In this document: positions 1 to 64,000 of the stretch, one piece after another | Numbering within the stretch: the stretch's first letter is position 1 | How the letters are laid out: each line of letters opens with the position of its first letter | Source: Rhodococcus sp. B7740 | Lineage (GTDB): Bacteria > Actinomycetota > Actinomycetes > Mycobacteriales > Mycobacteriaceae | NCBI RefSeq assembly: GCF_000954115.1 | Contig: NZ_CP010797.1 | Location: 4,464,001-4,528,000, forward strand | DNA: 64,000 nt | Direction: 5' to 3' | Made by a program: the position numbers and the translations under genes | The notes under the pieces: model-generated | Seen by the model: the letters and a program-made list of their open reading frames with translations, nothing else | What the model was told of the DNA's origin: nothing | Databases searched by the model: none

Positions 1-284
1 CGGTGCCTACCGACGCGATCGTGGTCGTGGACGGAACATTTCTCCATCGGCCGCCGCTGCCCGACTGCTGGGACTACACCGTCTTCGTCGACACCCCCAT
101 GGAACTCGCGCGAGCCCGAGGTGTCGCCAGGGATGCGGATGCGCTCGGCGGCACGGAAGCGGCAGGTAGAGCCTTCGATCAGCGCTATCACGCGGCGTGC
201 CGGATCTATCTCGACGAGGTGGGTCCACGCGAGCGAGCTACTCGGGTGCTTCCGGGTATTGACAGTCTGCTGTCAATCGAGTGA
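1..284 (+). CDS. Uridine-kinase-like nucleoside kinase, C-terminal part
   Basis: This is the last ~93 codons of a gene that begins before the window, so the P-loop is not visible. The segment reads like the C-terminal half of actinobacterial uridine-kinase-like P-loop proteins: a beta strand ending in VVVDGTFLHRP, then YTVFVDTP, an Arg-rich helix (ELARARGVARD) typical of the lid, and a QRYHAACRIYLDE stretch. Such enzymes phosphorylate nucleosides in the cytoplasm. The last nine codons lie in a 20-bp palindrome that is probably an operator for the next gene. Family assignment is fairly good; the exact substrate is unknown. Confidence 0.6.
   Translation, partial: VPTDAIVVVDGTFLHRPPLPDCWDYTVFVDTPMELARARGVARDADALGGTEAAGRAFDQRYHAACRIYLDEVGPRERATRVLPGIDSLLSIE
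258..277. promoter_or_regulatory. Palindromic operator 1 upstream of the pfpI-marR pair
   Basis: ATTGACAG-TCTG-CTGTCAAT is a perfect palindrome with 8-bp arms and a 4-bp spacer. It lies inside the last codons of the upstream kinase gene. A second copy with identical arms starts 29 bp downstream. The likely ligand is the MarR protein encoded at 924-1388, which is an inference. Confidence 0.7.
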
Positions 285-286
285 TG

Positions 287-306
287 ATTGACAGCATCCT
301 GTCAAT
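287..306. promoter_or_regulatory. Palindromic operator 2 upstream of the pfpI-marR pair
   Basis: ATTGACAG-CATC-CTGTCAAT has the same arms as the copy at 258-277 but a different 4-bp spacer, which shows that the arms are what is conserved. It ends 18 bp before the start codon at 325, where bound protein would block transcription or initiation of the PfpI-MarR operon. Confidence 0.7.
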
Positions 307-324
307 CTACTCGGAGGACGTTCG

Positions 325-927
325 ATGACCACCACCATTGCGCTCTATGCCACCGACGCCATGGCCGACTGGGAGTACGGATACCTCATCGCCGGACTTG
401 CCATGGCCCGTGAACAAGACCCGGACGCCAACCGGCTGATCATCGCCTCCGAGGCCGGGGAGGCTGTCACAACGATGGGAGGTGTCCGCATCGTTCCCGA
501 CGTCTCGGTCGCCGATCTTCCGACCCTCGATGCCCTGATTCTGCCCGGTGCGGACACTTGGAACTCCGGGCACGACACGGTTCTGACGCTGGCCGCCGAA
601 CTGGTTGCGGCGGGGAAACCGATCGCGGCGATTTGCGGTGCCACCTACGGGCTCGCCCGGACCGGACTGCTCGACAACAGGCCGCACACCTCGAATGCAG
701 CCGAGTTCCTCACGCAAGCAATCGAATACCGCGGTGCCGAGCATTATCGGGACGACCGAGCAGTGTCCGACGGCACAGTGATCACCGCGGGAGGCGTGAA
801 CCCGCTCGAGTTCGCGAAGCTGGTATTCGAGCGGTTGAACGTGTTTCCGCAGCCCGTCGTCGATGCCTGGTACGGCCTCTACAAGACGGGGGATCGCAAG
901 TACTACGACCAGCTCGTGAACGCATGA
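325..927 (+). CDS. DJ-1/PfpI family protein (type 1 glutamine amidotransferase-like)
   Basis: A 200-residue single-domain protein of the DJ-1/ThiJ/PfpI superfamily. The nucleophile elbow is AAICGATYGLA with Cys at residue 104, and the preceding strand and loop are ALILPGADTW. The stretch ending EYRGAEHYRDDRAVSDGTVITAGG is characteristic of the family. Members act as peptidases, glyoxalases/deglycases or stress proteins, so substrate cannot be assigned. The ATG at 325 follows CGGAGGACG, a good ribosome site. Its TGA overlaps the ATG of the MarR gene, so the two are translationally coupled and probably repressed together from the two palindromes upstream. Confidence 0.88.
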   Translation: MTTTIALYATDAMADWEYGYLIAGLAMAREQDPDANRLIIASEAGEAVTTMGGVRIVPDVSVADLPTLDALILPGADTWNSGHDTVLTLAAELVAAGKPIAAICGATYGLARTGLLDNRPHTSNAAEFLTQAIEYRGAEHYRDDRAVSDGTVITAGGVNPLEFAKLVFERLNVFPQPVVDAWYGLYKTGDRKYYDQLVNA

Positions 928-1388
928 AGCGGCGCACACCCGAGGGCGATGCGCTGACAGAGTTGGTGTTGCCCGTCTTCGAGCTCAACGGCGAATTTCT
1001 CGCTGCCGCACACGACATCACGGAGCCGACGGGTCTGACGCCGGCGTGGTGGCAGGTTCTCGGTGCCACCCTGGACGAGCCGTTGTCGGTCGCCGACATC
1101 GCGCGACGCGTCGGGCTCGGGTTGGCGCGGCAGAGTGTGCAGCGGACGGCAAATCTGTTGGTGGACAAAGGTTGGGCCGTCTACGTCGACAACCCGAACC
1201 ACAAGCGCGCAAAGCTGTTGGAACCCACCCCCAAGGGGCGGGACACCGTTGCACAGCTGCGGGATGCGCAACATGCATGGTCCGATGCCGTGGGAGCCGC
1301 TGTGGGAGAGAGTGAACTGCGTGCCTTCTCCGCCACCCTCGGCAAGATCCTGGCGGCATCCCGGCACTATCGCGGCGGCAGTGCATAA
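924..1388 (+). CDS. MarR family transcriptional regulator
   Basis: A 154-residue winged-helix protein. The recognisable core is LTPAWWQVLGATLDEPLSVADIARRVGLGLARQSVQRTANLLVDKGWAVYVDNP, the MarR helix-turn-helix, followed by the beta wing (HKRAKLLEPTPKGRDTVAQL). The ATG at 924 overlaps the stop of the PfpI gene by 4 bp; longer upstream readings in this frame run through the PfpI gene and are not needed. Classic arrangement of a MarR protein controlling the enzyme it is cotranscribed with. The signal is unknown, possibly an electrophile given the PfpI partner. Confidence 0.87.
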   Translation: MKRRTPEGDALTELVLPVFELNGEFLAAAHDITEPTGLTPAWWQVLGATLDEPLSVADIARRVGLGLARQSVQRTANLLVDKGWAVYVDNPNHKRAKLLEPTPKGRDTVAQLRDAQHAWSDAVGAAVGESELRAFSATLGKILAASRHYRGGSA

Positions 1389-1395
1389 TTCGGGC

Positions 1396-2631
1396 ATGAC
1401 TGCGCTCGGGGTACTGCTGACCGGATTGCTGGCAGGATTGTCGATGCAGCCGGACGGGATCGATATCCTCCGCGACACCGGCTTCGGCGGGGTGCTGTTT
1501 TCCAGTGGCGGCGGAGGAGTCGCGGTGGCAGTGATTCTGGCGTCGGGTCTGGCGATGTTCGTTCGTCGGCGCAGTATTCTGGCCGGCCTGTCCATCGCCG
1601 CTGCTGTCGCCATCGGCGGCTCGGTGCTGCTGCTCTCGTCCGACTTCGTCGAGGTGGTGGCAGGTGGAGTTCTGTTGGGATGCAGCGCAGTACATGCCAA
1701 TCGCGAACGAGTTCGTCAGGCGCTGCTGGCCGCGTCGTTCGTTCTCGGACTGCTCAGCACAGGCGCGATCGAAGCGTTGCAGTACCCAGGCATTCCACGG
1801 CGTTACGCCGACTACCTCGCCGAGTCCGAGCTGGGTACACCGGTGGTCGTGCCGGTGCTCTGCGTGCTCGTGGGGTTGGTAGCGGCGTGGGCGGCTCGCG
1901 TCGAAAGCCAGGCCCACAGCCCGGCCACCGATCGTGGTGTTCGCGCGGTCTCGGCGATACTGCTGGTGGCCATCGGTGGGCTATTGCTCGATATGCTGTT
2001 CGGGCACAGCGTGTTCCATGGTGAGTACGGGTTCAGTGGCCGGTGGTATTTCGGCCTCTTCGTCGTACCCGTGTTGTTCGGGGCGGCCGGCTTGCTGCCG
2101 GGTCGCGGTGGCGTGACGGTTCTCGCCGGAACGGCCGTGTTGCTCGCCTCGACCACCACGTCGGGTGTGGGTATCGAAGTGTCGGACGGAGTCTGGACAC
2201 TCGGAATCGTGGCCGTCATCGCACTGTCGGTTGCGGCCGGCGCTGCACTCGGATTGCGTTGGGGGCGTCCGATGGTCGGTGTCGCAGTGCTGGCGGTGGT
2301 CTGCTCGACGGCACTGTTCGCGCAGCCGCCGCTGGACAACGTTCACTATGTGGCGTCTCTGATCGTGTTTCCGGCCGCTACGGCCTACCTCTACGTGGCG
2401 CGCACACCCGCCGACCCTGCACCGGCGACCCTCGGCCTCGCGGTGCCGGTCGCGATCACCGTGCCGATGGTGGTCACCTACGGCTGGACGGCGTACACGC
2501 CGCTGACGTCTGTCGTGCACAGTAGTTGGCCCAGCACCGAGCTGTGGTTGTCGACCGGTGCGGCCGTCGTGACGGTCGTCCTCTGCGGCGTCGGGATGTG
2601 GGCTCTCGGTCGTCGGCCACTATCGAACTGA
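1396..2631 (+). CDS. Polytopic membrane protein of unknown function
   Basis: A 411-residue integral membrane protein with about ten to eleven hydrophobic segments, rich in Gly, Ala and Val, and almost no soluble domain. The ATG at 1396 lies 8 bp after the MarR stop, so it may belong to the same transcription unit. The open frame extends upstream to 1063 but that part overlaps the MarR gene and lacks membrane character. No family motif was recognised; a transporter or sensor role cannot be told apart. Confidence 0.7.
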   Translation: MTALGVLLTGLLAGLSMQPDGIDILRDTGFGGVLFSSGGGGVAVAVILASGLAMFVRRRSILAGLSIAAAVAIGGSVLLLSSDFVEVVAGGVLLGCSAVHANRERVRQALLAASFVLGLLSTGAIEALQYPGIPRRYADYLAESELGTPVVVPVLCVLVGLVAAWAARVESQAHSPATDRGVRAVSAILLVAIGGLLLDMLFGHSVFHGEYGFSGRWYFGLFVVPVLFGAAGLLPGRGGVTVLAGTAVLLASTTTSGVGIEVSDGVWTLGIVAVIALSVAAGAALGLRWGRPMVGVAVLAVVCSTALFAQPPLDNVHYVASLIVFPAATAYLYVARTPADPAPATLGLAVPVAITVPMVVTYGWTAYTPLTSVVHSSWPSTELWLSTGAAVVTVVLCGVGMWALGRRPLSN

Positions 2632-2653
2632 CCACCGGAGTACCGTTTTCTGT

Positions 2654-3658
2654 ATGGCTTACAGATACCTCGGAAACAGTGGACTGAAGATTTCGGAGAT
2701 CACCTACGGCAACTGGTTGACGCACGGATCGCAGGTGGAGAACGACATCGCAACCCAGTGCGTGCGCGCGGCGCTCGATGCGGGCATCACCACCTTCGAT
2801 ACCGCCGACGTGTACGCCAACGGAGCGGCAGAGACCGTCCTCGGTGAAGCGCTGAAGGGCGAGCGTCGGGAATCGCTGGAGATTTTCACCAAGGTCTACT
2901 TCCCAGTCGGGCCCAAGGGTCCAAACGACACCGGACTCTCTCGCAAGCACATCCTCGAAGGCATCGACGCCTCGCTGCGTCGGCTCGGCACCGACTACGT
3001 CGACCTCTACCAAGCGCATCGCTACGACGTCGAGACACCGCTCGAAGAGACCATCGCTGCCTTCGGTGACGTCGTCCGCCAGGGCAAGGCGCTCTACATC
3101 GGCGTCTCCGAATGGACCGCCGACCAGCTCCGGGCCGGTCAGGAACTCGCCCGGCAGAACGGCTTCTCGATCATCTCGAATCAGCCGCAGTACTCCGCGC
3201 TGTGGCGCGTCATCGAGGACCAGGTGATCCCGACGTCGAAGGAGCTGGGCATCTCGCAGATCGTCTGGTCGCCCATCGCCCAGGGTGTGCTCACCGGAAA
3301 GTACCTCCCCGGCCAACCCCTGCCCGACGGTTCGCGCGCCAAGGACGACAAGGGCGGCGACAAGATGATCGCGCGCTACCTCGACGATCAGACGCTCACC
3401 CGAGTGCAGCAGCTGAAGCCGATCGCCGATGATCTCGGAATCACCATGGCGCAGTTGGCCGTTGCGTGGGTACTGGCAAACGACAACATCGCCGCCGCAC
3501 TCGTCGGGGCCTCCCGCCCCGAGCAGATCGCCGAGAACATCAAGGCCTCCGAAGTGACGCTCGACGCCGACGTGCTCGCCAAGATCGACGACGCCCTCGG
3601 CGATTCCGTCGAGCGCGACCCGGGCAAGACGGGTTCACCCGAGGCACGTCTGGTCTGA
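2654..3658 (+). CDS. Aldo/keto reductase, Kv-beta-like
   Basis: A 334-residue (alpha/beta)8-barrel NADPH-dependent oxidoreductase. The catalytic tetrad is visible: Asp49 and Tyr54 in FDTADVYANG, Lys80 in EIFTKVYFP and His122 in YVDLYQAHRYD. The NADPH-binding C-terminal part (VGASRPEQIAENIKAS) is present, and the sequence resembles the potassium-channel beta-subunit/YghZ branch of the family. These enzymes reduce aldehydes and ketones in the cytoplasm. It stands alone between a membrane protein and an esterase. Confidence 0.9.
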   Translation: MAYRYLGNSGLKISEITYGNWLTHGSQVENDIATQCVRAALDAGITTFDTADVYANGAAETVLGEALKGERRESLEIFTKVYFPVGPKGPNDTGLSRKHILEGIDASLRRLGTDYVDLYQAHRYDVETPLEETIAAFGDVVRQGKALYIGVSEWTADQLRAGQELARQNGFSIISNQPQYSALWRVIEDQVIPTSKELGISQIVWSPIAQGVLTGKYLPGQPLPDGSRAKDDKGGDKMIARYLDDQTLTRVQQLKPIADDLGITMAQLAVAWVLANDNIAAALVGASRPEQIAENIKASEVTLDADVLAKIDDALGDSVERDPGKTGSPEARLV

Positions 3659-3703
3659 CCGCCTGAGGGCGTCGGTCCGATCCGAACAGGGTAGTAATGA
3701 GGT

Positions 3704-5176
3704 ATGGACACGATCACCGTCGATACACCTCAGGGCCAGGTTCGCGGTCGGACCGACGCAGGCATCATCTCGTTCCTCGGAGTTCCGTACGCCGAGGCCC
3801 CGTTCGGGCCCCGCCGATTCCAGGCACCCTCGCCGCCGCCGACCTGGAACGGCGTGCGCGACGCCCTCGAGCTCGGGGCAACCGTCCCCAAGGTGGGCTA
3901 CCGGCCGCCGACCAGCGAGATCCTCAGCGAGCCGGTGGTACCCGGCGAAGAGTGCCTCAACGTCAACGTCTTCACCCCCGACGTCGCGGGATCGGCACCG
4001 GTCTTCGTCTGGATCCACGGCGGCGCATTCGTCAACGGCAGCAACGCCATTCCCACGTACGACGGTTCCGCCTTCGCCCGGGACGGCGTCGTCGCCGTGG
4101 TGATCAACTACCGCCTCGGAGTCGACGGTTTCGCGTCGATCGACGGTGCCCCGGCCAATCGAGGAATGCTCGATCAGGTCGCAGCCCTCGAATGGGTACG
4201 TGACCACATCACCTCCTACGGCGGCGACCCCGCGCAGGTGACCATCGCGGGGGAGTCGGCCGGTGCGATGAGCGTCGGCACCCTGATGTCGATGCCTAGT
4301 GCCGACGGGCTCTTCCACCGGGCGATTCTGCAGAGCGGAGCCGGGCACCACGTCATCACCGCCGAGACAGCCGCAAAGGTCTCCGCGGCGTTGGCGGCCT
4401 CGCTCGGCGTCGAGGCCACGGTCGACGGCCTGGGTTCGGTACCGGTGGACGCGTTGGTCGACGCTCAACGCGAACTGTCGGATCGGATCACTGCCGAGGC
4501 TCCGACCGGAGCGTGGGGTGAGCTGGCCCTGAACGTGATGGCCTTCGAACCGTACATCGACGGCGATATCGTTCCGGCACTGCCCTTTTCGCGTATCGGC
4601 GACGGCGCGAGCGCGCAGGTGGATGTGTTGATCGGGACCACCAGCGAAGAGCACGCCTTCTTCATCGTCCCGGCCGGGCTGGTCCCGCACCTCACCGAGG
4701 ACTACGTGAAGATGGTCCTCGCCGGGTACCGAGCCGATGCGTCGGCGCTGGAGAAGTACCGCGAACAGCTGCCCGACGCCTCTGCCGGCGAGCTGATGAT
4801 CGCCGTCATGACCGACTGGTTCTTCCGTATCCCGGCGACGCGTCTGGTCGAAGCCCGCTCCGGCAACGCCTTCGTCTACGAATTCACCTGGCGCTCATCG
4901 CTGTTCGACGGTGCCCTCGGTGCCTGCCACGCACTCGAGATCCCGTTCGTATTCGACATGTTGCACAAGCCCGAGACCTCGCGCATCACGGGACCGAACC
5001 CGCCTCAGCAGGTGGCCGACCTGATGCACCGCGCCTGGGTCGACTTCGTGCGCGACGGCACTCCAGGCTGGGACTCGTACGGCACCGACCGCGCCGTGAT
5101 GATGTTCGGCAACGAGCCCGGCGTCGCCCTCGACCCGAGGCCGGCGACACGCGCGGTGTGGGACGGGGTGCGCTGA
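3704..5176 (+). CDS. Type B carboxylesterase
   Basis: A 490-residue alpha/beta hydrolase of the carboxylesterase/para-nitrobenzyl esterase family. The oxyanion-hole segment FVWIHGGAFVNGS, the family signature EECLNVNVFTP and the nucleophile elbow GESAG (Ser185) are all present. The catalytic His is probably in GACHALEIPFVF. There is no signal peptide, so it should be cytoplasmic. It hydrolyses short-chain esters; the natural substrate is unknown. Confidence 0.9.
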   Translation: MDTITVDTPQGQVRGRTDAGIISFLGVPYAEAPFGPRRFQAPSPPPTWNGVRDALELGATVPKVGYRPPTSEILSEPVVPGEECLNVNVFTPDVAGSAPVFVWIHGGAFVNGSNAIPTYDGSAFARDGVVAVVINYRLGVDGFASIDGAPANRGMLDQVAALEWVRDHITSYGGDPAQVTIAGESAGAMSVGTLMSMPSADGLFHRAILQSGAGHHVITAETAAKVSAALAASLGVEATVDGLGSVPVDALVDAQRELSDRITAEAPTGAWGELALNVMAFEPYIDGDIVPALPFSRIGDGASAQVDVLIGTTSEEHAFFIVPAGLVPHLTEDYVKMVLAGYRADASALEKYREQLPDASAGELMIAVMTDWFFRIPATRLVEARSGNAFVYEFTWRSSLFDGALGACHALEIPFVFDMLHKPETSRITGPNPPQQVADLMHRAWVDFVRDGTPGWDSYGTDRAVMMFGNEPGVALDPRPATRAVWDGVR

Positions 5177-5239
5177 CCTCCGCTCCACAACCTCCGAACG
5201 TCGTCTGCGAGGCCTGCCGCCGTCGGGTTAATCTCGGAT

Positions 5240-6604
5240 ATGCGCAGATTCCTTCCCGGTTTCGGTTCGAGTTCTCCGGCCCCCGCGCGGCCTGCTCGCG
5301 TCGTGGTGGTCGGAGGCGGCTTCGGCGGATTCAACGCTCTGCAGCGGCTGTCGAAGCTGCTGGGGCCCGACCGCGCCGTGCTGACGTTGGTGGCTCCCAC
5401 CGACTACCTGCTCTACAGTCCGCTGCTGCCCGAGGTCGCCACCGGTGTGCTCGATCCGCGGGACATCGCCGTCTCCTCTCGTCAGGCACTGCCGGGCGTC
5501 AAGTTGGTGCTCGGTCACGTCACCACCGTCGATTTCGAGGCGCGCGAGCTGACGGTGACCGGCCCCGACGGTGAGTCGACGCTCGAGTGGGACAAGCTGA
5601 TACTCGCGCCCGGTTCGGTGACCAAGCAGTTCGACATCCCCGGCGTCGACGAGCATGCGTACGGGCTCAAGACGTTGAGCGAGGCCGTCTACATCCGCAA
5701 CCATGTGCTCGCGCAACTCGACGCGGCCGATGCCCTGCCCGACACCCCGGAAGGCCGGAGCGAACGCGCCGAGCGGTTGACCGTGGTGGCCGTGGGTGCG
5801 GGCTACACCGGCACCGAATTCGTTGCCCAGATGCAGAATTGGGTTCGTGGTATCGCATCCCGATGGGCGACCGTCGACCCCGACGAGGTGCGCTGGGTGC
5901 TCGTCGACGTGGCCGATGCGGTACTTCCCGAGCTCGGTGAGCGACTCGGTCGAGAAGCGCTCGCCGTGCTCGCCGACAGGGGTGTGGACGTGCGGCTCGG
6001 TGTGTCGGTGGCCTCGGCCACCGCAACGTCGGTGACGCTCACCGACGACGAGGTCATTCCGTCCCGAACTCTGGTCTGGGGAGCAGGCGTCGCACCGAGC
6101 CCTCTCATCGCGCAGCTGGGTCTACCGACAGCGGGCGGACGCCTCGTCGTCCGAGCGGACATGACCGTCCCCGACGTATCGGACGTCTGGGCGATCGGCG
6201 ACGCGGCCGCAGTCCCCGACCTCGCCGCCGACCCGTCGAAGCCGACACCACCGACGGCTCAGCACGCCCAGCGGCAGGGCGTTGCCGTTGCACGCAATGT
6301 CGCGGCGTCGATGGGCGTCGGGCAGGCACGTCCGTACAAGCACAAGGATCTGGGGTTGGTCGCCGACCTCGGCGGATTCGACGGTGTCGCAAAACCACTC
6401 GGCATTCCGCTGACCGGACCTGTGGCGAAGTTCGTCGCGCGCGGATATCACCTCTACGCGTTGCCGACGGTCTCCGCCCGAGTGCGGGTGGCGACGGACT
6501 GGCTGTATTCCTCGGTGCTGCCGACACGGGTCGTCAACCTCGCGCAGGTGCGATCCGAGGATGCGCTGATCAAGAAGGCTCAGGCAATCGATCTGTACGA
6601 CTAG
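5240..6604 (+). CDS. NAD(P)/FAD-dependent oxidoreductase, type II NADH dehydrogenase-like
   Basis: A 454-residue two-dinucleotide-fold flavoprotein. The N-terminal FAD motif is VVVVGGGFGGFNAL (residues ~15-30), the NDH-2-like segment LVAPTDYLLYSPLLPEVATG follows, and a second Rossmann motif VVAVGAGYTGTEFVAQM binds NADH. The C-terminal FAD motif is VWAIGDAAAVPD. The family passes electrons from NADH to the quinone pool at the membrane without pumping protons. This copy carries no obvious transmembrane helix but does have the amphipathic C-terminal half. IS110 lies immediately downstream. Confidence 0.85.
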   Translation: MRRFLPGFGSSSPAPARPARVVVVGGGFGGFNALQRLSKLLGPDRAVLTLVAPTDYLLYSPLLPEVATGVLDPRDIAVSSRQALPGVKLVLGHVTTVDFEARELTVTGPDGESTLEWDKLILAPGSVTKQFDIPGVDEHAYGLKTLSEAVYIRNHVLAQLDAADALPDTPEGRSERAERLTVVAVGAGYTGTEFVAQMQNWVRGIASRWATVDPDEVRWVLVDVADAVLPELGERLGREALAVLADRGVDVRLGVSVASATATSVTLTDDEVIPSRTLVWGAGVAPSPLIAQLGLPTAGGRLVVRADMTVPDVSDVWAIGDAAAVPDLAADPSKPTPPTAQHAQRQGVAVARNVAASMGVGQARPYKHKDLGLVADLGGFDGVAKPLGIPLTGPVAKFVARGYHLYALPTVSARVRVATDWLYSSVLPTRVVNLAQVRSEDALIKKAQAIDLYD

Positions 6605-6622
6605 ACGGTATGGAGGTCTTGG

Positions 6623-6704
6623 CTGGGGCCCCTCCGCATGTAAGCGTGGGTTGCCGACAGGAGTGGGTCCTGGCCGGTAGAGCCACAGATGTGGGAGGCC
6701 CCAG
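6623..6704 (+). promoter_or_regulatory. Inverted repeat enclosing the transposase leader and start
   Basis: CTGGGGCC (6623-6630) pairs exactly with GGCCCCAG (6697-6704). The right arm overlaps the GGGAGG ribosome site and the first base of the GTG start, so folding would hide the initiation site. This could limit transposase synthesis, or be part of the structured noncoding end from which IS110 elements transcribe their bridge RNA. The leader is shorter than usual for a full bridge RNA. Confidence 0.45.
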
Positions 6705-7786
6705 TGAAGAATCATCGTACGAGTGTTGGTTTGGATGTGCACGCACGATCGGTGGTGGCGTGCGGTTTGGATGGCGAGACGGGCGAGTTGTTCGAGCGTC
6801 GCATGTCGCCTGATCACAAAGAAATCCTGGAGTGGATTCGTTCGCTGCCAGGACTGGTGCATGTCGTCTACGAGGCGGGCCCGACCGGTTTCGGTCTGGC
6901 CCGTTTTCTGTTGGCCGCCGGTGTCGATTGTGTGGTGGCGGCACCGTCGAAAATTCAGCGTCCCCCTGGTGACCGCATCAAGACCGATGCCCGTGATGCC
7001 CGGCATTTGGCTCGGTTGCTTCATTTGAGTTCTATTGTGCCGGTTCTGATTCCGAGTACCGAGCAGGAGTCCGCTCGTGATCTGGTGCGAGCAAGGGAGG
7101 ACTGCCGCGGCGATCTGGTGTCCGCACAGCATCGCCTGACACATGTGCTGCTGCGTCAAGGGATCATCTACAGCGGCGGCAAACCCTGGACCGCAGCCCA
7201 CGATCTGTGGTTACGTCGCCAGCGGTTCGATTCACGTGCACTGCAGATCACCTACGACACCGCCTACGAGACCGTCATCGCCACCACCGAACGCCGGAAT
7301 CGTCTCGATACCGCCATCGCGGACATGGCTGCGCATTCGTCGTTCACTCCGGTGGTGACCCGGCTGGGGTGCCTTCGTGGGGTGGCGACGTTGACAGCGT
7401 TCGGTTTGGCGACGGAGATCGGTGAGTGGGACCGGTTGACCGGCCGCTCGATCGGTGCGTTCGTCGGGTTGATCCCGACCGAGCATTCTTCCGGTGAATC
7501 CCGGTCGCAGGGCGGTGTCAGCAAAACCGGCAATGCTCACGTACGCCGACTGCTGGTCGAGGCTGCCTGGCATCATCGCAAGCCGTATCGGCCGGGGCGT
7601 GAACTGGTGGCACGGTGGAAGGCGTCGACTCCCAAAGCCAAAGCGCGAGGACATCAAGCGAACCGGCGGCTGCACGCACGGTGGGAACATTTCGACGAAC
7701 GCGGTAAACGTGCGGTGGTCGCCAATGCCGGGATCGCACGAGAGCTGGCCGGCTGGTGCTGGTCGTTGGCCACGCTCGAGGAATGA
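6704..7786 (+). CDS. IS110-family transposase (DEDD recombinase)
   Basis: A 360-residue serine/DEDD recombinase. The N-terminal RuvC-like domain shows the acidic residues in VGLDVHARSV, VYEAGPTGFGLA and IKTDARDARHLARLL. The C-terminal Tnp20 domain carries GVATLTAFGLATEIGE and the catalytic-serine motif SQGGVSKTGNAHVRRLLVEAAW. Full length with no frameshift, so the element may be active. The GTG at 6704 is preferred over an in-frame ATG at 6689 because GGGAGG lies just upstream of it. Proteins of this family work with an element-encoded bridge RNA. Confidence 0.92.
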   Translation: MKNHRTSVGLDVHARSVVACGLDGETGELFERRMSPDHKEILEWIRSLPGLVHVVYEAGPTGFGLARFLLAAGVDCVVAAPSKIQRPPGDRIKTDARDARHLARLLHLSSIVPVLIPSTEQESARDLVRAREDCRGDLVSAQHRLTHVLLRQGIIYSGGKPWTAAHDLWLRRQRFDSRALQITYDTAYETVIATTERRNRLDTAIADMAAHSSFTPVVTRLGCLRGVATLTAFGLATEIGEWDRLTGRSIGAFVGLIPTEHSSGESRSQGGVSKTGNAHVRRLLVEAAWHHRKPYRPGRELVARWKASTPKAKARGHQANRRLHARWEHFDERGKRAVVANAGIARELAGWCWSLATLEE

Positions 7787-7794
7787 CTGAAGCT

Positions 7795-7822
7795 CCGACG
7801 CCGAAGTAGCGATCTGCGTCGG
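7795..7822. repeat. Hairpin just after the IS110 transposase
   Basis: CCGACGC (7795-7801) pairs exactly with GCGTCGG (7816-7822) around a 14-nt loop, 9 bp after the transposase stop. It may terminate the transposase transcript or be part of a structured RNA at the right end of the element. Confidence 0.5.
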
Positions 7823-8072
7823 GATAGATGTCCGGAATGAACGGTCGACGACGATGTGGGATGTGGCCGAGCGTCTGGGAGTGACCCGCTAGCCGCCTAT
7901 GAGCAATCCTCAACTGCGCGTTGGGATCACGCTCGACTCATAGACTTGCGATCCACTCCAGCCGAAACAGTCCGTCCTGCGGTAACCAACCCGCGTATAT
8001 GAGAGTTGACGACGCGTCGAACACTACGACACGCTCACCTCCCACTCGCATCGATCACCATCCCGGCAACAG

Positions 8073-8110
8073 GAAGCGGTGGCACACACGACGGTGCGTG
8101 CCACCGCTTC
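8073..8110. terminator. Strong hairpin between IS110 and the monooxygenase gene
   Basis: GAAGCGGTGGCAC (8073-8085) pairs with GTGCCACCGCTTC (8098-8110), 13 perfect base pairs, and the inner bases CAC/GTG extend the stem. There is no U-tract on either side, as is common in actinobacteria. It could stop transcription from either direction. Confidence 0.6.
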
Positions 8111-8170
8111 ACCATGCCGTCGTTGACAGGCCGACCTCCATATGAGAGCGGCTGCGCCGCACGTGAGCGC

Positions 8171-8197
8171 GGAGCCTGCGGTCGTTCCGCAGGCTCC
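8171..8197. terminator. Perfect 11-bp hairpin carrying a copy of dispersed repeat A
   Basis: GGAGCCTGCGG - TCGTT - CCGCAGGCTCC forms a perfect 11-bp stem with a 5-nt loop. It lies about 45 bp beyond the stop of the minus-strand monooxygenase gene, so it probably terminates that gene. The 23 bases at 8180-8202 match exactly the first unit of the tandem array at 33359, linking it to dispersed repeat family A. Confidence 0.7.
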
Positions 8198-8206
8198 ACT
8201 CCGAAT

Positions 8207-8224
8207 TTCGTAGCAGGCTACGAA
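8207..8224. repeat. Short palindrome downstream of the monooxygenase
   Basis: TTCGTAGC-AG-GCTACGAA has perfect 8-bp arms with a 2-bp centre. The spacer is too short for a good RNA loop, which fits a protein-binding site at least as well as a terminator. It starts 17 bp after the monooxygenase stop codon. Confidence 0.45.
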
Positions 8225-8240
8225 CTTCCGCTCACATCAG

Positions 8241-10082
8241 TCACCGCAGGTGATGCACTTCCTGCAACCCGTAGACCGGGGTGTCGATGCCCTCGTAGCG
8301 CGCCTTGATCTGCAGTGCCAGGTACAGCGAATAGTGCCGGGACTGATGCAGATTGCCGCCGTGGAACCAGAAGTTCTCCTGCTGCGTCGGCTTCCACATG
8401 TTGCGCTGCTCGCCCTCCCACGGACCGGGATCCTTGGTGGTGTTCGAGCCGAGTCCCCAGCACTTGCCGACCTTGTCCGCGGTCTCCTGATCGATCAGAT
8501 CGGCGACCCAGCCGTTCATCGAGCCGTAGCCGGTGGCGTAGACGATGAGATCCGCCGGAAGCTCGGTGCCGTCGTCGAGTACGACGCCCGTCTTGCTGAT
8601 GCGTTCCACCTGTCCGGCAACGAGTTTGATCTTCCCGTCCGCGACCAGCTCGGATGCGCCGACGTCGATGTAGTAGCCCGAGCCGCGGCGCAGGTATTTC
8701 ATGAACAACCCTGATCCGTCGTCACCGAAGTCGAGTTGGAACCCGGCCTTCTCCAACCGATCGTAGAAGTCCTTGTCCTGCTCCGCGATCTGCTGATACA
8801 CCGGAATCTGGAACTCGTGCATGATCCGATAGGGCAAGGAAGCGAACGTCAGATCGGCCTTGCCCGTGGTCATTCCGGACTCGACGGCCCGCTCGGAGTA
8901 CAGATCTCCCAGCGCGATCTCGCACAGCGAATCGGACTTGACGATGTGCGTGGACGAGCGCTGCAGCATCGTCACGTCGACGCCCGTCTCGTACAGTGCC
9001 TTGCAGATGTCGTGTGCAGAATTGTTGGAACCGACCACCACGACGCGCTTGCCGACATACGCGTCGGGACCGGGGTGTTCGCTGGAATGATGCTGCTCGC
9101 CCTCGAACTCGTCCATGCCGGGGAAGTTCGGAACATTCTTCTTTCCGGACATTCCGGTGGCCATCACCAACTGCTTGGGCCGCAGAATCACTTCCTCACC
9201 GTCGCGATCGACGACGACCGTCCACTCCTTCGCCACCTCGTCGTAGGTCGCGGACTTCGCGGTGGTCTTGCTCCAGTACGGCACCTCCATGACCTTGGTG
9301 TACATCTCGAGCCAGTCGCCGATCTTGTCCTTCGGCGCGAACACCGGCCAGTTCGGCGGGAACGGCAGGTAGGGGAGGTGGTCGTACCAGACCGGATCGT
9401 GCAGGCACAGCGACTTGTAGCGTCCGCGCCACTGGTCGCCGGGACGGTCGGCCCGGTCGACGACGATCGCAGGCACACCGAGCTGCCTGAACCGCGCGCC
9501 CAGAGCGATGCCGCCCTGGCCTCCGCCGATCACGAGGGCGTACGGCTGCACGCTGTAGCCCAGCTCGGACTCCTCGATCTCCTTCTTCTCCGCCCAGTTC
9601 TGGGTGTCGGCATTCGAGCCGTGCACCGCGCCCTTGATGCGAGTCCTGCCCTGCCGTTCCTCGTATCCCTTGAGCTCCTGCATCGTGGTCAGCAGCGTCC
9701 AGGCCACGTCCTCGCCCGTGTCCGCGTCCACCGTCAGGCGCAGATGTCCTTTGCCGCGGCTCGTGGCGGTCTCGAACTCGATCCACGCCGAGACGACGCC
9801 GTCCGCCTCGTCGGGAACCTCGGTGGTGTGAAAGCCCGTCGGATCGGTGTCGTCGAGGCGCTCGGACAGCATGTCGCTGACACCGTCACGGCCTTCGACG
9901 GTCTTGAGATTCCAGGTGAACGTCACGAGATCGCGCCAGAAGCTGCTGACGGCGAACATGCCGGCTACCCGAGGGATATCACGTGCGACCAGGGCTTCCT
10001 CGAACTTCGACAGCCAGGCGTCGACCCGTTCCTGCGGGGTGTGCGTGCGGGTGATCTCGACCGGCTCGATGGTCTGGGTCAT
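8241..10082 (-). CDS. Flavin-containing monooxygenase with N-terminal NTF2/SnoaL-like domain
   Basis: A 613-residue fusion. Residues ~15-145 form an NTF2-like domain (AWLSKFEEALVARDIPRVAGMF...FWRDLVTFTWNLKTVEGRDGV). The rest is a class B flavoprotein monooxygenase: FAD motif VIGGGQGGIALGARF, the FMO/BVMO-type signature around EFEGEQHHSSEHPG, a second Rossmann motif VVVVGSNNSAHDICKAL and a C-terminal ATGYGSMNGWV segment. It probably oxygenates a ketone or heteroatom using NADPH and O2. The ATG at 10082 has AGGAG upstream; a longer open frame to 10229 has no such site and runs through noncoding repeats. A direct-repeat box 71 bp upstream is shared with the butanediol dehydrogenase promoter. Confidence 0.88.
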   Translation of the reverse strand: MTQTIEPVEITRTHTPQERVDAWLSKFEEALVARDIPRVAGMFAVSSFWRDLVTFTWNLKTVEGRDGVSDMLSERLDDTDPTGFHTTEVPDEADGVVSAWIEFETATSRGKGHLRLTVDADTGEDVAWTLLTTMQELKGYEERQGRTRIKGAVHGSNADTQNWAEKKEIEESELGYSVQPYALVIGGGQGGIALGARFRQLGVPAIVVDRADRPGDQWRGRYKSLCLHDPVWYDHLPYLPFPPNWPVFAPKDKIGDWLEMYTKVMEVPYWSKTTAKSATYDEVAKEWTVVVDRDGEEVILRPKQLVMATGMSGKKNVPNFPGMDEFEGEQHHSSEHPGPDAYVGKRVVVVGSNNSAHDICKALYETGVDVTMLQRSSTHIVKSDSLCEIALGDLYSERAVESGMTTGKADLTFASLPYRIMHEFQIPVYQQIAEQDKDFYDRLEKAGFQLDFGDDGSGLFMKYLRRGSGYYIDVGASELVADGKIKLVAGQVERISKTGVVLDDGTELPADLIVYATGYGSMNGWVADLIDQETADKVGKCWGLGSNTTKDPGPWEGEQRNMWKPTQQENFWFHGGNLHQSRHYSLYLALQIKARYEGIDTPVYGLQEVHHLR

Positions 10083-10152
10083 GAAAACTCCTAGCGATTC
10101 GTGGTTCCAGCGATGTGACCCAGCACACTCCTGATGCGCGCAAGGGTCGAGA

Positions 10153-10168
10153 GTTGCAGTGGGTTGCA
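10153..10168 (-). promoter_or_regulatory. TGCAAC direct-repeat box upstream of the monooxygenase
   Basis: Read along the monooxygenase strand the site is TGCAACCCACTGCAAC, two TGCAAC half-sites spaced one helical turn apart. A 14-of-16 match in the same orientation relative to its gene lies at 13331-13346, before the butanediol dehydrogenase gene. The box begins 71 bp upstream of the start codon, a normal position for an activator. Confidence 0.55.
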
Positions 10169-10174
10169 GTGCGA

Positions 10175-10219
10175 ATCGGGTGCAGACGACCGCGCTCACC
10201 GCGGTTGGCTGCACCCGAT
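10175..10219 (-). terminator. Terminator hairpin behind the truncated hydrolase
   Basis: ATCGGGTGCAG (10175-10185) pairs exactly with CTGCACCCGAT (10209-10219), and CCGCG/CGCGG pairs inside it. It sits 7 bp after the stop of the minus-strand hydrolase remnant, where it would have ended that gene's transcript, and it insulates the monooxygenase promoter. Confidence 0.65.
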
Positions 10220-10225
10220 CTCGAG

Positions 10226-10397
10226 TCATCGACTGCAGCTCGACGTCTCCCGAACGAAGTCGGCGATCAGCAAAGCCAGCTCGGCTGGTCGATCCTCGGA
10301 CACCCAGGTGCGCGAGTGCTCGACCATCGCGAATCGCGAGTGCGGGAAGTCCTCCGCCAGGCGTTTGCCGTGGTCGAGGGGAAAGAAACCCGGAGCC
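10226..10397 (-). pseudogene. Alpha/beta hydrolase remnant (C-terminal end only)
   Basis: About 55 codons match the C-terminal end of alpha/beta hydrolases: FFPLDHGKRLAEDFPHSRFAMVEHSRTWVSEDRPAELALLIADFVRE, the last two strands and helix with the typical SRTWVSEDRP loop that carries the catalytic His region in the family. Everything upstream, including the nucleophile elbow, is gone. At about 10397 the homology stops and the opposite strand begins to encode an AraC fragment. Two divergent genes therefore seem to have lost their 5' halves in one deletion. Confidence 0.65.
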
Positions 10398-10682
10398 GTG
10401 GGTTCGGCCGCAGATCTCGCTGCTGCAGTGAACCTGTCGACATCACGATTTCTGCACCTGTTCGCGGCCGAGACCGGCACCAGCTTCCGCCGATATCGAT
10501 TGTGGGCCAGGATGCTTCACGTCGGTGCCGCGGTCGCCGCGGGTGATGACCTGACCCGGGCTTCTATCGAGGCCGGCTTCGCCTCACCATCACACTTCAG
10601 TACCGCATTCAATGCGATGTTCGGTCTGTCAGCGGTCGCGTTGCTCGGCGGTGGTGCGCAGGTGATCGTGATGGAATCCTGA
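10397..10682 (+). pseudogene. AraC family regulator remnant (DNA-binding domain only)
   Basis: The reading frame encodes both helix-turn-helix units of an AraC domain: ADLAAAVNLSTSRFLHLFAAETGTSFRRYRLWARM and LTRASIEAGFASPSHFSTAFNAMFGLSAVAL. The N-terminal sensing domain is missing and no credible start codon or ribosome site precedes the domain; the open frame upstream to 10134 reads through noncoding DNA and the hydrolase remnant. Its 5' boundary coincides with that of the hydrolase fragment on the other strand. A short functional DNA-binding protein cannot be excluded. Confidence 0.65.
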
Positions 10683-10688
10683 CCGGCG

Positions 10689-11252
10689 CTATCGGGACGA
10701 GGTTGCCGGCTTGACGTATTCGTCCGCGCGCACGATGTCCGCCGCTGTCGGTGCCGCAGCCGGGTCGGTCAGTATCTGCACCGCCAGACCGGTGAGCAGC
10801 GAGTAGTAGTGCGATCCCACGGCATGGATGTCGGACGGATCTGCGTCCGGTCCGAGTCCGCCGAACGCCTGGGCGAGCGCTTCCCTCGACTGGGCCTGCC
10901 CGGATGAGTTGAGCGCGCGCACCTCTGGGTCGCGTTGGACGTACCCGATGGATTCGAAATTGACGAACCAGAGCGCCCGGTTCGCCTCGATGGACGCAAT
11001 GATCCGAGCCCATCGATCGACTGCCGGCAGGTTTCGGTCGCCACCGAGCGCCGAGAAGAGCTTGGTCCCCCATTCCGCGTTGAGTTCCAGCAAGGCGCGG
11101 GTCAGTAGCTGTTCTTTTGATCCGAAGTGGTAGCTGATCGACGCCAAATTTGCGCCCGACGAGGCGACGAGGTCTCGAACGGTGACCTGCGCGTAGCCCT
11201 TTTCGAGCAGGCAGGAACGAGCTGCCTTCAACAGATTGTCTCGATGTCCCAC
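10689..11252 (-). CDS. TetR family transcriptional repressor
   Basis: A 187-residue protein with the TetR N-terminal helix-turn-helix: NLLKAARSCLLEKGYAQVTVRDLVASSGANLASISYHFGSKEQLLTRAL. The C-terminal ligand-binding half is variable and uninformative. It is divergent from an ABC exporter whose promoter region holds a near-perfect 23-bp palindrome, so it very likely represses both the exporter and itself. It starts with GTG at 11252; no in-frame ATG lies nearby. Confidence 0.88.
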   Translation of the reverse strand: MGHRDNLLKAARSCLLEKGYAQVTVRDLVASSGANLASISYHFGSKEQLLTRALLELNAEWGTKLFSALGGDRNLPAVDRWARIIASIEANRALWFVNFESIGYVQRDPEVRALNSSGQAQSREALAQAFGGLGPDADPSDIHAVGSHYYSLLTGLAVQILTDPAAAPTAADIVRADEYVKPATSSR

Positions 11253-11281
11253 AGGGCGTAGGTTAGCACTGCACTGATATA

Positions 11282-11304
11282 AACGTTCGTTTTAAACGAT
11301 CGTT
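11282..11304. promoter_or_regulatory. TetR-type operator between repressor and ABC exporter
   Basis: A 23-bp near-palindrome with half-sites AACGTTCGTTT and AAACGATCGTT. Only one pair of positions in the arms and the central base break the symmetry. It lies 29 bp upstream of tetR and 20 bp upstream of the ATPase gene, a typical place to control both divergent promoters. Confidence 0.75.
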
Positions 11305-11323
11305 CTAGCCGAAGGGGTCGTCT

Positions 11324-12046
11324 ATGTCACTCGAAATCCACGACGTACATGCTGGATACCGCCAAGGGTTCGACGAGGTCCCCGTGCTGCGCGGCGTCAG
11401 CGTGCGAGTCGCGACGAGTTCCTTCACTTCGGTGATGGGCCCGTCTGGTTCCGGCAAGAGCACGCTGCTGCGCTGTGCCGCAGGACTGACAATGCCGTCA
11501 CACGGACGCGTTCTTCTCGACGGGACCGACATCACAGCCCTATCGGGTGACGACCTCACCCGTGCCCGACGCCGTTCGATGGGCTTTGTATTCCAATCGT
11601 TCGATCTCCTACCCGCGCTGACCGTCCGGCAAAATGTGGAACTCCCACTGCGCTTGGACGGCCGTCGACCGGATCGACGCACCACGATCGAGATGCTCGA
11701 CGCTGTCGGCTTGGCAGACTTCGCCGACCGCGGTCCCGACCACCTCTCGGGTGGACAGAAGCAACGGGTCGCGATTGCCCGTGCTGTGATCGGTGACCCT
11801 GCAATCGTATTCGCTGACGAACCGACCGGAGCACTCGACATCAACAGCGCCGCAGACGTACTCTGCAGTCTCCGCAAAATTTCCGACTCGGGCCGCACCA
11901 TCGTCATGGTTACCCATGACCCTGTGGCGGCGGCCGCGTCGGACAAGGTGCTGTTTCTGGCCGACGGCAGATTGGTCGACCAACTGAGTGCACCGACGGC
12001 GCGCGCGGTTGCGTCACGAATGACCGACCTTGTCGCGGCGGCGTGA
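11324..12046 (+). CDS. ABC transporter ATP-binding protein, MacB/LolD type
   Basis: A 240-residue ATPase. Walker A is GPSGSGKST, the signature motif is LSGGQKQRVAIARA and Walker B is AIVFADEPTGALD, the last being typical of the MacB/LolD branch. The conserved H-loop (MVTHDPVAA) is present. It powers the FtsX-type permease encoded 3 bp downstream. Such exporters in actinobacteria usually expel peptides or drugs, and control by a divergent TetR repressor supports a drug or toxic-metabolite role. Confidence 0.92.
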   Translation: MSLEIHDVHAGYRQGFDEVPVLRGVSVRVATSSFTSVMGPSGSGKSTLLRCAAGLTMPSHGRVLLDGTDITALSGDDLTRARRRSMGFVFQSFDLLPALTVRQNVELPLRLDGRRPDRRTTIEMLDAVGLADFADRGPDHLSGGQKQRVAIARAVIGDPAIVFADEPTGALDINSAADVLCSLRKISDSGRTIVMVTHDPVAAAASDKVLFLADGRLVDQLSAPTARAVASRMTDLVAAA

Positions 12047-12049
12047 GAC

Positions 12050-13330
12050 ATGCTGAACTATGCGATCCGAACTCTGTGGAATAGGCGACGTCTTTACGTA
12101 CCAGCTGCGGTCGTGCTCTTCGGCGGACTGACGTTGGTGTTGGCGTTCGTCGGTCTCTTGGCCTCCAGTCGATCGGCAGCAAACCCGGATGATCAACAAT
12201 TCCTGCTGATGTTTCCTGCCATTCTCGGCAGCTGGGTCCTGGCCATTTCGATGTTCGCGATAGCGTCCACGGTCAGTGTGGTAATGCTTGCGCGTGCAGG
12301 GGAATTCGACACCCTGCGTCGACTCGGTGCCACCGGAACTCAGATTCGCCAGCTCATCTGCCTCGAGACGGCAGTCGTGGGAACGATTGTGGCGATTCCC
12401 GCGGCGGCCGCGGGGACGGTGCTGGGTTCGATCATCTTCGCAAGACTGCACACCATCGGAATGGTCGACACGGCAACTGACTATTCGCCCGGGATCGTCA
12501 TGACGAGTGTTGCGACAGGGTGTCTCGTTGCGATCAGTGGTGTTGCGGCACAATTTGGTTCGCGACAGACCGCGTCGCAGCACGACAGCATGAGGCGGCG
12601 TCGGGTGGCCGCTGCACTTGTGCTCGCTGTCGGGATGGGATCGTCGACGGCCGCGTTCGCCGTCGAACCGGACGGTGCCGCGGCGACCGCAACTGCAGGG
12701 CCGGGGACTGTGCTCGTGGCCATCGGTCTTGCTCTACTGACACGAGAGATGCTCGGCGCCGTTTGCCGCGCCTGTACGCTCTTCTTCAAGAAAAGCGGGG
12801 TCAGCGGATATCTCGCCACCATCAATGCGATTGCGGTGGAAGGAGCGCGACCGACGGCGATGTTCCTTACTCTGTTCGTCGGGGTGAGTGTGGGGACCCT
12901 GACGATGCAGCATCTGGAGGACTCCTCGGCCGGCGTGGGCACCGAGGGGCAACTGATGGCGTCGATCAACTACTCGGTGGTCGGCCTCGTCGCGGCTTTC
13001 ATGGCGATTGCCCTGATCAACAACCTGGTTGCGTCGATCGGGCGGCGGAGCGGGGAATTCGGGGTGATGTACCGGATCGGCGCGACATCCGGTCAGACCG
13101 TTGGAATGCTGATGCTCGAAACAGCGGTCGCCGTGCTTGCAGCCGGGACTGTGGGAACGATCGGAGCCGTTCTCGCCGTAGTGCCGTACGCCTATGTCAA
13201 GAGCGGTAGCCCTTTGGCCGCACTGTCACCGACGATCGCGCTCGCGGTGCTGGCGGTCGGCACTGTCCTGGCCATGGGGGTGACTTTCGCTGCGGGTCGC
13301 CGAACCATCAACTCGGTTGTCGGACCGTGA
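12050..13330 (+). CDS. ABC transporter permease, FtsX-like
   Basis: A 426-residue membrane protein with about eight to ten transmembrane segments arranged as two FtsX-like halves. Each half contains the typical cytoplasmic loop: GEFDTLRRLGATGTQIRQLICLETAVVGTI and GEFGVMYRIGATSGQTVGMLMLETAVAVL. It pairs with the ATPase just upstream. No large periplasmic MacB domain is seen, so this is the short actinobacterial export type. Confidence 0.88.
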   Translation: MLNYAIRTLWNRRRLYVPAAVVLFGGLTLVLAFVGLLASSRSAANPDDQQFLLMFPAILGSWVLAISMFAIASTVSVVMLARAGEFDTLRRLGATGTQIRQLICLETAVVGTIVAIPAAAAGTVLGSIIFARLHTIGMVDTATDYSPGIVMTSVATGCLVAISGVAAQFGSRQTASQHDSMRRRRVAAALVLAVGMGSSTAAFAVEPDGAAATATAGPGTVLVAIGLALLTREMLGAVCRACTLFFKKSGVSGYLATINAIAVEGARPTAMFLTLFVGVSVGTLTMQHLEDSSAGVGTEGQLMASINYSVVGLVAAFMAIALINNLVASIGRRSGEFGVMYRIGATSGQTVGMLMLETAVAVLAAGTVGTIGAVLAVVPYAYVKSGSPLAALSPTIALAVLAVGTVLAMGVTFAAGRRTINSVVGP

Positions 13331-13346
13331 TGCAACGCGCTGCAAC
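13331..13346 (+). promoter_or_regulatory. TGCAAC direct-repeat box upstream of butanediol dehydrogenase
   Basis: TGCAACGCGCTGCAAC, two TGCAAC half-sites 10 bp apart, starts directly after the permease stop and ends 63 bp before the dehydrogenase ATG. It matches the box before the monooxygenase gene at 14 of 16 bases in the same relative orientation. The GAF regulator encoded at 15268 is the most plausible ligand, by analogy with AcoR-type control of acetoin genes. Confidence 0.55.
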
Positions 13347-13409
13347 CCTGTCCGAAGTGGCCGGCATCACATAGACATGAATGCATCCGACGATCAGGAG
13401 TGAGAACCG

Positions 13410-14468
13410 ATGCGCGCAGCTGTGTATTACGGACCGAACAAGGTGGAGATCACCGACGTTCCCGAGCCCAGTCCCGGTGAAGGCCAGGTCAAGGTCAAGG
13501 TCGGGTTCAACGGAATCTGCGGAACCGACCTGCACGAGTACTACGCGGGCCCCATCTTCATCCCCACCTCGCCGCATCCGCTGACCGGACAGGAGATGCC
13601 GCTGGTGCTGGGCCACGAGTTCTCGGGAACGGTCACCGAGCTCGGGAAGGGCGTGACCGGCATCGCGGTGGGCGACCGCGTGGCCATCGAGCCGCTGTAC
13701 CGCTGCGGCCACTGCGGACCGTGCCGGGCCGGCAACTACAACATCTGCGCGCAGATCGGTTTCCACGGACTGATGTCCGACGGCGGAATGGCCGAGTACA
13801 CCGTGGTACCCACCGACATGATCCACGCCTTGCCCGACAACGTCTCCCTCGAACTCGGAGCCCTCGTCGAACCGATGTCGGTCGCCTATCACGCTGCGAC
13901 ACTGGGAGATCCGAAGCCCGAGGACACCGCGATGGTGTTCGGAGCCGGCCCCATCGGCATCGGACTGTGGTTCGCCCTGCGCGGTAAGGGTCTCGACAAC
14001 GTCTACGTCGTCGAGCCCTCGCCGACGCGTCGAGCATCGATCGAAGCACTCGGTGCGAAGACACTCGATCCGACGGCCGTCGACGTCCCCGCGTTCATCG
14101 CCGACCTCACCGACGGCAACGGGGCCGACGCCATCTACGACGCGGCAGGCGTGCAACCTGCCGTCGAGACCGCCCTCGGGTGCATCGGAGCGCGTAAGCC
14201 GCTGGTCAGCGTCGCGATCTACGAAAAGCCGTTGACCACACCGCTGCAGAAGCTGGTGATGAACGAATCGAGAATCCAGGGCTCGCTCTGCTACACCGCC
14301 GCCGACTACGAGGCCGTCATCGACCTGATGAGCCAGGGCCACTACGACACGACGGGGTGGGTGGACAAGATCACGCTCGACGGCGTCATCGACGATGGAT
14401 TCGAGGCGCTGCATGCGGGCACCAAGATGAAGGTCCTGGTCGACCCCTCCACCGGAGCAGCGTCATGA
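13410..14468 (+). CDS. (R,R)-butanediol dehydrogenase-like zinc alcohol dehydrogenase
   Basis: A 352-residue medium-chain dehydrogenase. Catalytic zinc ligands lie in [10 protein letters not shown] and GHEFSG, structural zinc ligands in [15 protein letters not shown], and the NAD-binding glycine motif is [10 protein letters not shown]. The long insertion after the first zinc ligand ([16 protein letters not shown]) is typical of 2,3-butanediol dehydrogenases. It interconverts butanediol and acetoin using NAD(H). The ATG follows AGGAGTGAGAACCG. Its stop overlaps the start of the acetoin reductase gene. Confidence 0.88.
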
Positions 14469-15232
14469 GCGCGGTGTTGGTGACGGGCGCCGGGCAGGGC
14501 ATCGGCCGGGCCATCGCCTTGCGGTTGGCGAACGACGGCCACGACATCGCGCTGGCGGACCTGAACGAGGACAAGATTGCAGGCGTGGCCGACGAGGTGC
14601 GTCGAACAGGCTCGAAAGCAACGACATTCGTGGCCGATGTCAGCGATCGCGATCAGGTGTTCGCCGCCGTCGAACACACCAACGAGGCACTCGGCGGCTT
14701 CGACGTGATCGTCAACAATGCGGGCATCGCGCAGGTCGCCCCACTCGACGATGTGCGCCCCGAGGACGTCGCGAAGATCTGGGCCGTCAACGTCGACGGC
14801 GTGCTGTGGGGAATTCAAGCTGCCGCAGCGAAATTCAAGGCTCTCGGCCGGAAGGGCAAGATCATCAACGCGTCCTCGATCGCCGGTCACGACGGGTTCG
14901 CGATGCTCGGGGTCTACAGCGCAACGAAATTCGCGGTACGTGCCCTGACCCAGGCAGCGGCGAAGGAGTATGCCGCCGAGGGAATCACCGTCAACGCGTA
15001 CTGCCCCGGTGTGGTCGGAACCGACATGTGGGTCACCATCGACAAGCGATTCGCCGAGTTGACCGGTGCCGCCGAAGGCGAGACGTACGACAAATTCGTC
15101 GGCGGTATCGCCCTCGGTCGCGCGCAGACGCCCGAGGACGTCGCAGCGTTCGTCTCGTATCTCGCCGGGCCCGACTCGGACTACATGACGGGCCAGGCAC
15201 CGTTGATCGACGGTGGTCTGGTCTACCGGTGA
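14465..15232 (+). CDS. Acetoin/diacetyl reductase, short-chain dehydrogenase
   Basis: A 255-residue SDR. The cofactor motif is [13 protein letters not shown], the NNAG motif is VNNAGIAQ, and catalytic Ser/Tyr/Lys lie in [11 protein letters not shown] and YSATKFAV. The overall pattern matches meso- or (S,S)-butanediol dehydrogenase/acetoin reductase ([12 protein letters not shown] near the substrate loop). ATG at 14465 overlaps the preceding stop, so the two dehydrogenases are cotranslated and probably act on the same C4 substrates. Confidence 0.87.
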
Positions 15233-15267
15233 CCCCCGTTCATTCCGATTTGTGAGCTGGAGCACAA

Positions 15268-16569
15268 TTGACTGTGATGACGCAGTCGACAGGCCCCGAA
15301 CCTGCGCTGGCGGCCGGCGAAGACCCGCGCCGCTACGCGCAGATTCTCACGGCCGTGTACGACGCGACCATGACCGGCGGCAAGTCGCCCGCACGGCCCC
15401 GCGAGGTCATCGGGGACTCGTGGCGGCGGTTGCAGACCCTGGGTATCGATCCGGAGTTGGGTAACCCCGCCGAGACGCAGATGGACGTCTCAGACCTCGA
15501 ACTCAGCCGTCGAGAATCGGGATTGTTCGACATCCTCGACGACCTGGCGCGCGGACTGGAGTCGGTGGTGCAGGACGGCGACAACATACTCGTGGTCGCC
15601 GATCGGCACGGCAGGGTGCTGTGGCGCAGCGGATCGACCTCGGTGCTGGATCGGGCCGACGACCTCGGCTTCGTGGAAGGCGCGAACTGGGCCGAGGATT
15701 CGGTGGGTACCAACGCCATCGGAACTGCCCTGGTCTCACGCCGCGCGGTCCAGATCTTCTCGGCCGAACACTATGTGCGCAGCCATCATTCGTGGACCTG
15801 CGCCGGCGCACCGATCCGTGATCCGCGAACCGGTCAGGTGTTGGGCGCGATCGACGTCAGCGGGCCGGCCAAGACGGTGCACCCCACCACCATCGCGCTG
15901 GTCGACGCCGTCGCACGATTGGCCGAATCCCAACTGCGAGAACTGCATCGGAGCACACTGGATCGACTGCGGTCGGTGGCCGCACCGATGCTCGCGCGAC
16001 TGCAATCCCCGGCCCTGGCCGTCGACGCGAACGGCTGGGTCGCGGCCGTCGAATCGGTAGCGCTGCGCAATCGCATCCTGCTGCCCGAGGATCTCGCGAC
16101 CGGACGCTTCTGGCTGCCGACCCTGGGCGTGTGCGACTTCGAACCCCTGCCCGGTGGATGGCTCGTCCGACCCACCAGCACGATGGATTCCGGCGTCGCC
16201 GACATCGGATCGACGAGAATCCGTATCGACCTGCGCAATTCGCAGAAGCCTCGCATCGAAGTGCGCAGCGAGGTGGGGGAGTGGACACACGAACCGACAC
16301 CCCGGCACGCCGAAATCATGTACCTGCTCGCCACCCATCGACAAGGACGTACCGCCTCACAGATGGCGGCCGATCTCTTCGGCGACGACGGCCGCGCGAT
16401 CACGGTACGGGCCGAGATGTCGCGGCTGCGCAAACACCTCGCCGGCATCATCTCCACGCAGCCGTATCGGTTGGACGAATCGGCGACCGTTGAGGTGGTC
16501 ACGCCGTCGGAGATGAGTCGGTTGCTCCCGCATTCGTCGGCTCCTGCGATCCGGGCGGCACGGGGCTGA
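15268..16569 (+). CDS. GAF-domain transcriptional regulator, AcoR-like without AAA+ domain
   Basis: A 433-residue protein. Residues ~80-215 form a GAF sensor typical of acetoin and monooxygenase regulators: LVVADRHGRVLWRSGS, FVEGANWAEDSVGTNAIGTALV, SAEHYVRSHHSWTCAGAPIRDPRTGQVLGAIDVSGP. The central sigma-54 ATPase domain of AcoR is absent; instead a ~80-residue C-terminal domain (ASQMAADLFGDDGRAITVRAEMSRLRKHL) looks like a winged helix. This architecture is common in actinobacteria, which lack sigma-54. The start is uncertain: TTG 15268 fits the GGAGC ribosome site best; GTG 15274 and ATG 15277 are alternatives. It follows the butanediol genes it probably controls. Confidence 0.8.
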   Translation: MTVMTQSTGPEPALAAGEDPRRYAQILTAVYDATMTGGKSPARPREVIGDSWRRLQTLGIDPELGNPAETQMDVSDLELSRRESGLFDILDDLARGLESVVQDGDNILVVADRHGRVLWRSGSTSVLDRADDLGFVEGANWAEDSVGTNAIGTALVSRRAVQIFSAEHYVRSHHSWTCAGAPIRDPRTGQVLGAIDVSGPAKTVHPTTIALVDAVARLAESQLRELHRSTLDRLRSVAAPMLARLQSPALAVDANGWVAAVESVALRNRILLPEDLATGRFWLPTLGVCDFEPLPGGWLVRPTSTMDSGVADIGSTRIRIDLRNSQKPRIEVRSEVGEWTHEPTPRHAEIMYLLATHRQGRTASQMAADLFGDDGRAITVRAEMSRLRKHLAGIISTQPYRLDESATVEVVTPSEMSRLLPHSSAPAIRAARG

Positions 16570-16590
16570 GCCGTAGCGCAGAATCGGGGA

Positions 16591-18648
16591 ATGAAGCGCC
16601 TCGCCCGGATCCTCGACGCCTCGGACCCGGGGCAGGTACGGCTGCGCAGTGCGTCGGCTACGACGCTGACGGTGCTGTTGGCGATGGTGACGCTGGTGCT
16701 GACCACACGCGCCATCGGCCAACCGGTGACGGTGGCGATGCTCGGAACCGTCGTGGCGATGCAGGCGTCGGCGGCGGTGAAGGACAGAGATCAACGCAGT
16801 CGGCTGATCACCACCGCGCTGATGGCACTGCCTGCATCGGCGGCAGTGACGTTGGCGGCGTTGCTCTCCGAACTCGGCAAGGTGGCCGACGTCGGATTCA
16901 TCGCGGTCCTCTTCACGGCGGTGTGGGTGCGCAGATTCGGCCCTCGCGGAACGGCGTTGGGGATGGTGTCGTTCATTTCGTACTTCTTCGCACTGTTCCT
17001 GCGCGCGACACCGGAGCAACTGCCGATGTTGATCGCGGCCATCCTCGGCGGCTTGCTGATCGCGCTGTTCGTGCGGGCCGTCGTCTTCCCGGACCGGCCG
17101 GTCGTGGAGGTGCGCCGATTGCTGTTCGCGATGCGAGCGGTATCGGCCTCGGTGCTCGAGGCGGCCTCGGCAGGGCAGAGCCGCGACCTGAACCTGGTGC
17201 GCCGCAGACTCGACCGGCTCGGCAACACCGCACTGATGATCGACGACTGGCTCGACCGACACGATGCCGGACGGCTGCTCAGCGTCACCAGCGCCGATCT
17301 GTCGCTCCGAGTGTTCGACGCCCAGATCGCGACCGAGCAACTCGTCAGCTCACTGTGGGCTCTCGATCCCACCAAGCCGTGGCCGACGGCCCTGGGGCAG
17401 GCGACCACCGCGCTCGGATCGTGTCTGCAGAACACGCCGTCCTCGGAGCAGCTGCGGGCCGCTCGACGGTTGGCGGCGGCAGCGGCCGAGCGGGCCGATC
17501 CGTCCACCCCCGCCGGAATCGCGACGGTGTCCGCGCAGCGAGCCGTCCAGGCGCACATAGCCATTCATCACATCACCACCAACGCCGTCTCGGCGTCGAC
17601 GGCCCCCGATATCGGCCCGTCCGAACCCGCGGCCGAGGACACCCCGAGTGGTCTGCATCCCAGCACCAAGGCCGCCGTTCAGGTAGCCGTTGCCACGAGT
17701 GCCGCAACGGTACTGGGTGAACTCGTCTCTCCCGACCGCTGGTACTGGGCGGTGCTGACGGCCTTCCTGGTGTTCACGGGGGCGTCGACTCGGGGTGAAA
17801 TCCTCACGCGGGCAGGCCAACGCGTTCTCGGAACGATTGCTGGCGTGCTCGCCGGGGTGGTGATCGCCGCGTTGGTGGGCAGCAACCAGCCCGTGCAACT
17901 GGTGCTGATCGTGGTCTGCGTCTTCTTCGCGTTCTACCTGGTGACGGTCGCGTATGCGCTGCTGTCGTTCTTCGTGACCATCCTGCTCGCGATGCTCTAC
18001 GGGTTGCTGGGCACGTTCAGTATCGAGGTGCTCGAGCTTCGCATCGTCGAGACAGCTGTCGGTGGTGCCGTCGGAATGGCGTCGGCCTACTTCATCTTCT
18101 CGACCAGCACCCGAAAGACACTGGTGAGCAACGTCGACAGCTACCTCGAGCAATTGGATGCGTTGATCGAGTCCAGTGTCGAATCCGTTCTCGAGCCGGG
18201 AGGTGCAACCGACCTGGTGGCGTCGACGCGCACACTCGACAACGCCCTCAAAGACGTTCTGACGTCAGGTAAGCCGCTGGTACTCGGGCCGACGACCCGC
18301 AGCAGACGCGGCGCGAAGCGACTGTTACGGGTGCTGGCCGTCAGCGGTCGGTCAGCGCACGCACTGGCCCGGGCCGGTGTGCTGGCCTCGCGTGCCGACC
18401 CGGACACGGCACCCTCGGCAGAGACCGCCGGAGCTCTACGCGACGCCGCGGCCCTGGTACGCGAGACCGCACGCCAGGTGGAGGCAGTTGTCGCCGGGGA
18501 TCACGTCGAACCGCCCGAAAAGATCACCGAGACAACGGTATTGGATGTACTGCTCACCTCGACCAACGCGCCCGGTCCGCTGCGCGGCGCGGTGCGGGCA
18601 CTGAACACGATGAACCGAACACTCGCCGATGTGTTGACTCGGGCTTGA
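16591..18648 (+). CDS. FUSC-family membrane protein (aromatic acid exporter-like)
   Basis: A 685-residue protein with two blocks of about five to six transmembrane helices, at residues ~20-165 and ~365-500, each followed by a soluble helical part. The second block (DRWYWAVLTAFLVFTGASTRGEILTRAGQRVLGTIAGVLAGV) is the hallmark of the FUSC/YccS/AaeB superfamily. Members export aromatic acids or fusaric acid. It follows the acetoin regulator by 21 bp but has no clear functional link to it. Confidence 0.82.
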   Translation: MKRLARILDASDPGQVRLRSASATTLTVLLAMVTLVLTTRAIGQPVTVAMLGTVVAMQASAAVKDRDQRSRLITTALMALPASAAVTLAALLSELGKVADVGFIAVLFTAVWVRRFGPRGTALGMVSFISYFFALFLRATPEQLPMLIAAILGGLLIALFVRAVVFPDRPVVEVRRLLFAMRAVSASVLEAASAGQSRDLNLVRRRLDRLGNTALMIDDWLDRHDAGRLLSVTSADLSLRVFDAQIATEQLVSSLWALDPTKPWPTALGQATTALGSCLQNTPSSEQLRAARRLAAAAAERADPSTPAGIATVSAQRAVQAHIAIHHITTNAVSASTAPDIGPSEPAAEDTPSGLHPSTKAAVQVAVATSAATVLGELVSPDRWYWAVLTAFLVFTGASTRGEILTRAGQRVLGTIAGVLAGVVIAALVGSNQPVQLVLIVVCVFFAFYLVTVAYALLSFFVTILLAMLYGLLGTFSIEVLELRIVETAVGGAVGMASAYFIFSTSTRKTLVSNVDSYLEQLDALIESSVESVLEPGGATDLVASTRTLDNALKDVLTSGKPLVLGPTTRSRRGAKRLLRVLAVSGRSAHALARAGVLASRADPDTAPSAETAGALRDAAALVRETARQVEAVVAGDHVEPPEKITETTVLDVLLTSTNAPGPLRGAVRALNTMNRTLADVLTRA

Positions 18649-18682
18649 CCTTCACACCGTGACAAGGTCTTGGCTGACCGTC

Positions 18683-19327
18683 ATGAACTCGATGAATCTC
18701 GTAGGTGGGGCACTTCAGCACAGCAATCCGTCGGCCCGGCTGCGGGCCGCGCTCGACATCGGTACGACACCGGATCCGCAATTTCTGGACGCCCTGGTGC
18801 AGCGGTGCGCCGTCGAACCCGATTTTCAGGTGCGGGAGATGTTGACCTGGGCCTTGATTCGCCACCCCGCGTCGCTGACGGTTCCGCGGCTGATCGATCA
18901 GGTGCGATCCGGTGGAGCTCTGGCTCGCAGCCAGGCGCTGCACACGTTGTCCAAGATCGAGGACCCGTCGGCGTGGCCGGTGATCACTGAGGATCTGATC
19001 TCCGACCCCGACGACGAGGTGGCACGAAGCGCATGGCGAGCCGCGGTGGTCCTGGTGCCGATCGGTAGTGAAGGGCAGTTGGCGGCGATGCTGGGTACCC
19101 AACTCGGTCGAGGCGGGTACGACGTTCAGCGAAGCCTGAGCCGTGCGCTGGTTGCGCTCGGATCGGTGATCGAACCGATGGTGCGCCGGGCCGCGTCGAG
19201 CACGAATGATTCGGTTCGTGCCCACGCGCTGGCCACCGAGGCGCTGCTCCGAGACCCGGATGCGGGGTTCGCAGTGTTCGAGGCCAAGCGCATCGATGCC
19301 CTTGGCGTAGACGACACGACGGGGTGA
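18683..19327 (+). CDS. HEAT-repeat protein
   Basis: About 214 residues built of consecutive helical HEAT-like repeats (ARLRAALDIGTTPDPQFLDALVQRCAVEPDFQVREMLTWALIRH and similar units). ATG 18683 is chosen; a GTG at 18659 would add eight residues and no strong ribosome site decides. It lies 9 bp upstream of a MerR regulator whose effector domain is also made of HEAT repeats, so the two proteins may interact or sense the same ligand. No catalytic motif is seen. Cytoplasmic. Confidence 0.7.
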   Translation: MNSMNLVGGALQHSNPSARLRAALDIGTTPDPQFLDALVQRCAVEPDFQVREMLTWALIRHPASLTVPRLIDQVRSGGALARSQALHTLSKIEDPSAWPVITEDLISDPDDEVARSAWRAAVVLVPIGSEGQLAAMLGTQLGRGGYDVQRSLSRALVALGSVIEPMVRRAASSTNDSVRAHALATEALLRDPDAGFAVFEAKRIDALGVDDTTG

Positions 19328-19336
19328 GATGGAGCG

Positions 19337-20311
19337 ATGTTGATCGGTGAGGTGGCGCAGCGGTCGGGCGTCAGTGCGCGCATGCTTCGGCACTACGACC
19401 GGCTGGGGCTCGTGCGCCCCACCTCGCGCAGCAGCACCGGTTACCGTGAGTACGCGCCGGAGGATGTTCGACGCCTGTTCCACGTCGAGTCCCTGCGTTC
19501 GCTCGGGTTGTCGCTGAACGACGTCGGTCGCGCGCTCGACGACCCGAGTTTCGCGGCCTCCGGACTCGTCGACGAGCTCGCCGCCCGAGCCGAGGAGCGC
19601 ATCGCGCGCGATGCCGAGTTGCTCACGCGGTTGCGTCGAATCGGCGACGCGCGGCCGGAGGACTGGGAGGACGTACTGGGAACCGTCGCGCTGCTCGGTG
19701 ACCTGCAGTCGGTCAGTGCTGGGACCCGACAGGCAGCGGCGCTGGCCTCGGTCGGCGATCGGCCGATCCCTGCGGACGCGTTGGCCGAAGCTGTGTTGCG
19801 TGAGCCCGCGCCCAACGTTGCGGGGGCACTTCGATGGGCACTCGCGCAGTCGGGCGGCGATTCTCTCGAGGTGCTCCGGCAGGGTCTCGGTTCACCGGAC
19901 CCCCAGATTCGACGCCGCGCGGTGGATACCGTCGTCGAGATCGCTCACCCCGACGCCACCGACGTGCTGCGAGAGGCGCTCACTCACGACGACGACCAGG
20001 TCAGGCGGATCGCGGCGCTGGAACTCGGTGCGCGCGGGGTGGCCGACGCGATCCCGACGCTGATCGAGATGGTCTTCGAGGGCACCAACGACGTGGACGC
20101 CGCCGATGCCCTGGGCATGCTGGGACCCGCAGACTCGATCGTGGCGGCACTGATGGACGGGCCGAGTGATGCGTCGACGCGGCTGCGGGTGACCCAGGCA
20201 CTGGCGAGTATTCCGGGGAAGGCAGCGTCGCGCGCCCTGCGGGAGCTGACCCGAGACACCGACCGCTCGATCGCGCTGACGGCCGAATACGTGCTCGGCC
20301 GACGGGAATGA
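19337..20311 (+). CDS. MerR family regulator with C-terminal HEAT repeats
   Basis: A 324-residue protein. Residues 1-70 are a MerR winged helix (LIGEVAQRSGVSARMLRHYDRLGLVRPTSRSSTGYREYAPEDVRRL), followed by the MerR dimerisation coil (~75-120). Residues ~130-320 form HEAT-like repeats (PDPQIRRRAVDTVVEIAHPDATDVLREALTHDDDQVRRIAALELGARGV). MerR proteins usually end in a small ligand pocket or metal site; a HEAT scaffold instead suggests sensing through protein contact. Its partner HEAT protein is encoded directly upstream. Confidence 0.85.
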   Translation: MLIGEVAQRSGVSARMLRHYDRLGLVRPTSRSSTGYREYAPEDVRRLFHVESLRSLGLSLNDVGRALDDPSFAASGLVDELAARAEERIARDAELLTRLRRIGDARPEDWEDVLGTVALLGDLQSVSAGTRQAAALASVGDRPIPADALAEAVLREPAPNVAGALRWALAQSGGDSLEVLRQGLGSPDPQIRRRAVDTVVEIAHPDATDVLREALTHDDDQVRRIAALELGARGVADAIPTLIEMVFEGTNDVDAADALGMLGPADSIVAALMDGPSDASTRLRVTQALASIPGKAASRALRELTRDTDRSIALTAEYVLGRRE

Positions 20312-20333
20312 CCCTTTGGGTACCGTCGACGGT

Positions 20334-20675
20334 ATGAAGGCTTTCGGACTCCTCGCAGTCCTGACGATCACGTTGACGGCGTGCTCCACCGCAACCACCC
20401 CCGCCGCACCTGTCGAACCCGTTGCCGAGAACCAGGTGACCGTCGCCGATCGGATGTACTCGCCGAAGACGTTGACGATCTCGGTGGGAGACACCGTCAC
20501 CTGGGTGTTCGCCGACCGCGGCATGGCCCACAACGTCGTCGCCGACGACAACTCGTTTCGCAGTCAGATCATGGAAACCGGACAGTTCACGCACACCTTC
20601 GACACCGCGGGCACCTTCACGTACCACTGCACTCCGCATCCGGACATGACGGCATCCATCGTCGTCGAGCCCTGA
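20334..20675 (+). CDS. Cupredoxin-domain lipoprotein
   Basis: A 113-residue secreted lipoprotein. The signal peptide ends in the lipobox LTAC (Cys ~17). The mature part is a plastocyanin-like fold with type 1 copper ligands visible as MAHNVV (His) and YHCTPHPDM (Cys, His, Met). Such proteins carry electrons or bind copper at the outer face of the membrane. It stands upstream of a DUF2752 gene, but a shared role is not evident. Confidence 0.87.
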   Translation: MKAFGLLAVLTITLTACSTATTPAAPVEPVAENQVTVADRMYSPKTLTISVGDTVTWVFADRGMAHNVVADDNSFRSQIMETGQFTHTFDTAGTFTYHCTPHPDMTASIVVEP

Positions 20676-20694
20676 AACTCCTAGGCTCAGGGGC

Positions 20695-21105
20695 ATGACG
20701 GCACCGACCCGAGGACGCAGCATCGTCGCACCCCTCGGTGTGGCCGCTGCCGCCATCGGTGGGGCAGTACTGCTTCACGTTCGCGACCCCCGCACGTCCA
20801 CGTATCTGCCGTGCCCGTTCCACGCTCTGACCGGACTGTGGTGCCCCGGATGCGGCACGACCAGGGCGCTCGGTGACCTCACTCGCGGAGATGTCGCCGC
20901 GGCCGCGTCGAGCAATGTCGTTGCGGTGATGTGCGTCGTCGTGGCCGTCGGACTGTGGGGCCTGTGGCTCAGGGCTCGCTGGATGCAGATACCTCTGACG
21001 TTGCCTGGCCCGAATCGGCTGGCCGCCGCTGTGGTGCTCGCCCTTTTGACCGTCTTCACCGTGGTGCGCAACACCCCATGGGGCACCGCGATCGCCCCGA
21101 CCTGA
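20695..21105 (+). CDS. DUF2752 domain membrane protein
   Basis: A 136-residue protein with three predicted transmembrane helices. The DUF2752 signature is intact: YLPCPFHALTGLWCPGCGTTRALGDLTRGD, with a CPGCG pair that could bind metal or form a disulfide. Function of the family is unknown. Two very small ORFs follow within 20 bp and overlap each other, suggesting a compact three-gene unit. Confidence 0.85.
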   Translation: MTAPTRGRSIVAPLGVAAAAIGGAVLLHVRDPRTSTYLPCPFHALTGLWCPGCGTTRALGDLTRGDVAAAASSNVVAVMCVVVAVGLWGLWLRARWMQIPLTLPGPNRLAAAVVLALLTVFTVVRNTPWGTAIAPT

Positions 21106-21122
21106 CACGACTAGGAGTAGCT

Positions 21123-21221
21123 GTGCTGCTGGAAATTTTCTCGATCATCGTGCTGCTGGGCGTGCTCATCGCGCTCATCCCCACGGCCCGCCGCGTGTTC
21201 AAGAAAGGTGACGACGAATGA
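21123..21221 (+). CDS. Predicted 32-residue membrane micropeptide
   Basis: A GTG-started ORF 17 bp after the DUF2752 stop, with AGGAG at 21112-21117 as ribosome site. It encodes a single hydrophobic helix (IFSIIVLLGVLIALIPTA) followed by a basic-acidic tail RRVFKKGDDE. The good Shine-Dalgarno and the ATGA overlap with the next gene support translation. It resembles small single-span regulators of membrane complexes; function unknown. Confidence 0.6.
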   Translation: MLLEIFSIIVLLGVLIALIPTARRVFKKGDDE

Positions 21222-21415
21222 GCGACTCTCTGCGGGATCGCGTCCGCGCGAAACTCCTCGCACAACTCGCCGACGACGGAGGCACCGCCGCCGAACAGGC
21301 CGAGGGAGACGACCCACGGTTGAACGCCCTGCGCGACGACCTCGACGCACTCGACGCGGCACAGGACGGGGATCCGGTGATCGACGACATCGCCGCACGG
21401 CACTGGGTGCCCTGA
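21218..21415 (+). CDS. Small acidic protein of unknown function
   Basis: A 65-residue, soluble, strongly acidic protein (SLRDRVRAKLLAQLADDGG, then an Asp/Glu-rich helix ending AARHWVP). The ATG overlaps the stop of the membrane micropeptide by 4 bp, after AAAGGTGACGA. No family recognised. Cotranslation with the micropeptide suggests a shared role. Confidence 0.6.
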   Translation: MSDSLRDRVRAKLLAQLADDGGTAAEQAEGDDPRLNALRDDLDALDAAQDGDPVIDDIAARHWVP

Positions 21416-21456
21416 CCGACCCCGCCCCTCCCCGCCGCCCCGCCGCCCTTGGGGAG

Positions 21457-21512
21457 TCAATGTGACGTTCAGTGGCCTTTTCGACGGTCGATGTCACGTT
21501 GAGTGGACTTCT
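21457..21512. repeat. Two direct 25-bp repeats downstream of the small acidic gene
   Basis: Units at 21457-21481 and 21488-21512 agree at 20 of 25 positions, sharing ATGTSACGTTSAGTGG. The period is 31 bp, about three helical turns. They follow a C-rich low-complexity run and precede the GntR promoter by ~50 bp, so they may be tandem operators for GntR or a gene-end repeat. Confidence 0.5.
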
Positions 21513-21561
21513 GGGGTGGCCGAAATTGGTGCACAGTTGAGGTGCATCTAGTATCTATGTT

Positions 21562-22218
21562 GTGTCCGAGATGAGATCTGCCGCCGATACGGCGTATGCG
21601 ACGGTCAAGGAGCTCATTGTCTCGGGGGAGCTTCCCGGCGGTGAGCTCGTCAGTGAGGGCGAGATCGCGTCGCGCCTCGAGATCAGTCGCACTCCCGTAC
21701 GCGAGGCATTTCTGCGGCTTCAGGTCGAAGGATGGATGCGCCTGTATCCCAAGCGTGGGGCACTGGTGGTGCCGATCGCGGTGGGTGAAGCCGAGAGTGT
21801 CGTCGATGCGCGCAGGCTGGTCGAATCGGGCAGCGTCCGAGCGTTCATCGCGGACGCCAGTGCCCGCGAATCCGTGGTGGCCGCCCTGCGCGAGAACCTG
21901 CAGCTACAACAGCAGCTGGCCGTGAACGGGACCGCCGCACAATTCAGTGCCGTCGACGCCGACTTCCATCGCACCGTGGTCCACGCCGGCGGCAACCCGT
22001 TGCTCGACGCGTTCTACGACGGACTTCGCGAGCGTCAGCGGCGGATGACGGCAGCCTCGGTGACGCGTGATCCGGGTCAGATCTCGCGCATCGTCGACGA
22101 CCATCGCCGACTCACAGACCTGATCGAGGCCGGCGACGCAGACGGATTCGAGCAGGCCGTCGAACGACACATGCTCGGGGTGCACGGCCTACGACCGGAC
22201 AGAGGGGGAGCACGATGA
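21562..22218 (+). CDS. GntR family regulator (FCD type)
   Basis: A 218-residue regulator. The N-terminal winged helix (AYATVKELIVSGELPGGELVSEGEIASRLEISRTPVREAFLRLQVEGW) and the all-helical FCD effector domain (FSAVDADFHRTVVHAGGNPLLDAFY, metal-binding His pattern) are clear. Starts with GTG at 21562. It overlaps the MFS gene by 4 bp and most likely controls uptake of that transporter's substrate, probably a small organic acid as for other FCD regulators. Confidence 0.9.
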   Translation: MSEMRSAADTAYATVKELIVSGELPGGELVSEGEIASRLEISRTPVREAFLRLQVEGWMRLYPKRGALVVPIAVGEAESVVDARRLVESGSVRAFIADASARESVVAALRENLQLQQQLAVNGTAAQFSAVDADFHRTVVHAGGNPLLDAFYDGLRERQRRMTAASVTRDPGQISRIVDDHRRLTDLIEAGDADGFEQAVERHMLGVHGLRPDRGGAR

Positions 22219-23465
22219 GCGAAACGCTCACGAACGATCGAGACCTCGAGCTGACTGCACGACGCTGGCTGCTGGTCGCGTCGGGCATGTTCGCCGTGGC
22301 ATGGGGCGGCAACGAGTTCACACCGTTGCTGGTGATGTATCGGCTCGATCATGGCTTCTCGGCCGTTGTGGTCGATACGTTCCTGTTCGCCTACGTCCTG
22401 GGCATCATTCCGGCGATGCTGATCTGCGGTCCGCTCTCGGATCGGCTCGGTCGACGCCCGATCATGTTGCCCGCCCCCGCAATTGCCGCGGCCGGGTCCG
22501 TTCTGATCGCGCTCGGACCCGACAACGCCTACATGCTCTTCGGTGGCCGTGTACTCAGCGGCATCGCGCTCGGAATCGGTATGGCCGTGGGCGGGAGCTG
22601 GGTCAAGGAACTCTCGAGTCGCGACTCCACCGCCAAGCCCGGTGCCGGAGCGCGCCGCGCCGCGATGTCGCTGACCGCCGGCTTCGCCCTCGGTGCCGGA
22701 GTCGCAGGCGTGCTCGCACAATGGGCACCCTGGCCGACGCACCTCGCCTACAGCGTGCACGTGCTGATCTGCATCGCCGCCGGTATCGGCATGCTCTCGG
22801 TGCCCGAAACACGCGCTGCCACAACAGCGTCGAAGAACAAGCGGCTGCTCGACGACCTGAGGATTCCGTCCGCATCGCATCGCCGATTCCTGTTCGTCGT
22901 GTTGCCCTTGGCCCCATGGGTGTTCGGTGCCGCGAGCGTCGCCTACGCGGTGCTGCCGTCACTGATGGCGGATGCTCTGGCCGACGAGCCCGGTGGCGGC
23001 TACCCCGTCGCGCTCTCCGCTGCGATGGCCGTGATCGCCCTCGGCTCCGGCTTCGCGATTCAGGCCGTCGGACGTCGGATCGACACACCGGCCAACGCGC
23101 GAGGGGCACTGGTTGCACTCACTCTCCTGGTGGTCGGCATGGCCGTTGCTGCCTGGGCGGCGTCGGTGCTCACCATTGCTGCGGCGCTGATCGCGGCAGC
23201 GGTCCTCGGCTGTGGATACGGCATGGCGTTGGTCTCGGGTCTGCAAGAGGTGCAACGCATTGCGGGCCCCGACGACCTCGCCGGCCTCACCGCGGTGTTC
23301 TATTCGCTGACCTACCTGGGCTTCGCGGTGCCTGCCGTTCTGTCGGCTCTCACCGAGACCTGGCCCGGGGTGGTCACGTATCCGATCATCTTCGGATTCG
23401 GCGCAGTGATGGCGGCGCTGTGCGGACTGGTGGTCCGGTCGAAGACATCTGCTCACTTGCCGTAG
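22215..23465 (+). CDS. MFS transporter
   Basis: A 416-residue major facilitator protein with 12 predicted helices. The conserved loop between helices 2 and 3 is GPLSDRLGRRPIML, and the helix 4-5 region has GGRVLSGIALGIGMAVGGSWVKELS. It resembles drug/sugar proton antiporters. It is translationally coupled to the GntR regulator upstream. Substrate unknown. Confidence 0.9.
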   Translation: MSETLTNDRDLELTARRWLLVASGMFAVAWGGNEFTPLLVMYRLDHGFSAVVVDTFLFAYVLGIIPAMLICGPLSDRLGRRPIMLPAPAIAAAGSVLIALGPDNAYMLFGGRVLSGIALGIGMAVGGSWVKELSSRDSTAKPGAGARRAAMSLTAGFALGAGVAGVLAQWAPWPTHLAYSVHVLICIAAGIGMLSVPETRAATTASKNKRLLDDLRIPSASHRRFLFVVLPLAPWVFGAASVAYAVLPSLMADALADEPGGGYPVALSAAMAVIALGSGFAIQAVGRRIDTPANARGALVALTLLVVGMAVAAWAASVLTIAAALIAAAVLGCGYGMALVSGLQEVQRIAGPDDLAGLTAVFYSLTYLGFAVPAVLSALTETWPGVVTYPIIFGFGAVMAALCGLVVRSKTSAHLP

Positions 23466-23517
23466 GGGCCGGTGCCACCACCGTTTCGTCCGATGACGCT
23501 GGGGGTAGGCACCGCGC

Positions 23518-24132
23518 ATGAAAATCAACGGACATGCTTGCGCCGGTCGGCGTCGCCCCGTCGGTTCCGGTTCGATGACTGCGGCACTCGCCGCATTCGT
23601 GACCGTCGGCGCGCTGGCCGGCTGCTCGAACGACCCGGTCATCGCGCAGGACACCGGCGCAGCAGAGGAGGCAGGCAGCATCGAGCTGCAGAGTGTCACG
23701 CTGCAGGCCGAGCTCACCGGTGCCACGTCCGCAGGTTCCGCCTCGGAGTACGGCAACGCAAACCTGGAGTTCACGGCGGTGAACACCGCGGGGGCAGGGA
23801 CCGATCGTCTGCTCGAGATATCCTCTCCCGCCGCGTCTTCGGTGACGATCGACGCCAGCGCGGACCAGCTCGTCATCGAACCCGAGACGTCCATCGCAGC
23901 CGGCCAGCCGGTGGAGAATCCGGACGGTGGAGACGACGGAACGGACCGGCCGTTCACCGTCACCCTCGAGCTGACCGACGGAGAACTTGCGCCGGGGACA
24001 TCGATCCCTGTGAGTTTCGAGTTCGAGCGCGCCGGAACTGTGACCGTCGACGCCCCGTTCGACGTCTACGAGCCGGGGGAGCTGAGCGACACTGCCCGGC
24101 CTCTTCCCCCCGAGGTCACTCCCGCGCCATGA
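23518..24132 (+). CDS. Secreted lipoprotein, possibly PCuAC/LpqE-like
   Basis: A 204-residue lipoprotein with a basic N terminus, a hydrophobic stretch and the lipobox LAGC (Cys ~38). The mature region looks all-beta, with a segment ASSVTIDASADQLVIEPETSIAAG and a final TVTVDAPFDVYEP that recall the copper chaperone PCuAC/LpqE family, though the copper-binding Met/His motif of that family is not evident. The name is therefore tentative. Confidence 0.65.
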   Translation: MKINGHACAGRRRPVGSGSMTAALAAFVTVGALAGCSNDPVIAQDTGAAEEAGSIELQSVTLQAELTGATSAGSASEYGNANLEFTAVNTAGAGTDRLLEISSPAASSVTIDASADQLVIEPETSIAAGQPVENPDGGDDGTDRPFTVTLELTDGELAPGTSIPVSFEFERAGTVTVDAPFDVYEPGELSDTARPLPPEVTPAP

Positions 24133-24195
24133 CATAGGTCCGATCCGCTCGGGTCGCTGCGAGCCGACCCGTTCGGCTCTAGGATCAGCGGCATC

Positions 24196-24816
24196 ATGCT
24201 GCAGTCCTCGCGCACGGTCCCGCCGCATCGGGTACCTCCGACGGTGGCGCTCGCGGGTGCGACCGTATGGAACCGGCGCGAGGCGTACTGGTTCCTGATC
24301 GCGGTGATCGTGCCGGCCGCCTGCTGGTCCGAATATCCGATGGTGGTGCCGTACGTCTTCGCGATCGTTCTGCTCGGGGCCCTGGCGTTTCGCAGCCGAC
24401 GGATTGCCTGGTGGGTATCGATGCTGCGGTGGGGAGTGATCGCCGACGTCGAGAGCGTGGACACCGCTCTGCGCGGCGACCGTAACCTTCGCCTCGCGCA
24501 CGCCACGGGATGGAACGTCCAACGACGTTGGTACACAGGGGTTGTCACTCAATCCACGGTTCGGTACCGGGCCGGGGAAGCGCGCGGGCACCTGTTCGTT
24601 CGGGGACTGCCGTTCACCAACGGTGTGGTGCTCGCGCACTCGAAGCAACCGTCGTGTGCCATGGCCATCAGCGACTTCCCCTGCGATCTGCAATTGGACG
24701 GCAAGGGACGCTGGGCGGCGTCGTTCCCGAGAGGTTTCTGGCTGCAGGCACTGGCGACGTCGGCGATGTACGGCTACACCGTGGCAGGCCTCGCCCTGTC
24801 GCTCGGGTATCGCTGA
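24196..24816 (+). CDS. Membrane protein of unknown function
   Basis: A 206-residue protein with two or three N-terminal membrane segments (residues ~28-70), a soluble middle part and a C-terminal hydrophobic segment (ALATSAMYGYTVAGLALSLGYR). No family recognised. Confidence 0.6.
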   Translation: MLQSSRTVPPHRVPPTVALAGATVWNRREAYWFLIAVIVPAACWSEYPMVVPYVFAIVLLGALAFRSRRIAWWVSMLRWGVIADVESVDTALRGDRNLRLAHATGWNVQRRWYTGVVTQSTVRYRAGEARGHLFVRGLPFTNGVVLAHSKQPSCAMAISDFPCDLQLDGKGRWAASFPRGFWLQALATSAMYGYTVAGLALSLGYR

Positions 24817-24875
24817 CGCAGCCGATGCGGTGGGTACCGTGGAGCGGGTACCCACCTCGTACGACGGGAGCGGAC

Positions 24876-25070
24876 ATGAAGTACAACTACTCCGGCCCCT
24901 GGCCGATTTTCGCCGTGCTGGGCGTCATCGTGTTCTGGGTGCTGTTTCAGGTCGTGGCACTCGATGCGAGTGTCGGCCGCGCCATCGCGTCGCCGATCAA
25001 TCTTGTCGCGCTGATGTCGGTGGGCTTCCTGACCATCGGTTACGCGCAGAAGCGCCGTCGCCGGGTCTAG
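24876..25070 (+). CDS. Small two-helix membrane protein
   Basis: A 64-residue protein with two transmembrane helices (FAVLGVIVFWVLFQVVAL and INLVALMSVGFLTIGYA) and a basic C-terminal tail KRRRRV. The ATG at 24876 follows GGGAGCGGAC. A strong hairpin begins 6 bp after its stop. Function unknown. Confidence 0.65.
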   Translation: MKYNYSGPWPIFAVLGVIVFWVLFQVVALDASVGRAIASPINLVALMSVGFLTIGYAQKRRRRV

Positions 25071-25075
25071 CGGGC

Positions 25076-25143
25076 AATCGGCTCCCCAGACTTGGATTCC
25101 GGCCCTCGATTGCAGGCCGATATCGGAAACTGGGGAGCCGATT
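25076..25143. terminator. Bidirectional terminator between convergent genes
   Basis: AATCGGCTCCCCAG (25076-25089) pairs exactly with CTGGGGAGCCGATT (25130-25143), a 14-bp stem. The 40-nt loop has its own smaller pairing between GGCC copies. It sits between the small membrane protein (plus strand) and the M1 peptidase (minus strand) and can serve both. Confidence 0.75.
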
Positions 25144-25156
25144 GGCGACGCTGGAA

Positions 25157-26494
25157 CTACGGCAACGACGGCAGCTGCGTGTCCACGAGCCATGCGTCCC
25201 ACAGACTTCGGGGGCACCCGAAGCGGGAGGCGAGGTCGGTGAAGTCCGCCGTTGCGACCGTCGAGTAGCGGTACTTGGAGGTCCATTCCTGGATCAGTCC
25301 GAAGAAGCGCTCGTCGCCGATGGTGCGCCGCACGGCGTGCAGTGCCAGTGCACCGCGCTTGTACACGCGGTCGTCGAAGATGCGGGCGGGCCCGGGATCG
25401 CTGAGCTGTAGGTCCATGGCCAGTCCGCGCTGAATGGTGTGTGCGCGCTTTGCCTTGTCGTGAGCCGTTGCGCCGCCGGAGTTCTCGGCCCAGATCCACT
25501 CGGAGTAGCAGGCGAATCCCTCGTGCAGCCAGATGTCGGCCCACTTGCCGAGAGTCAGCGAGTTGCCGAACCACTGGTGCGCCAGCTCGTGCGCGACGAG
25601 ACGCTCGTAGTACCGGGAACCGGAACAGTGATTGGCTCCGAAGATCGACAGCCCCTGCGCCTCGATCGGAATCTCGAGATCGTCGTCGGTCACCACCACG
25701 GTGTACGACGCGAAAGGGTAAGGGCCGTACAGCCGTACGAACGTATCCATCATCTGCGGTTGACGACCGAAGTCGTGATCGAACTGCGCGCGCAGGCGCG
25801 GCGGAGTGATGGCCTTCATTGGCACCGGTCCCGGGCTGACGATGCGATGCTCGTACGGACCGATCTGAATGGTCGCGAGGTAACTGGCCATCGGCTCGGG
25901 CTGCTCGTACACCCAGGTGGTGCGGCTGGCGCGAGTCTGCTTGCGCACCAACGTTCCGTTGGCCACCGCGTAGTACGGCGAATCGGTGGTGATGGTGATG
26001 CCGTAGCTGGCCTTGGACACCGGATGGTCGTCGCACGGGAACCACGACGCGGCCCCGTTGGGCTGGCTGGCGACGATCGACCCTTCGGCGAGCTCGTCCC
26101 AGCCGACCTCACCCCAGAAACCGTTGATGGGCTTGGGGGTTCCGCCGTACGACACCGTCACCACCAGTGCCGCGCCCGACGCGATGGGCTTGGCGGGCGT
26201 AATCTTCAGCTTGCCGCGCTGGTGGCTGAACTTCACCGATCGCGAGCCGTTGACCGACACCTTCGACACGTTCATCGCCGGGCCGAGATCGAACGCGAAC
26301 TTCGACACCGTCGCCGTGGTGACCGCGGTGATCTTCGCCTTGCCCGTCAGCCGGTTGCTCTCGACCTTGTATTCGAGATCGAGTTCGTAGCGCGAGACGC
26401 GGTAGCCCCGATTTCCGTTCTGCGGAAGGTATGTATCGATCGGATTGTCGCTGGCATCGACGTCGAACACCGGTGCCACCAGCCTGTCTGGCAC
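25157..26494 (-). CDS. M1 family zinc aminopeptidase
   Basis: A 445-residue metallopeptidase, about half the length of PepN, matching the short actinobacterial M1 type. Zinc site: HELAHQW (His302, Glu303, His306) and Glu325 in WLHEGFACYSEW, exactly 18 residues on. The substrate-binding GAMEN-like motif is IEAQGLSIFG. N-terminal beta-sandwich domain precedes. No signal peptide. GTG start at 26494, 6 bp downstream of the synthetase stop, so the two genes are probably cotranscribed. Confidence 0.92.
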   Translation of the reverse strand: MPDRLVAPVFDVDASDNPIDTYLPQNGNRGYRVSRYELDLEYKVESNRLTGKAKITAVTTATVSKFAFDLGPAMNVSKVSVNGSRSVKFSHQRGKLKITPAKPIASGAALVVTVSYGGTPKPINGFWGEVGWDELAEGSIVASQPNGAASWFPCDDHPVSKASYGITITTDSPYYAVANGTLVRKQTRASRTTWVYEQPEPMASYLATIQIGPYEHRIVSPGPVPMKAITPPRLRAQFDHDFGRQPQMMDTFVRLYGPYPFASYTVVVTDDDLEIPIEAQGLSIFGANHCSGSRYYERLVAHELAHQWFGNSLTLGKWADIWLHEGFACYSEWIWAENSGGATAHDKAKRAHTIQRGLAMDLQLSDPGPARIFDDRVYKRGALALHAVRRTIGDERFFGLIQEWTSKYRYSTVATADFTDLASRFGCPRSLWDAWLVDTQLPSLP

Positions 26495-26500
26495 GAAAGA

Positions 26501-29500
26501 TCACCCCTCGTTTCGGTCGTCGCGGATGCGCGGGAAGGGATCCCCCTTGGCCCAGGGCGCGATCGGATTGCCCTGCCAACGAGTATGCGCGGGAACCGTA
26601 TCACCGCGCATCACCAGGGAGGCAGGCCCCACCGTCGCGCCGTCACCGATTCCCGATGCAGGCAGCGCGACACAGTGTGGTCCCAGTGTTGCGCCTCTAC
26701 CGAGATCGACCGTGTCCATGGACATGATCCGATCATGGAACAGGTGCGTCTGCACAACGCACCCTCGGTTGACGGTCGCACCGTCGGCCAATGTCACCAG
26801 ATCGGCCTCGGGAAGCCAGTACGTCTCGCACCAGACTCCGCGGCCGATATCGGCACCGAGCCATCGCAACCACATGTTCAACACCGCTGTGCCCTCGGCC
26901 GCGCGCGCGAACCACGGCGCGGCGACGGTCTCGACGAAGGTGTCGGCCACCTCGTTCCGCCAGACGAACGAACTCCACAACGGATGATCGGTCTTGCCGA
27001 TCCGGCCCACCCACAGCCACTTCGCCAACGCCGACACCGCAGCGGCCACGAAACCGGCGACGAGAAGCACGAGGCCACTGACCAGTGCCGCCAACCAATA
27101 TCCGACGGCGTCGGCGACGGCGGTCAGCCCGAACAACACTCCGAGTCCGATGCCGAACGTCACGACGACGGGAATCAACCGACACGTCTCGACGAGCGAG
27201 CGGGCGACCTTCAGCTTGCGTGCCGGATCGAACGTGCGTGACGAGTCCGCGCTACCGGCGGCTCGACGCAGTCGCACCGGCGGGCTGCCGAGCCACGACG
27301 AGCCGGACTTCGCCTTGTCCGGAGTGGCGGACAGCACGGCGACCAGACCGTTCTTCGGGACGGTTCGGCCGGGACCGGTCATGCCGGAATTGCCGAGGAA
27401 CGCTCGCTTGCCCACCTTCGCATCGCCCAGATGCATCCAGCCGCCGCCGAGTTCGTAACTGGCGACCATGGTGTCGTCGGCGAGGAATGCGCCGTCCGCG
27501 ACCGTGGTGAACTTGGGGATCATCAGCACCGTCGACGCCTCGACGTCCTTGCCGATCTTCGCGCCGAGCAGCCGGAGCCAATGGGGCGTCAACAGCGACG
27601 CGTAGAGCGGGAACAGGAACGTGCGCGCCGAGTCCATCAGGCGCTCGGTGGCCCACACCTGCCAACCGATGCGGCTGCGCACCGGGTGGTAGCCGCCGAC
27701 GAGGCCGATGCTGAGCACCCGCACCGCAACGACGGTGATCAGCGCGAACACCGCCAACGACACCAGCGTCGCCACGGGCAACATCACCAGACCACGCTCG
27801 AAGGCGTCGAGCACGGAGTCGGCGGTGTGAATCCACCAGCCCATCAGCACCAGGCTGACGCCGATCGAGAACAAAGCCATGCCGGACAGGAACAGAGATG
27901 CGACGCCGTAGGCGAAGACCCAATGGGTTGCGCGTGGTGGAGCTTCCGCGGGCCACGGATGATCGGCCTTGCCGACCTTCTGAGCCGGCGAACCGGACCA
28001 CATCTGGCCGGCCTTCACGCGTCCGACGACGGCGGAGCCTGCCGTGACGACCGCGTTCTTGCCGACCTTGGTGCCGGGCAGCAGCGTCGAGCGGGCACCG
28101 ACGGTGGCACCGGCACCGATCTCGATGCCGCCGATGTAGACGAGATCGCCGTCGATCCAGTGACCGGACAGATCGACCTCGGGCTCGATGGAGCAGCCGT
28201 CACCCAACTCGAGCAAGCCGGTGACCGGCGGCAGGGTGTGCAGGTCGACGCCCTTGCCGATCTTGGCACCGAGAGCGCGCGCGTAGTAGACCATCCACGG
28301 TGCGCCCGACAGGTTCGACGCACCACTGGCATCGGTCAATCTCGTTGCGGCCCAAAGCCTGATGTGCATACTCCCGCCGCGCTCGTACGCGCCCGGTTTC
28401 AGCCCGGCCAACAGGATGCGCGATCCGATCACCGAGATCGCCATGCGGCCGACCGGGGTGATGAACAGGACGAATGCCAGGAGCACCCACCACCAGGACA
28501 GCGTCGGAGCCCAGGGCACGTCGCCGAACCAGGACATGACGTTGAACAGCAGTCCGAGCCAGGTGACCCACTGCAATCCGGTCAGGGTGGTCAACGGAAC
28601 GGTTGCAGCGATCTGCGCCCATTGCGCGGTGCGCGAGGTCGGGGCGACTTCACGGGGAACGGCCTCGACGACCGGCTTCAGGTCGTCGAGATACTGCGCC
28701 AGCGAACCCAGCCGCGGGTGGTCGTAGAGCTGCGCGACGGTGATCTCGGGGAACCGCTCGCGCAGCGCCGTCACCAATTGCGCGGCCGACAGCGAACCGC
28801 CACCGTTGGCGAAAAAATCGGCGTTCTCGTCCGCGATCTGCGCGCCGAGGATGTTGGTCCACAGTTCGGCCACCCACCCCGCCGTGCCGCCGAGCGAGGA
28901 GGCACCCGCCATGCCGGGCAGGGGCCACGGCAGGGCATTGCGGTCGACCTTGCCCGAGGTACGCGTTGGCATCTCGTCGACCAACGCCAGGCGCGGAACC
29001 AGCGCCGCAGGCAACTGTTCGGCGAGCAACTCGCGAGCGGCTTCGAGATCGAAATCGGGGTTGGTGCTCGCGAGATACCCGACGAGCACCGAGTTACCGG
29101 CAGCCGTCTTGCGGATGGCGGCCGCCGCACCGCCGACGCCCGGAAGTGCTTGCAGCGCATTGTCTATCTCGCCGAGCTCGATGCGTCGACCGCCGAGCTT
29201 GACCTGGTCGTCGGCGCGACCCTGGAACAACAGACCTTCGAGCTCCAGCTTGACCAGATCGCCGCTGCGATACGCCCGTTCCCACCCGAGGGACGGCATG
29301 GGCGCGTACTTCTCGGCGTCCTTGGCCGGGTCGAGATACCGAGCGAGTCCGACGCCCCCGATGACCAGCTCGCCGACTTCGCCGACCTGCACCGGGGTGC
29401 CGGAGCCGTCGACGACAGCGAGGTCCCAGCCGTCGAGGGGGAGCCCGATCCGGACCGGACCCTTGCCGTCCATGATCGCCGCACAGGCGACGACCGTCGC

Positions 29501-30451
29501 CTCGGTGGGGCCGTAGGTGTTCCAGACCTCACGGCCCTCGACGGCGAGGCGCTCGGCCAACTCCGGCGGGCAGGCTTCGCCGCCGAAGATGAGCAGCCGC
29601 ACCGCTTCCAGAGCCACCGCGGGCCACAGCGACGCCAGCGTCGGGACCGTCGAGACGACACTGATGTCGCGGGAGACGAGCCACGGGCCGAGGTCGAAGC
29701 CGGACCGCACCAGAGACCTGGGCGCGGGAACCAGACACGCGCCGTGCCGCCACGCCAGCCACATCTCCTCGCACGACGCGTCGAACGCCACCGACAATCC
29801 GGCCAGCACTCGGTCGCCCGGACCGAGCGGATCCTTCTGCAGGAACATGCGGGCCTCGGCGTCGACGAACGCCGCTGCGTTGCGATGACTGACGGCAACG
29901 CCCTTGGGAGTGCCCGTCGAACCCGAGGTGAAGATGACCCACGCGTCGTCCTGCGGGGTGGGCGGTCCGGCATTGTGTTCGGTGAGGTCGTGCTGAGGAA
30001 CGTCCTGCTTGGGGGCAGTACCGGCGGCGATTCCGCCCGCGGTGACGATGGCCGTCACCTGCGCCTCGCCGAAGACCAACTCGGCCCTCTCCTCGGGGTC
30101 GTCCGCGTCCACCGGCACGTAGGCAGCACCGACCGCGAGGATCGACAGGATCGCGACGTAGAGGGAGAACGAACCCGACGGCATGCGGATTCCGACGCGA
30201 TCGCCGCGCCTGACACCGGCGTTGGCGAGCCACTGAGCGCCCTCGGCGATATCGTCCAACAACTCGGAGTAACTGACCGACACGGCACCGTCGTCGATCG
30301 CGGGGGCGTCGGGGAAACGATGTGCCGTGTCGCGGAGGATGTCGATGAGCGTCCGGGCGGGTGGAGCCTGCGGCGAGCGAAGAAACGCCGCCGGGGCAGG
30401 TGCTGTGTCCGCGCTCGAACCCGGCAGATCGTTCTCTCGATGCACAGACAA
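26501..30451 (-). CDS. Pls/PosA-family non-ribosomal peptide synthetase-like protein
   Basis: A 1316-residue membrane synthetase. Adenylation domain (residues ~30-510): IFTSGSTGTPKGV, NTYGPTEATV, YRSGDLV, GRADDQVKLGGRRIELGEI and TSGKVDRNALP. Carrier domain (~530-600) with FFANGGGSLSAA, whose Ser takes phosphopantetheine. Then about six transmembrane helices in pairs alternate with left-handed beta-helix (hexapeptide) regions. There is no condensation domain, as in poly-lysine synthetase relatives, where membrane and tandem C-terminal domains join amino acids. The amino acid is not predictable by eye. TTG start at 30451 fits the AAGGA site; GTG 30445 is the alternative. Confidence 0.88.
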   Translation of the reverse strand: MSVHRENDLPGSSADTAPAPAAFLRSPQAPPARTLIDILRDTAHRFPDAPAIDDGAVSVSYSELLDDIAEGAQWLANAGVRRGDRVGIRMPSGSFSLYVAILSILAVGAAYVPVDADDPEERAELVFGEAQVTAIVTAGGIAAGTAPKQDVPQHDLTEHNAGPPTPQDDAWVIFTSGSTGTPKGVAVSHRNAAAFVDAEARMFLQKDPLGPGDRVLAGLSVAFDASCEEMWLAWRHGACLVPAPRSLVRSGFDLGPWLVSRDISVVSTVPTLASLWPAVALEAVRLLIFGGEACPPELAERLAVEGREVWNTYGPTEATVVACAAIMDGKGPVRIGLPLDGWDLAVVDGSGTPVQVGEVGELVIGGVGLARYLDPAKDAEKYAPMPSLGWERAYRSGDLVKLELEGLLFQGRADDQVKLGGRRIELGEIDNALQALPGVGGAAAAIRKTAAGNSVLVGYLASTNPDFDLEAARELLAEQLPAALVPRLALVDEMPTRTSGKVDRNALPWPLPGMAGASSLGGTAGWVAELWTNILGAQIADENADFFANGGGSLSAAQLVTALRERFPEITVAQLYDHPRLGSLAQYLDDLKPVVEAVPREVAPTSRTAQWAQIAATVPLTTLTGLQWVTWLGLLFNVMSWFGDVPWAPTLSWWWVLLAFVLFITPVGRMAISVIGSRILLAGLKPGAYERGGSMHIRLWAATRLTDASGASNLSGAPWMVYYARALGAKIGKGVDLHTLPPVTGLLELGDGCSIEPEVDLSGHWIDGDLVYIGGIEIGAGATVGARSTLLPGTKVGKNAVVTAGSAVVGRVKAGQMWSGSPAQKVGKADHPWPAEAPPRATHWVFAYGVASLFLSGMALFSIGVSLVLMGWWIHTADSVLDAFERGLVMLPVATLVSLAVFALITVVAVRVLSIGLVGGYHPVRSRIGWQVWATERLMDSARTFLFPLYASLLTPHWLRLLGAKIGKDVEASTVLMIPKFTTVADGAFLADDTMVASYELGGGWMHLGDAKVGKRAFLGNSGMTGPGRTVPKNGLVAVLSATPDKAKSGSSWLGSPPVRLRRAAGSADSSRTFDPARKLKVARSLVETCRLIPVVVTFGIGLGVLFGLTAVADAVGYWLAALVSGLVLLVAGFVAAAVSALAKWLWVGRIGKTDHPLWSSFVWRNEVADTFVETVAAPWFARAAEGTAVLNMWLRWLGADIGRGVWCETYWLPEADLVTLADGATVNRGCVVQTHLFHDRIMSMDTVDLGRGATLGPHCVALPASGIGDGATVGPASLVMRGDTVPAHTRWQGNPIAPWAKGDPFPRIRDDRNEG

Positions 30452-30654
30452 CCGGGCGTCCTTCTCGTTCGTTGCAAGTAACTCTGCGTTGGCAAGTGAT
30501 TCTGTGGTGCTGGCGAGCAGCAGCGCCGTTGGTTATCTCACGTTCTGTTTGCCAGCAGGTGAACGAGCGCGCCTTCCCACCGCGGGAATCCTACTGCGGC
30601 GCAGGGGCGAGTCCCGGCTTGACAAAACGGCAGCGAGTTTGCGAGTGTCTCTCC
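30452..30654. other. Divergent intergenic region before the riboswitch
   Basis: Together with the riboswitch this is a 376-bp gap between divergent genes. The part 30452-30654 must hold the promoters of the synthetase (minus) and of the riboswitch transcript (plus). TTGACAAAACGG at 30619 looks like a -35 region for the plus strand, with the riboswitch starting ~35 bp later. No gene seen. Confidence 0.5.
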
Positions 30655-30745
30655 CACGGTCACGAGTACCAGCATCAAGCCCCGGCTAGCTGGTCGGCAA
30701 CCCTCCTCCGCGGTGGGGTGCTCCGGGTGACGACCAGGCTGATGC
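30655..30745 (+). ncRNA. SAM-IV riboswitch
   Basis: The stretch contains the conserved elements of the actinobacterial SAM-IV aptamer in order: GTCACGAGTACCAGC, AAGCCCCGGCTAGCTGGTC, GGCAACCCTCC, CGCGGTGGGGTGC and CCGGGTGACGACCAGGC. ACCAGC (30668-30673) pairs with GCTGGT (30689-30694). It binds S-adenosylmethionine and, by family precedent, lowers expression of the downstream sulfur gene when SAM is plentiful. A CCGG-AAAA-CCGG hairpin follows at 30744-30756. The ATG of the aminotransferase lies ~85 bp downstream. Confidence 0.88.
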
Positions 30746-30827
30746 CGGAAAACCGGCGCGGCAAGCGCGGACTCGTTCACCACGTCCTTCGGTTGCGGGT
30801 CCCTCGAACGTGAGGGCTTGATCTGTC

Positions 30828-32159
30828 ATGACATCTGTACTCTCCCGCCCCTGTGCTCCTTTTGCCCCTGTTTCGGGCACGGATCTACAGGTGCCGCTGG
30901 TCCACGGCGGCACATGCACTTACGCGAACTTCGATTACGCCGCCAGCGCGCCGGCCCTGGACGCGGTGACCGATCGGATCGCCGAACTGCTGCCGTTCTA
31001 CTCGAGCGTGCATCGGGGTGCCGGCTACGCCTCACGGGTCTCGACGGCGGCGTACGAGAAGGCTCGGGTGACGGTCGCTGATTTCGTTGGTGCGCACAGT
31101 GATTCGGTGGTGGTGTTCACACGGAACACCACCGACTCGCTGAACCTGCTGGCCGCCTGCGTGCCGGGCGATACCGTGGTACTCGACATCGAACACCACG
31201 CGAACCTGCTCCCGTGGCGCGATCGACGAGTGGTGGTGGCGGCGTCGACCCTCGCCGAGACCATCACGCGGCTCGACGTGGAGCTCGCCGCGAAACCTGC
31301 TGCACTACTGGCGATCACGGGCGCATCGAACGTCACCGGTGAGGTACTTCCCATCGCGGAACTCGCAGCACTGGCGCATCGGCACGGCGCACGCATCGCG
31401 GTGGACGGTGCCCAGCTGGTTCCGCATCGGCGGGTCGACATCGCCGCACTCGGCGTGGACTACCTCGCGTTCTCCGGCCACAAGCTCTACGCCCCGTTCG
31501 GCGCGGGAGTGCTTGTGGGCACACGTGATTGGCTCGACGCCGGTGAGCCGCACCTGGCCGGCGGCGGCGCGGTGCGCAGCGTGAGCATCGACAACACCGA
31601 CTGGGCCCCGGCACCGCAGCGGCACGAGGCGGGCACGCCCAACGTGCTCGGGGTCGCCGCTCTCGCCGCGGCCTGCGAGGCCATCGCCGGATTCGACGGT
31701 GCCGAGCTGCAGGCGCACGAGCAGGAATTGTCGTCCCGACTGCGGCGCGGCCTGACGGATCTGGACGGCGTCGAGCAGCTCCGGGTCTGGGCCGACGCGC
31801 CCGACAGTGTCGGCATCGTCACCTTCACCGTTGCCGGACGCGATCCCGGTGAGGTGGCCGCGTACCTGTCCGCCGAACACGGAATCGGCGTGCGCGACGG
31901 CAAGTTCTGCGCACACCCCCTGCTGAGCCGGCTGGGGCACGCGGCCGGAGCGGTTCGAGCCAGCATCGGCCTCGGCAGCTCGTCGGCCGATGTGGACCGA
32001 CTCGTCGACGCTCTCGCCGCCCTGGTCGAGTCGGGACCGAACTGGCACTACGCGGAGGATGCCGGCTGGTGGAACCCCGTACCCGACCCGCGACCCTTCC
32101 CCGAGCTGGCCGACGGGGCCGCCGGGGTTGGATCCCCATGCAGCCCCGCAGGCCGTTAG
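30828..32159 (+). CDS. Class V aminotransferase (cysteine desulfurase-like), SAM-IV controlled
   Basis: A 443-residue PLP enzyme of fold type I. The PLP-binding Lys is in FSGHKLYAPFGAG, the Asp/Gln pair in VDGAQLVPH, and FTRNTTDSLNLL binds phosphate. The N-terminal YANFDYAASAPAL and C-terminal VRASIGLGSSSADVDRLVDAL are typical of the CsdA/SufS-like group. The SAM-IV aptamer upstream points to a role in methionine/cysteine sulfur metabolism rather than Fe-S assembly, since no suf gene is near. ATG 30828. Confidence 0.87.
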   Translation: MTSVLSRPCAPFAPVSGTDLQVPLVHGGTCTYANFDYAASAPALDAVTDRIAELLPFYSSVHRGAGYASRVSTAAYEKARVTVADFVGAHSDSVVVFTRNTTDSLNLLAACVPGDTVVLDIEHHANLLPWRDRRVVVAASTLAETITRLDVELAAKPAALLAITGASNVTGEVLPIAELAALAHRHGARIAVDGAQLVPHRRVDIAALGVDYLAFSGHKLYAPFGAGVLVGTRDWLDAGEPHLAGGGAVRSVSIDNTDWAPAPQRHEAGTPNVLGVAALAAACEAIAGFDGAELQAHEQELSSRLRRGLTDLDGVEQLRVWADAPDSVGIVTFTVAGRDPGEVAAYLSAEHGIGVRDGKFCAHPLLSRLGHAAGAVRASIGLGSSSADVDRLVDALAALVESGPNWHYAEDAGWWNPVPDPRPFPELADGAAGVGSPCSPAGR

Positions 32160-32314
32160 CATGGCGTCATGACCGTGAGTGTCGTGTGGACGGGCAACCG
32201 TCACTGGAGCAACAGATACGTGGATCTGTGCCGCACTGCGTCCGGGTCGTGTTCGAGTTCGGCTCCGCTCCGACCGAATGCGTTCACCGACTTCCAGAAA
32301 CAGGACCACCACTC

Positions 32315-32815
32315 ATGTCGCACAACTTCACCCGTGTCGCCGTCGAATTCTCTGCAGGTTGGACCGAACTGACCCTGCCGTCGGACGGTGACGTAGTCCG
32401 GATCCAGGCCTCCGACCTGCGCGAATCCCAGCAACACCGGGCCCGGGTGCGGGCCGAGGCAATCGAGCGCGGCGAATCTGCCGTCAGCGCAGCAGTGTTT
32501 CTCGACCTCGAGGTCCACATCGCAACCGATGCGCGGACTGCACGTCGGGAATTCGCCGCACTGGACGCGCCGACCAGCCCGGCGTCCATCCGCTACGTCG
32601 GAACACCGGCGGGCCTGGCCAGTTTGATCTCCGATGTCACCGCGGCCGATGTGGCCGACGGCGTGACGTTGACGGTGCCAGGCGATGTCGCTCGCCAGTC
32701 GGTACTGATCAACAACGCAGTGTTGCCGCTGCTCGAATCGCGCGGCACCCGACTCGACATCGACGTCGTCGACTCGGTCCTCGGCGCACCGATCGCCCCG
32801 ACACTCGCGTCCTGA
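32315..32815 (+). CDS. Protein resembling the C-terminal part of a luciferase-like monooxygenase
   Basis: A 166-residue protein. GDVVRIQASDLRESQQHRARVRAEAIERG, VFLDLEVHIATDARTARREFAALDA and IRYVGTPAGLASLISDVTAADVADGVTLTVPG resemble the last third of LLM-class flavin monooxygenases. The usual N-terminal two thirds of the barrel are missing and the upstream 150 bp contains no in-frame match, so this is either a small dedicated protein or a remnant that kept its start. It follows the SAM-IV aminotransferase by 155 bp and may share its mRNA. ATG 32315 has AGGA upstream. Confidence 0.55.
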   Translation: MSHNFTRVAVEFSAGWTELTLPSDGDVVRIQASDLRESQQHRARVRAEAIERGESAVSAAVFLDLEVHIATDARTARREFAALDAPTSPASIRYVGTPAGLASLISDVTAADVADGVTLTVPGDVARQSVLINNAVLPLLESRGTRLDIDVVDSVLGAPIAPTLAS

Positions 32816-32835
32816 GCCCCGACAGCGGGGCAGGG

Positions 32836-33309
32836 TCAGGTGACGTCGATCGCCAGACCCGCGGTGATGCGCACCAACTCGGTGAACGTGGACCGAAAGA
32901 TCGTGTTGGTGTGACCGGCGGCCGCCCACACCTCGGCGTACCAGGCCAGATCCTGGTCGACGAACGTGTCCAGATTGGTGGGGTGGCCGACCGGTGCGAT
33001 GCCCCCGATCGGCTGCCCGGTTGCGTGCTTGGCCGTGTCCAGGGGCGCGCGCATCAACGTCCCGCCCAGACGCTCACCGGTGTGCTCGAGATGAACGTTG
33101 TGGGCACCGGAAACCAGTAGCAGTACCGGCTCGTCGTCGAGCAGAAACACCATCGACTTCACGATCGCACCCACTTCGACGCCCAGCGCCGCGGCAGCAT
33201 CGGCGGCGGTGTGCGTGCCCTCAGGGCTGTTGACCACCACACCGTGATGGCCGCGAGAGATCAGAGTGTCGGCAACATGGGCTGCATTCGGATGAAGTAG
33301 CCGGGTCAT
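32836..33309 (-). CDS. YbaK/EbsC family aminoacyl-tRNA deacylase
   Basis: A 157-residue single-domain protein. GVEVGAIVKSMVFLLDDEPVLLLVSGAHNV contains the catalytic Lys of the family, and GGIAPVGHP is the conserved substrate loop. YbaK proteins hydrolyse Cys-tRNA(Pro) in trans and clear mischarged tRNA. Minus strand, its promoter lies next to the tandem repeat array at 33359-33484. Confidence 0.9.
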   Translation of the reverse strand: MTRLLHPNAAHVADTLISRGHHGVVVNSPEGTHTAADAAAALGVEVGAIVKSMVFLLDDEPVLLLVSGAHNVHLEHTGERLGGTLMRAPLDTAKHATGQPIGGIAPVGHPTNLDTFVDQDLAWYAEVWAAAGHTNTIFRSTFTELVRITAGLAIDVT

Positions 33310-33358
33310 GTGCCAACCCTATTGCCCCGCGACCGTTTACGCAGATGCTTGCTTATCC

Positions 33359-33484
33359 GGTCGTTCCGCAGGCTCCACTCCCGCCCTACTGGGTCGTTCC
33401 CGCAGGCTCCACTCCCGCCCTACTGGGTCGTTCCTGCAGGCTCCACTCCCGCCCTACTGGGTCGTTCCTGCAGGCTCCACTCCC
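33359..33484. repeat. Tandem array of dispersed repeat A (four units)
   Basis: Four head-to-tail units of about 34 bp (33359-33390, 33391-33424, 33425-33458, and partial 33459-33484) share GTTCCYGCAGGCTCCACTCC followed by a CGCCCTACTGG linker; the first unit lacks one base. Single copies of the core occur at 8180, 50446 and 54334 (the last two inverted). The last units overlap the 3' end of the allantoicase gene and provide its final codons and stop. Confidence 0.85.
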
Positions 33485-34437
33485 GCGAGATCACCGAACA
33501 GTCTCAATCGCGCCATCCCGCCGTCGGGGAAGATGTCCATGCGCACCTCGGAGACCGGGGTGTCGTGGGTGAGCACGAAGCGATGCCGGGTGTCGGGCTG
33601 CAGCGTCGTACGTGGCAACAGTTCGATCCACTCGCCGTCGCCGAGCCGGCCACGCAGAGACGCCGCACCGGGCGCGTTTCCGAGGAAGCAGGTGGTGTCG
33701 AGTTCGGCCAGAGAGATGAGCCCGGTGCCGGCGAGCTGCACCTGAACCCAGTCGTTCGCCTCGTTGCGTCGACGCGAGGTCTCCCAGCCTTCACCCATCG
33801 ACCGTGGGGGTCCGGGGAAGAGCAGGTTGTTGGGCGAGCTGTAGAACATGTTCGAGCATGCCGAGACGTACGCGCCGTTCTCGAGTGCAGCCAGGTCCAC
33901 CGGCCCGGCAGCGAGAAATTTCGGGTCGGGCTTGCCGCGGCCGAGCACCCGCAACCGCGCCACTCCGCCATCGGGATAGATCGACAGCTTCACGTGCGTC
34001 CACCGAGCATCGGAGGCGACGGTGAACCTGTTCTCGCTGTCGCCGTCGACCGAGCTGCGCGGGACGATCGTGGTCCACTCCGTCTGGGTGTGAAGCTCCT
34101 CCGGTGACGGAAAGCCGTCGACCTCGGCGGCCTCGATCGAGATCTCCGGCGGATAGTTTCCGGTGAACCACGCGGTGTCGACGACGACCGCCGAGACGAC
34201 ACCCGGCGCTCCGAGACGAACGATGGCCTCGTCGTAGCCGGCCTCGCGTCGGCGTCGTGTCTCCCACCCGTCGTAGATCTGGCCCTTGTGTCCGAACGTC
34301 GCCGTCGAGTAGTCGGCTTTTCCGGGCCGGACGAGATTCTCCTTCTCCGCGAACGTCTCGTCGTTCGCCCACACGACTGCGCCTCCGAGTGTGCGGACGG
34401 CGAGATCGGGCAGTGGCAAGGGGAAGTTGGCGGTCAT
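33454..34437 (-). CDS. alc: Allantoicase
   Basis: A 327-residue protein of two homologous beta-sandwich halves, as in allantoicases: the first contains ANDETFAEKENLVRPGKADY, GQIYDGWETRRRREAGYDEAIVRLG and WFTGNYPPEISIEA; the second repeats SNMFYSSPNNLLFPG, GEGWETSRRRNEANDWVQVQLAG and TTCFLGNAPGAASL. It splits allantoate to ureidoglycolate and urea. The last residues, [10 protein letters not shown], are encoded by the repeat array, so the gene's natural end has been replaced or extended by repeat DNA. ATG start at 34437. Confidence 0.92.
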   Translation of the reverse strand: MTANFPLPLPDLAVRTLGGAVVWANDETFAEKENLVRPGKADYSTATFGHKGQIYDGWETRRRREAGYDEAIVRLGAPGVVSAVVVDTAWFTGNYPPEISIEAAEVDGFPSPEELHTQTEWTTIVPRSSVDGDSENRFTVASDARWTHVKLSIYPDGGVARLRVLGRGKPDPKFLAAGPVDLAALENGAYVSACSNMFYSSPNNLLFPGPPRSMGEGWETSRRRNEANDWVQVQLAGTGLISLAELDTTCFLGNAPGAASLRGRLGDGEWIELLPRTTLQPDTRHRFVLTHDTPVSEVRMDIFPDGGMARLRLFGDLAGVEPAGTTQ

Positions 34438-34441
34438 GGGA

Positions 34442-35446
34442 TCACACTTTACTGGTCGCGCGTGCGGCCACCGGGTTGTGTGCGGACCGGCGACGCAGTG
34501 CTGCCGCGCCCATCAGCAGCGTGCCGATCACGATGTACAGAGCAAGTGCGAGTGCGGGTTGCCCCAGTCCGGTGCCGGAGAAGTACACGATGCTGCGCAC
34601 GCCCTCGGTGCCGATGCCCGGGGTGATCCACCGACCGATGGAAGCGTAGAGCGAGGGCAGGACGTCTGCCCCGAAAGCGCCTCCCGCGCTTGGGTTTCCG
34701 AGAATCACGAACAGTACGATCGCGGCCGGAACCGCGGCGACCCCGATCAGTGCGCGCAGGCCCATGGTGAACAGGCCGGTGGCGAAGACCACGGCGGTGC
34801 CCAGTAGCGCGAGCGGAAACCAATGGCCGGCAAACGTTTCCAGGACATGGGTGGTGAGAAAGGCGCCGAGTGCGCCCGAGGTGACGGCGTAGGCAGCGAG
34901 AATTCCGACGTGCGAAAAGGTTTCGCGACGCGACTGTGGTGCCCCGATCAGCAGTCCGAATGCTGCCGCCAGCAGGTAGCCGCCGACGACCCAGCCGACC
35001 GAGAGGTAGAAGCCGGACAGCCCCCGGTTGTCGTGTACTCCCACCGGAATCTCGTCGCGGACCACGAACTGGCGACCCTGCGAGGCCTCGACCTCGGTGA
35101 AGATCGATTCGAGGGCGGTGGCCACGGAACTGCCTGCCGCGCTCGCGGTGATGAGGGTGTCCGTTCCGTCGGCACCGAGGACGTACGCCCCGAGAATGTC
35201 GCGGTCGCGGAGCAGTGAACGGACCTCTGCGGTATCGGCTGCGGTGCGTGCCGCGAGCGGGGTGCCGTCGATGGCGTCGAGGCGGTCGGCGGTCTGTTGG
35301 TCCAGTCCCTCGGGGAGGCCGGGCTCGGTCACCACCGCGATGGGGATCGCGTGCGGCGTCGGCTGATGGAAGGCCGAGACGTAGCTGAGGATGAAGCCGA
35401 GCTGAAGTACCAGCACCGCGGCAGCGAGCAGTGACATCTTGCGCAT
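34442..35446 (-). CDS. Membrane protein of the ABC-2/YhgE-Pip type
   Basis: A 334-residue protein with an N-terminal transmembrane helix (SLLAAAVLVLQLGFILSYVSAF), a ~120-residue extracytoplasmic domain and five C-terminal helices starting at GFYLSVGWVVGGYLLAAAFGLLIG. This is the layout of ABC-2 permease-like and YhgE/Pip export proteins. No ATPase is nearby. ATG 35446 is preceded by AGGAG; the frame extends further upstream but into the regulator's operator. Divergent from a TetR gene that likely represses it. Confidence 0.75.
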   Translation of the reverse strand: MRKMSLLAAAVLVLQLGFILSYVSAFHQPTPHAIPIAVVTEPGLPEGLDQQTADRLDAIDGTPLAARTAADTAEVRSLLRDRDILGAYVLGADGTDTLITASAAGSSVATALESIFTEVEASQGRQFVVRDEIPVGVHDNRGLSGFYLSVGWVVGGYLLAAAFGLLIGAPQSRRETFSHVGILAAYAVTSGALGAFLTTHVLETFAGHWFPLALLGTAVVFATGLFTMGLRALIGVAAVPAAIVLFVILGNPSAGGAFGADVLPSLYASIGRWITPGIGTEGVRSIVYFSGTGLGQPALALALYIVIGTLLMGAAALRRRSAHNPVAARATSKV

Positions 35447-35467
35447 GGGTGACTCCTGAATCTTGTC

Positions 35468-35498
35468 GATACCCGAGGTATTCAATACTCTAGGTATC
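35468..35498. promoter_or_regulatory. TetR-type operator between permease and regulator
   Basis: A 31-bp interrupted palindrome. Outer arms GATACC/GGTATC and inner arms GGTATT/AATACC-like (GTATT, AATAC) are symmetric around a central C; four positions between them do not match. It begins 21 bp before the permease start and ends directly at the GTG of the regulator, so binding would block both genes. Confidence 0.7.
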
Positions 35499-36143
35499 GT
35501 GAATGCGGAGGAGCAAGAAAAGTGGGGGCCGACACAGGATCGGCGACGACCCCAACGCACCGACGTTCGGGACCGACTGCTCGCCGCGGCAGCCGACGAA
35601 TTCACCGAACGTGGCTATGCCGCAGCGAAACTCACCGATATCGCCGACAGAGCCGGCTTCACCAAGGGAGCCGTCTACTCCAATTTCGAGTCCAAGCAAG
35701 CGCTGTTCGCCGAACTGCTCGCCCGCCGTTCCCTCGACCTCGCCGCCCGCGTACTGGCCCACGTATCCGATCTGGACTCCGGTGCAGCGGCAGGAGCGGG
35801 CGGCGGCGAAATAGCGTCCTGGGTGGTGGCCGAACCCCGGTGGCCCCTGCTGACCGTCGAATTCGGCATCCTCGCCGGACGCGACCCTGCCGTCGCCGAG
35901 CGCTACCGCACCGACCGTCGCGCGCTGCGCGGGGAGCTCGAACGCCTCATCGCCGAGCACGCAGGGCGGTGGGGAGTCGGCAAGAACTTCGATGCGCGAC
36001 GCCTCGCGACGTCACTGGCGGCATTGATCTCCGGATTGGCCGTCGAACATTCGGTGGATCCGGAGGAGATCGACGAGGGAGTCATCGCCGACGCGGTGTC
36101 GGAACTGTTCGCGGGAGCGATAGCCAGGACACATCTCGATTGA
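35499..36143 (+). CDS. TetR family regulator
   Basis: A 214-residue protein. The helix-turn-helix is RDRLLAAAADEFTERGYAAAKLTDIADRAGFTKGAVYSNFESKQALFAELL, clearly TetR. GTG 35499 is preferred; a TTG at 35463 would place twelve codons inside the operator palindrome. Likely autorepressor and repressor of the divergent permease. Ligand unknown. Confidence 0.88.
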   Translation: MNAEEQEKWGPTQDRRRPQRTDVRDRLLAAAADEFTERGYAAAKLTDIADRAGFTKGAVYSNFESKQALFAELLARRSLDLAARVLAHVSDLDSGAAAGAGGGEIASWVVAEPRWPLLTVEFGILAGRDPAVAERYRTDRRALRGELERLIAEHAGRWGVGKNFDARRLATSLAALISGLAVEHSVDPEEIDEGVIADAVSELFAGAIARTHLD

Positions 36144-36171
36144 GCGAGACCGCACCGGGTAACCGCAGAAG

Positions 36172-36396
36172 ATGAATGCCCAGAATCCAGACCCCGACGT
36201 CACCACAGGACTCGAAGCGGGAGGCGGCGTCACGCCAGGAGACACCCCGCTCGCCGAAACCGGAATCGGCGGTCCGAATCACGAGCCGCCGCAGCGCAGC
36301 CGGGTGATGCCCATCGTCGTCATCTGCGTCGTGGCATTGCTGGCGATCCTGATCGCCGGTGGACTGATCGGTCGCGTCGTCGGTTTGTTCGGCTGA
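36172..36396 (+). CDS. DUF6480-like small membrane protein
   Basis: A 74-residue protein: a polar N-terminal half with PDPDVTTGLEAGGGVTPGDTPLAE, the recognisable family motif, and one C-terminal transmembrane helix (VMPIVVICVVALLAILIAGGLIG). Function unknown. ATG at 36172, 28 bp after the TetR stop. Confidence 0.75.
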   Translation: MNAQNPDPDVTTGLEAGGGVTPGDTPLAETGIGGPNHEPPQRSRVMPIVVICVVALLAILIAGGLIGRVVGLFG

Positions 36397-36409
36397 TCCC
36401 CGACCGAGC

Positions 36410-36907
36410 TCAGTACTGGGGCCAACCGCCTTCGGGCCCCAGCAAGCGATCCAATCTGGTGTGGTTGATCTTCGCCAGCTCGTCGCGCATGATCTTGCGC
36501 TCGGTCTGATCGTCGTTGTCGAGGCGATGGCCCAGATCGACCAGGATGTCTCGCGGCTCGAAGCCCTCGGGCTCGAACAACCGGCTGGACGCGTACGGGT
36601 AACCGAACCGGTCCTCGTACGCCCTGGCCGCAGTTCCCAGTGCACCGCGAGTGTCGGTGTCCATGGCCGCGCACACCTTGCTCGGCTCCGGCAGCGTCGC
36701 GGCGAGCGAATCCACATCCCCGTCCGAGAGTTCGGTCAGTTCCGCGTCGGCTACGGCGAACAGGTCAGCCCGTGAGCGGTACCTGCGGCCGTCGGCCACC
36801 CTGGACGCCCACGCCACCGAGCAGCAGCACTCGTACAGCGCATGGACCGCCTTGCGGCGCGGCAGATCGTTGAACGTCTCCAGGCCCAGTCCCTGATGCA
36901 TCAACAT
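36410..36907 (-). CDS. OHCU decarboxylase (2-oxo-4-hydroxy-4-carboxy-5-ureidoimidazoline decarboxylase)-like
   Basis: A 165-residue helical protein. FNDLPRRKAVHALYECCCSVAWASRVADGRRYRSRADLFAVADAEL and the C-terminal RAYEDRFGYPYASSR...ETERKIMRDELAKINHTRLDRLLG-type segments match the OHCU decarboxylase family, which forms S-allantoin in the urate pathway. The family's usual HPRIG-type motif is replaced by LPEPSKVCAAMD, so activity may be altered or different. With allantoicase 1.5 kb away this hints at purine degradation. Start is ATG 36907 or 36901; neither has a strong ribosome site. Confidence 0.65.
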   Translation of the reverse strand: MLMHQGLGLETFNDLPRRKAVHALYECCCSVAWASRVADGRRYRSRADLFAVADAELTELSDGDVDSLAATLPEPSKVCAAMDTDTRGALGTAARAYEDRFGYPYASSRLFEPEGFEPRDILVDLGHRLDNDDQTERKIMRDELAKINHTRLDRLLGPEGGWPQY

Positions 36908-37026
36908 GAGTCGATGATGGGCGCGATTCGATGCATGTACCAGAGCTGAGCAGGGACTTAGCGCAGACGTTACGCGCCGTAACATGCGGTGCAGCAATGT
37001 GCGACGCTGCCGCTAGGCTCGCAGGC

Positions 37027-37854
37027 ATGACGGAACGAACCTGGAACGCCTTCTCCGTGGAGATCGCGGACCACATCGCGAACGTGACACTTCTCGGACC
37101 GGGCAAGGGCAACGCCATGGGCCCCGACTTCTGGAGCGAAAGCCCCGAGCTGTTCGCGCAGCTCGACGCCGATCCCGAGGTCCGGGCTGTCGTGCTCGCG
37201 GGCTCCGGTAAGAACTTCACCTACGGACTCGACCTCGCCGCGATGGCAGGAACATTCGGTCCGCTGATGGCCGACAAGGCGTTGGCCGGTCCCCGGACGT
37301 CGTTCCACGACACCATCAAGACGATGCAGAAGGCCATCAACGCGGTTGCCGACTGCCGCAAACCCGTCGTCGCGGCGGTTCAGGGCTGGTGCATCGGCGG
37401 CGGCGTCGACCTCATCACCGCCGCGGACGTGCGGTACGCGAGCGCCGACGCAAAGTTCAGCGTGCGCGAGGTCCGGGTCGCGATCGTCGCGGACATGGGG
37501 TCGTTGGCCCGACTGCCCGCGATCATCGGCGATGGCCACATGCGTGAGCTCGCTCTGACGGGCAAGGACATCGATGCCGCGCGCGCCGAGAAGATCGGCC
37601 TGGTCAACGACGTGTTCGAGGACCACGACACCACCCTGGCCGCTGCTCGTGACTGCGCCGCCGCCATCGCCGCGAATCCGCCTCTGGTGGTGCAGGGCAT
37701 CAAGACCGTGCTCGACCATTCCCGATCTTCCAGCGTCGACGACTCGCTTCGCTACGTCGCGGCCTGGAACGCCGCCTTCCTCGCCTCGCACGATCTCACC
37801 GAGGCGATCACCTCGGTGTTCGAGAAGCGACCGGCGCAGTTCACCGGTAACTGA
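37027..37854 (+). CDS. Crotonase, probable dienoyl-CoA isomerase
   Basis: A 275-residue enoyl-CoA hydratase/isomerase family enzyme. Oxyanion-hole segments are NFTYGLDLAAM and QGWCIGGGVDLITAADVRYA. The acidic pair in SVREVRVAIVADMGSLARLP fits the Glu and Asp used by delta3,5-delta2,4-dienoyl-CoA isomerases rather than simple hydratases, which would place it in oxidation of unsaturated fatty acids. The MarR gene follows one base after its stop. Confidence 0.83.
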   Translation: MTERTWNAFSVEIADHIANVTLLGPGKGNAMGPDFWSESPELFAQLDADPEVRAVVLAGSGKNFTYGLDLAAMAGTFGPLMADKALAGPRTSFHDTIKTMQKAINAVADCRKPVVAAVQGWCIGGGVDLITAADVRYASADAKFSVREVRVAIVADMGSLARLPAIIGDGHMRELALTGKDIDAARAEKIGLVNDVFEDHDTTLAAARDCAAAIAANPPLVVQGIKTVLDHSRSSSVDDSLRYVAAWNAAFLASHDLTEAITSVFEKRPAQFTGN

Positions 37855-37855
37855 C

Positions 37856-38320
37856 GTGGTCGAGTTCGCCGAGGAACTGGGCACGCAGCTGGTTCGGCTG
37901 CAACGCTTGCGCGAGCGGAACATCGCCCAGATCTCGTCTTCGGGCGGTGTCGACGGGGCTGCTTACGTATGCTTGTTCCGCCTGCTGCGCGACGGGCCGA
38001 TGAGATCCAGTGAGCTGGCCACGATGGTGAACTCGGATCCGTCGACGGTGAGCAGGCAGGTGGCTCAACTGGTCGAACGGGGGCACGTCGAGCGTGTGCC
38101 CGACGAGAGAGACGGAAGGGCCTTCGTTCTCGCCGTGACGCAGTCCGGGCGGGACGTGGCCGCGGCAATTCAGCAACGCCGTACCGAATCTCTCGGTCGG
38201 GTGATCGAGGGGTGGGATCGCGAGGACCGGGCGTCACTGGTCGCTTTGCTGGATCGTTTCTTGACCGATTACGAAGAAATGAGACCGGACCTTCCGGCCC
38301 GACGCGCAGGTAGCGTCTGA
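37856..38320 (+). CDS. MarR family regulator
   Basis: A 154-residue protein. VCLFRLLRDGPMRSSELATMVNSDPSTVSRQVAQLVERGHVERVPDERDGRAFVLAVTQSGRDVA is a clear MarR winged helix including the Asp-Arg-Asp-Gly-Arg wing. GTG at 37856, only one base after the isomerase stop, so it is translationally coupled and probably regulates that gene, as CoA-thioester-responsive MarR proteins do. Confidence 0.87.
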   Translation: MVEFAEELGTQLVRLQRLRERNIAQISSSGGVDGAAYVCLFRLLRDGPMRSSELATMVNSDPSTVSRQVAQLVERGHVERVPDERDGRAFVLAVTQSGRDVAAAIQQRRTESLGRVIEGWDREDRASLVALLDRFLTDYEEMRPDLPARRAGSV

Positions 38321-38399
38321 GCCGCCGACAGTCGACAAGGGATCGTTTCGTAGAGGTGCGCGACGAGTCGGGACAACCGGTTCGGACGGAGGGGGCGCG

Positions 38400-39476
38400 G
38401 TGCCAATGGATCGCGATCGACCGCCGCACGGTCGGGCGAGCGGACCGCGAGTAGGTTCGGTGAGGCTCGAACGTCGCGTCGCGCTCGGGATCGCCGCCTT
38501 GGTTCCCTCGTTCGGTCTGATCGGGGCCATCGCGATGTTCTCCGACGACGGTCCCGCGTGCACGACCGCGAAGGTCGTCTGTCTGCTGGTGCTGATCTCG
38601 ACCGTCCCGGTGGGAGCGTGGTGGCTTCGGCGTTCGCTGGATGCGTCGCACATGCCCGGGTGGTTCGTGGTGTACGCCGACGTGGGCGTCGCAGCGATGT
38701 TGCTCACCTTCGCCGGCCGCGACCTGGCTCTGAACGGGGCGGCCCTGTTCGCGGTGATCGGCATCTACATCGTCTACTTCGCCCGGCGGCGAGTGCTCGG
38801 ATTCCACATGCTGTTCGTCAATGTGACGGTCGTAATTCTGGCGGCGCTGGCGCTGGCGGAGGACGCTCACGATCTGGCGTCGACCGCCGCCAGGACCCTC
38901 GCGACGCTGCTGGTGGTCAATTCGGTGCTGGTGTTTCGCGCCGTGATTCAGCATCAACTCGATCTCGCCAACACCGACTCACTGACCGGCCTGCTCAACA
39001 GGCGCGGCCTGGAACTGCGGTTCGAACGCATGATGGCCTCGCTCGACGCGGATCGTTCGGTGGCGTTGATGGTGGTCGATCTCGATCAGTTCAAACAGGT
39101 CAACGACACCTACGGCCATGCAGTGGGCGACCGCGTGCTGCGCCGCACGGCTCGTAGATTGAAGAGCGCCACGGGGGCGCGGCCGTGTGTGGCCCGCACC
39201 GGAGGTGAGGAATTCACCATCGCGCTGCCGGTCACGGAAGCTGCGGCGCACTCGATTGCCGACGAGATCCGCGAATCCGTCCACGATTCGCTCGACGACG
39301 TACCGGTGACGGTCAGCGTCGGTGTGGCGATGATCAACGGCAGCCGCTGGTCGGACGCAGCAGAGTCGGGTGACGGCGAGGACCTGCTGCACAACGTTCT
39401 GCTCGACGCGGACGCCGCGATGTACGAGTCCAAGCACGCGGGCGGAAACAGAGCGACGGTGTATGCCGGCGAATGA
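38400..39476 (+). CDS. Membrane-bound diguanylate cyclase (GGDEF)
   Basis: A 358-residue protein. Residues ~25-185 hold about five to six transmembrane helices with no recognisable sensor domain. Residues ~195-355 are the GGDEF domain with NTDSLTGLLNRRGLELRFERM, MVVDLDQFKQVNDTYGHAVGDRVL and the active-site motif GGEEF (268-272). It should make cyclic di-GMP. GTG 38400 or ATG 38406 are both possible starts. A PAS protein is encoded convergently 48 bp downstream. Confidence 0.88.
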   Translation: MPMDRDRPPHGRASGPRVGSVRLERRVALGIAALVPSFGLIGAIAMFSDDGPACTTAKVVCLLVLISTVPVGAWWLRRSLDASHMPGWFVVYADVGVAAMLLTFAGRDLALNGAALFAVIGIYIVYFARRRVLGFHMLFVNVTVVILAALALAEDAHDLASTAARTLATLLVVNSVLVFRAVIQHQLDLANTDSLTGLLNRRGLELRFERMMASLDADRSVALMVVDLDQFKQVNDTYGHAVGDRVLRRTARRLKSATGARPCVARTGGEEFTIALPVTEAAAHSIADEIRESVHDSLDDVPVTVSVGVAMINGSRWSDAAESGDGEDLLHNVLLDADAAMYESKHAGGNRATVYAGE

Positions 39477-39524
39477 TCCGCCGGCGTACACCGTCGTCGT
39501 TCGGGGAAGAACGTGTGACTTCCG

Positions 39525-39974
39525 TCAGCGCAAGGCGCTCTTGGGGTCGTTCCACAGCTGATCGGTGAAGTCCTCCAACGCGACGAGCACGATGGTGTCC
39601 TCGGTGCGGCGCAGAATCGACTTGCTGGCGCGGACCTGCACGATATCGCCGGTCTTGTCGGTCATCCGCCACAGAGAATCCGCGCGGGTGGCCACCGTGG
39701 TGAGGAACATGTCCGCGACATTGACGCCCTCCGGTGCCCGGTCGGGGAAGATGTCGTGCAGGTGGAAGTCCTCCCGCTCGGTGCGGTCCAGGCCGAACAG
39801 ATCGTCGAAGGCCTCGTTCGCGAACACGATGGCACCGGTGGGATCGACTGCAAGGATCGGCACCGGAATTCGGTCGAGGACGACCGTGACCGGCAGATCG
39901 GGAAACTGCGTCGGATCCGAGATCGGTCGCGAATCGAGATTGCGCCGATCACCGTTGGAAGTGCTGTCGGTCAT
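39525..39974 (-). CDS. Single PAS-domain protein
   Basis: A 149-residue protein with one PAS domain (residues ~25-135): LDRIPVPILAVDPTGAIVFANEAFDDLFGLDRTEREDFHLHDIFPD and VQVRASKSILRRTEDTIVLVALEDFT. There is no output domain, so it must signal by contact with another protein. ATG 39974 follows GGGGAAACGC; a TTG at 39986 would add four residues. Confidence 0.82.
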   Translation of the reverse strand: MTDSTSNGDRRNLDSRPISDPTQFPDLPVTVVLDRIPVPILAVDPTGAIVFANEAFDDLFGLDRTEREDFHLHDIFPDRAPEGVNVADMFLTTVATRADSLWRMTDKTGDIVQVRASKSILRRTEDTIVLVALEDFTDQLWNDPKSALR

Positions 39975-40037
39975 GCGTTTCCCCAAACTAGTTTCGTCGG
40001 CGTTCGGCCGAGGGCGAGGTGTGTGATGCCGAAACGA

Positions 40038-40529
40038 TCAGTGCTCCGGATTGTCCGCCAAGCGCTTGAATGATGCAGCGATTTCGGCCTCTGCCTCTGC
40101 GCGGCCCACCCAGTCTGCCCCGGTGACGTGCTTGTTGGGTTCGAGATCCTTGTAATGGACGAAGAAATGCTTGATCGCATCGAGCTCGAACGTCGAGACG
40201 TCGCTCAGATCCTGGATGTGGTCCCAACGAGTGTCGCCTGCGGGAACGCACAGCACCTTGTCGTCGCCGCCGGCCTCGTCGACCATCTTGAACATCGCTA
40301 CGGGACGGGCTTCGACGATGACGCCGGGGAACACCGACTCGGGCAGCAGAACCAGTGCGTCGAGCGGATCGCCGTCCTCGCCGAGCGTGTTCTCGATGAA
40401 GCCGTAATCGGCTGGATACGCCATCGCGGTGTAGAGGTAGCGATCGAGTCGAACACGTCCGGTGACGTGGTCGACCTCGTACTTGTTGCGCTGCCCCTTG
40501 GGGATCTCGATGGTGACGTCGAACGGCAC
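40038..40529 (-). CDS. ppa: Inorganic pyrophosphatase, family I
   Basis: A 163-residue soluble pyrophosphatase. Active-site acidic residues are in [25 protein letters not shown] and [16 protein letters not shown], with the Lys/Tyr in [14 protein letters not shown]. It hydrolyses diphosphate in the cytoplasm and drives biosynthetic reactions. Divergent from dacB, the usual actinobacterial neighbour. Confidence 0.95.
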
Positions 40530-40673
40530 GTGCAGTCCTCACTGTCTTCGTTCGGGCCCGACCGGGCCCGAACCGTTGCGAATGTGTCGATGGTGGCGGC
40601 GCAAGGCTACCGGACCCGAGGATACTGTTGACTGAACGATCGTGGGTACGACCACGGCAGATACGGAGGAACA

Positions 40674-42077
40674 GTGGCGGGGCTGACACGACGGTTCCTC
40701 GGCCCCACAGCGGGCCGACGGCGCAGGAAGAAGCGCGTGATCCTGACGCTGTGTGCGCTGTTCGTCGTGATCCTCGCCGCGACGACCGCCGCCCTCGTGT
40801 TGCCGTCGGTGTCCGACGGAGCGGAGACCGCGATCGAGCCCCCACCCGAGACGGTGCTGCCCGACCCTGCGATCACCCCGTTCCCGGAATCGGCACCGGT
40901 GCCGAACTCGGCAGCTCTGGCAGCTGCGCTGGCCCAGGTGGTCGACGATCCCGCCCTCGGCACGTTCACCGGCACCGTCGCCGACGCACGGACCGGTCAG
41001 GTGCTCTGGTCCCAGAACCCCGACACTCCGATGACGCCTGCCTCGACCACCAAGGTCCTCACCGCTGCCGCGGCGATGCTCGCGCTCCCGGCCGATCACC
41101 GCGTCACCACTCGCGTGGTCCAGGGCAACGGCGAGGGCAACATCGTGCTGATCGCGGGCGGCGACCCCACACTCACCGCGCTTCCGGTCGGAACGGACGG
41201 GTTCTATCCGGGAGCGGCGCGCATCGACGACCTGGTGGAGCAGATTCGGCGCAGCGGAACGGTGGTGCGCAGCATCGGCGTCGACACCTCCGTCTATTCC
41301 GGTGACACGATGGCGCAGGGCTGGTTCCCCGCCGATATCGCCGCCGGTTCCATCACACCGATCGAACCGATCATGCTCGACGGCGGACGATCGGACCCAC
41401 TCGTCGACGAGTCGCCGCGCAGCACAACCCCGGCGCTGGACGCAGGCCGCGCACTGGCTGCTGGGCTGGGCGTCGACCCGGCAGCGGTGACGATCGGCAA
41501 GGCCATCGACGGGGCCGATCAGATCGCATCCGTCGAATCCGCGCCGCTGCGGAACCGATTGCAGCAGATGATCTATCGCTCCGACAATGTCCTCGCCGAG
41601 GCCGTAGGACGCGAAATCTCTCTCGAAATGAACACGGCGGCAAGCTTTTCCGGAGCAGTGGCGTCGATCGGGCAGACCCTGTACTCGGCAGGCTTCGACA
41701 TGGCCGGGCTCACGCTCGAGGACGCCAGCGGACTGTCGGTCGACGGCAAGATTCCGGCCAGGCTGCTCGATCAGGTGTTGACGTCGGCAGCGGGAACCGA
41801 GCAGCCTGCACTGCGTCCGATGCTCGATTATCTTCCTGTCGCCGGCGCGACCGGAACCCTGACGGATCGGTACGCCTCGGGGGATCGAACCGGAGCGGGC
41901 TGGGTTCGCGCCAAGACCGGAACGCTCTCTGCTGCAAGCGCTTTGGCGGGATACGTCGTCGACGTCGACGGCCGCATCCTGACCTTCGCGCTGATGTCCA
42001 ACGACCGGCCGCCCGACGTCAGTCGCCCCGCCCTCGATGCCGTCGCATCGACCCTGAGATTGTGTGGTTGCCAGTGA
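40674..42077 (+). CDS. dacB: D-alanyl-D-alanine carboxypeptidase/endopeptidase, PBP4 class
   Basis: A 467-residue peptidase S13. An N-terminal transmembrane anchor (KRVILTLCALFVVILAATTAALVLP) exports it. Penicillin-binding motifs are complete: SxxK in ASTTKVL (Ser124, Lys127), SDN in YRSDNVLAEA and KTG in RAKTGTLSAA. It trims peptidoglycan stem peptides outside the membrane. GTG start at 40674. Its stop overlaps the GTG of the next gene. Confidence 0.93.
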   Translation: MAGLTRRFLGPTAGRRRRKKRVILTLCALFVVILAATTAALVLPSVSDGAETAIEPPPETVLPDPAITPFPESAPVPNSAALAAALAQVVDDPALGTFTGTVADARTGQVLWSQNPDTPMTPASTTKVLTAAAAMLALPADHRVTTRVVQGNGEGNIVLIAGGDPTLTALPVGTDGFYPGAARIDDLVEQIRRSGTVVRSIGVDTSVYSGDTMAQGWFPADIAAGSITPIEPIMLDGGRSDPLVDESPRSTTPALDAGRALAAGLGVDPAAVTIGKAIDGADQIASVESAPLRNRLQQMIYRSDNVLAEAVGREISLEMNTAASFSGAVASIGQTLYSAGFDMAGLTLEDASGLSVDGKIPARLLDQVLTSAAGTEQPALRPMLDYLPVAGATGTLTDRYASGDRTGAGWVRAKTGTLSAASALAGYVVDVDGRILTFALMSNDRPPDVSRPALDAVASTLRLCGCQ

Positions 42078-43159
42078 ACACGGACGCAGCAACGAAGGCC
42101 GAAGACGGCGAATCCACGTCCGGTTTCGCCGGTGCCGTCGACTGGTCGGTGGCGGCGAAGACCGGAGCGAAGCTGGCCCGCCCGGGTCCGGCCACTTCGC
42201 GCTACACCGCCGATGCGGCCGTGGAAGAGCTTGCCGCCGCATCGATTCGGGCCGAGGGGCCGGTTCGCGAGACCACCGGCCTGGCCGACGGCCTCCCAGT
42301 GCCCGACGCCCAGGTGGTCGACCGCGCAGGCTGGATCGCCGCGGCCGCGTCGTCGATGAAGCACCTGACCGGAGACGACGACGGTACGCCGCCGTCCGGT
42401 CTGCTCGGCGGAAAGCCGGCCGGACTGCAGGCCGGAGCGATGCTGGCCTTCCTGTCCAGCGCCATTCTCGGACAGTACGACCCCTTCACCGGCGAGAACG
42501 GAACGCTGCTTCTGGTCGCGCCCAACGTGATTGCCGTCGAGCGGGCGCTGCGTGTGTCGCCGAGCGACTTCCGGTTGTGGGTGTGCCTGCACGAGGTGAC
42601 GCACCGAGTGCAGTTCTCCTCCGCGCCGTGGCTCGGCGGCTACATGCGCGAGAACGTCGGGGTGCTCTCCGACGGCACCGACGAGCCGCTGACAGATGTC
42701 GCCAACCGGCTGACCGGTGCGCTGAAGGCCCGCAAGAATCCGAGCGGGTCCACCAGGTCCGAGGACGCAGGCATCGTCGGACTCCTGCGCGCCACCCAAC
42801 CGCAGCCCCAGCGCGACGCCATCGACCGACTCCTGGTGCTGGGCACCCTGCTCGAAGGCCACGCCGACCACGTGATGGACGCCGTCGGACCGGCCGTCGT
42901 GCCGACCGTGACGCGGATCCGTGGTGCGTTCGATCAGCGCAGGCAACGCAAGGTGAACCCGCTGCAACGCGTCGTCCGGGCACTGCTCGGCATGGACGCG
43001 AAAATGGCGCAGTACGTGCGCGGCAAGGCGTTCGTCGATCACGTCGTCGCCACGGTGGGGATGGAACGCTTCAACACCGTGTGGACCGGGCCCGACACCC
43101 TGCCGTTGCTGTCGGAGATCGAGGACCCCGACGCCTGGATCGCCCGAGTTCTGGGCTGA
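42074..43159 (+). CDS. DUF2342-type zinc-dependent metalloprotease
   Basis: A 361-residue protein of the DUF2342 family, earlier called F420-biosynthesis-associated. The HExxH motif is [11 protein letters not shown], and a second conserved segment, [20 protein letters not shown], supplies a likely third ligand. GTG 42074 overlaps the dacB stop; GTG 42062 is less likely. In actinobacteria the gene is constantly found between dacB and tilS. Substrate unknown. Confidence 0.85.
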
Positions 43160-44121
43160 TGCCCACGCGGCTACCCGAAGGCCCCGCGCTGCTCGAGGTC
43201 AGGCATGCGGTGCGCGCGTGGCTCGCCGCCCACCCCGGTCCTGTCGCCGTCGCGTTGTCCGGTGGAGCGGATTCGTTGGCGTTGACCGCAGCGACCGTGG
43301 CGGAGGCTCCGGGTGTGCTCGCGTTGATCGTCGATCACGGTCTGCAGGCCGGCTCCGCGCAGGTGGCCTCGACTGCGGCGGCGCACGCTCTCGAGTTCGG
43401 TGTCGCCGACGCGCGGGTTCTGACGGTGCAGGTGAGCGGCTCGGGAGGGATGGAAGCAGCCGCCCGCCGAGCCAGGTACGACGCGTTGAACCAAGCCCGC
43501 GGCGACGCGTCGGTGCTGGTGGCGCACACCCTCGACGATCAGGCCGAAACGGTGCTGCTCGGGTTGGGGCGCGGATCGGGACCGCGGTCGATCGCCGGGA
43601 TGGCGGCATTCGATGCGCCGTGGGGCCGGCCGCTGCTCGGAGTGAGGCGCAGCGTGACCCGGGCTGCCTGCGTCGAGCTGGGGATCGAGCCGTTCGAGGA
43701 TCCGCACAACATCGACACCGACTTCACTCGGGTTCGGTTGCGTCACGAGGTGCTGCCCCTGCTCGAGGATGTGCTCGGCGGTGGTGTCGCCGCCGCACTC
43801 GCGCGGACTGCCGAGCAGTTGCGCGAGGACGGCCGGGTCCTCGACGCGATGGCCGAGTCCGTCGTCGATACCGATGCGCCGGACCTCGAGGTCGCTGCAC
43901 TCGACCCGCTCGCTCCCGCCGTTCGCAGGCGGGTGCTGCGCCGATGGTTGCTCGGCCGAGGTGTGACGTCGCTGACCGACCGGCAGATCCGGGCCGTCGA
44001 TGCCCTCGTCGGACGGTGGACGGGTCAGGGCGGAGTCGCGCTGCCAGGAGGAACGTCCGACGCCAGGTTGGTGTGCTCGCGTCGGCATGGCAGGCTGAGC
44101 GTCGGCCTGGAGAACGAATGA
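43159..44121 (+). CDS. tilS: tRNA(Ile)-lysidine synthase
   Basis: A 320-residue PP-loop ATPase with the nucleotide motif [12 protein letters not shown] and the conserved [37 protein letters not shown] and [24 protein letters not shown]. It adds lysine to C34 of the minor Ile tRNA so that it reads AUA. Short type, lacking the extended C-terminal domain of E. coli TilS. ATG overlaps the preceding stop by one base. Confidence 0.94.
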
Positions 44122-44684
44122 AGGGAAACCCCGTGTACGAGGGCGACATCGAATCGGTTCTCATTTCCGAGGAACAGATCAAAGCACGCACTGCGGAACT
44201 CGCAGAAGAGATCGCCCAGCGGTATCCCGAAGGCTCGCCGGAAGGTGACCTGCTCCTGGTCGGCGTCCTCAAGGGCGCGATCATGTTCATGACCGACTTC
44301 GCCAGGGCCCTGCCCATCCCGGCGCAGCTCGAGTTCATGGCGGTCAGCTCCTACGGGTCGTCCACCTCGTCGTCGGGCGTCGTCCGGATTCTCAAGGACC
44401 TCGACCGCGACATCACCGGACGCCACGTGCTGATCGTCGAGGACATCATCGACTCCGGTCTGACGCTGAGCTGGCTCAAGCGCAACCTCGCGACCCGCTC
44501 GCCTGCCTCGTTGTCGGTGGTGACGTTGCTGCGCAAGCCCGACGCCATCAAGGTCGACGTTGAGGTCGCGAACGTGGGCTTCGATATCCCCAACGAATTC
44601 GTCGTCGGCTACGGCCTCGACTACAACGAGCGCTACCGGGATCTGCCGTACATCGGCCTACTCGATCCCAAGGTCTACAGCTGA
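44118..44684 (+). CDS. hpt: Hypoxanthine phosphoribosyltransferase
   Basis: A 188-residue type I phosphoribosyltransferase. PRPP loop: [18 protein letters not shown]; pyrophosphate loop [18 protein letters not shown]; flexible loop [14 protein letters not shown]; purine pocket [19 protein letters not shown]. It salvages hypoxanthine and guanine. ATG at 44118 overlaps tilS by 4 bp. A dispersed palindrome lies 26 bp after its stop. Confidence 0.95.
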
Positions 44685-44710
44685 GTTCGTTCCTTCGGTC
44701 CGCCCCGCCC

Positions 44711-44764
44711 GCGTGAATGGACCATTGCCGCGCGGAGACGCATGCAATGGTCCATCGATGCGGA
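44711..44764. repeat. Dispersed palindrome B, copy 1 (after hpt)
   Basis: Left arm GCGTGAATGGACCATTGC (44711-44728) and right arm GCAATGGTCCATCGATGC (44744-44761) are near-perfect inverted copies with a 15-nt loop. Two more copies lie at 61267-61317 and 61329-61381. It can form a long RNA hairpin and may terminate the tilS-hpt transcript. The remaining ~200 bp before ftsH hold that gene's promoter; CGCTAGCCTGGAGTAT near 44891 is a possible -10 region. Confidence 0.75.
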
Positions 44765-44973
44765 TAAGGTGCCCATCAGGTGGGGAACTGCCGGGGGAGT
44801 GCAGTCGTTGGAGGGGAAGGAGCGTCGACGCAAACAGGTGCGTGGACGCACAGCGCCAGGTAAGAGCGAGTCAGATGTCCGAGTCTCGCGCTAGCCTGGA
44901 GTATCCGGCGGGCAGGGAGCAGCCAGCGCGCTGGAGCGGACTGAAAGGACACGGCCGACTCGGCTGAAGCTGT

Positions 44974-47883
44974 ATGAATCGGAAGACAGTAATACGAAAT
45001 CTTGCCATCGTTTTCGGCATTCTGTTGGTGATCTATGCCTTCAGCTACTTCGGTAACGACACGCGGGATTGGAAGACGGTCGACACCTCGGTGGCGATCG
45101 CCCAGCTCGACGACCGCAATGTCGAGTCCGCGCAGATCGACGACCGTGAGCAACAGATTCGGCTGACTCTCAAAGAGGCCAACGAGGCCTCGGGCAACGA
45201 AACTCAGATCATTGCGAAGTACCCGGACTCGGCGTCCGAGCAGATCTTCGACAAGGTCGACTCCCAGGGGTTGACCAGCTACAACACCACCGTCACCCAG
45301 GAGAGCTGGTTCAGCTCGTTCCTGCTGTTGATCCTGCCGATGGTGCTGATCCTCGGCGTGATCATCTTCGTGATGAGCCGCATGCAGGGTGGCGGACGCG
45401 GTGGCGTCATGGGCTTCGGCAAGTCCAAGGCCAAGCAGCTGACGAAGGACATGCCCAAGACCACGTTCGCCGACGTCGCGGGCGCGGACGAGGCAGTCGA
45501 AGAGCTCTACGAGATCAAGGATTTCCTGCAGAACCCGTCTCGCTACCAGGCCCTCGGTGCCAAGATTCCGCGCGGCGTACTGCTGTACGGCCCTCCCGGA
45601 ACCGGCAAGACGCTGCTCGCGCGCGCCGTCGCGGGCGAGGCAGGCGTGCCGTTCTTCACCATCTCCGGCTCGGACTTCGTCGAGATGTTCGTCGGTGTCG
45701 GCGCGTCCCGCGTGCGCGACCTGTTCGAGCAGGCCAAGCAGAACAGCCCCTGCATCATCTTCGTCGACGAGATCGACGCCGTCGGTCGTCAGCGCGGCGC
45801 AGGCATGGGCGGCGGTCACGACGAGCGCGAACAGACGCTCAACCAGCTCCTCGTCGAGATGGACGGCTTCGGTGAGCGCACCGGCGTCATCCTCATCGCC
45901 GCCACCAACCGCCCCGACATCCTCGACCCCGCGCTGTTGCGTCCGGGCCGCTTCGATCGGCAGATCCCGGTCGGTGCCCCCGACCTGGCCGGCCGTCGGG
46001 CGATCCTGAAGGTGCACTCCGCGGGCAAGCCCGTTGCGCAGGACGCCGACCTCGAAGGTCTCGCCAAGCGAACCGTCGGAATGTCCGGTGCCGACCTGGC
46101 GAACGTCATCAACGAAGCGGCACTGCTCACCGCCCGCGAGAACGGCACCGTCATCACCGAGGCATCCCTCGAGGAGTCGGTGGACCGCGTCGTCGGTGGC
46201 CCGCGCCGCAAGAGCCGCATCATCAGCGAGCACGAACGCAAGATCACCGCGTACCACGAGGGTGGTCACACTCTCGCGGCGTGGGCGATGCCCGACATCG
46301 AGCCCGTCTACAAGGTCACCATCCTCGCTCGCGGTCGCACCGGCGGTCACGCGATGACGGTGCCCGAGGACGACAAGGGCCTGATGACGCGGTCGGAGAT
46401 GATCGCTCGCCTCGTCATGGCCATGGGTGGCCGCGCGGCCGAGGAGCTCGTCTTCCACGAGCCGACCACCGGTGCGTCCTCGGATATCGACCAGGCCACC
46501 AAGATCGCTCGTGCGATGGTCACCGAGTACGGCATGAGCAGCAAGCTCGGAGCCGTTCGCTACGGACAGGAACAGGGTGACCCGTTCCTCGGCCGGTCGA
46601 TGGGTCAGCAGTCCGACTTCTCGCACGAGGTCGCCCGCGAGATCGACGAGGAGGTGCGCAAGCTCATCGAGGCGGCGCACACCGAGGCGTGGGCCATCCT
46701 CAACGAGTACCGCGACCTGCTCGACACCCTTGCCTCGGAGCTGCTCGAACGCGAGACGCTCACCCGCAAGGACCTCGAGAAGATCTTCCACAGCGTCACC
46801 AAGCGTCCGCGCATCACGCTGTTCAACGACTTCGGTGATCGCAAGCCCTCGGACAAGCCACCGGTCAAGACTCCTCGCGAACTCGCCGCCGAGCGCGGCG
46901 AGCCGTGGCCTCCGGTGCCGCCGGCCCCGAAGCAGCTTCCGCCGCAACAGTTTCCGCAGCCCAGCTACGCCGGTTCGCCGCAGCTGAGCAAGGGTGGCTA
47001 CCCGAACGGAAGCAACGGATACAACGGGTCTCCGACCAACGGCGCACCCACCAACGGTGCCCCGTCGAACGGCGCTCCGACCAACGGTGGCCCGGTCAAC
47101 GGATCGCCGAACACCGGCGACGTCGATGCGCCGAACACCGGTGAGCGACGCAGCGCCCCGGTAACCGGCGGCTTCAACGGCGGCGGCTACAACGGCGGGC
47201 CCAACGGAGGTTACGGCGGCCCGGTCAACGGAGGAGCTCCCAACGGGGGCGGATACTCCGAGGGCTATCGCAGGCAGGACCCGCGCCCGAGTGGCCCGAG
47301 CCAGGGCTCGCGTCCCGATTACGGTGCCCCGGCCGGATGGTCGGCTCCGGGATGGCCTCCGCGTGAGCAGTCCGCGGTTCCCCGTTACCAGGGACCGACC
47401 ACGCCGCCTGCTGCGAACCAACCGAACCGCGAGCAGTCGGAATCGGATCGACCGGACCAGAATCGGTACGAGCCGCCGCAGGGACAGCCACCGGCGTACC
47501 GGCAGCACCCCACCTATCAGCAGCCACAGGCGTATCAACCGCCGACCGCTGCACCGTCGAATCAACCGCCTTCGAATCAACCAACGGAATATCAGCAGCC
47601 GCAGTATCAGCCGGATCCGTTCCGGCCGGACGCACGGGAACAGGGTCGTACCTCTCGGCACGAGCCCCCGTACGGCCAGAACCAGAACGATGCTGCACCG
47701 GCCGAGGCGTCGCCTCCCACCTGGGAGGTTCCGACTCCGTCGCAGAGCTATCCGCTGCCCGGAGACGATCGTTCCGCGAGCAGCCCGTCCGAGGACGCGC
47801 GGCGAGACGAGCGAGCCGAGGACGACGGCGACGAAGGTCCGAGGACGCAACGCTGGGAAGGGCCGGGCGGTTCGTACCGCTAG
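44974..47883 (+). CDS. ftsH: Membrane AAA+ zinc protease FtsH with long disordered C-terminal tail
   Basis: A 969-residue protease. Two N-terminal transmembrane helices (residues ~7-25 and ~112-132) flank an extracytoplasmic domain. The AAA+ module has Walker A GPPGTGKT (~206) and Walker [13 protein letters not shown]; the zinc site HEGGH is at ~428. The conserved protease ends near residue 640. The rest, ~330 residues, is Pro/Asn/Gly/Gln-rich low complexity with repeats of [18 protein letters not shown] type and then [16 protein letters not shown]. Mycobacterial FtsH is about 760 residues, so this tail is exceptionally long. It degrades membrane proteins and unassembled subunits. Confidence 0.95.
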
Positions 47884-48032
47884 GTCCATCATTAGGCTGG
47901 CTGGGTCGACCCTTTCGGTCGGCCCAGTCCGTCGTTCGAACCGTGCTGAAGGTCGACGCAGCTGCTCGTGAAGAACAGGTGCAGTTCGGCCCAGCTGTCA
48001 CATTCGCGGAGCCCAACCGGAGGTACGTTCTC

Positions 48033-48701
48033 GTGTCAGTCAACCGGACCGACGAGTCGGCAATCGACTCGGCAGAAGTCCCAGCAGCGCAGCAGAGGGC
48101 AGTGGAAGAGACAGTGGCCTACGCCACCGGCGCGGTCTTCGACCAGCCTCGCGCCGAGGCCGCCGTGCGGGAGCTGTTGATCGCCGTCGGCGAGGATCCC
48201 GACCGTCCAGGTCTGCTCGACACCCCTGCCCGCGTCGCGCGTTCCTACCGCGAAATTTTCGCCGGGCTCTACACCGACCCGGACACTGCGCTGAACACGA
48301 CGTTCGACGAGGGGCACCAGGAACTGGTTCTCGTCCGCGACATCCCCATGTTCTCCACGTGCGAGCATCACCTGGTCTCGTTCCATGGCGTTGCACACGT
48401 CGGTTACATCCCTGGCAAGAGCGGCAAGGTCACCGGCCTGTCGAAGCTGGCGCGCGTGGTGGACATGTACGCCAAGCGCCCGCAGGTGCAGGAGCGTCTG
48501 ACCAGCCAGATCGCCGACGCGTTGATGCGCAAGCTCGACCCGCGCGGTGCGATCGTCGTGATCGAGGCCGAGCACCTGTGCATGGCCATGCGCGGGATTC
48601 GCAAGCCGGGTGCCAGTACCACCACCTCCGCGGTGCGGGGTCTGTTGCAGTCCAGCGCGGCGTCGCGTTCGGAAGCTCTGGACCTGATTCTGCGGAAATG
48701 A
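48033..48701 (+). CDS. folE: GTP cyclohydrolase I
   Basis: A 222-residue enzyme with the zinc/active-site motif [39 protein letters not shown] and [23 protein letters not shown]. It converts GTP to dihydroneopterin triphosphate, the first step of folate synthesis. GTG 48033 follows GGAGGTACG; upstream codons in frame have no ribosome site. First gene of the folE-P-B-K run. Confidence 0.95.
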
Positions 48702-48720
48702 CGCGTCCGGTCGATTCCCG

Positions 48721-49569
48721 ATGAGCCCGGCGCGAAGTATCCCCCCGGCACCCGTCGTCATGGGTGTACTCAACGTCACTGCCGATTCGTTCTCCGACGG
48801 CGGTCGATACCTCGACGTCGACGCTGCCGTCGAACACGGGTTGGCGATGCATCGTCGCGGCGTCGACATAGTCGACGTCGGTGGTGAGTCGACGCGGCCC
48901 GGAGCAGACCGGATCGATCCGACACTCGAGGCGCAGCGTGTCGTACCGGTCATCGCTGCGCTCGCCGAAGCAGGGGTGGCCACCAGCGTCGACACGATGC
49001 GTGCCTCGGTCGCCGAGGCCGCGATCGAGGCCGGGGTATCGATCGTCAACGACGTCTCGGGCGGTCGGGCGGATCCGGCCATGGCCGGGGTGGTTGCGGA
49101 CGGCGGATTGCCGTGGATCCTGATGCACTGGCGAGCCGCCGGATCCGAATACCGGCACGCCGGTCCGGCCGATCGGTACCACGACGTGGTCGCCGACGTC
49201 CGCAGTGAACTGCTCGAACAGGTCGACCACGCAGTGGCCGCAGGAGTGGACACCGCGATGCTCGTGCTCGACCCGGGCCTCGGCTTCGCCAAGAACGCCG
49301 AGCACAACTGGCAACTGCTCCGTGGCCTCCCCGATCTGGTGTCGGCCGGCTTCCCGGTTCTCGTCGGTGCCTCCAGGAAGCGATTCCTCGGATCACTGCT
49401 GGCGGACGACGACGGTTCTCCGCGACCGCCGGACGGGCGAGAGGTCGCCACGGCCGTGGTGTCGGCGCTCGCCGTCGCCGGGGGAGCGTGGGGTGTGCGC
49501 GTGCACGACGTTCGAGCGTCACTCGACGCGGTGGCGGTCGTACGGGCATGGCAGGGTGATCGGGCATGA
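48721..49569 (+). CDS. folP: Dihydropteroate synthase
   Basis: A 282-residue TIM barrel. Signatures: [45 protein letters not shown] and [18 protein letters not shown], with the sulfonamide-site loop [12 protein letters not shown]. It joins pteridine pyrophosphate to p-aminobenzoate. Overlaps folB by 4 bp. Confidence 0.95.
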
Positions 49570-49970
49570 GCGAGATCAGCAGCCGCGTCGGCACCGGGAC
49601 GCGTCGCGGCGACCGCATCGAACTGCGTGGCCTGACGGTGCGCGGCAATCACGGCGTCTTCGACTTCGAGAAGCGAGACGGGCAGGACTTCGTCGTCGAC
49701 ATCACCGTCTGGATGGACCTGCGGCCCGCGGCCGAGACCGACGACCTGACGCGAACCCTGCACTACGGAGAACTGGCCGAGCACGCCGCGGCTGTCGTCG
49801 CGGGCCCGTCGAGGGATCTGATCGAGACGGTCTCGGCCGAGATCGCCGAGGTCGTGCTGGCGTACGACTCACGCGTCGACGCGGTGGAAGTGGTGCTGCA
49901 CAAGCCGTCGGCACCCATCCCGTTGACGTTCGGGGACGTTGCCGTGGTGGCGTACCGGGAGCGGTCGTGA
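49566..49970 (+). CDS. folB: Dihydroneopterin aldolase
   Basis: A 134-residue tunnelling-fold protein: [67 protein letters not shown] and [21 protein letters not shown] contain the active-site Glu/Tyr/Lys. It makes 6-hydroxymethyl-dihydropterin. Starts inside the end of folP and overlaps folK by 4 bp. Confidence 0.94.
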
Positions 49971-50509
49971 CCCGGGCGGTGCTGTCCATCGGCAGCAACG
50001 TCGGTGATTCGCTGGCCCACTTGCGTTCTGTCGCAACCGAATTGGGTCCACGGTTGGTGGCCTGCTCGTCGGTCTATCGCTCCGCTCCCTGGGGCGGCGT
50101 GGAGCAGCAGGATTTCCTCAATGCCGTCGTGGTGGCCGAGGACGAAGCGTTCGACGCCTGGGATTGGTTGCGCTTCGGGCAGCGCCTCGAGGAGGCGGCC
50201 GATCGCGTTCGAGTCCAGCGGTGGGGGCCGCGGAGCCTCGACGTCGACGTGGTGGTGTGCGAGAACCTGATCAGCGAGGACCCTCGTCTGATCCTTCCGC
50301 ACCCGCGCGCGCACGAGCGGGCGTTCGTCCTGCTGCCGTGGCTGGACGTCGAACCGGACGCCACCCTGCGCGTCGGCGACGACGATGTGCCGGTGACCGA
50401 ATTGCTCGCGCGACTGAGTCCGGAGGAGCGTGCGGGAGTTGTCCAGCAGGAGTGGAGCCTGCAGGAACGACCAAAAGAGCACGAAGGCGTCGGTGATGGG
50501 TCGTGGTGA
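49967..50509 (+). CDS. folK: HPPK, 6-hydroxymethyl-dihydropterin pyrophosphokinase
   Basis: A 180-residue kinase: [54 protein letters not shown] and [21 protein letters not shown] are the family motifs. It pyrophosphorylates the pterin before FolP acts. GTG start overlapping folB. The conserved fold ends near residue 157; the last residues [19 protein letters not shown] are encoded by a copy of dispersed repeat A, an extension not expected from the family. Confidence 0.94.
50446..50473 (-). repeat. Dispersed repeat A inside the 3' end of folK
   Basis: Minus-strand copy of the element in the array at 33359: on this strand it reads GCAGGAGTGGAGCCTGCAGG followed by AACGACCA. GCAGG and CCTGC can pair as a small hairpin. 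It is translated as the FolK tail segment EWSLQERP. Confidence 0.8.
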
Positions 50510-50976
50510 CCAATCCCACCAAGGTCTGGGATGTGCTGGGTCTTTTCCTGGTCGCCTCGATAGGCACGTGGTTGCTGGTTCGGGTCTTCTACGGCTCGTT
50601 GCCTCCGATTCCGGTGTACGCCGGGGCGTCGTTGTATCTGGTCGCGGTGGTGCAAGTGGTCACCGCGGTGATCGTTCGCAACCGCATCGCCGAGCATCGG
50701 GTGGGCAGCGGTCTGCACGATCTGCACCCGTTGACTGTGTTCAGGGCGTTGGTGTTGGCCAAGGCATCGATGCTGGTGGGGACCGCTGTCGTCGGAGTGT
50801 GCGTCGGGTTTCTGGTGTACGTGATACCGCGTGCGGCGACGGTGCGGGCAGCGTCGTCGGACAGGGCCGGAGCCGTCGTCGCGCTCGTGGCGGGACTGGC
50901 CGTCGTCGCTGCCGCGGTGTGGCTCGAACAGTGCTGCCGTACCCCGGAAGACCGTGACGACGAGCGTTCTCGGTAA
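50503..50976 (+). CDS. DUF3180 membrane protein
   Basis: A 157-residue protein with four transmembrane helices (VLGLFLVASIGTWLLVRVFY, AGASLYLVAVVQVVTAVIV, ALVLAKASMLVGTAVVGVCVGFLVYVI, AGAVVALVAGLAVVAAAVWLEQCCR). DUF3180 always follows folK in mycolata. Function unknown. GTG start at 50503 overlaps folK by 7 bp. Confidence 0.88.
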   Translation: MVTNPTKVWDVLGLFLVASIGTWLLVRVFYGSLPPIPVYAGASLYLVAVVQVVTAVIVRNRIAEHRVGSGLHDLHPLTVFRALVLAKASMLVGTAVVGVCVGFLVYVIPRAATVRAASSDRAGAVVALVAGLAVVAAAVWLEQCCRTPEDRDDERSR

Positions 50977-51066
50977 CGCTCGAAACATTTGATTGTTACC
51001 TCGGTTGTGTAAGTGATCGGTCGAGGATGACTATTTGCGAACGATTTGCCAGTTACCCTTGTGAAC

Positions 51067-52431
51067 ATGACAGATCAGACTCGCGCAAAGAAGGGACGCC
51101 GTAAGAGGCGTAGTGCGAGCCAGCTGTTCCTCGCGGCGCTCGTCGTGTTCGGCATCATCGCCAGTGTGTTGATGCTCTTCACCGAGAGCGTGCAGTGGAT
51201 GAGAGTCGGTGTCCTTTCGGCGCTGTGGGCTGCGGTGATCGGTGCGTTCGCGATGACCAAATACCGGCGCGAGGCGGCCGCCGATCAGATCAAGGCCAAG
51301 GATCTGCAGACGGTCTACGAGTTGCAGTTGGCTCGGGAGATCTCGGCGCGACGCGAGTACGAGATGAACGTCGAAGCCAGGGTTCGCAGCGAATCGCAGC
51401 TCGAGATCGACGAGGTCGCAGCACTGCGCAACGAACTCGCTGCCCTCCGCCAGAACCTGCAGGTGCTCTTCGACGGCAATCTGCCCACCGAACGTGTCGC
51501 ACTGCGTGCCGAAGCGATGAGGATGCAAGAACTCGGCGGACGCGGGTACGACAGCTACCAACCTGCGCCGTCCGGCCTGTACGTCCCCGGTCGCGGCAAC
51601 GGTTCGATGGCACCGGGAACCGGCCTCAACGGAGTCGGAACTCCCTACGACGAGCCGGTCACAGCCGAGACGTCGGTGGTGTACCCCGAGGATCCGGACG
51701 AAATGCCGCAGGCCACGGCGTCCGCAGCGGCATCGTCGACTGCCGAATCGGCCCAGGATTCGTACGCCGAGGATTCGTTCGAGGAGACGAGTCACGACAC
51801 GGACGCCTCCGACACGGACGCGGACCCGTACGAGCGACCTGCAGCACAGGCCCGTCCCTACGGTGCACCGAGACCGGCGGGGCGCGTGACGCCGCCCAGC
51901 TCCCCTTTCACCGCATACGACTTCGAGCAGACGCGTCGACCTGCGGCCGAGCCGGAACCCGAGGCGGAGCCAGAGCCGCAGGCCACAGCCGAGACCGAAC
52001 ACACGGAGGTCGATTCGGTCGGTTCGTACTCCACGGGTTCGTTCTCCGCGGACTCGTACTCGACAGACTCGTATTCCACGGAGTCCTATGCTGCGGATCC
52101 GTTCTCCGCGGAGCCGAACGTGCAATCCGAGAACGAGCCCGCCGCGGACCGGAACGGCGACGCCCTCTCTGAGTCTCGCGCCTCGCTGCGTGAATCGGCG
52201 GACGCGTTCTTCGCGGCCGACCACGACTACCGGACATCGGTTGAGGACACGTCCGTCTCGCCCCGACGCGGTCGTAGGCGCGCGGAGTCGACCGACGACG
52301 AGGATGCGTCGGGCGCACACTCGAACGGTCGATCCGTCGCCGAGATCATGGCCGGACTGCAAGGCGGAGGGTCCGGAGATGCGGCCACGACCGACCCGGG
52401 CACACGCCGCCGTCGCCGTCGCGCAGACTGA
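51067..52431 (+). CDS. DUF6779-type membrane protein with long disordered tail
   Basis: A 454-residue protein with two transmembrane helices (LFLAALVVFGIIASVLMLF and VGVLSALWAAVIGAFAM), then a coiled-coil region to ~residue 145 (DLQTVYELQLAREISARREYEMNVEARVRSESQLEIDEVAALRNELAALRQNL). The rest is acidic, Ser/Glu/Ala-rich and probably disordered, with short repeats such as SYSTDSYSTESYAADPFSAEP. ATG 51067. Conserved neighbour of folK-DUF3180 in Rhodococcus and mycobacteria; function unknown, possibly a cell-envelope scaffold. Confidence 0.78.
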   Translation: MTDQTRAKKGRRKRRSASQLFLAALVVFGIIASVLMLFTESVQWMRVGVLSALWAAVIGAFAMTKYRREAAADQIKAKDLQTVYELQLAREISARREYEMNVEARVRSESQLEIDEVAALRNELAALRQNLQVLFDGNLPTERVALRAEAMRMQELGGRGYDSYQPAPSGLYVPGRGNGSMAPGTGLNGVGTPYDEPVTAETSVVYPEDPDEMPQATASAAASSTAESAQDSYAEDSFEETSHDTDASDTDADPYERPAAQARPYGAPRPAGRVTPPSSPFTAYDFEQTRRPAAEPEPEAEPEPQATAETEHTEVDSVGSYSTGSFSADSYSTDSYSTESYAADPFSAEPNVQSENEPAADRNGDALSESRASLRESADAFFAADHDYRTSVEDTSVSPRRGRRRAESTDDEDASGAHSNGRSVAEIMAGLQGGGSGDAATTDPGTRRRRRRAD

Positions 52432-52544
52432 GAACCAGATCACACAGTTCTTCCATGGCCCGCGAGGGGCGCGGTCGCTATTGTTCCGTGCAGGACGTCC
52501 GGTACCCGCAGAGCGGGACTGGAACGAACGAGAGGAAATTTTCG

Positions 52545-53459
52545 GTGACCTCATCCGGGTTCACTGGTGGTCTGTCTCCGGCTCGCTTGACGGTAGGTGT
52601 CGTCTCGGCGGGACGGGTCGGTACCGCATTCGGTGAGGCGCTCGAACGCGTCGGGCACGTGGTCGTCGGTGCCGCTGCCGTGTCGGACGCGTCCATCACG
52701 CGGGTGCGTGAGCGGCTCCCCGAGTCCCAGGTGCTGCCCGTCGACGAGGTTGCTCGGCGCGCCGAACTGCTGATCCTGGCGGTACCGGACAGCGAGTTGG
52801 CATCGATCGTGGCGGGCCTGGCGTCCACCGGAGCGGTGGCACCGGGAAAGTTGGTGGTGCATACCTCCGGCGCGAACGGGATCTCGGTACTCGAGCCGCT
52901 GTCCGCTCTCGGTGCCGTGCCGTTGGCGATCCACCCGGCCATGACGTTCAGCGGCGGAGTCGAGGACACCGACCGGATGACGGCGGCGTGCTTCGGCATC
53001 ACCGCAGGCGACGAGATCGGCTACGCGGTGGCGCAGGCCCTGGTGCTCGAGATCGGCGGCGAGCCGGTGCACGTGCCCGAGAACAATCGGCCGCTCTACC
53101 ACGCCGCGCTCGCGCACGGCAGCAATCACCTCGTCACGCTTGTGGTCGACGCGGTCGAAGCGCTCCGAGTTGCATTGGCCGGACCGGGTTTTCCCGGTTC
53201 GGATTCCGAACGCGGTGTGCCCGAGCGTGTTCTGGCTCCACTGCTCGAAGCTGCGCTGGACAATGCCCTGCGCAACGGACAGTCGGCGCTCACCGGGCCG
53301 GTGGCCCGCGGCGATACCGCGGCCGTCGGCAAGCATCTCGACGTACTCGAATCCGTGGATTCGAGGATCGCAGCCGGATACCGCGCGCTGTCCTTGCGAT
53401 CGGCGCAGCGGATCGGTGCCAAGGCAGACCTGATCGAACTTCTGGAAGGCAATCGATGA
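52545..53459 (+). CDS. Rossmann-fold DUF2520 protein
   Basis: A 304-residue two-domain protein. N-terminal dinucleotide fold [29 protein letters not shown] and [33 protein letters not shown] and [13 protein letters not shown] follow, then the all-helical DUF2520 half ([23 protein letters not shown]). It resembles ketopantoate reductase and prephenate dehydrogenase-like enzymes. Position directly before panC suggests a link to pantothenate synthesis, possibly as a reductase, which is an inference. GTG 52545 follows GAGAGGAAA. Confidence 0.87.
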
Positions 53460-54394
53460 CCCTCGCGGGCAGCTACACCAAGGGGCAGTTGACGGTTCAC
53501 CACGATCCTGCGGTGATCACGTCGGTGTCGAAAGCACTTCGCGGCGTCGGGAAGCAGGTCGCTCTGGTTCCGACCATGGGCGCGCTGCACGCCGGGCACG
53601 TGCAGTTGGTGCGGCAGGCCAAGCTCACCGGTGCGGTGGTGATCGTGTCGATCTTCGTCAACCCGCTGCAGTTCGGTGTGGGTGAGGACCTCGAGGCCTA
53701 CCCGCGCACCCTCGACGCCGATGTCGCGTTGCTGCGTGAGGAGGGCGTCGAACTGGTCTTCGCGCCGTCGGCGTCGGACATGTATCCGTCGGGTCCGCGC
53801 ACCACCGTCAATCCCGGACCGCTCGGCGCAGAGCTCGAAGGCTCGAGCAGGCCAACGCATTTCGCCGGAATGCTCACCGTGGTGGCCAAGCTGCTGCAGA
53901 TCGCGGCTCCGCATCGCGCGTACTTCGGCGAGAAGGACTACCAGCAACTGACATTGATCCGGCAGATGGTGCGCGATCTGAACTTCGACGTCGCCGTCAT
54001 CGGGGTCCCGACGGTTCGCGAGCAGGACGGTCTTGCGCTGTCCTCGCGTAATCGCTACCTCGACCCCGAGCAGCGTGACGCCGCGATGGCGCTGTCGGCC
54101 GCGCTGGTCGCCGGGGCGCACGCCGCGGCCGGGGGAGTCGAGGCCATCATCGCCACTGCGCGTGCCGTTCTGGACGAGGCTCCGCTGGTGCAGGTCGACT
54201 ACCTGGAGGTGCGCGACCCGCATCTCGGTCCGGCTCCCGAACGTGGGGACGGCAGACTGCTCGTGGCGGCCAAGGTCGGCACCACGAGATTGATCGACAA
54301 TGTCGGTGTCGCAGTCGGCACCGGTTTTCTGGAGGCAGGAGTGGAGCCTGCGGAACGACCAGAAAAAATTAGTCCCGACGATCCGAAAAGCTGA
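53456..54394 (+). CDS. panC: Pantothenate synthetase
   Basis: A 312-residue enzyme: [20 protein letters not shown] holds the HIGH-like motif, [41 protein letters not shown] and [15 protein letters not shown] (KMSKS-like). It condenses pantoate with beta-alanine using ATP. Overlaps the preceding gene by 4 bp. The normal protein ends near residue 288; the tail [20 protein letters not shown] is partly encoded by dispersed repeat A. Confidence 0.95.
54334..54361 (-). repeat. Dispersed repeat A inside the 3' end of panC
   Basis: Minus-strand copy reading GGCAGGAGTGGAGCCTGCGG followed by AACGACCA on this strand. It differs from the folK copy at only a few bases and is translated in another frame as [19 protein letters not shown] form a short stem with a 7-nt loop. 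Confidence 0.8.
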
Positions 54395-54403
54395 GGGCAC
54401 AAC

Positions 54404-54835
54404 ATGTTTCGAACAATGATGAAGTCCAAGATCCATCGCGCCACCGTCACGCACGCCGATCTGCACTACGTGGGCTCGGTGACCGTCGATCAGGATCTGA
54501 TGGAGGCAGCCGACCTGCTCGAAGGCGAACAGGTCACCATCGTCGACATCGACAACGGTGCGCGGCTCGAAACGTACGTGATCACCGGTGAGCGCGGCAG
54601 CGGTGTCATCGGGATCAACGGCGCTGCAGCGCATCTGGTCGATCCGGGTGACCTGGTGATCCTGATCGCCTACGGCGTGATGAACGAGCAGGAGGTGGCC
54701 GACTACGCGCCGAGGGTGGTGTTCGTCGACGAGAAGAACCGGCCCGTCGAGCTGGGAAGCGATCCGGCTCATGCGCCCGCGGGCTCGGGTCTGATCACAC
54801 CGCGCGATCTGCGGGCCGATTCCGTGCTGGTCTGA
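54404..54835 (+). CDS. panD: Aspartate 1-decarboxylase (pyruvoyl enzyme)
   Basis: A 143-residue proenzyme. [25 protein letters not shown] contains the Gly-Ser self-cleavage site (YVGS) that generates the pyruvoyl cofactor; [21 protein letters not shown] completes the active site. It produces beta-alanine for PanC, encoded 9 bp upstream. Confidence 0.95.
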
Positions 54836-54839
54836 TTCG

Positions 54840-55640
54840 ATGCTCCTCGCGATCGATGTACGCAACACCAGTACCGTGGTCGGCCTGTTCACCGGCACCG
54901 GTGATCATTCGAAGCTACTGCGGGACTGGCGCATTCGCACCGACCCTCATGTGACGGCCGATGAACTGGCACTGATGCTGCGCGGCCTGCTGGGTGAGGA
55001 CGCGGACCAGATCACCGGAGTCACCGCACTGTCGACCGTTCCGTCGGTGCTTCGGGAGATGCGGACGATGCTCGCGCGCTACTGGGATCACGTGGTGCAC
55101 GTGATGGTCGAACCCGGCGTGCGGACCGGCGTGCCGTTGCTGGTCGACAATCCCAAGGAGGTCGGTGCCGATCGCATCGTCAATACCCTTGCCGCACACG
55201 ACCTGTACGGAACGGCGTGCATCGTGGTGGATTTCGGAACCACCACCTGCGTCGACGTCGTCTCGGCCAAGGGGGAATTTCTCGGCGGTGCCATCGCTCC
55301 CGGGCTGGAGATGTCCGCGTCGGCCATGTCCACTCGCACGGCCACGCTGCGTGAGGTGGAGATGATCCGGCCCCGTTCGGTACTGGGCAAGAACACCGTG
55401 GAGTGCATCCAGTCGGGCACCATCTTCGGGTTCGCCGGTCTGGTCGACGGCCTCGTCGGGCGAATTCGACGAGAGGTTCCCGAGGTGACGGGCGCGGACG
55501 TCGCCATCATCGGTACCGGAGACATCGCAGCGTTGATCTTGCCCGAGTCGACGACCATCGAGCACCACGAACCCGACCTGACCCTCGAGGGGCTGCGTCT
55601 GGTCTACGAACGCAACATGGCCAAACGACGCCCCCGCTGA
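54840..55640 (+). CDS. coaX: Type III pantothenate kinase
   Basis: A 266-residue ASKHA-fold kinase: [16 protein letters not shown] phosphate loop, [41 protein letters not shown] and [17 protein letters not shown] are the family motifs. It phosphorylates pantothenate, the first step from pantothenate to CoA. ATG five bases after panD. Confidence 0.94.
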
Positions 55641-55684
55641 ACGGCTGGCGCATCGTGCGATGGTGTGCCAGAATCGTCGTCGTG

Positions 55685-55723
55685 ATGACGTGCATGGCCA
55701 CCCAGGAGTGTTGTCGAGGCTGA
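55685..55723 (+). CDS. Putative cysteine-sensing leader peptide MTCMATQECCRG
   Basis: A 12-codon ORF, ATG at 55685 and TGA at 55721, lying 39 bp before the cysteine dioxygenase start. Three of its codons are Cys, two of them adjacent (TGT TGT, 55709-55714) near the end, followed at once by a 6-bp hairpin. Actinobacteria are known to use short Cys-rich uORFs to attenuate sulfur operons, where ribosome stalling at Cys codons reports Cys-tRNA levels. CCAGG in the leader (55702-55706) can pair with CCTGG at the ribosome site of the next gene (55747-55751), offering a way to hide that site. An in-frame GTG precedes the ATG. Function is inferred. Confidence 0.65.
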   Translation: MTCMATQECCRG

Positions 55724-55734
55724 ACCCTGCCTCG
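55715..55734 (+). promoter_or_regulatory. Hairpin overlapping the leader-peptide stop
   Basis: CGAGGC-TGAACCCT-GCCTCG is a perfect 6-bp stem with an 8-nt loop that contains the TGA stop. It begins directly after the two tandem Cys codons, so a ribosome stalled there would prevent it from folding. No U-tract follows, so translational rather than transcriptional control is more likely. Confidence 0.5.
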
Positions 55735-55762
55735 TTCATACGCACCCCTGGAGTAGAGCTTC

Positions 55763-56332
55763 ATGCTTTCCACACCTGTACTTTCCGTACCTTCGCGCAC
55801 CCCTTTGTCGTCGCGCTCGGTCTCGACGCTTCCGACCCGGTTGCGCCCACCCGACCTGCTGCGCATCACCGACCAGGGCGCATCCGACGTCCTCGAGGGC
55901 CGCTTCGACCACCTGCTTCCCGGCGGCGGTCGCTGGCCGACCGACGAGCGTTGGGCCGCCCGACTGCATTCCGACGACGACCTCGACGTCTGGTTGATCA
56001 GCTGGGTTCCCGATCGTTCCACCGAACTGCACGATCACGCGGGATCGCTCGGTGCGCTCACCGTTCTCAGTGGCTCGCTTCTCGAATATCGTTGGGCCGG
56101 AACAGGACTGAAGGAGCGTCACCTCGACGCCGGTGATCAGGCGTCGTTCCCGCTCGGTTGGGTTCACGACGTGATGCACGATCCGGCGTCCACCACGACC
56201 GGCCCCACCCTCAGCGTGCACGCCTACTCGCCGCCCCTGACGGCGATGTCCTACTACGAAGTGACCGAACGGTCCACGCTGCGTCGCACCCGTAGCGAGC
56301 TCACCGACGAACCCGAGAAGGCCACGCTGTGA
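55763..56332 (+). CDS. Cysteine dioxygenase family protein
   Basis: A 189-residue cupin. The iron ligands are in STELHDHAGSLGALTVLSG (His-x-His) and the last His in VHDVMHDP; the family's PLTAMSYYEV end is present. It oxidises cysteine to cysteine sulfinate with O2. The first ~30 residues are Ser/Pro-rich and poorly conserved, so the true start could be internal. Directly preceded by the Cys-rich leader peptide and followed by an overlapping rhodanese gene, forming a cysteine-catabolic unit inserted between coaX and lysS. Confidence 0.87.
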   Translation: MLSTPVLSVPSRTPLSSRSVSTLPTRLRPPDLLRITDQGASDVLEGRFDHLLPGGGRWPTDERWAARLHSDDDLDVWLISWVPDRSTELHDHAGSLGALTVLSGSLLEYRWAGTGLKERHLDAGDQASFPLGWVHDVMHDPASTTTGPTLSVHAYSPPLTAMSYYEVTERSTLRRTRSELTDEPEKATL

Positions 56333-56766
56333 CCATCCCCGCCATGACCATTGTCGAAATGCTCGAATCCGCACGCGAAACCATCGATCGAATGACCGTC
56401 TTCGAGCTGCGCGACGCCGTCGACCGCGGAGCCGTCGTCGTCGACATCCGGCCCCAGGCGCAGCGCGCCGTCGAGGGAACGCTGCCCGGGGCGCTCGCCA
56501 TCGAACGCAACGTCCTCGAATGGCGTCTGGACCCGACGAGCGATGCGCGCCTGGCGATCGCCGTCGACCACGACGTCGAATGGATCGTCATCTGCTCCGA
56601 GGGTTACACCTCGTCTCTCGCCGCCGCGTCGCTCAAGCTGCTGGGTCTGCACCGGTCCACCGATCTGGTCGGCGGTTACCAGGCGCTGAAGTCGGCAGGA
56701 CTGCTCGGTGTGCTCACGCAGGCGAAGCACTGCGTCCGTGAGGCCGAGGCCGTCGCTGCGCACTGA
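56329..56766 (+). CDS. Rhodanese-domain protein
   Basis: A 145-residue single rhodanese domain: VVVDIRPQAQRAVEGTLPGALAIERNVLEWRLDP and the active loop VICSEGYTSSLAAASLKLLG with the persulfide-forming Cys. It likely handles sulfane sulfur produced in cysteine breakdown. GTG at 56329 overlaps the dioxygenase stop. Confidence 0.9.
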   Translation: MTIPAMTIVEMLESARETIDRMTVFELRDAVDRGAVVVDIRPQAQRAVEGTLPGALAIERNVLEWRLDPTSDARLAIAVDHDVEWIVICSEGYTSSLAAASLKLLGLHRSTDLVGGYQALKSAGLLGVLTQAKHCVREAEAVAAH

Positions 56767-56802
56767 TCGTCCGCACCGGATCGGACTGTAAAGTGTGTGC
56801 GC

Positions 56803-58326
56803 GTGACTGACACAGATTCCACCCAGCAGGCCGACGACACCCCGGAGCAACTACGGATTCGTCGTGCCAAGCGCGCCGCGCTGCTCGAGCGTGGGGTCGA
56901 GGCGTATCCGGTGTCGGTTCCACGCACGCACTCCTTGCTCGAGATCAGGACCGAATTTCCCGAACTCGAACCCGACACGACGACCGGTCTGGTCGTCGGC
57001 GTCGTAGGCCGGGTCATCTTCGTGCGCAACACCGGAAAGCTGTGTTTCGCCACGCTGCAGGAGGGCGACGGCACTCAGCTGCAGGCCATGATCAGCCTGG
57101 CAGGTGTCGGCGAGGACGCTCTCGCACAGTGGAAGTCCGATGTCGATCTCGGCGACTTCGTGTTCGTGCACGGCGAGGTGATCAGCTCCCGCCGCGGCGA
57201 GCTGTCCGTGATGGCCGACGCGTGGCAGATCGCATCGAAGTCGTTGCGTCCGTTGCCCGTCGCGCACAAGGAGCTGAACGAAGAGACGCGCATTCGGCAG
57301 CGGTATCTGGATCTGATCACGCGTCCGGAGGCCAGGGAAACCGCCCGCAAGCGCATCGCCGTCGTTCGGGAACTACGCAACGCACTCGAGCGTCGCGGCT
57401 TCCTCGAGGTCGAGACTCCGATGTTGCAGACCTTGCACGGCGGCGCGGCGGCTCGGCCGTTCGTCACCCATTCCAATGCCATGGACACCGACCTCTACCT
57501 CCGGATCGCGCCGGAACTGTTTCTCAAGCGCTGCGTCGTCGGCGGCATCGAGAAGGTGTTCGAGATCAACCGGAACTTCCGCAACGAGGGTGCCGACTCC
57601 TCGCATTCGCCGGAGTTTGCGATGCTCGAGACATACGAGGCCTACGGGACGTACGACGACTCGGCGAAAATGACGCGTGAACTCGTCCAGGAAGTGGCCA
57701 TGGCCGCACTCGGGTCCACAGTCGTCACGCTGCCCGACGGCACCACCTACGACCTCGGCGGCGAGTGGACGACGCTCGAGATGTACCCGTCGTTGTCCGA
57801 ATCGCTCGGGTTCGACGTCACCCCCGACACCACCGTCGACGAACTGCTCGCGATCGCCGACAAGGTCGGGGTGGAGGTGCCGCGCAAGGACGGCGTCCCG
57901 ATCTACGGCCACGGCAAGCTCGTCGAGGAACTGTGGGAACACCAGGTCGGCGACGCCTTGACCGAGCCCACGTTCGTCCGTGACTTCCCGGTCGAGACGT
58001 CCCCGCTGACGCGTCAGCATCGCAGCAAGCCCGGCGTCACCGAGAAGTGGGATCTCTACGTTCGCGGATTCGAGTTGGCCACCGGCTACTCCGAACTGGT
58101 CGACCCGATCATCCAGCGTGAGCGTTTCGAGGATCAGGCGCGTCAGGCCGCGGCAGGCGACGACGAGGCCATGGTGCTCGACGAGGACTTCCTCGCCGCG
58201 ATGGAACAGGGCATGCCGCCGACCACCGGAACCGGCATGGGCATCGACCGCCTGCTGATGGCGCTGACCGGCTTGGGGATCCGCGAAACTATCCTGTTCC
58301 CCATCGTCAAGCCTTCCCAGGCCTGA
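56803..58326 (+). CDS. lysS: Lysyl-tRNA synthetase, class II
   Basis: A 507-residue synthetase with an N-terminal OB-fold anticodon domain (residues ~50-150) and a class II core: motif 2 [24 protein letters not shown], motif 3 [17 protein letters not shown], and RYLDLI near motif 1. Start is GTG 56803 or the in-frame GTG 56797. Short cytosolic form without the MprF-like membrane domain of LysX. Confidence 0.95.
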
Positions 58327-58342
58327 TCGAACGGTGAAGAGC

Positions 58343-58360
58343 TGTTCGCCAGCAGCGGAC
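58343..58360. promoter_or_regulatory. Possible ClgR box upstream of clpC
   Basis: TGTTCGCCAGCAGCGGAC keeps the CGC-N5-GCG core of ClgR boxes, which control clp genes in Corynebacterium, Streptomyces and mycobacteria, but differs at about two flanking or central positions. It lies ~240 bp before clpC, just after lysS. An A/T-richer promoter-like stretch (AAACGTTTTGCATAGTG) follows at 58370. Confidence 0.4.
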
Positions 58361-58394
58361 AGTGAACGGGAAACGTTTTGCATAGTGCCTGCGT

Positions 58395-58591
58395 TATGAA
58401 CAATAAGCAGGCAAGGCAGTCCGCACACGTGGGCCGTCGCGCAGCATTTCAGGGGTGGAGGGTCGGCGTTCGTCACGTCGGCCAACTACAGTGAGAAGCA
58501 GTCTTACCTTCAAATGCACAAGCGACCCGGCGTGTTGGACACTGCGGCGCTAGAAGAACTGGTGGGCGAGCTACCACCCGCCAAGAAGTGA
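58395..58591 (+). other. Small-ORF region where lsr2 is expected; possible frameshifted gene
   Basis: Between lysS and clpC, where mycobacteria carry lsr2, no Lsr2 reading exists in any frame. An ATG at 58395 opens a 32-codon frame (MNNKQARQSAHVGRRAAFQG...). A second frame, running to TGA 58589-58591, continues with protein-like sequence GGSAFVTSANYSEKQSYLQM and then HKRPGVLDTAALEELVGELP but has only an ATG at 58514. A single shift near 58455 would join them into a ~64-residue protein. It may be a decayed or sequencing-shifted small gene, or simply 5' leader of clpC. No family recognised. Confidence 0.35.
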
Positions 58592-58600
58592 GGGAGAGCG

Positions 58601-61141
58601 ATGTTCGAGAGGTTCACCGATCGCGCGCGGCGTGTTGTCGTCCTGGCTCAAGAAGAAGCCCGGATGCTCAACCACAACTACATCGGCACGGAGCACATTC
58701 TGCTCGGCCTCATCCACGAGGGCGAAGGCGTCGCAGCCAAGTCTCTCGAGTCGCTGGGCATCTCCCTCGAAGGAGTACGCAGCCAGGTAGAGGAGATCAT
58801 CGGTCAGGGTCAGCAGGCTCCGTCCGGTCACATTCCGTTCACCCCGCGCGCCAAGAAAGTACTCGAGCTCAGCCTGCGTGAAGCACTGCAGCTCGGCCAC
58901 AACTACATCGGCACCGAGCACATTCTGCTGGGACTGATCCGCGAAGGCGAAGGCGTCGCAGCTCAGGTTCTGGTCAAGCTCGGAGCCGACCTCAACCGCG
59001 TGCGTCAGCAGGTCATCCAGCTGCTGTCGGGCTACCAGGGCAAGGAGCCGTCCGAGAGCGGCAGCGGCCGCGGCGAGGCGGGCACCCCGTCGACGTCACT
59101 GGTTCTCGACCAGTTCGGCCGCAACCTCACCCAGGCCGCGCTCGAAGGCAAGCTCGACCCGGTCATCGGTCGCGCGAAGGAAATCGAGCGCGTCATGCAG
59201 GTGCTGTCGCGTCGCACCAAGAACAACCCGGTCCTCATCGGCGAGCCCGGTGTCGGTAAGACCGCAGTCGTCGAAGGCCTGGCTCAGGCCATCGTCAACG
59301 GCGAGGTTCCCGAGACGCTCAAGGACAAGCAGCTCTACACCCTCGACCTCGGCTCGCTCGTGGCCGGCAGCCGGTACCGCGGTGACTTCGAGGAGCGCCT
59401 GAAGAAGGTGCTCAAGGAGATCAACACCCGCGGCGACATCATCCTGTTCATCGACGAGCTCCACACGCTCGTCGGCGCAGGTGCCGCCGAAGGTGCCATC
59501 GACGCAGCATCGATCCTCAAGCCCAAGCTGGCTCGTGGCGAACTGCAGACCATCGGTGCCACCACCCTCGACGAGTACCGCAAGTACATCGAGAAGGACG
59601 CCGCACTCGAGCGTCGTTTCCAGCCCGTCCAGGTCGGCGAGCCGACCGTCGAGCACACCATCGAGATCCTCAAGGGTCTGCGCGATCGCTACGAGGCACA
59701 CCACCGCGTCTCGATCACCGACGGTGCCCTCGTAGCTGCCGCCACTCTGGCCGACCGGTACATCAACGACCGGTTCCTGCCCGACAAGGCAATCGACCTC
59801 ATCGACGAAGCAGGCGCGCGGATGCGCATCCGCCGGATGACCGCGCCGCCAGACCTGCGCGAGTTCGACGACAAGATCGCCGACGCGCGCCGGGAGAAGG
59901 AATCGGCCATCGACGCACAGGACTTCGAGAAGGCCGCGAACCTGCGCGACAAGGAGAAGACGCTCGTCGGTCAGCGCGCCGAGCGGGAGAAGCAGTGGCG
60001 CTCCGGTGACCTCGACGTCATCGCCGAGGTGGACGACGAGCAGATCGCCGAGGTTCTGGGTAACTGGACCGGCATCCCCGTCTTCAAGCTCACCGAGGAA
60101 GAGACCACTCGTCTGCTCCGCATGGAGGACGAACTGCACAAGCGGATCATCGGTCAGGTCGAGGCAGTCAAGGCCGTCTCGAAGGCGATCCGTCGTACCC
60201 GTGCAGGACTGAAGGACCCGAAGCGTCCGTCGGGCTCGTTCATCTTCGCCGGCCCGTCCGGTGTCGGTAAGACCGAGCTGTCGAAGGCTCTGGCGAACTT
60301 CCTCTTCGGCGAGGACGACGCACTCATCCAGATCGACATGGGCGAGTTCCACGACCGCTTCACCGCGTCGCGCCTGTTCGGTGCTCCTCCCGGATACGTC
60401 GGGTACGAAGAGGGCGGCCAGCTCACCGAGAAGGTCCGTCGCAAGCCGTTCTCCGTCGTGCTGTTCGACGAGATCGAGAAGGCCCACCAGGAGATCTACA
60501 ACACCCTCCTGCAGGTGCTCGAAGACGGTCGTCTCACCGACGGCCAGGGACGCACGGTCGACTTCAAGAACACCGTGCTGATCTTCACCTCGAACCTCGG
60601 TACCTCGGACATCTCGAAGGCAGTCGGCCTCGGCTTCTCCTCGGGCGAAGGCACCGGATCGAACTACGAGCGGATGAAGCTCAAGGTCAACGACGAGCTG
60701 AAGAAGCACTTCCGCCCCGAGTTCCTCAACCGTATCGACGACATCGTCGTGTTCCACCAGCTCACCAAGGACGAGATCATCCAGATGGTCGATCTCATGC
60801 TCAACCGAGTCGAAGGTGCGCTCAAGAACAAGGACATGGCGATCGAGGTCACCGAGAAGGCGAAGTCGTTGCTCGCCAAGCGCGGATTCGATCCCGTCCT
60901 GGGTGCGCGGCCACTGCGTCGCACCATCCAGCGCGAGATCGAGGACCAGCTGTCGGAGAAGATCCTCTTCGGCGAGATCGAAGCCGGCCAGATCATCCTG
61001 GTCGACGTCGAGAACTGGGACGGCGAAGGCGCAGGCGAGGACGCGAAGTTCACCTTCCGCGGTGAGAAGAAGGCGATCATCGTCCCCGACGAGGTCCCGG
61101 TCGACCTGGCCAAGGCCACCGGAGACAGCGACAGCGAGTAG
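58601..61141 (+). CDS. clpC: ATP-dependent Clp protease ATPase subunit ClpC
   Basis: An 846-residue AAA+ unfoldase. Two Clp-N repeats (residues ~3-145, each with [15 protein letters not shown] or close variant), first ATPase with [15 protein letters not shown], a UVR/M-domain ([19 protein letters not shown]), second ATPase with [14 protein letters not shown], and the ClpP-binding loop VGLGFSSG. It feeds substrates to ClpP1P2. ATG 58601 after GAGGGAGAG. Followed by a strong terminator. Confidence 0.96.
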
Positions 61142-61156
61142 CTCCACCAGCTCCGT

Positions 61157-61194
61157 ACAACGGGCGATCCTCTTTCGAGAGGATCGCCCGTTGT
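61157..61194 (+). terminator. Intrinsic terminator after clpC
   Basis: ACAACGGGCGATCCTCT (61157-61173) and AGAGGATCGCCCGTTGT (61178-61194) form a perfect 17-bp stem closed by a TTCG tetraloop, 16 bp after the clpC stop. C-rich low-complexity sequence follows to 61262. Confidence 0.88.
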
Positions 61195-61266
61195 CGTCTG
61201 TCCACCCGCCCGCTTACCCACCCGCCCACCCGCCCACCCGCACAGCCCGCCCACCCACCCCCGTTC

Positions 61267-61317
61267 GCGTCAATGGACCATTGCACCCTTCAGACGTATG
61301 TAGTGGTCCATTCACGC
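61267..61317. repeat. Dispersed palindrome B, copy 2
   Basis: Left arm GCGTCAATGGACCATTGC (61267-61284), right arm GTAGTGGTCCATTCACGC (61300-61317). Same element as at 44711, in tandem with copy 3. Together they fill the gap between clpC and the serine-hydrolase pseudogene. Confidence 0.78.
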
Positions 61318-61328
61318 AGATCAGCTAC

Positions 61329-61381
61329 GCGGGTGAATGGCACATTGCAGCGCTCAGACGTGTGCAGTGGTCCATTGACGC
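61329..61381. repeat. Dispersed palindrome B, copy 3, overlapping the hydrolase 3' end
   Basis: Left arm GGTGAATGGCACATTGC and right arm GCAGTGGTCCATTGACGC (61364-61381). On the minus strand its right half is read as the last codons of the hydrolase, RQWTTAHV, and supplies the stop at 61354. Copies 2 and 3 start 62 bp apart. Confidence 0.78.
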
Positions 61382-62136
61382 AGGACCCGAGCGCCGAGGG
61401 CAACGGCAATGACAACAAGTTCGGCGAGCAGGATCCAGAACAGCAGCGCGATGTCTGGAGCCCAGCGGGCCAGTGTCGAGATCGGCGCATCGGCGAGTGC
61501 GGGCAGCGAAAAGTACAGCAGTCCAGCTGCGCCGAGGGCGGCCAGTGCATGCGCGGGTGCCCATCGTCCGGGAGCGGTTCGGAATCCGAGGAGCGCTCTG
61601 GTCGCACAGATCGCCAACAGCACCGCGAGGGTGGTCGACGCGATCAGTGCAACTTCGTACGGACCGAAGCCGGCGGTAGGAGGGTCATCCATGCCGAGTC
61701 GCGCGAGCACGAGGGAGCGGGCAGCCGAGGCCAGAGCATCGGCCTCGAGTTCGCCGTATCTGTTGGTCGCGAACACCACTGCCAGGTGTCGTTCCGGAAC
61801 GAGTGCGACGTGAGTGAAATAGCCGGGGACCGCCCCGGAATGCCACCGCATCTCGGTACCGTCGGGCAGCGTTTCGACGTACCACCCGTATCCGTACGCC
61901 GCCCCCGAACCCGTCGGCACCGTATCCGGACTGTTCGACGCCGGAGCGGTCAGTTGCCTGGATGCATAGCGTGAGAGTTCGTCGATGGAACCGCTCAGGT
62001 AGCCTTAACCCATTCCTGCGGAGTCGATTCCGGTATCGATTCTTCGGGGGAAGGTGAAGAACGGTACGTGGCCGGGTGCGACGGTGTCTGCGGTGTGCAC
62101 CCCGGTCTCACGGGCGACGACGTCGGCGAAAGGTTC
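61354..62136 (-). pseudogene. Serine hydrolase (beta-lactamase family) with membrane tail, disrupted twice
   Basis: The frame read on the minus strand from 62136 encodes EPFADVVARETGVHTADTV, then GHVPFFTFPRRIDTG, SAGMG, a TAA stop (62005-62007), GYLSGSIDELSRYASRQLTAP and on through GYGWYVETLPDGTEMRWHSGAVPGYF to about five membrane helices. This is the C-terminal half of a class C beta-lactamase-like hydrolase with a membrane tail; the HSGAVPG motif is the KTG equivalent. The N-terminal half with the catalytic Ser is missing because IS21 starts at ~62137; it may lie beyond the element. The internal TAA stands where homologues would have Ser or similar, a one-base nonsense change. Confidence 0.8.
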
Positions 62137-62141
62137 TGACG

Positions 62142-62185
62142 GCGCTCATCGAAATTCCCCACTAGCGCTCATCGAAATTCCCCAC
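62142..62185. repeat. IS21 end repeats
   Basis: Two exact 21-bp direct copies, 62142-62162 and 62165-62185, containing CTCATCGAAATTCCCCAC. Multiple short repeats near each end are typical IS21 transposase-binding sites. The ~85 bp between them and istA hold its promoter and the AAGGAGA ribosome site; no other gene. Confidence 0.8.
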
Positions 62186-62273
62186 CCGTGTGGCACCGCC
62201 AACGAGGGCGGGTCTCCAACGAAGCTGATGGTCTCTGACCACGCACCAGCTATCCGAAGGAGACCCGCTCCTC

Positions 62274-63665
62274 ATGCTTACACAGGAGGAAGATGTGGAA
62301 ATCAACGCCTTGCACAAACGAGGCTGGAAGATCGCGGACATCGCGCGTCACACCGGCCGCGACCGCAAGACCATCAGGTCGTACCTGAACGGCACCACCA
62401 CTCCCGGGGTGCGTAAACGCAGCGCACCGGACCCATTCGAGGTGTTCCTCGCCTACGTCACTGCACGTCTGATCGACGACCCACACCTGTGGGTCCGCAC
62501 GCTCTGCGACGAACTCGAGGACCTCGGCTATCTGATGTCGTATCAAACGCTGCACCGCAAGATCCGCGAACTCAAACTCCGGCCGATCTGCCAAGCGTGC
62601 CTGACGGCCACCGAAAGACCCAACGCGGTCATCGAACACCCGCCAGGGGAAGAGACACAATGGGATTGGGTCGATCTACCCAACCCACCCGCCTCGTGGG
62701 GCTGGGGATCGATGGCCCACCTGTTCGTCGGAACTCTGGCGTGTTCGGGCAAATGGCGCGGCGTCCTCGCACCGAACATGACCCAACCACATGTCGTCGA
62801 CGGACTCGACCGGATCTGCCGAGGCCTCGGCGGGATCAGCCGAGTCTGGCGGTTCGACCGAATGGCCACAGTCTGCCACCCCGAGTCCGGCCGGGTCACC
62901 GCCAGCTTCACCGGCGTCGCGAAACATTACGGTGTCTCCGTTGCGATCTGCCCACCGAGGCGCGGCAACCGCAAAGGTGCAGTGGAGAAGTCCAATCACA
63001 CTGCAGCGCAGCGGTGGTGGCGAAATCTCTCCGACGATCTGAGCGTCGAGCAAGCCCAAGCGAGCCTCGATCGGTTCTGCAGTCTGCGCGGCGATACTCG
63101 CTTGCGGCCGACGAAGGACGGCAAAACTTCGGTAGCGACGATCGCCACCGCCGAAGGACTGCATCCGATGCCGCCGTCCGCGTATCCCGCGATCCTGTCC
63201 ACTCATCGAGTCGTATCCCGGCAGGCGTTGGTGTCCTACCGCGGCAACCGCTACTCAGTGCCGCCCGAGCTCGCGTCCGCGCAGGTCACCGTCACCCACG
63301 TTCTCGGGACCGACGTCATCGACATCGTCACCACCTCGGGTATCGCCATCGCCCGGCACCGGCTGGCGGCCGATGGGACCGGGGCGATGGTCCGCGATCA
63401 CGGCCACATCTACGCCCTCGAGCAAGCAGCGATGGCCGGCGCGAACACCGGACGTCCGCACCGCCGCAAGGAACGTATTCCGCCCGGACCGGACGCACTC
63501 GCCGCTGCAGAGAAGCTCCGAACAACAACCAGTGCAACATATCCCGACGCAGCGGACAGATCGGAAAACGACAGTCACGCAACCGAATCCGATACCGCAG
63601 GAGCGATTATCTACGACCTGTCGATCTATGAACGCGCCGCACACGGAAGGAACACCCTGTCATGA
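62274..63665 (+). CDS. istA: IS21-family transposase IstA
   Basis: A 463-residue DDE transposase. N-terminal helix-turn-helix (EINALHKRGWKIADIARHTGRDRKTIRSYLNG), then the integrase core: first Asp in ETQWDWVDLP (Asp131), second in WRFDRMATV, catalytic Glu in NRKGAVEKSNH. C-terminal beta domain with VSYRGNRYSVPPEL, the Mu-type barrel. Full length. Its TGA overlaps the ATG of istB, the usual coupling. Confidence 0.94.
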   Translation: MLTQEEDVEINALHKRGWKIADIARHTGRDRKTIRSYLNGTTTPGVRKRSAPDPFEVFLAYVTARLIDDPHLWVRTLCDELEDLGYLMSYQTLHRKIRELKLRPICQACLTATERPNAVIEHPPGEETQWDWVDLPNPPASWGWGSMAHLFVGTLACSGKWRGVLAPNMTQPHVVDGLDRICRGLGGISRVWRFDRMATVCHPESGRVTASFTGVAKHYGVSVAICPPRRGNRKGAVEKSNHTAAQRWWRNLSDDLSVEQAQASLDRFCSLRGDTRLRPTKDGKTSVATIATAEGLHPMPPSAYPAILSTHRVVSRQALVSYRGNRYSVPPELASAQVTVTHVLGTDVIDIVTTSGIAIARHRLAADGTGAMVRDHGHIYALEQAAMAGANTGRPHRRKERIPPGPDALAAAEKLRTTTSATYPDAADRSENDSHATESDTAGAIIYDLSIYERAAHGRNTLS

Positions 63666-64000
63666 CCGACCAGAAAGCTGCCACGAACGCCGACCGGTTA
63701 CCGGCCCCGAACACCGCCGCTGCAGCCAGCCTTTACCAACGCCTGCGGGGGCATCTCGCTGTCCTGAAACTTCACGACGCCGCCGAAGCGCTGCCGTCGG
63801 TCCTCGATCAAGCAGCCGCCGAAGAACTGTCGATGACCGCGGCGTTGGACCGGTTGCTCTCGATCGAGGTCGAGGCCACCGAAGCCCGCCGACTGAACGG
63901 CAGACTCCGATTCGCGTGCCTGCCGACACCGGCATCGCTCGAGGACTTCGACTACGACGCAGCCGCTGGTGTCGACAGGAAGTTGATCGAGGAGTTGGCG
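63662..64000 (+). CDS. istB: IS21-family helper ATPase IstB (5' part)
   Basis: The first 113 codons are in the window: LYQRLRGHLAVLKLHDAAEALPSVLDQAAAEELSMTAALDRLLSIEVEATEARRLNGRLRFACLPTPASLEDFDY is the conserved N-terminal region of IstB. The Walker motifs lie beyond the end. It is an AAA+ ATPase that selects target DNA for IstA. ATG at 63662 overlaps istA by 4 bp. Confidence 0.92.
   Translation, partial: MTDQKAATNADRLPAPNTAAAASLYQRLRGHLAVLKLHDAAEALPSVLDQAAAEELSMTAALDRLLSIEVEATEARRLNGRLRFACLPTPASLEDFDYDAAAGVDRKLIEELA

Follow-up and report, generated by a model that had tools for sequence, protein, structure and literature searches.

The dispersed repeat found in this stretch of DNA is, with a probability of roughly 0.7, a mobile element of very small size (about 23-27 bp), non-autonomous and moved in trans. 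That the repeat is mobile, as the earlier note had proposed, is supported by orthologous sites that are empty, by duplications in the sequences that flank it and by a copy number that varies between relatives. The element would have to be moved in trans because it lacks inverted ends and the analysis found no enzyme linked to it. In simple terms, a DNA word of about 26 letters has spread to about 100 or more places in soil and plant bacteria.

The consensus of the element, (GCR)GGAGYGGAGCCTGC(N)GRARYGACC, spans about 23-27 bp, and conservation is strong over 23 or 24 nt, with GCR upstream of these. The core occurs in two forms, of 23 nt and of 24 nt, that differ by one optional base after CCTGC, and the consensus holds no terminal or second inverted end. 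On the sense strand, the sequence can be seen to allow pairing of GCAGG with CCTGC across a 7-nt loop, which gives a possible 5-bp stem in many copies. A hairpin kept by covariation is not clearly supported: pair 1 is broken in 135 of the 348 copies and pair 3 in 42, with 3 double changes.

Seven copies of the repeat are found at four loci of the window, i.e., the whole 64-kb stretch that was analysed, a number far above chance (Table 1). With a 28-position sequence model trained on 30 copies, these seven are recovered at E 1.2e-9 to 1.7e-7, and the next best match there has E 0.02. All the copies listed in the earlier note are present, and the neighbouring genes are those that it had named, as judged by Pfam, namely a flavin monooxygenase-like gene, allantoicase, HPPK (folK) and pantoate-beta-alanine ligase (panC). 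The 20-mer that was printed there, which contains a K, recovers four of the seven copies at up to 3 substitutions (chance expectation of 0 in 100 shuffles); it misses those at 8180, 33359, and 54338 because the variable base is absent there. When Rfam models were run against the window and against L048, L051, and L053, none matched the element, the sole match being a SAM-IV riboswitch elsewhere in the window. The window also contains one IS110 transposase gene.

Table 1. Repeat copies and array spacers in the 64-kb window, with strand and the evidence or gene context for each.
Feature	Position	Strand	Evidence or context
Single copy, 23-nt form	8180..8202	-	Behind stop codon of flavin monooxygenase-like gene (gene call, Pfam)
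Array copy 1, 23-nt form	33359..33381	-	Sequence and model match
Locus-specific 10-nt spacer	33382..33391	.	Identical sequence again after copies 2 and 3
Array copy 2, 24-nt form	33392..33415	-	Sequence and model match
10-nt spacer	33416..33425	.	Sequence
Array copy 3, 24-nt form	33426..33449	-	Sequence and model match
10-nt spacer	33450..33459	.	Sequence
Array copy 4, 24-nt form	33460..33483	-	Within 3' end of allantoicase frame (33454-34437, -); one copy at the orthologous site of L079
folK single copy, 24-nt form plus GCA	50446..50472 (core 50449-50472)	+	In 3' end of folK (49967-50509, +)
panC single copy, 23-nt form plus GCA	54335..54360 (core 54338-54360)	+	In 3' end of panC (53456-54394, +)

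The window lies within a single 5.34-Mb contig. In the genome to which it belongs (G000), the exact 14-mer core occurs 79 times, grouped in 47 arrays, and the reversed (not complemented) control occurs 0 times; a looser model, for which the best ~150 candidates per genome were scored, gives at least 135 matches. Within the genus, the exact 22/23-mer GGAGTGGAGCCTGC(N)GRAAYGAC is present in 31 of 37 genomes, from 9 to 119 times in each, and 6 have no occurrence of it. With the looser model, again on the best ~150 candidates per genome, the other carriers have 22-172 copies and the six genomes without the exact repeat have 0-6. A scan of named genomes returned at least 120 matching stretches and, among the matches listed, all belong to Rhodococcus or Rhodococcoides. 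A literature search by title and abstract, which left subscription papers largely outside its scope, returned no description of this repeat among the papers listed.

Empty counterparts were found at about 12 distinct sites, with varying cleanness. The panC site is empty in 9 relatives, and the folK site is empty in 2 (L199 and L202) and holds three copies in L198. The other pairs, given as filled/empty, are L170/window, L171/L071, L184/L045, L072/L118, L118/L072, L109/L063, L063/L109, L086 and L090/L068, L180/L041, and L087/L051. An automated tally of 33 empty sites is too high because some of the rows counted as empty hold variants that differ by one base or are more degenerate, while others align badly, and for this reason the evidence is taken from the named cases; among the rows tallied as empty and yet filled with variants are L200 at folK, L203 and L208 at panC, and L161. 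The net length of single-copy insertions is mostly 33-38 nt, with 29-30 nt in two cases and about 45 nt in one. The segment between panC and panD measures 58-76 nt (mostly 74-76 nt) without the element and 105-111 nt with one copy, and the panC insertion amounts to 35-36 nt relative to the empty orthologues. In panC, scattered lineages with different sequence types have the element at one and the same position, to a precision of about one codon. This counts against an element that inserts at random, unless an old insertion was repeatedly lost, and may reflect either one such insertion followed by many losses or a hot spot. The number of copies in an array also differs between orthologues (12/2, 4/1, and 3/1).

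In part of the loci, the flanks of the single copies carry the trace of a duplicated target. For 76 clean de-duplicated copies, out of 111 clean ones, the similarity of the upstream flank to the downstream flank sums to 354, compared with 301.9 ± 8.5 in shuffled pairings, and none of 5000 shuffles is as high; windows farther from the copies show no clear excess (320 vs 309.3 ± 8.6). A flank score of at least 7 is reached in 7 of the 76 copies (null 1.6%), and a clear duplication, with a score of at least 6, is found in only 21 of them (null 6.8%, about 5 expected). The best direct duplications are those of L103 (10/10 nt), L147 (9/9 nt), and L054 (13/13 nt), with another at L171, and at panC, at folK and at the recent-looking insertion of L184 the duplication is absent or imperfect. 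The single copies without a clear duplication, which are the majority, may be the outcome either of decay or of a second class of insertions. Inverted duplications of the flanks were rejected, given that inverted similarity is not raised above chance overall, although the highest scores are slightly over-represented (7 or more in 3 of 65 single copies, against 1.25% expected).

The same signal is found in the arrays, where the spacers resemble the host sequence on either side. For 48 de-duplicated arrays, out of 65, the similarity of the last spacer to the downstream flank is 281 against 166.5 ± 7.3, and that of the first spacer to the upstream flank is 229 against 166.0 ± 6.9. A length of 10 nt is the commonest among the spacers (31 of 82), which range from 7 to 24 nt and are alike within an array, being all identical in 11 of the 24 arrays of three or more copies. 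This likeness within arrays and to the host flanks speaks against a CRISPR array. In an array of n elements there tend to be n+1 copies of a host sequence, which is as expected if a target duplication made by insertion later serves for tandem growth.

These observations are consistent with a mechanism in which the element would insert at a staggered cut of the target, with about 7-13 bp of the target being duplicated on gap filling. The duplications would then let units of element plus duplication multiply or shrink by slippage or unequal crossing-over. The likeliest route, which we put forward tentatively, is that a short single-stranded DNA or RNA-derived copy would be joined at staggered breaks. 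In a more specific form, the 23-27-nt sequence would spread without a dedicated transposase: host end-joining or a reverse transcriptase would capture an RNA- or ssDNA-derived copy of it at a staggered break, and the duplications left behind would seed minisatellites; this is possible, and we hold it with considerable doubt. If it is true, the element would be one of the smallest mobile DNAs known, and the tandem growth of duplicated targets would be a general way in which intergenic tandem repeats of bacteria arise. The spread of spacer lengths mildly favours break capture or reverse transcription, and the peak at 10 nt mildly favours a transposase. A reverse transcriptase (PF00078) is found in 34 of the 37 genus genomes, including five of the six without the exact repeat, and was not found in the carriers G031 and G037. 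In G000 the enzyme is closest to retron-like PADLOC models, and the 10-kb stretch around its gene contains no close match to the element. Given that the presence of PF00078 does not track the repeat and that no close match to the element lies near the gene in G000, the reverse transcriptase was rejected as the mover.

If a transposase is responsible, the repeat could be an end, degraded or isolated, of an ordinary insertion sequence or MITE, with a DDE transposase acting in trans. The target duplications, the peak of spacers at the length that a fixed-offset transposase would give and the length of the element, which resembles that of a terminal inverted repeat, all speak for such an origin. 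Nonetheless, the consensus has no second inverted end, the spacers vary over the whole range given above, and among the 83 array-neighbour genes of G000 no transposase family occurs in two or more, with one IS21 IstB present there, which makes this origin rather unlikely. Spread between existing copies by recombination, gene conversion or template switching, with no transposition step, would suit the freely varying number of copies in arrays and the near-constant place of the element at panC despite lineage-specific sequence types. However, the new loci with host-derived direct duplications (L147, L119, and L171) require an insertion step, and such spread is considered a good deal less likely still.

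The positions of the copies relative to genes bear both on the mobile element and on the possibility of a signal at gene ends. Each of the four window loci is at the 3' end of a gene, with GGAGTGGAGCC reading along the strand of that gene, and from this the earlier note had proposed an element aimed at gene ends in a fixed orientation. Positions were tallied for 47 arrays of G000 (all 79 exact cores) and 47 arrays of a second genome, G004 (94 of its 117 cores genome-wide), with gene positions from a simple codon-model gene finder whose predicted starts are uncertain. The arrays are intergenic in 34 of 47 cases in G000 (null 9.3%) and in 31 of 47 in G004 (null 10.2%), and the way they divide among codirectional, convergent, and divergent gaps does not differ clearly from the null (p 0.05 to 1.0). 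Of the 65 intergenic arrays, 43 are found at most 100 nt downstream of a stop codon, where random placement in these gaps would give 38.3 ± 1.9 (p 0.011); this zone makes up 37.7% of all intergenic bases. Fewer intergenic arrays than expected are found near starts (38 vs 43.7 ± 2.1, n=65), and in codirectional gaps, once the array is removed, the mean place is at 0.28 of the distance from the stop to the next start (36 arrays, z -4.5). Over the two genomes, 29 of the 94 arrays are inside genes, where they crowd both the last 100 nt (8 of 29, p 0.008) and the first 100 nt (11 of 29, p 0.0001), with about 3 expected in each, and a clear in-gene copy is found in antisense in the M18 aminopeptidase gene of L055.

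The orientation seen in the window does not hold genome-wide. Of the arrays within 100 nt of a single stop codon, 27 have the orientation of that gene and 17 the opposite one (p 0.17); in codirectional gaps 20 run along the genes and 16 are opposed, and in-gene arrays are sense in 15 cases and antisense in 14. What the arrays favour is the edge of a gene or its downstream side, with no rule as to strand. The tally of stop codons and strand that had been suggested as a check, made in these two genomes, retains a modest lean to gene ends and shows no significant strand rule, and the idea of an element aimed at gene ends is weakened by the arrays within genes and by the 18 that lie between divergent genes. 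Selection against insertion in gene bodies and promoters is the most likely reason for the enrichment between genes, near their edges and away from starts; the avoidance of both would produce the observed positional lean.

A transcription-end or 3'-UTR signal held at gene ends by selection would account for the single orientation at the four window loci, and its odds were raised slightly because of the lean to stop codons in the two genomes. They remain very low, given the lack of a significant strand rule, the arrays inside genes and between divergent genes, the crowding of in-gene copies at the 5' edge no less than at the 3' edge and the orthologous genes that are often without the element. 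Mobilisation of a REP/REPIN-type element by a REP-associated tyrosine transposase (RAYT), also raised in the earlier note, is scarcely credible, for although the repeat is short, dispersed, mostly intergenic and capable of GCAGG/CCTGC pairing on its sense strand, a search for the transposase found Y1_Tnp (PF01797) in 1 of 37 genus genomes and not in G000, with 5 of 14 control genomes positive, the multi-copy groups examined are head-to-tail with no inverted doublets, and the stem pairing is often broken.

A common function of the genes next to the arrays was rejected, as each Pfam family is limited to at most 3 of 83 genes in G000 (83 of the 91 neighbours being examined). The copy at 8180 and those of L069, L075, and L171 had prompted the idea of a preference for palindromic targets, which was likewise rejected, stems of at least 8 being found beside 6 of 34 intergenic arrays in G000 (16% at random intergenic places) and beside 0 of 31 in G004 (14% at such places), and so no more often than by chance.

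Among known systems, the element most resembles the SDR elements (small dispersed repeats) of Nostoc punctiforme and relatives, reportedly described by Elhai et al. in 2008, and would be a variant of very small mobile repeats, a placement made from descriptions of the SDRs. SDRs are 21-27 nt long, dispersed, mainly confined to one clade, apparently mobile and often adjoin tandem repeats, and some families form a hairpin with compensatory changes. They are not known to have an enzyme of their own. The element shares with them a length in this range (23/24 nt conserved plus GCR), its dispersal, its mobility as judged by empty sites, its occurrence mainly in one clade, its frequent association with tandem repeats and the lack of a known enzyme. 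It differs in its actinobacterial host, in arrays made of the element plus locus-specific sequence resembling a target duplication, and in that the compensatory changes of some SDR hairpins are not confirmed by its 3 double changes in 348 copies. To our knowledge, how sequences of about 20-30 nt move without an enzyme of their own has been an open question since the Nostoc SDRs. With 31 carriers and 6 non-carriers in 37 genomes, about a dozen empty/filled pairs and readable duplications, comparative and experimental work can look for the step of insertion and the enzyme behind it. The element also offers a concrete origin for locus-specific tandem repeats, which might serve for typing strains, in a genus that includes plant-associated members.

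MITEs are non-autonomous and have target duplications and terminal inverted repeats. The element is likewise non-autonomous, with target site duplications that are clear in a subset of loci, but it lacks terminal inverted repeats and is far shorter. MIRUs of Mycobacterium form tandem arrays between genes with variable copy number. By description, they share with the element a related host group, intergenic tandem arrays and a variable number of copies, whereas the unit of the element is much shorter and has no fixed orientation to its neighbours. REP/REPIN elements with RAYT are treated in PMC3116915, where SDRs are named as well, and GTAG- and CGTC-tagged repeats in PMC3733652. REP/REPIN elements are short, non-autonomous and mostly extragenic, as is the element, which differs in the absence of RAYT from G000, in the absence of inverted doublets from the multi-copy groups examined and in target duplications in a subset of copies. 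The main text of PMC3733652 mentions neither Rhodococcus nor Actinobacteria, Mycobacterium, or Nocardia.

Carriage by phage or plasmid was rejected, given that the 22/23-mer has no match in viral contigs and that one 161-nt array has none in plasmid and phage collections. At the family level, matches are found in 19 of 201 genomes and in 5 of 31 genera, with 9 genomes outside the genus holding 1-7 copies each, and at the class level 2 of 394 genomes match, both within the genus. Five of six copies inspected in other genera are inside predicted frames, as called with a model trained on G000, and two of these, L273 and L274, apparently occupy the same site.

At the 3' end of panC, in scattered lineages of the genus, the element occupies the same position within this gene to within about one codon. 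The elements found at this site vary among lineages in sequence type and in number, and close relatives lack an element there. At some places, the element is inserted into, or next to, palindromes that lie between genes and have the form GTGAGCGGAACTTCGTAG...CTACGAAGTTCCGCTCAC.

The top PADLOC models for the reverse transcriptase of this genome are RT_other, RT_outgroup and RT_XIII (retron-like), and the stretch 5' of its gene folds more strongly than its own shuffles (z of -2.19). PF00078 is present in 34 of the 37 genomes of the genus, usually once per genome.

Features of the window and of other stretches
Feature	Location	Remark
Element at panC 3' end	window 54335-54360; L196-L225	
GTGAGCGGAACTTCGTAG...CTACGAAGTTCCGCTCAC palindromes	window 8150-8260; L067, L069, L075, L171	between genes
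IS110-family transposase gene	window 6704-7786	~400 bp from the element copy at 8180
Reverse transcriptase gene	G000:C1:3895180-3895794 (L226:4258-5514)	PADLOC and PF00078
SAM-IV riboswitch	window 30658-30773	111 bits
Palindromic repeat with GTGAATGGACCATTG	window 44703-44768 and 61259-61388	

The SAM-IV riboswitch lies on the upstream side of a predicted gene (30891-32159). A separate palindromic repeat, built around GTGAATGGACCATTG and its complement, occurs three times in the window, with two of the copies side by side.
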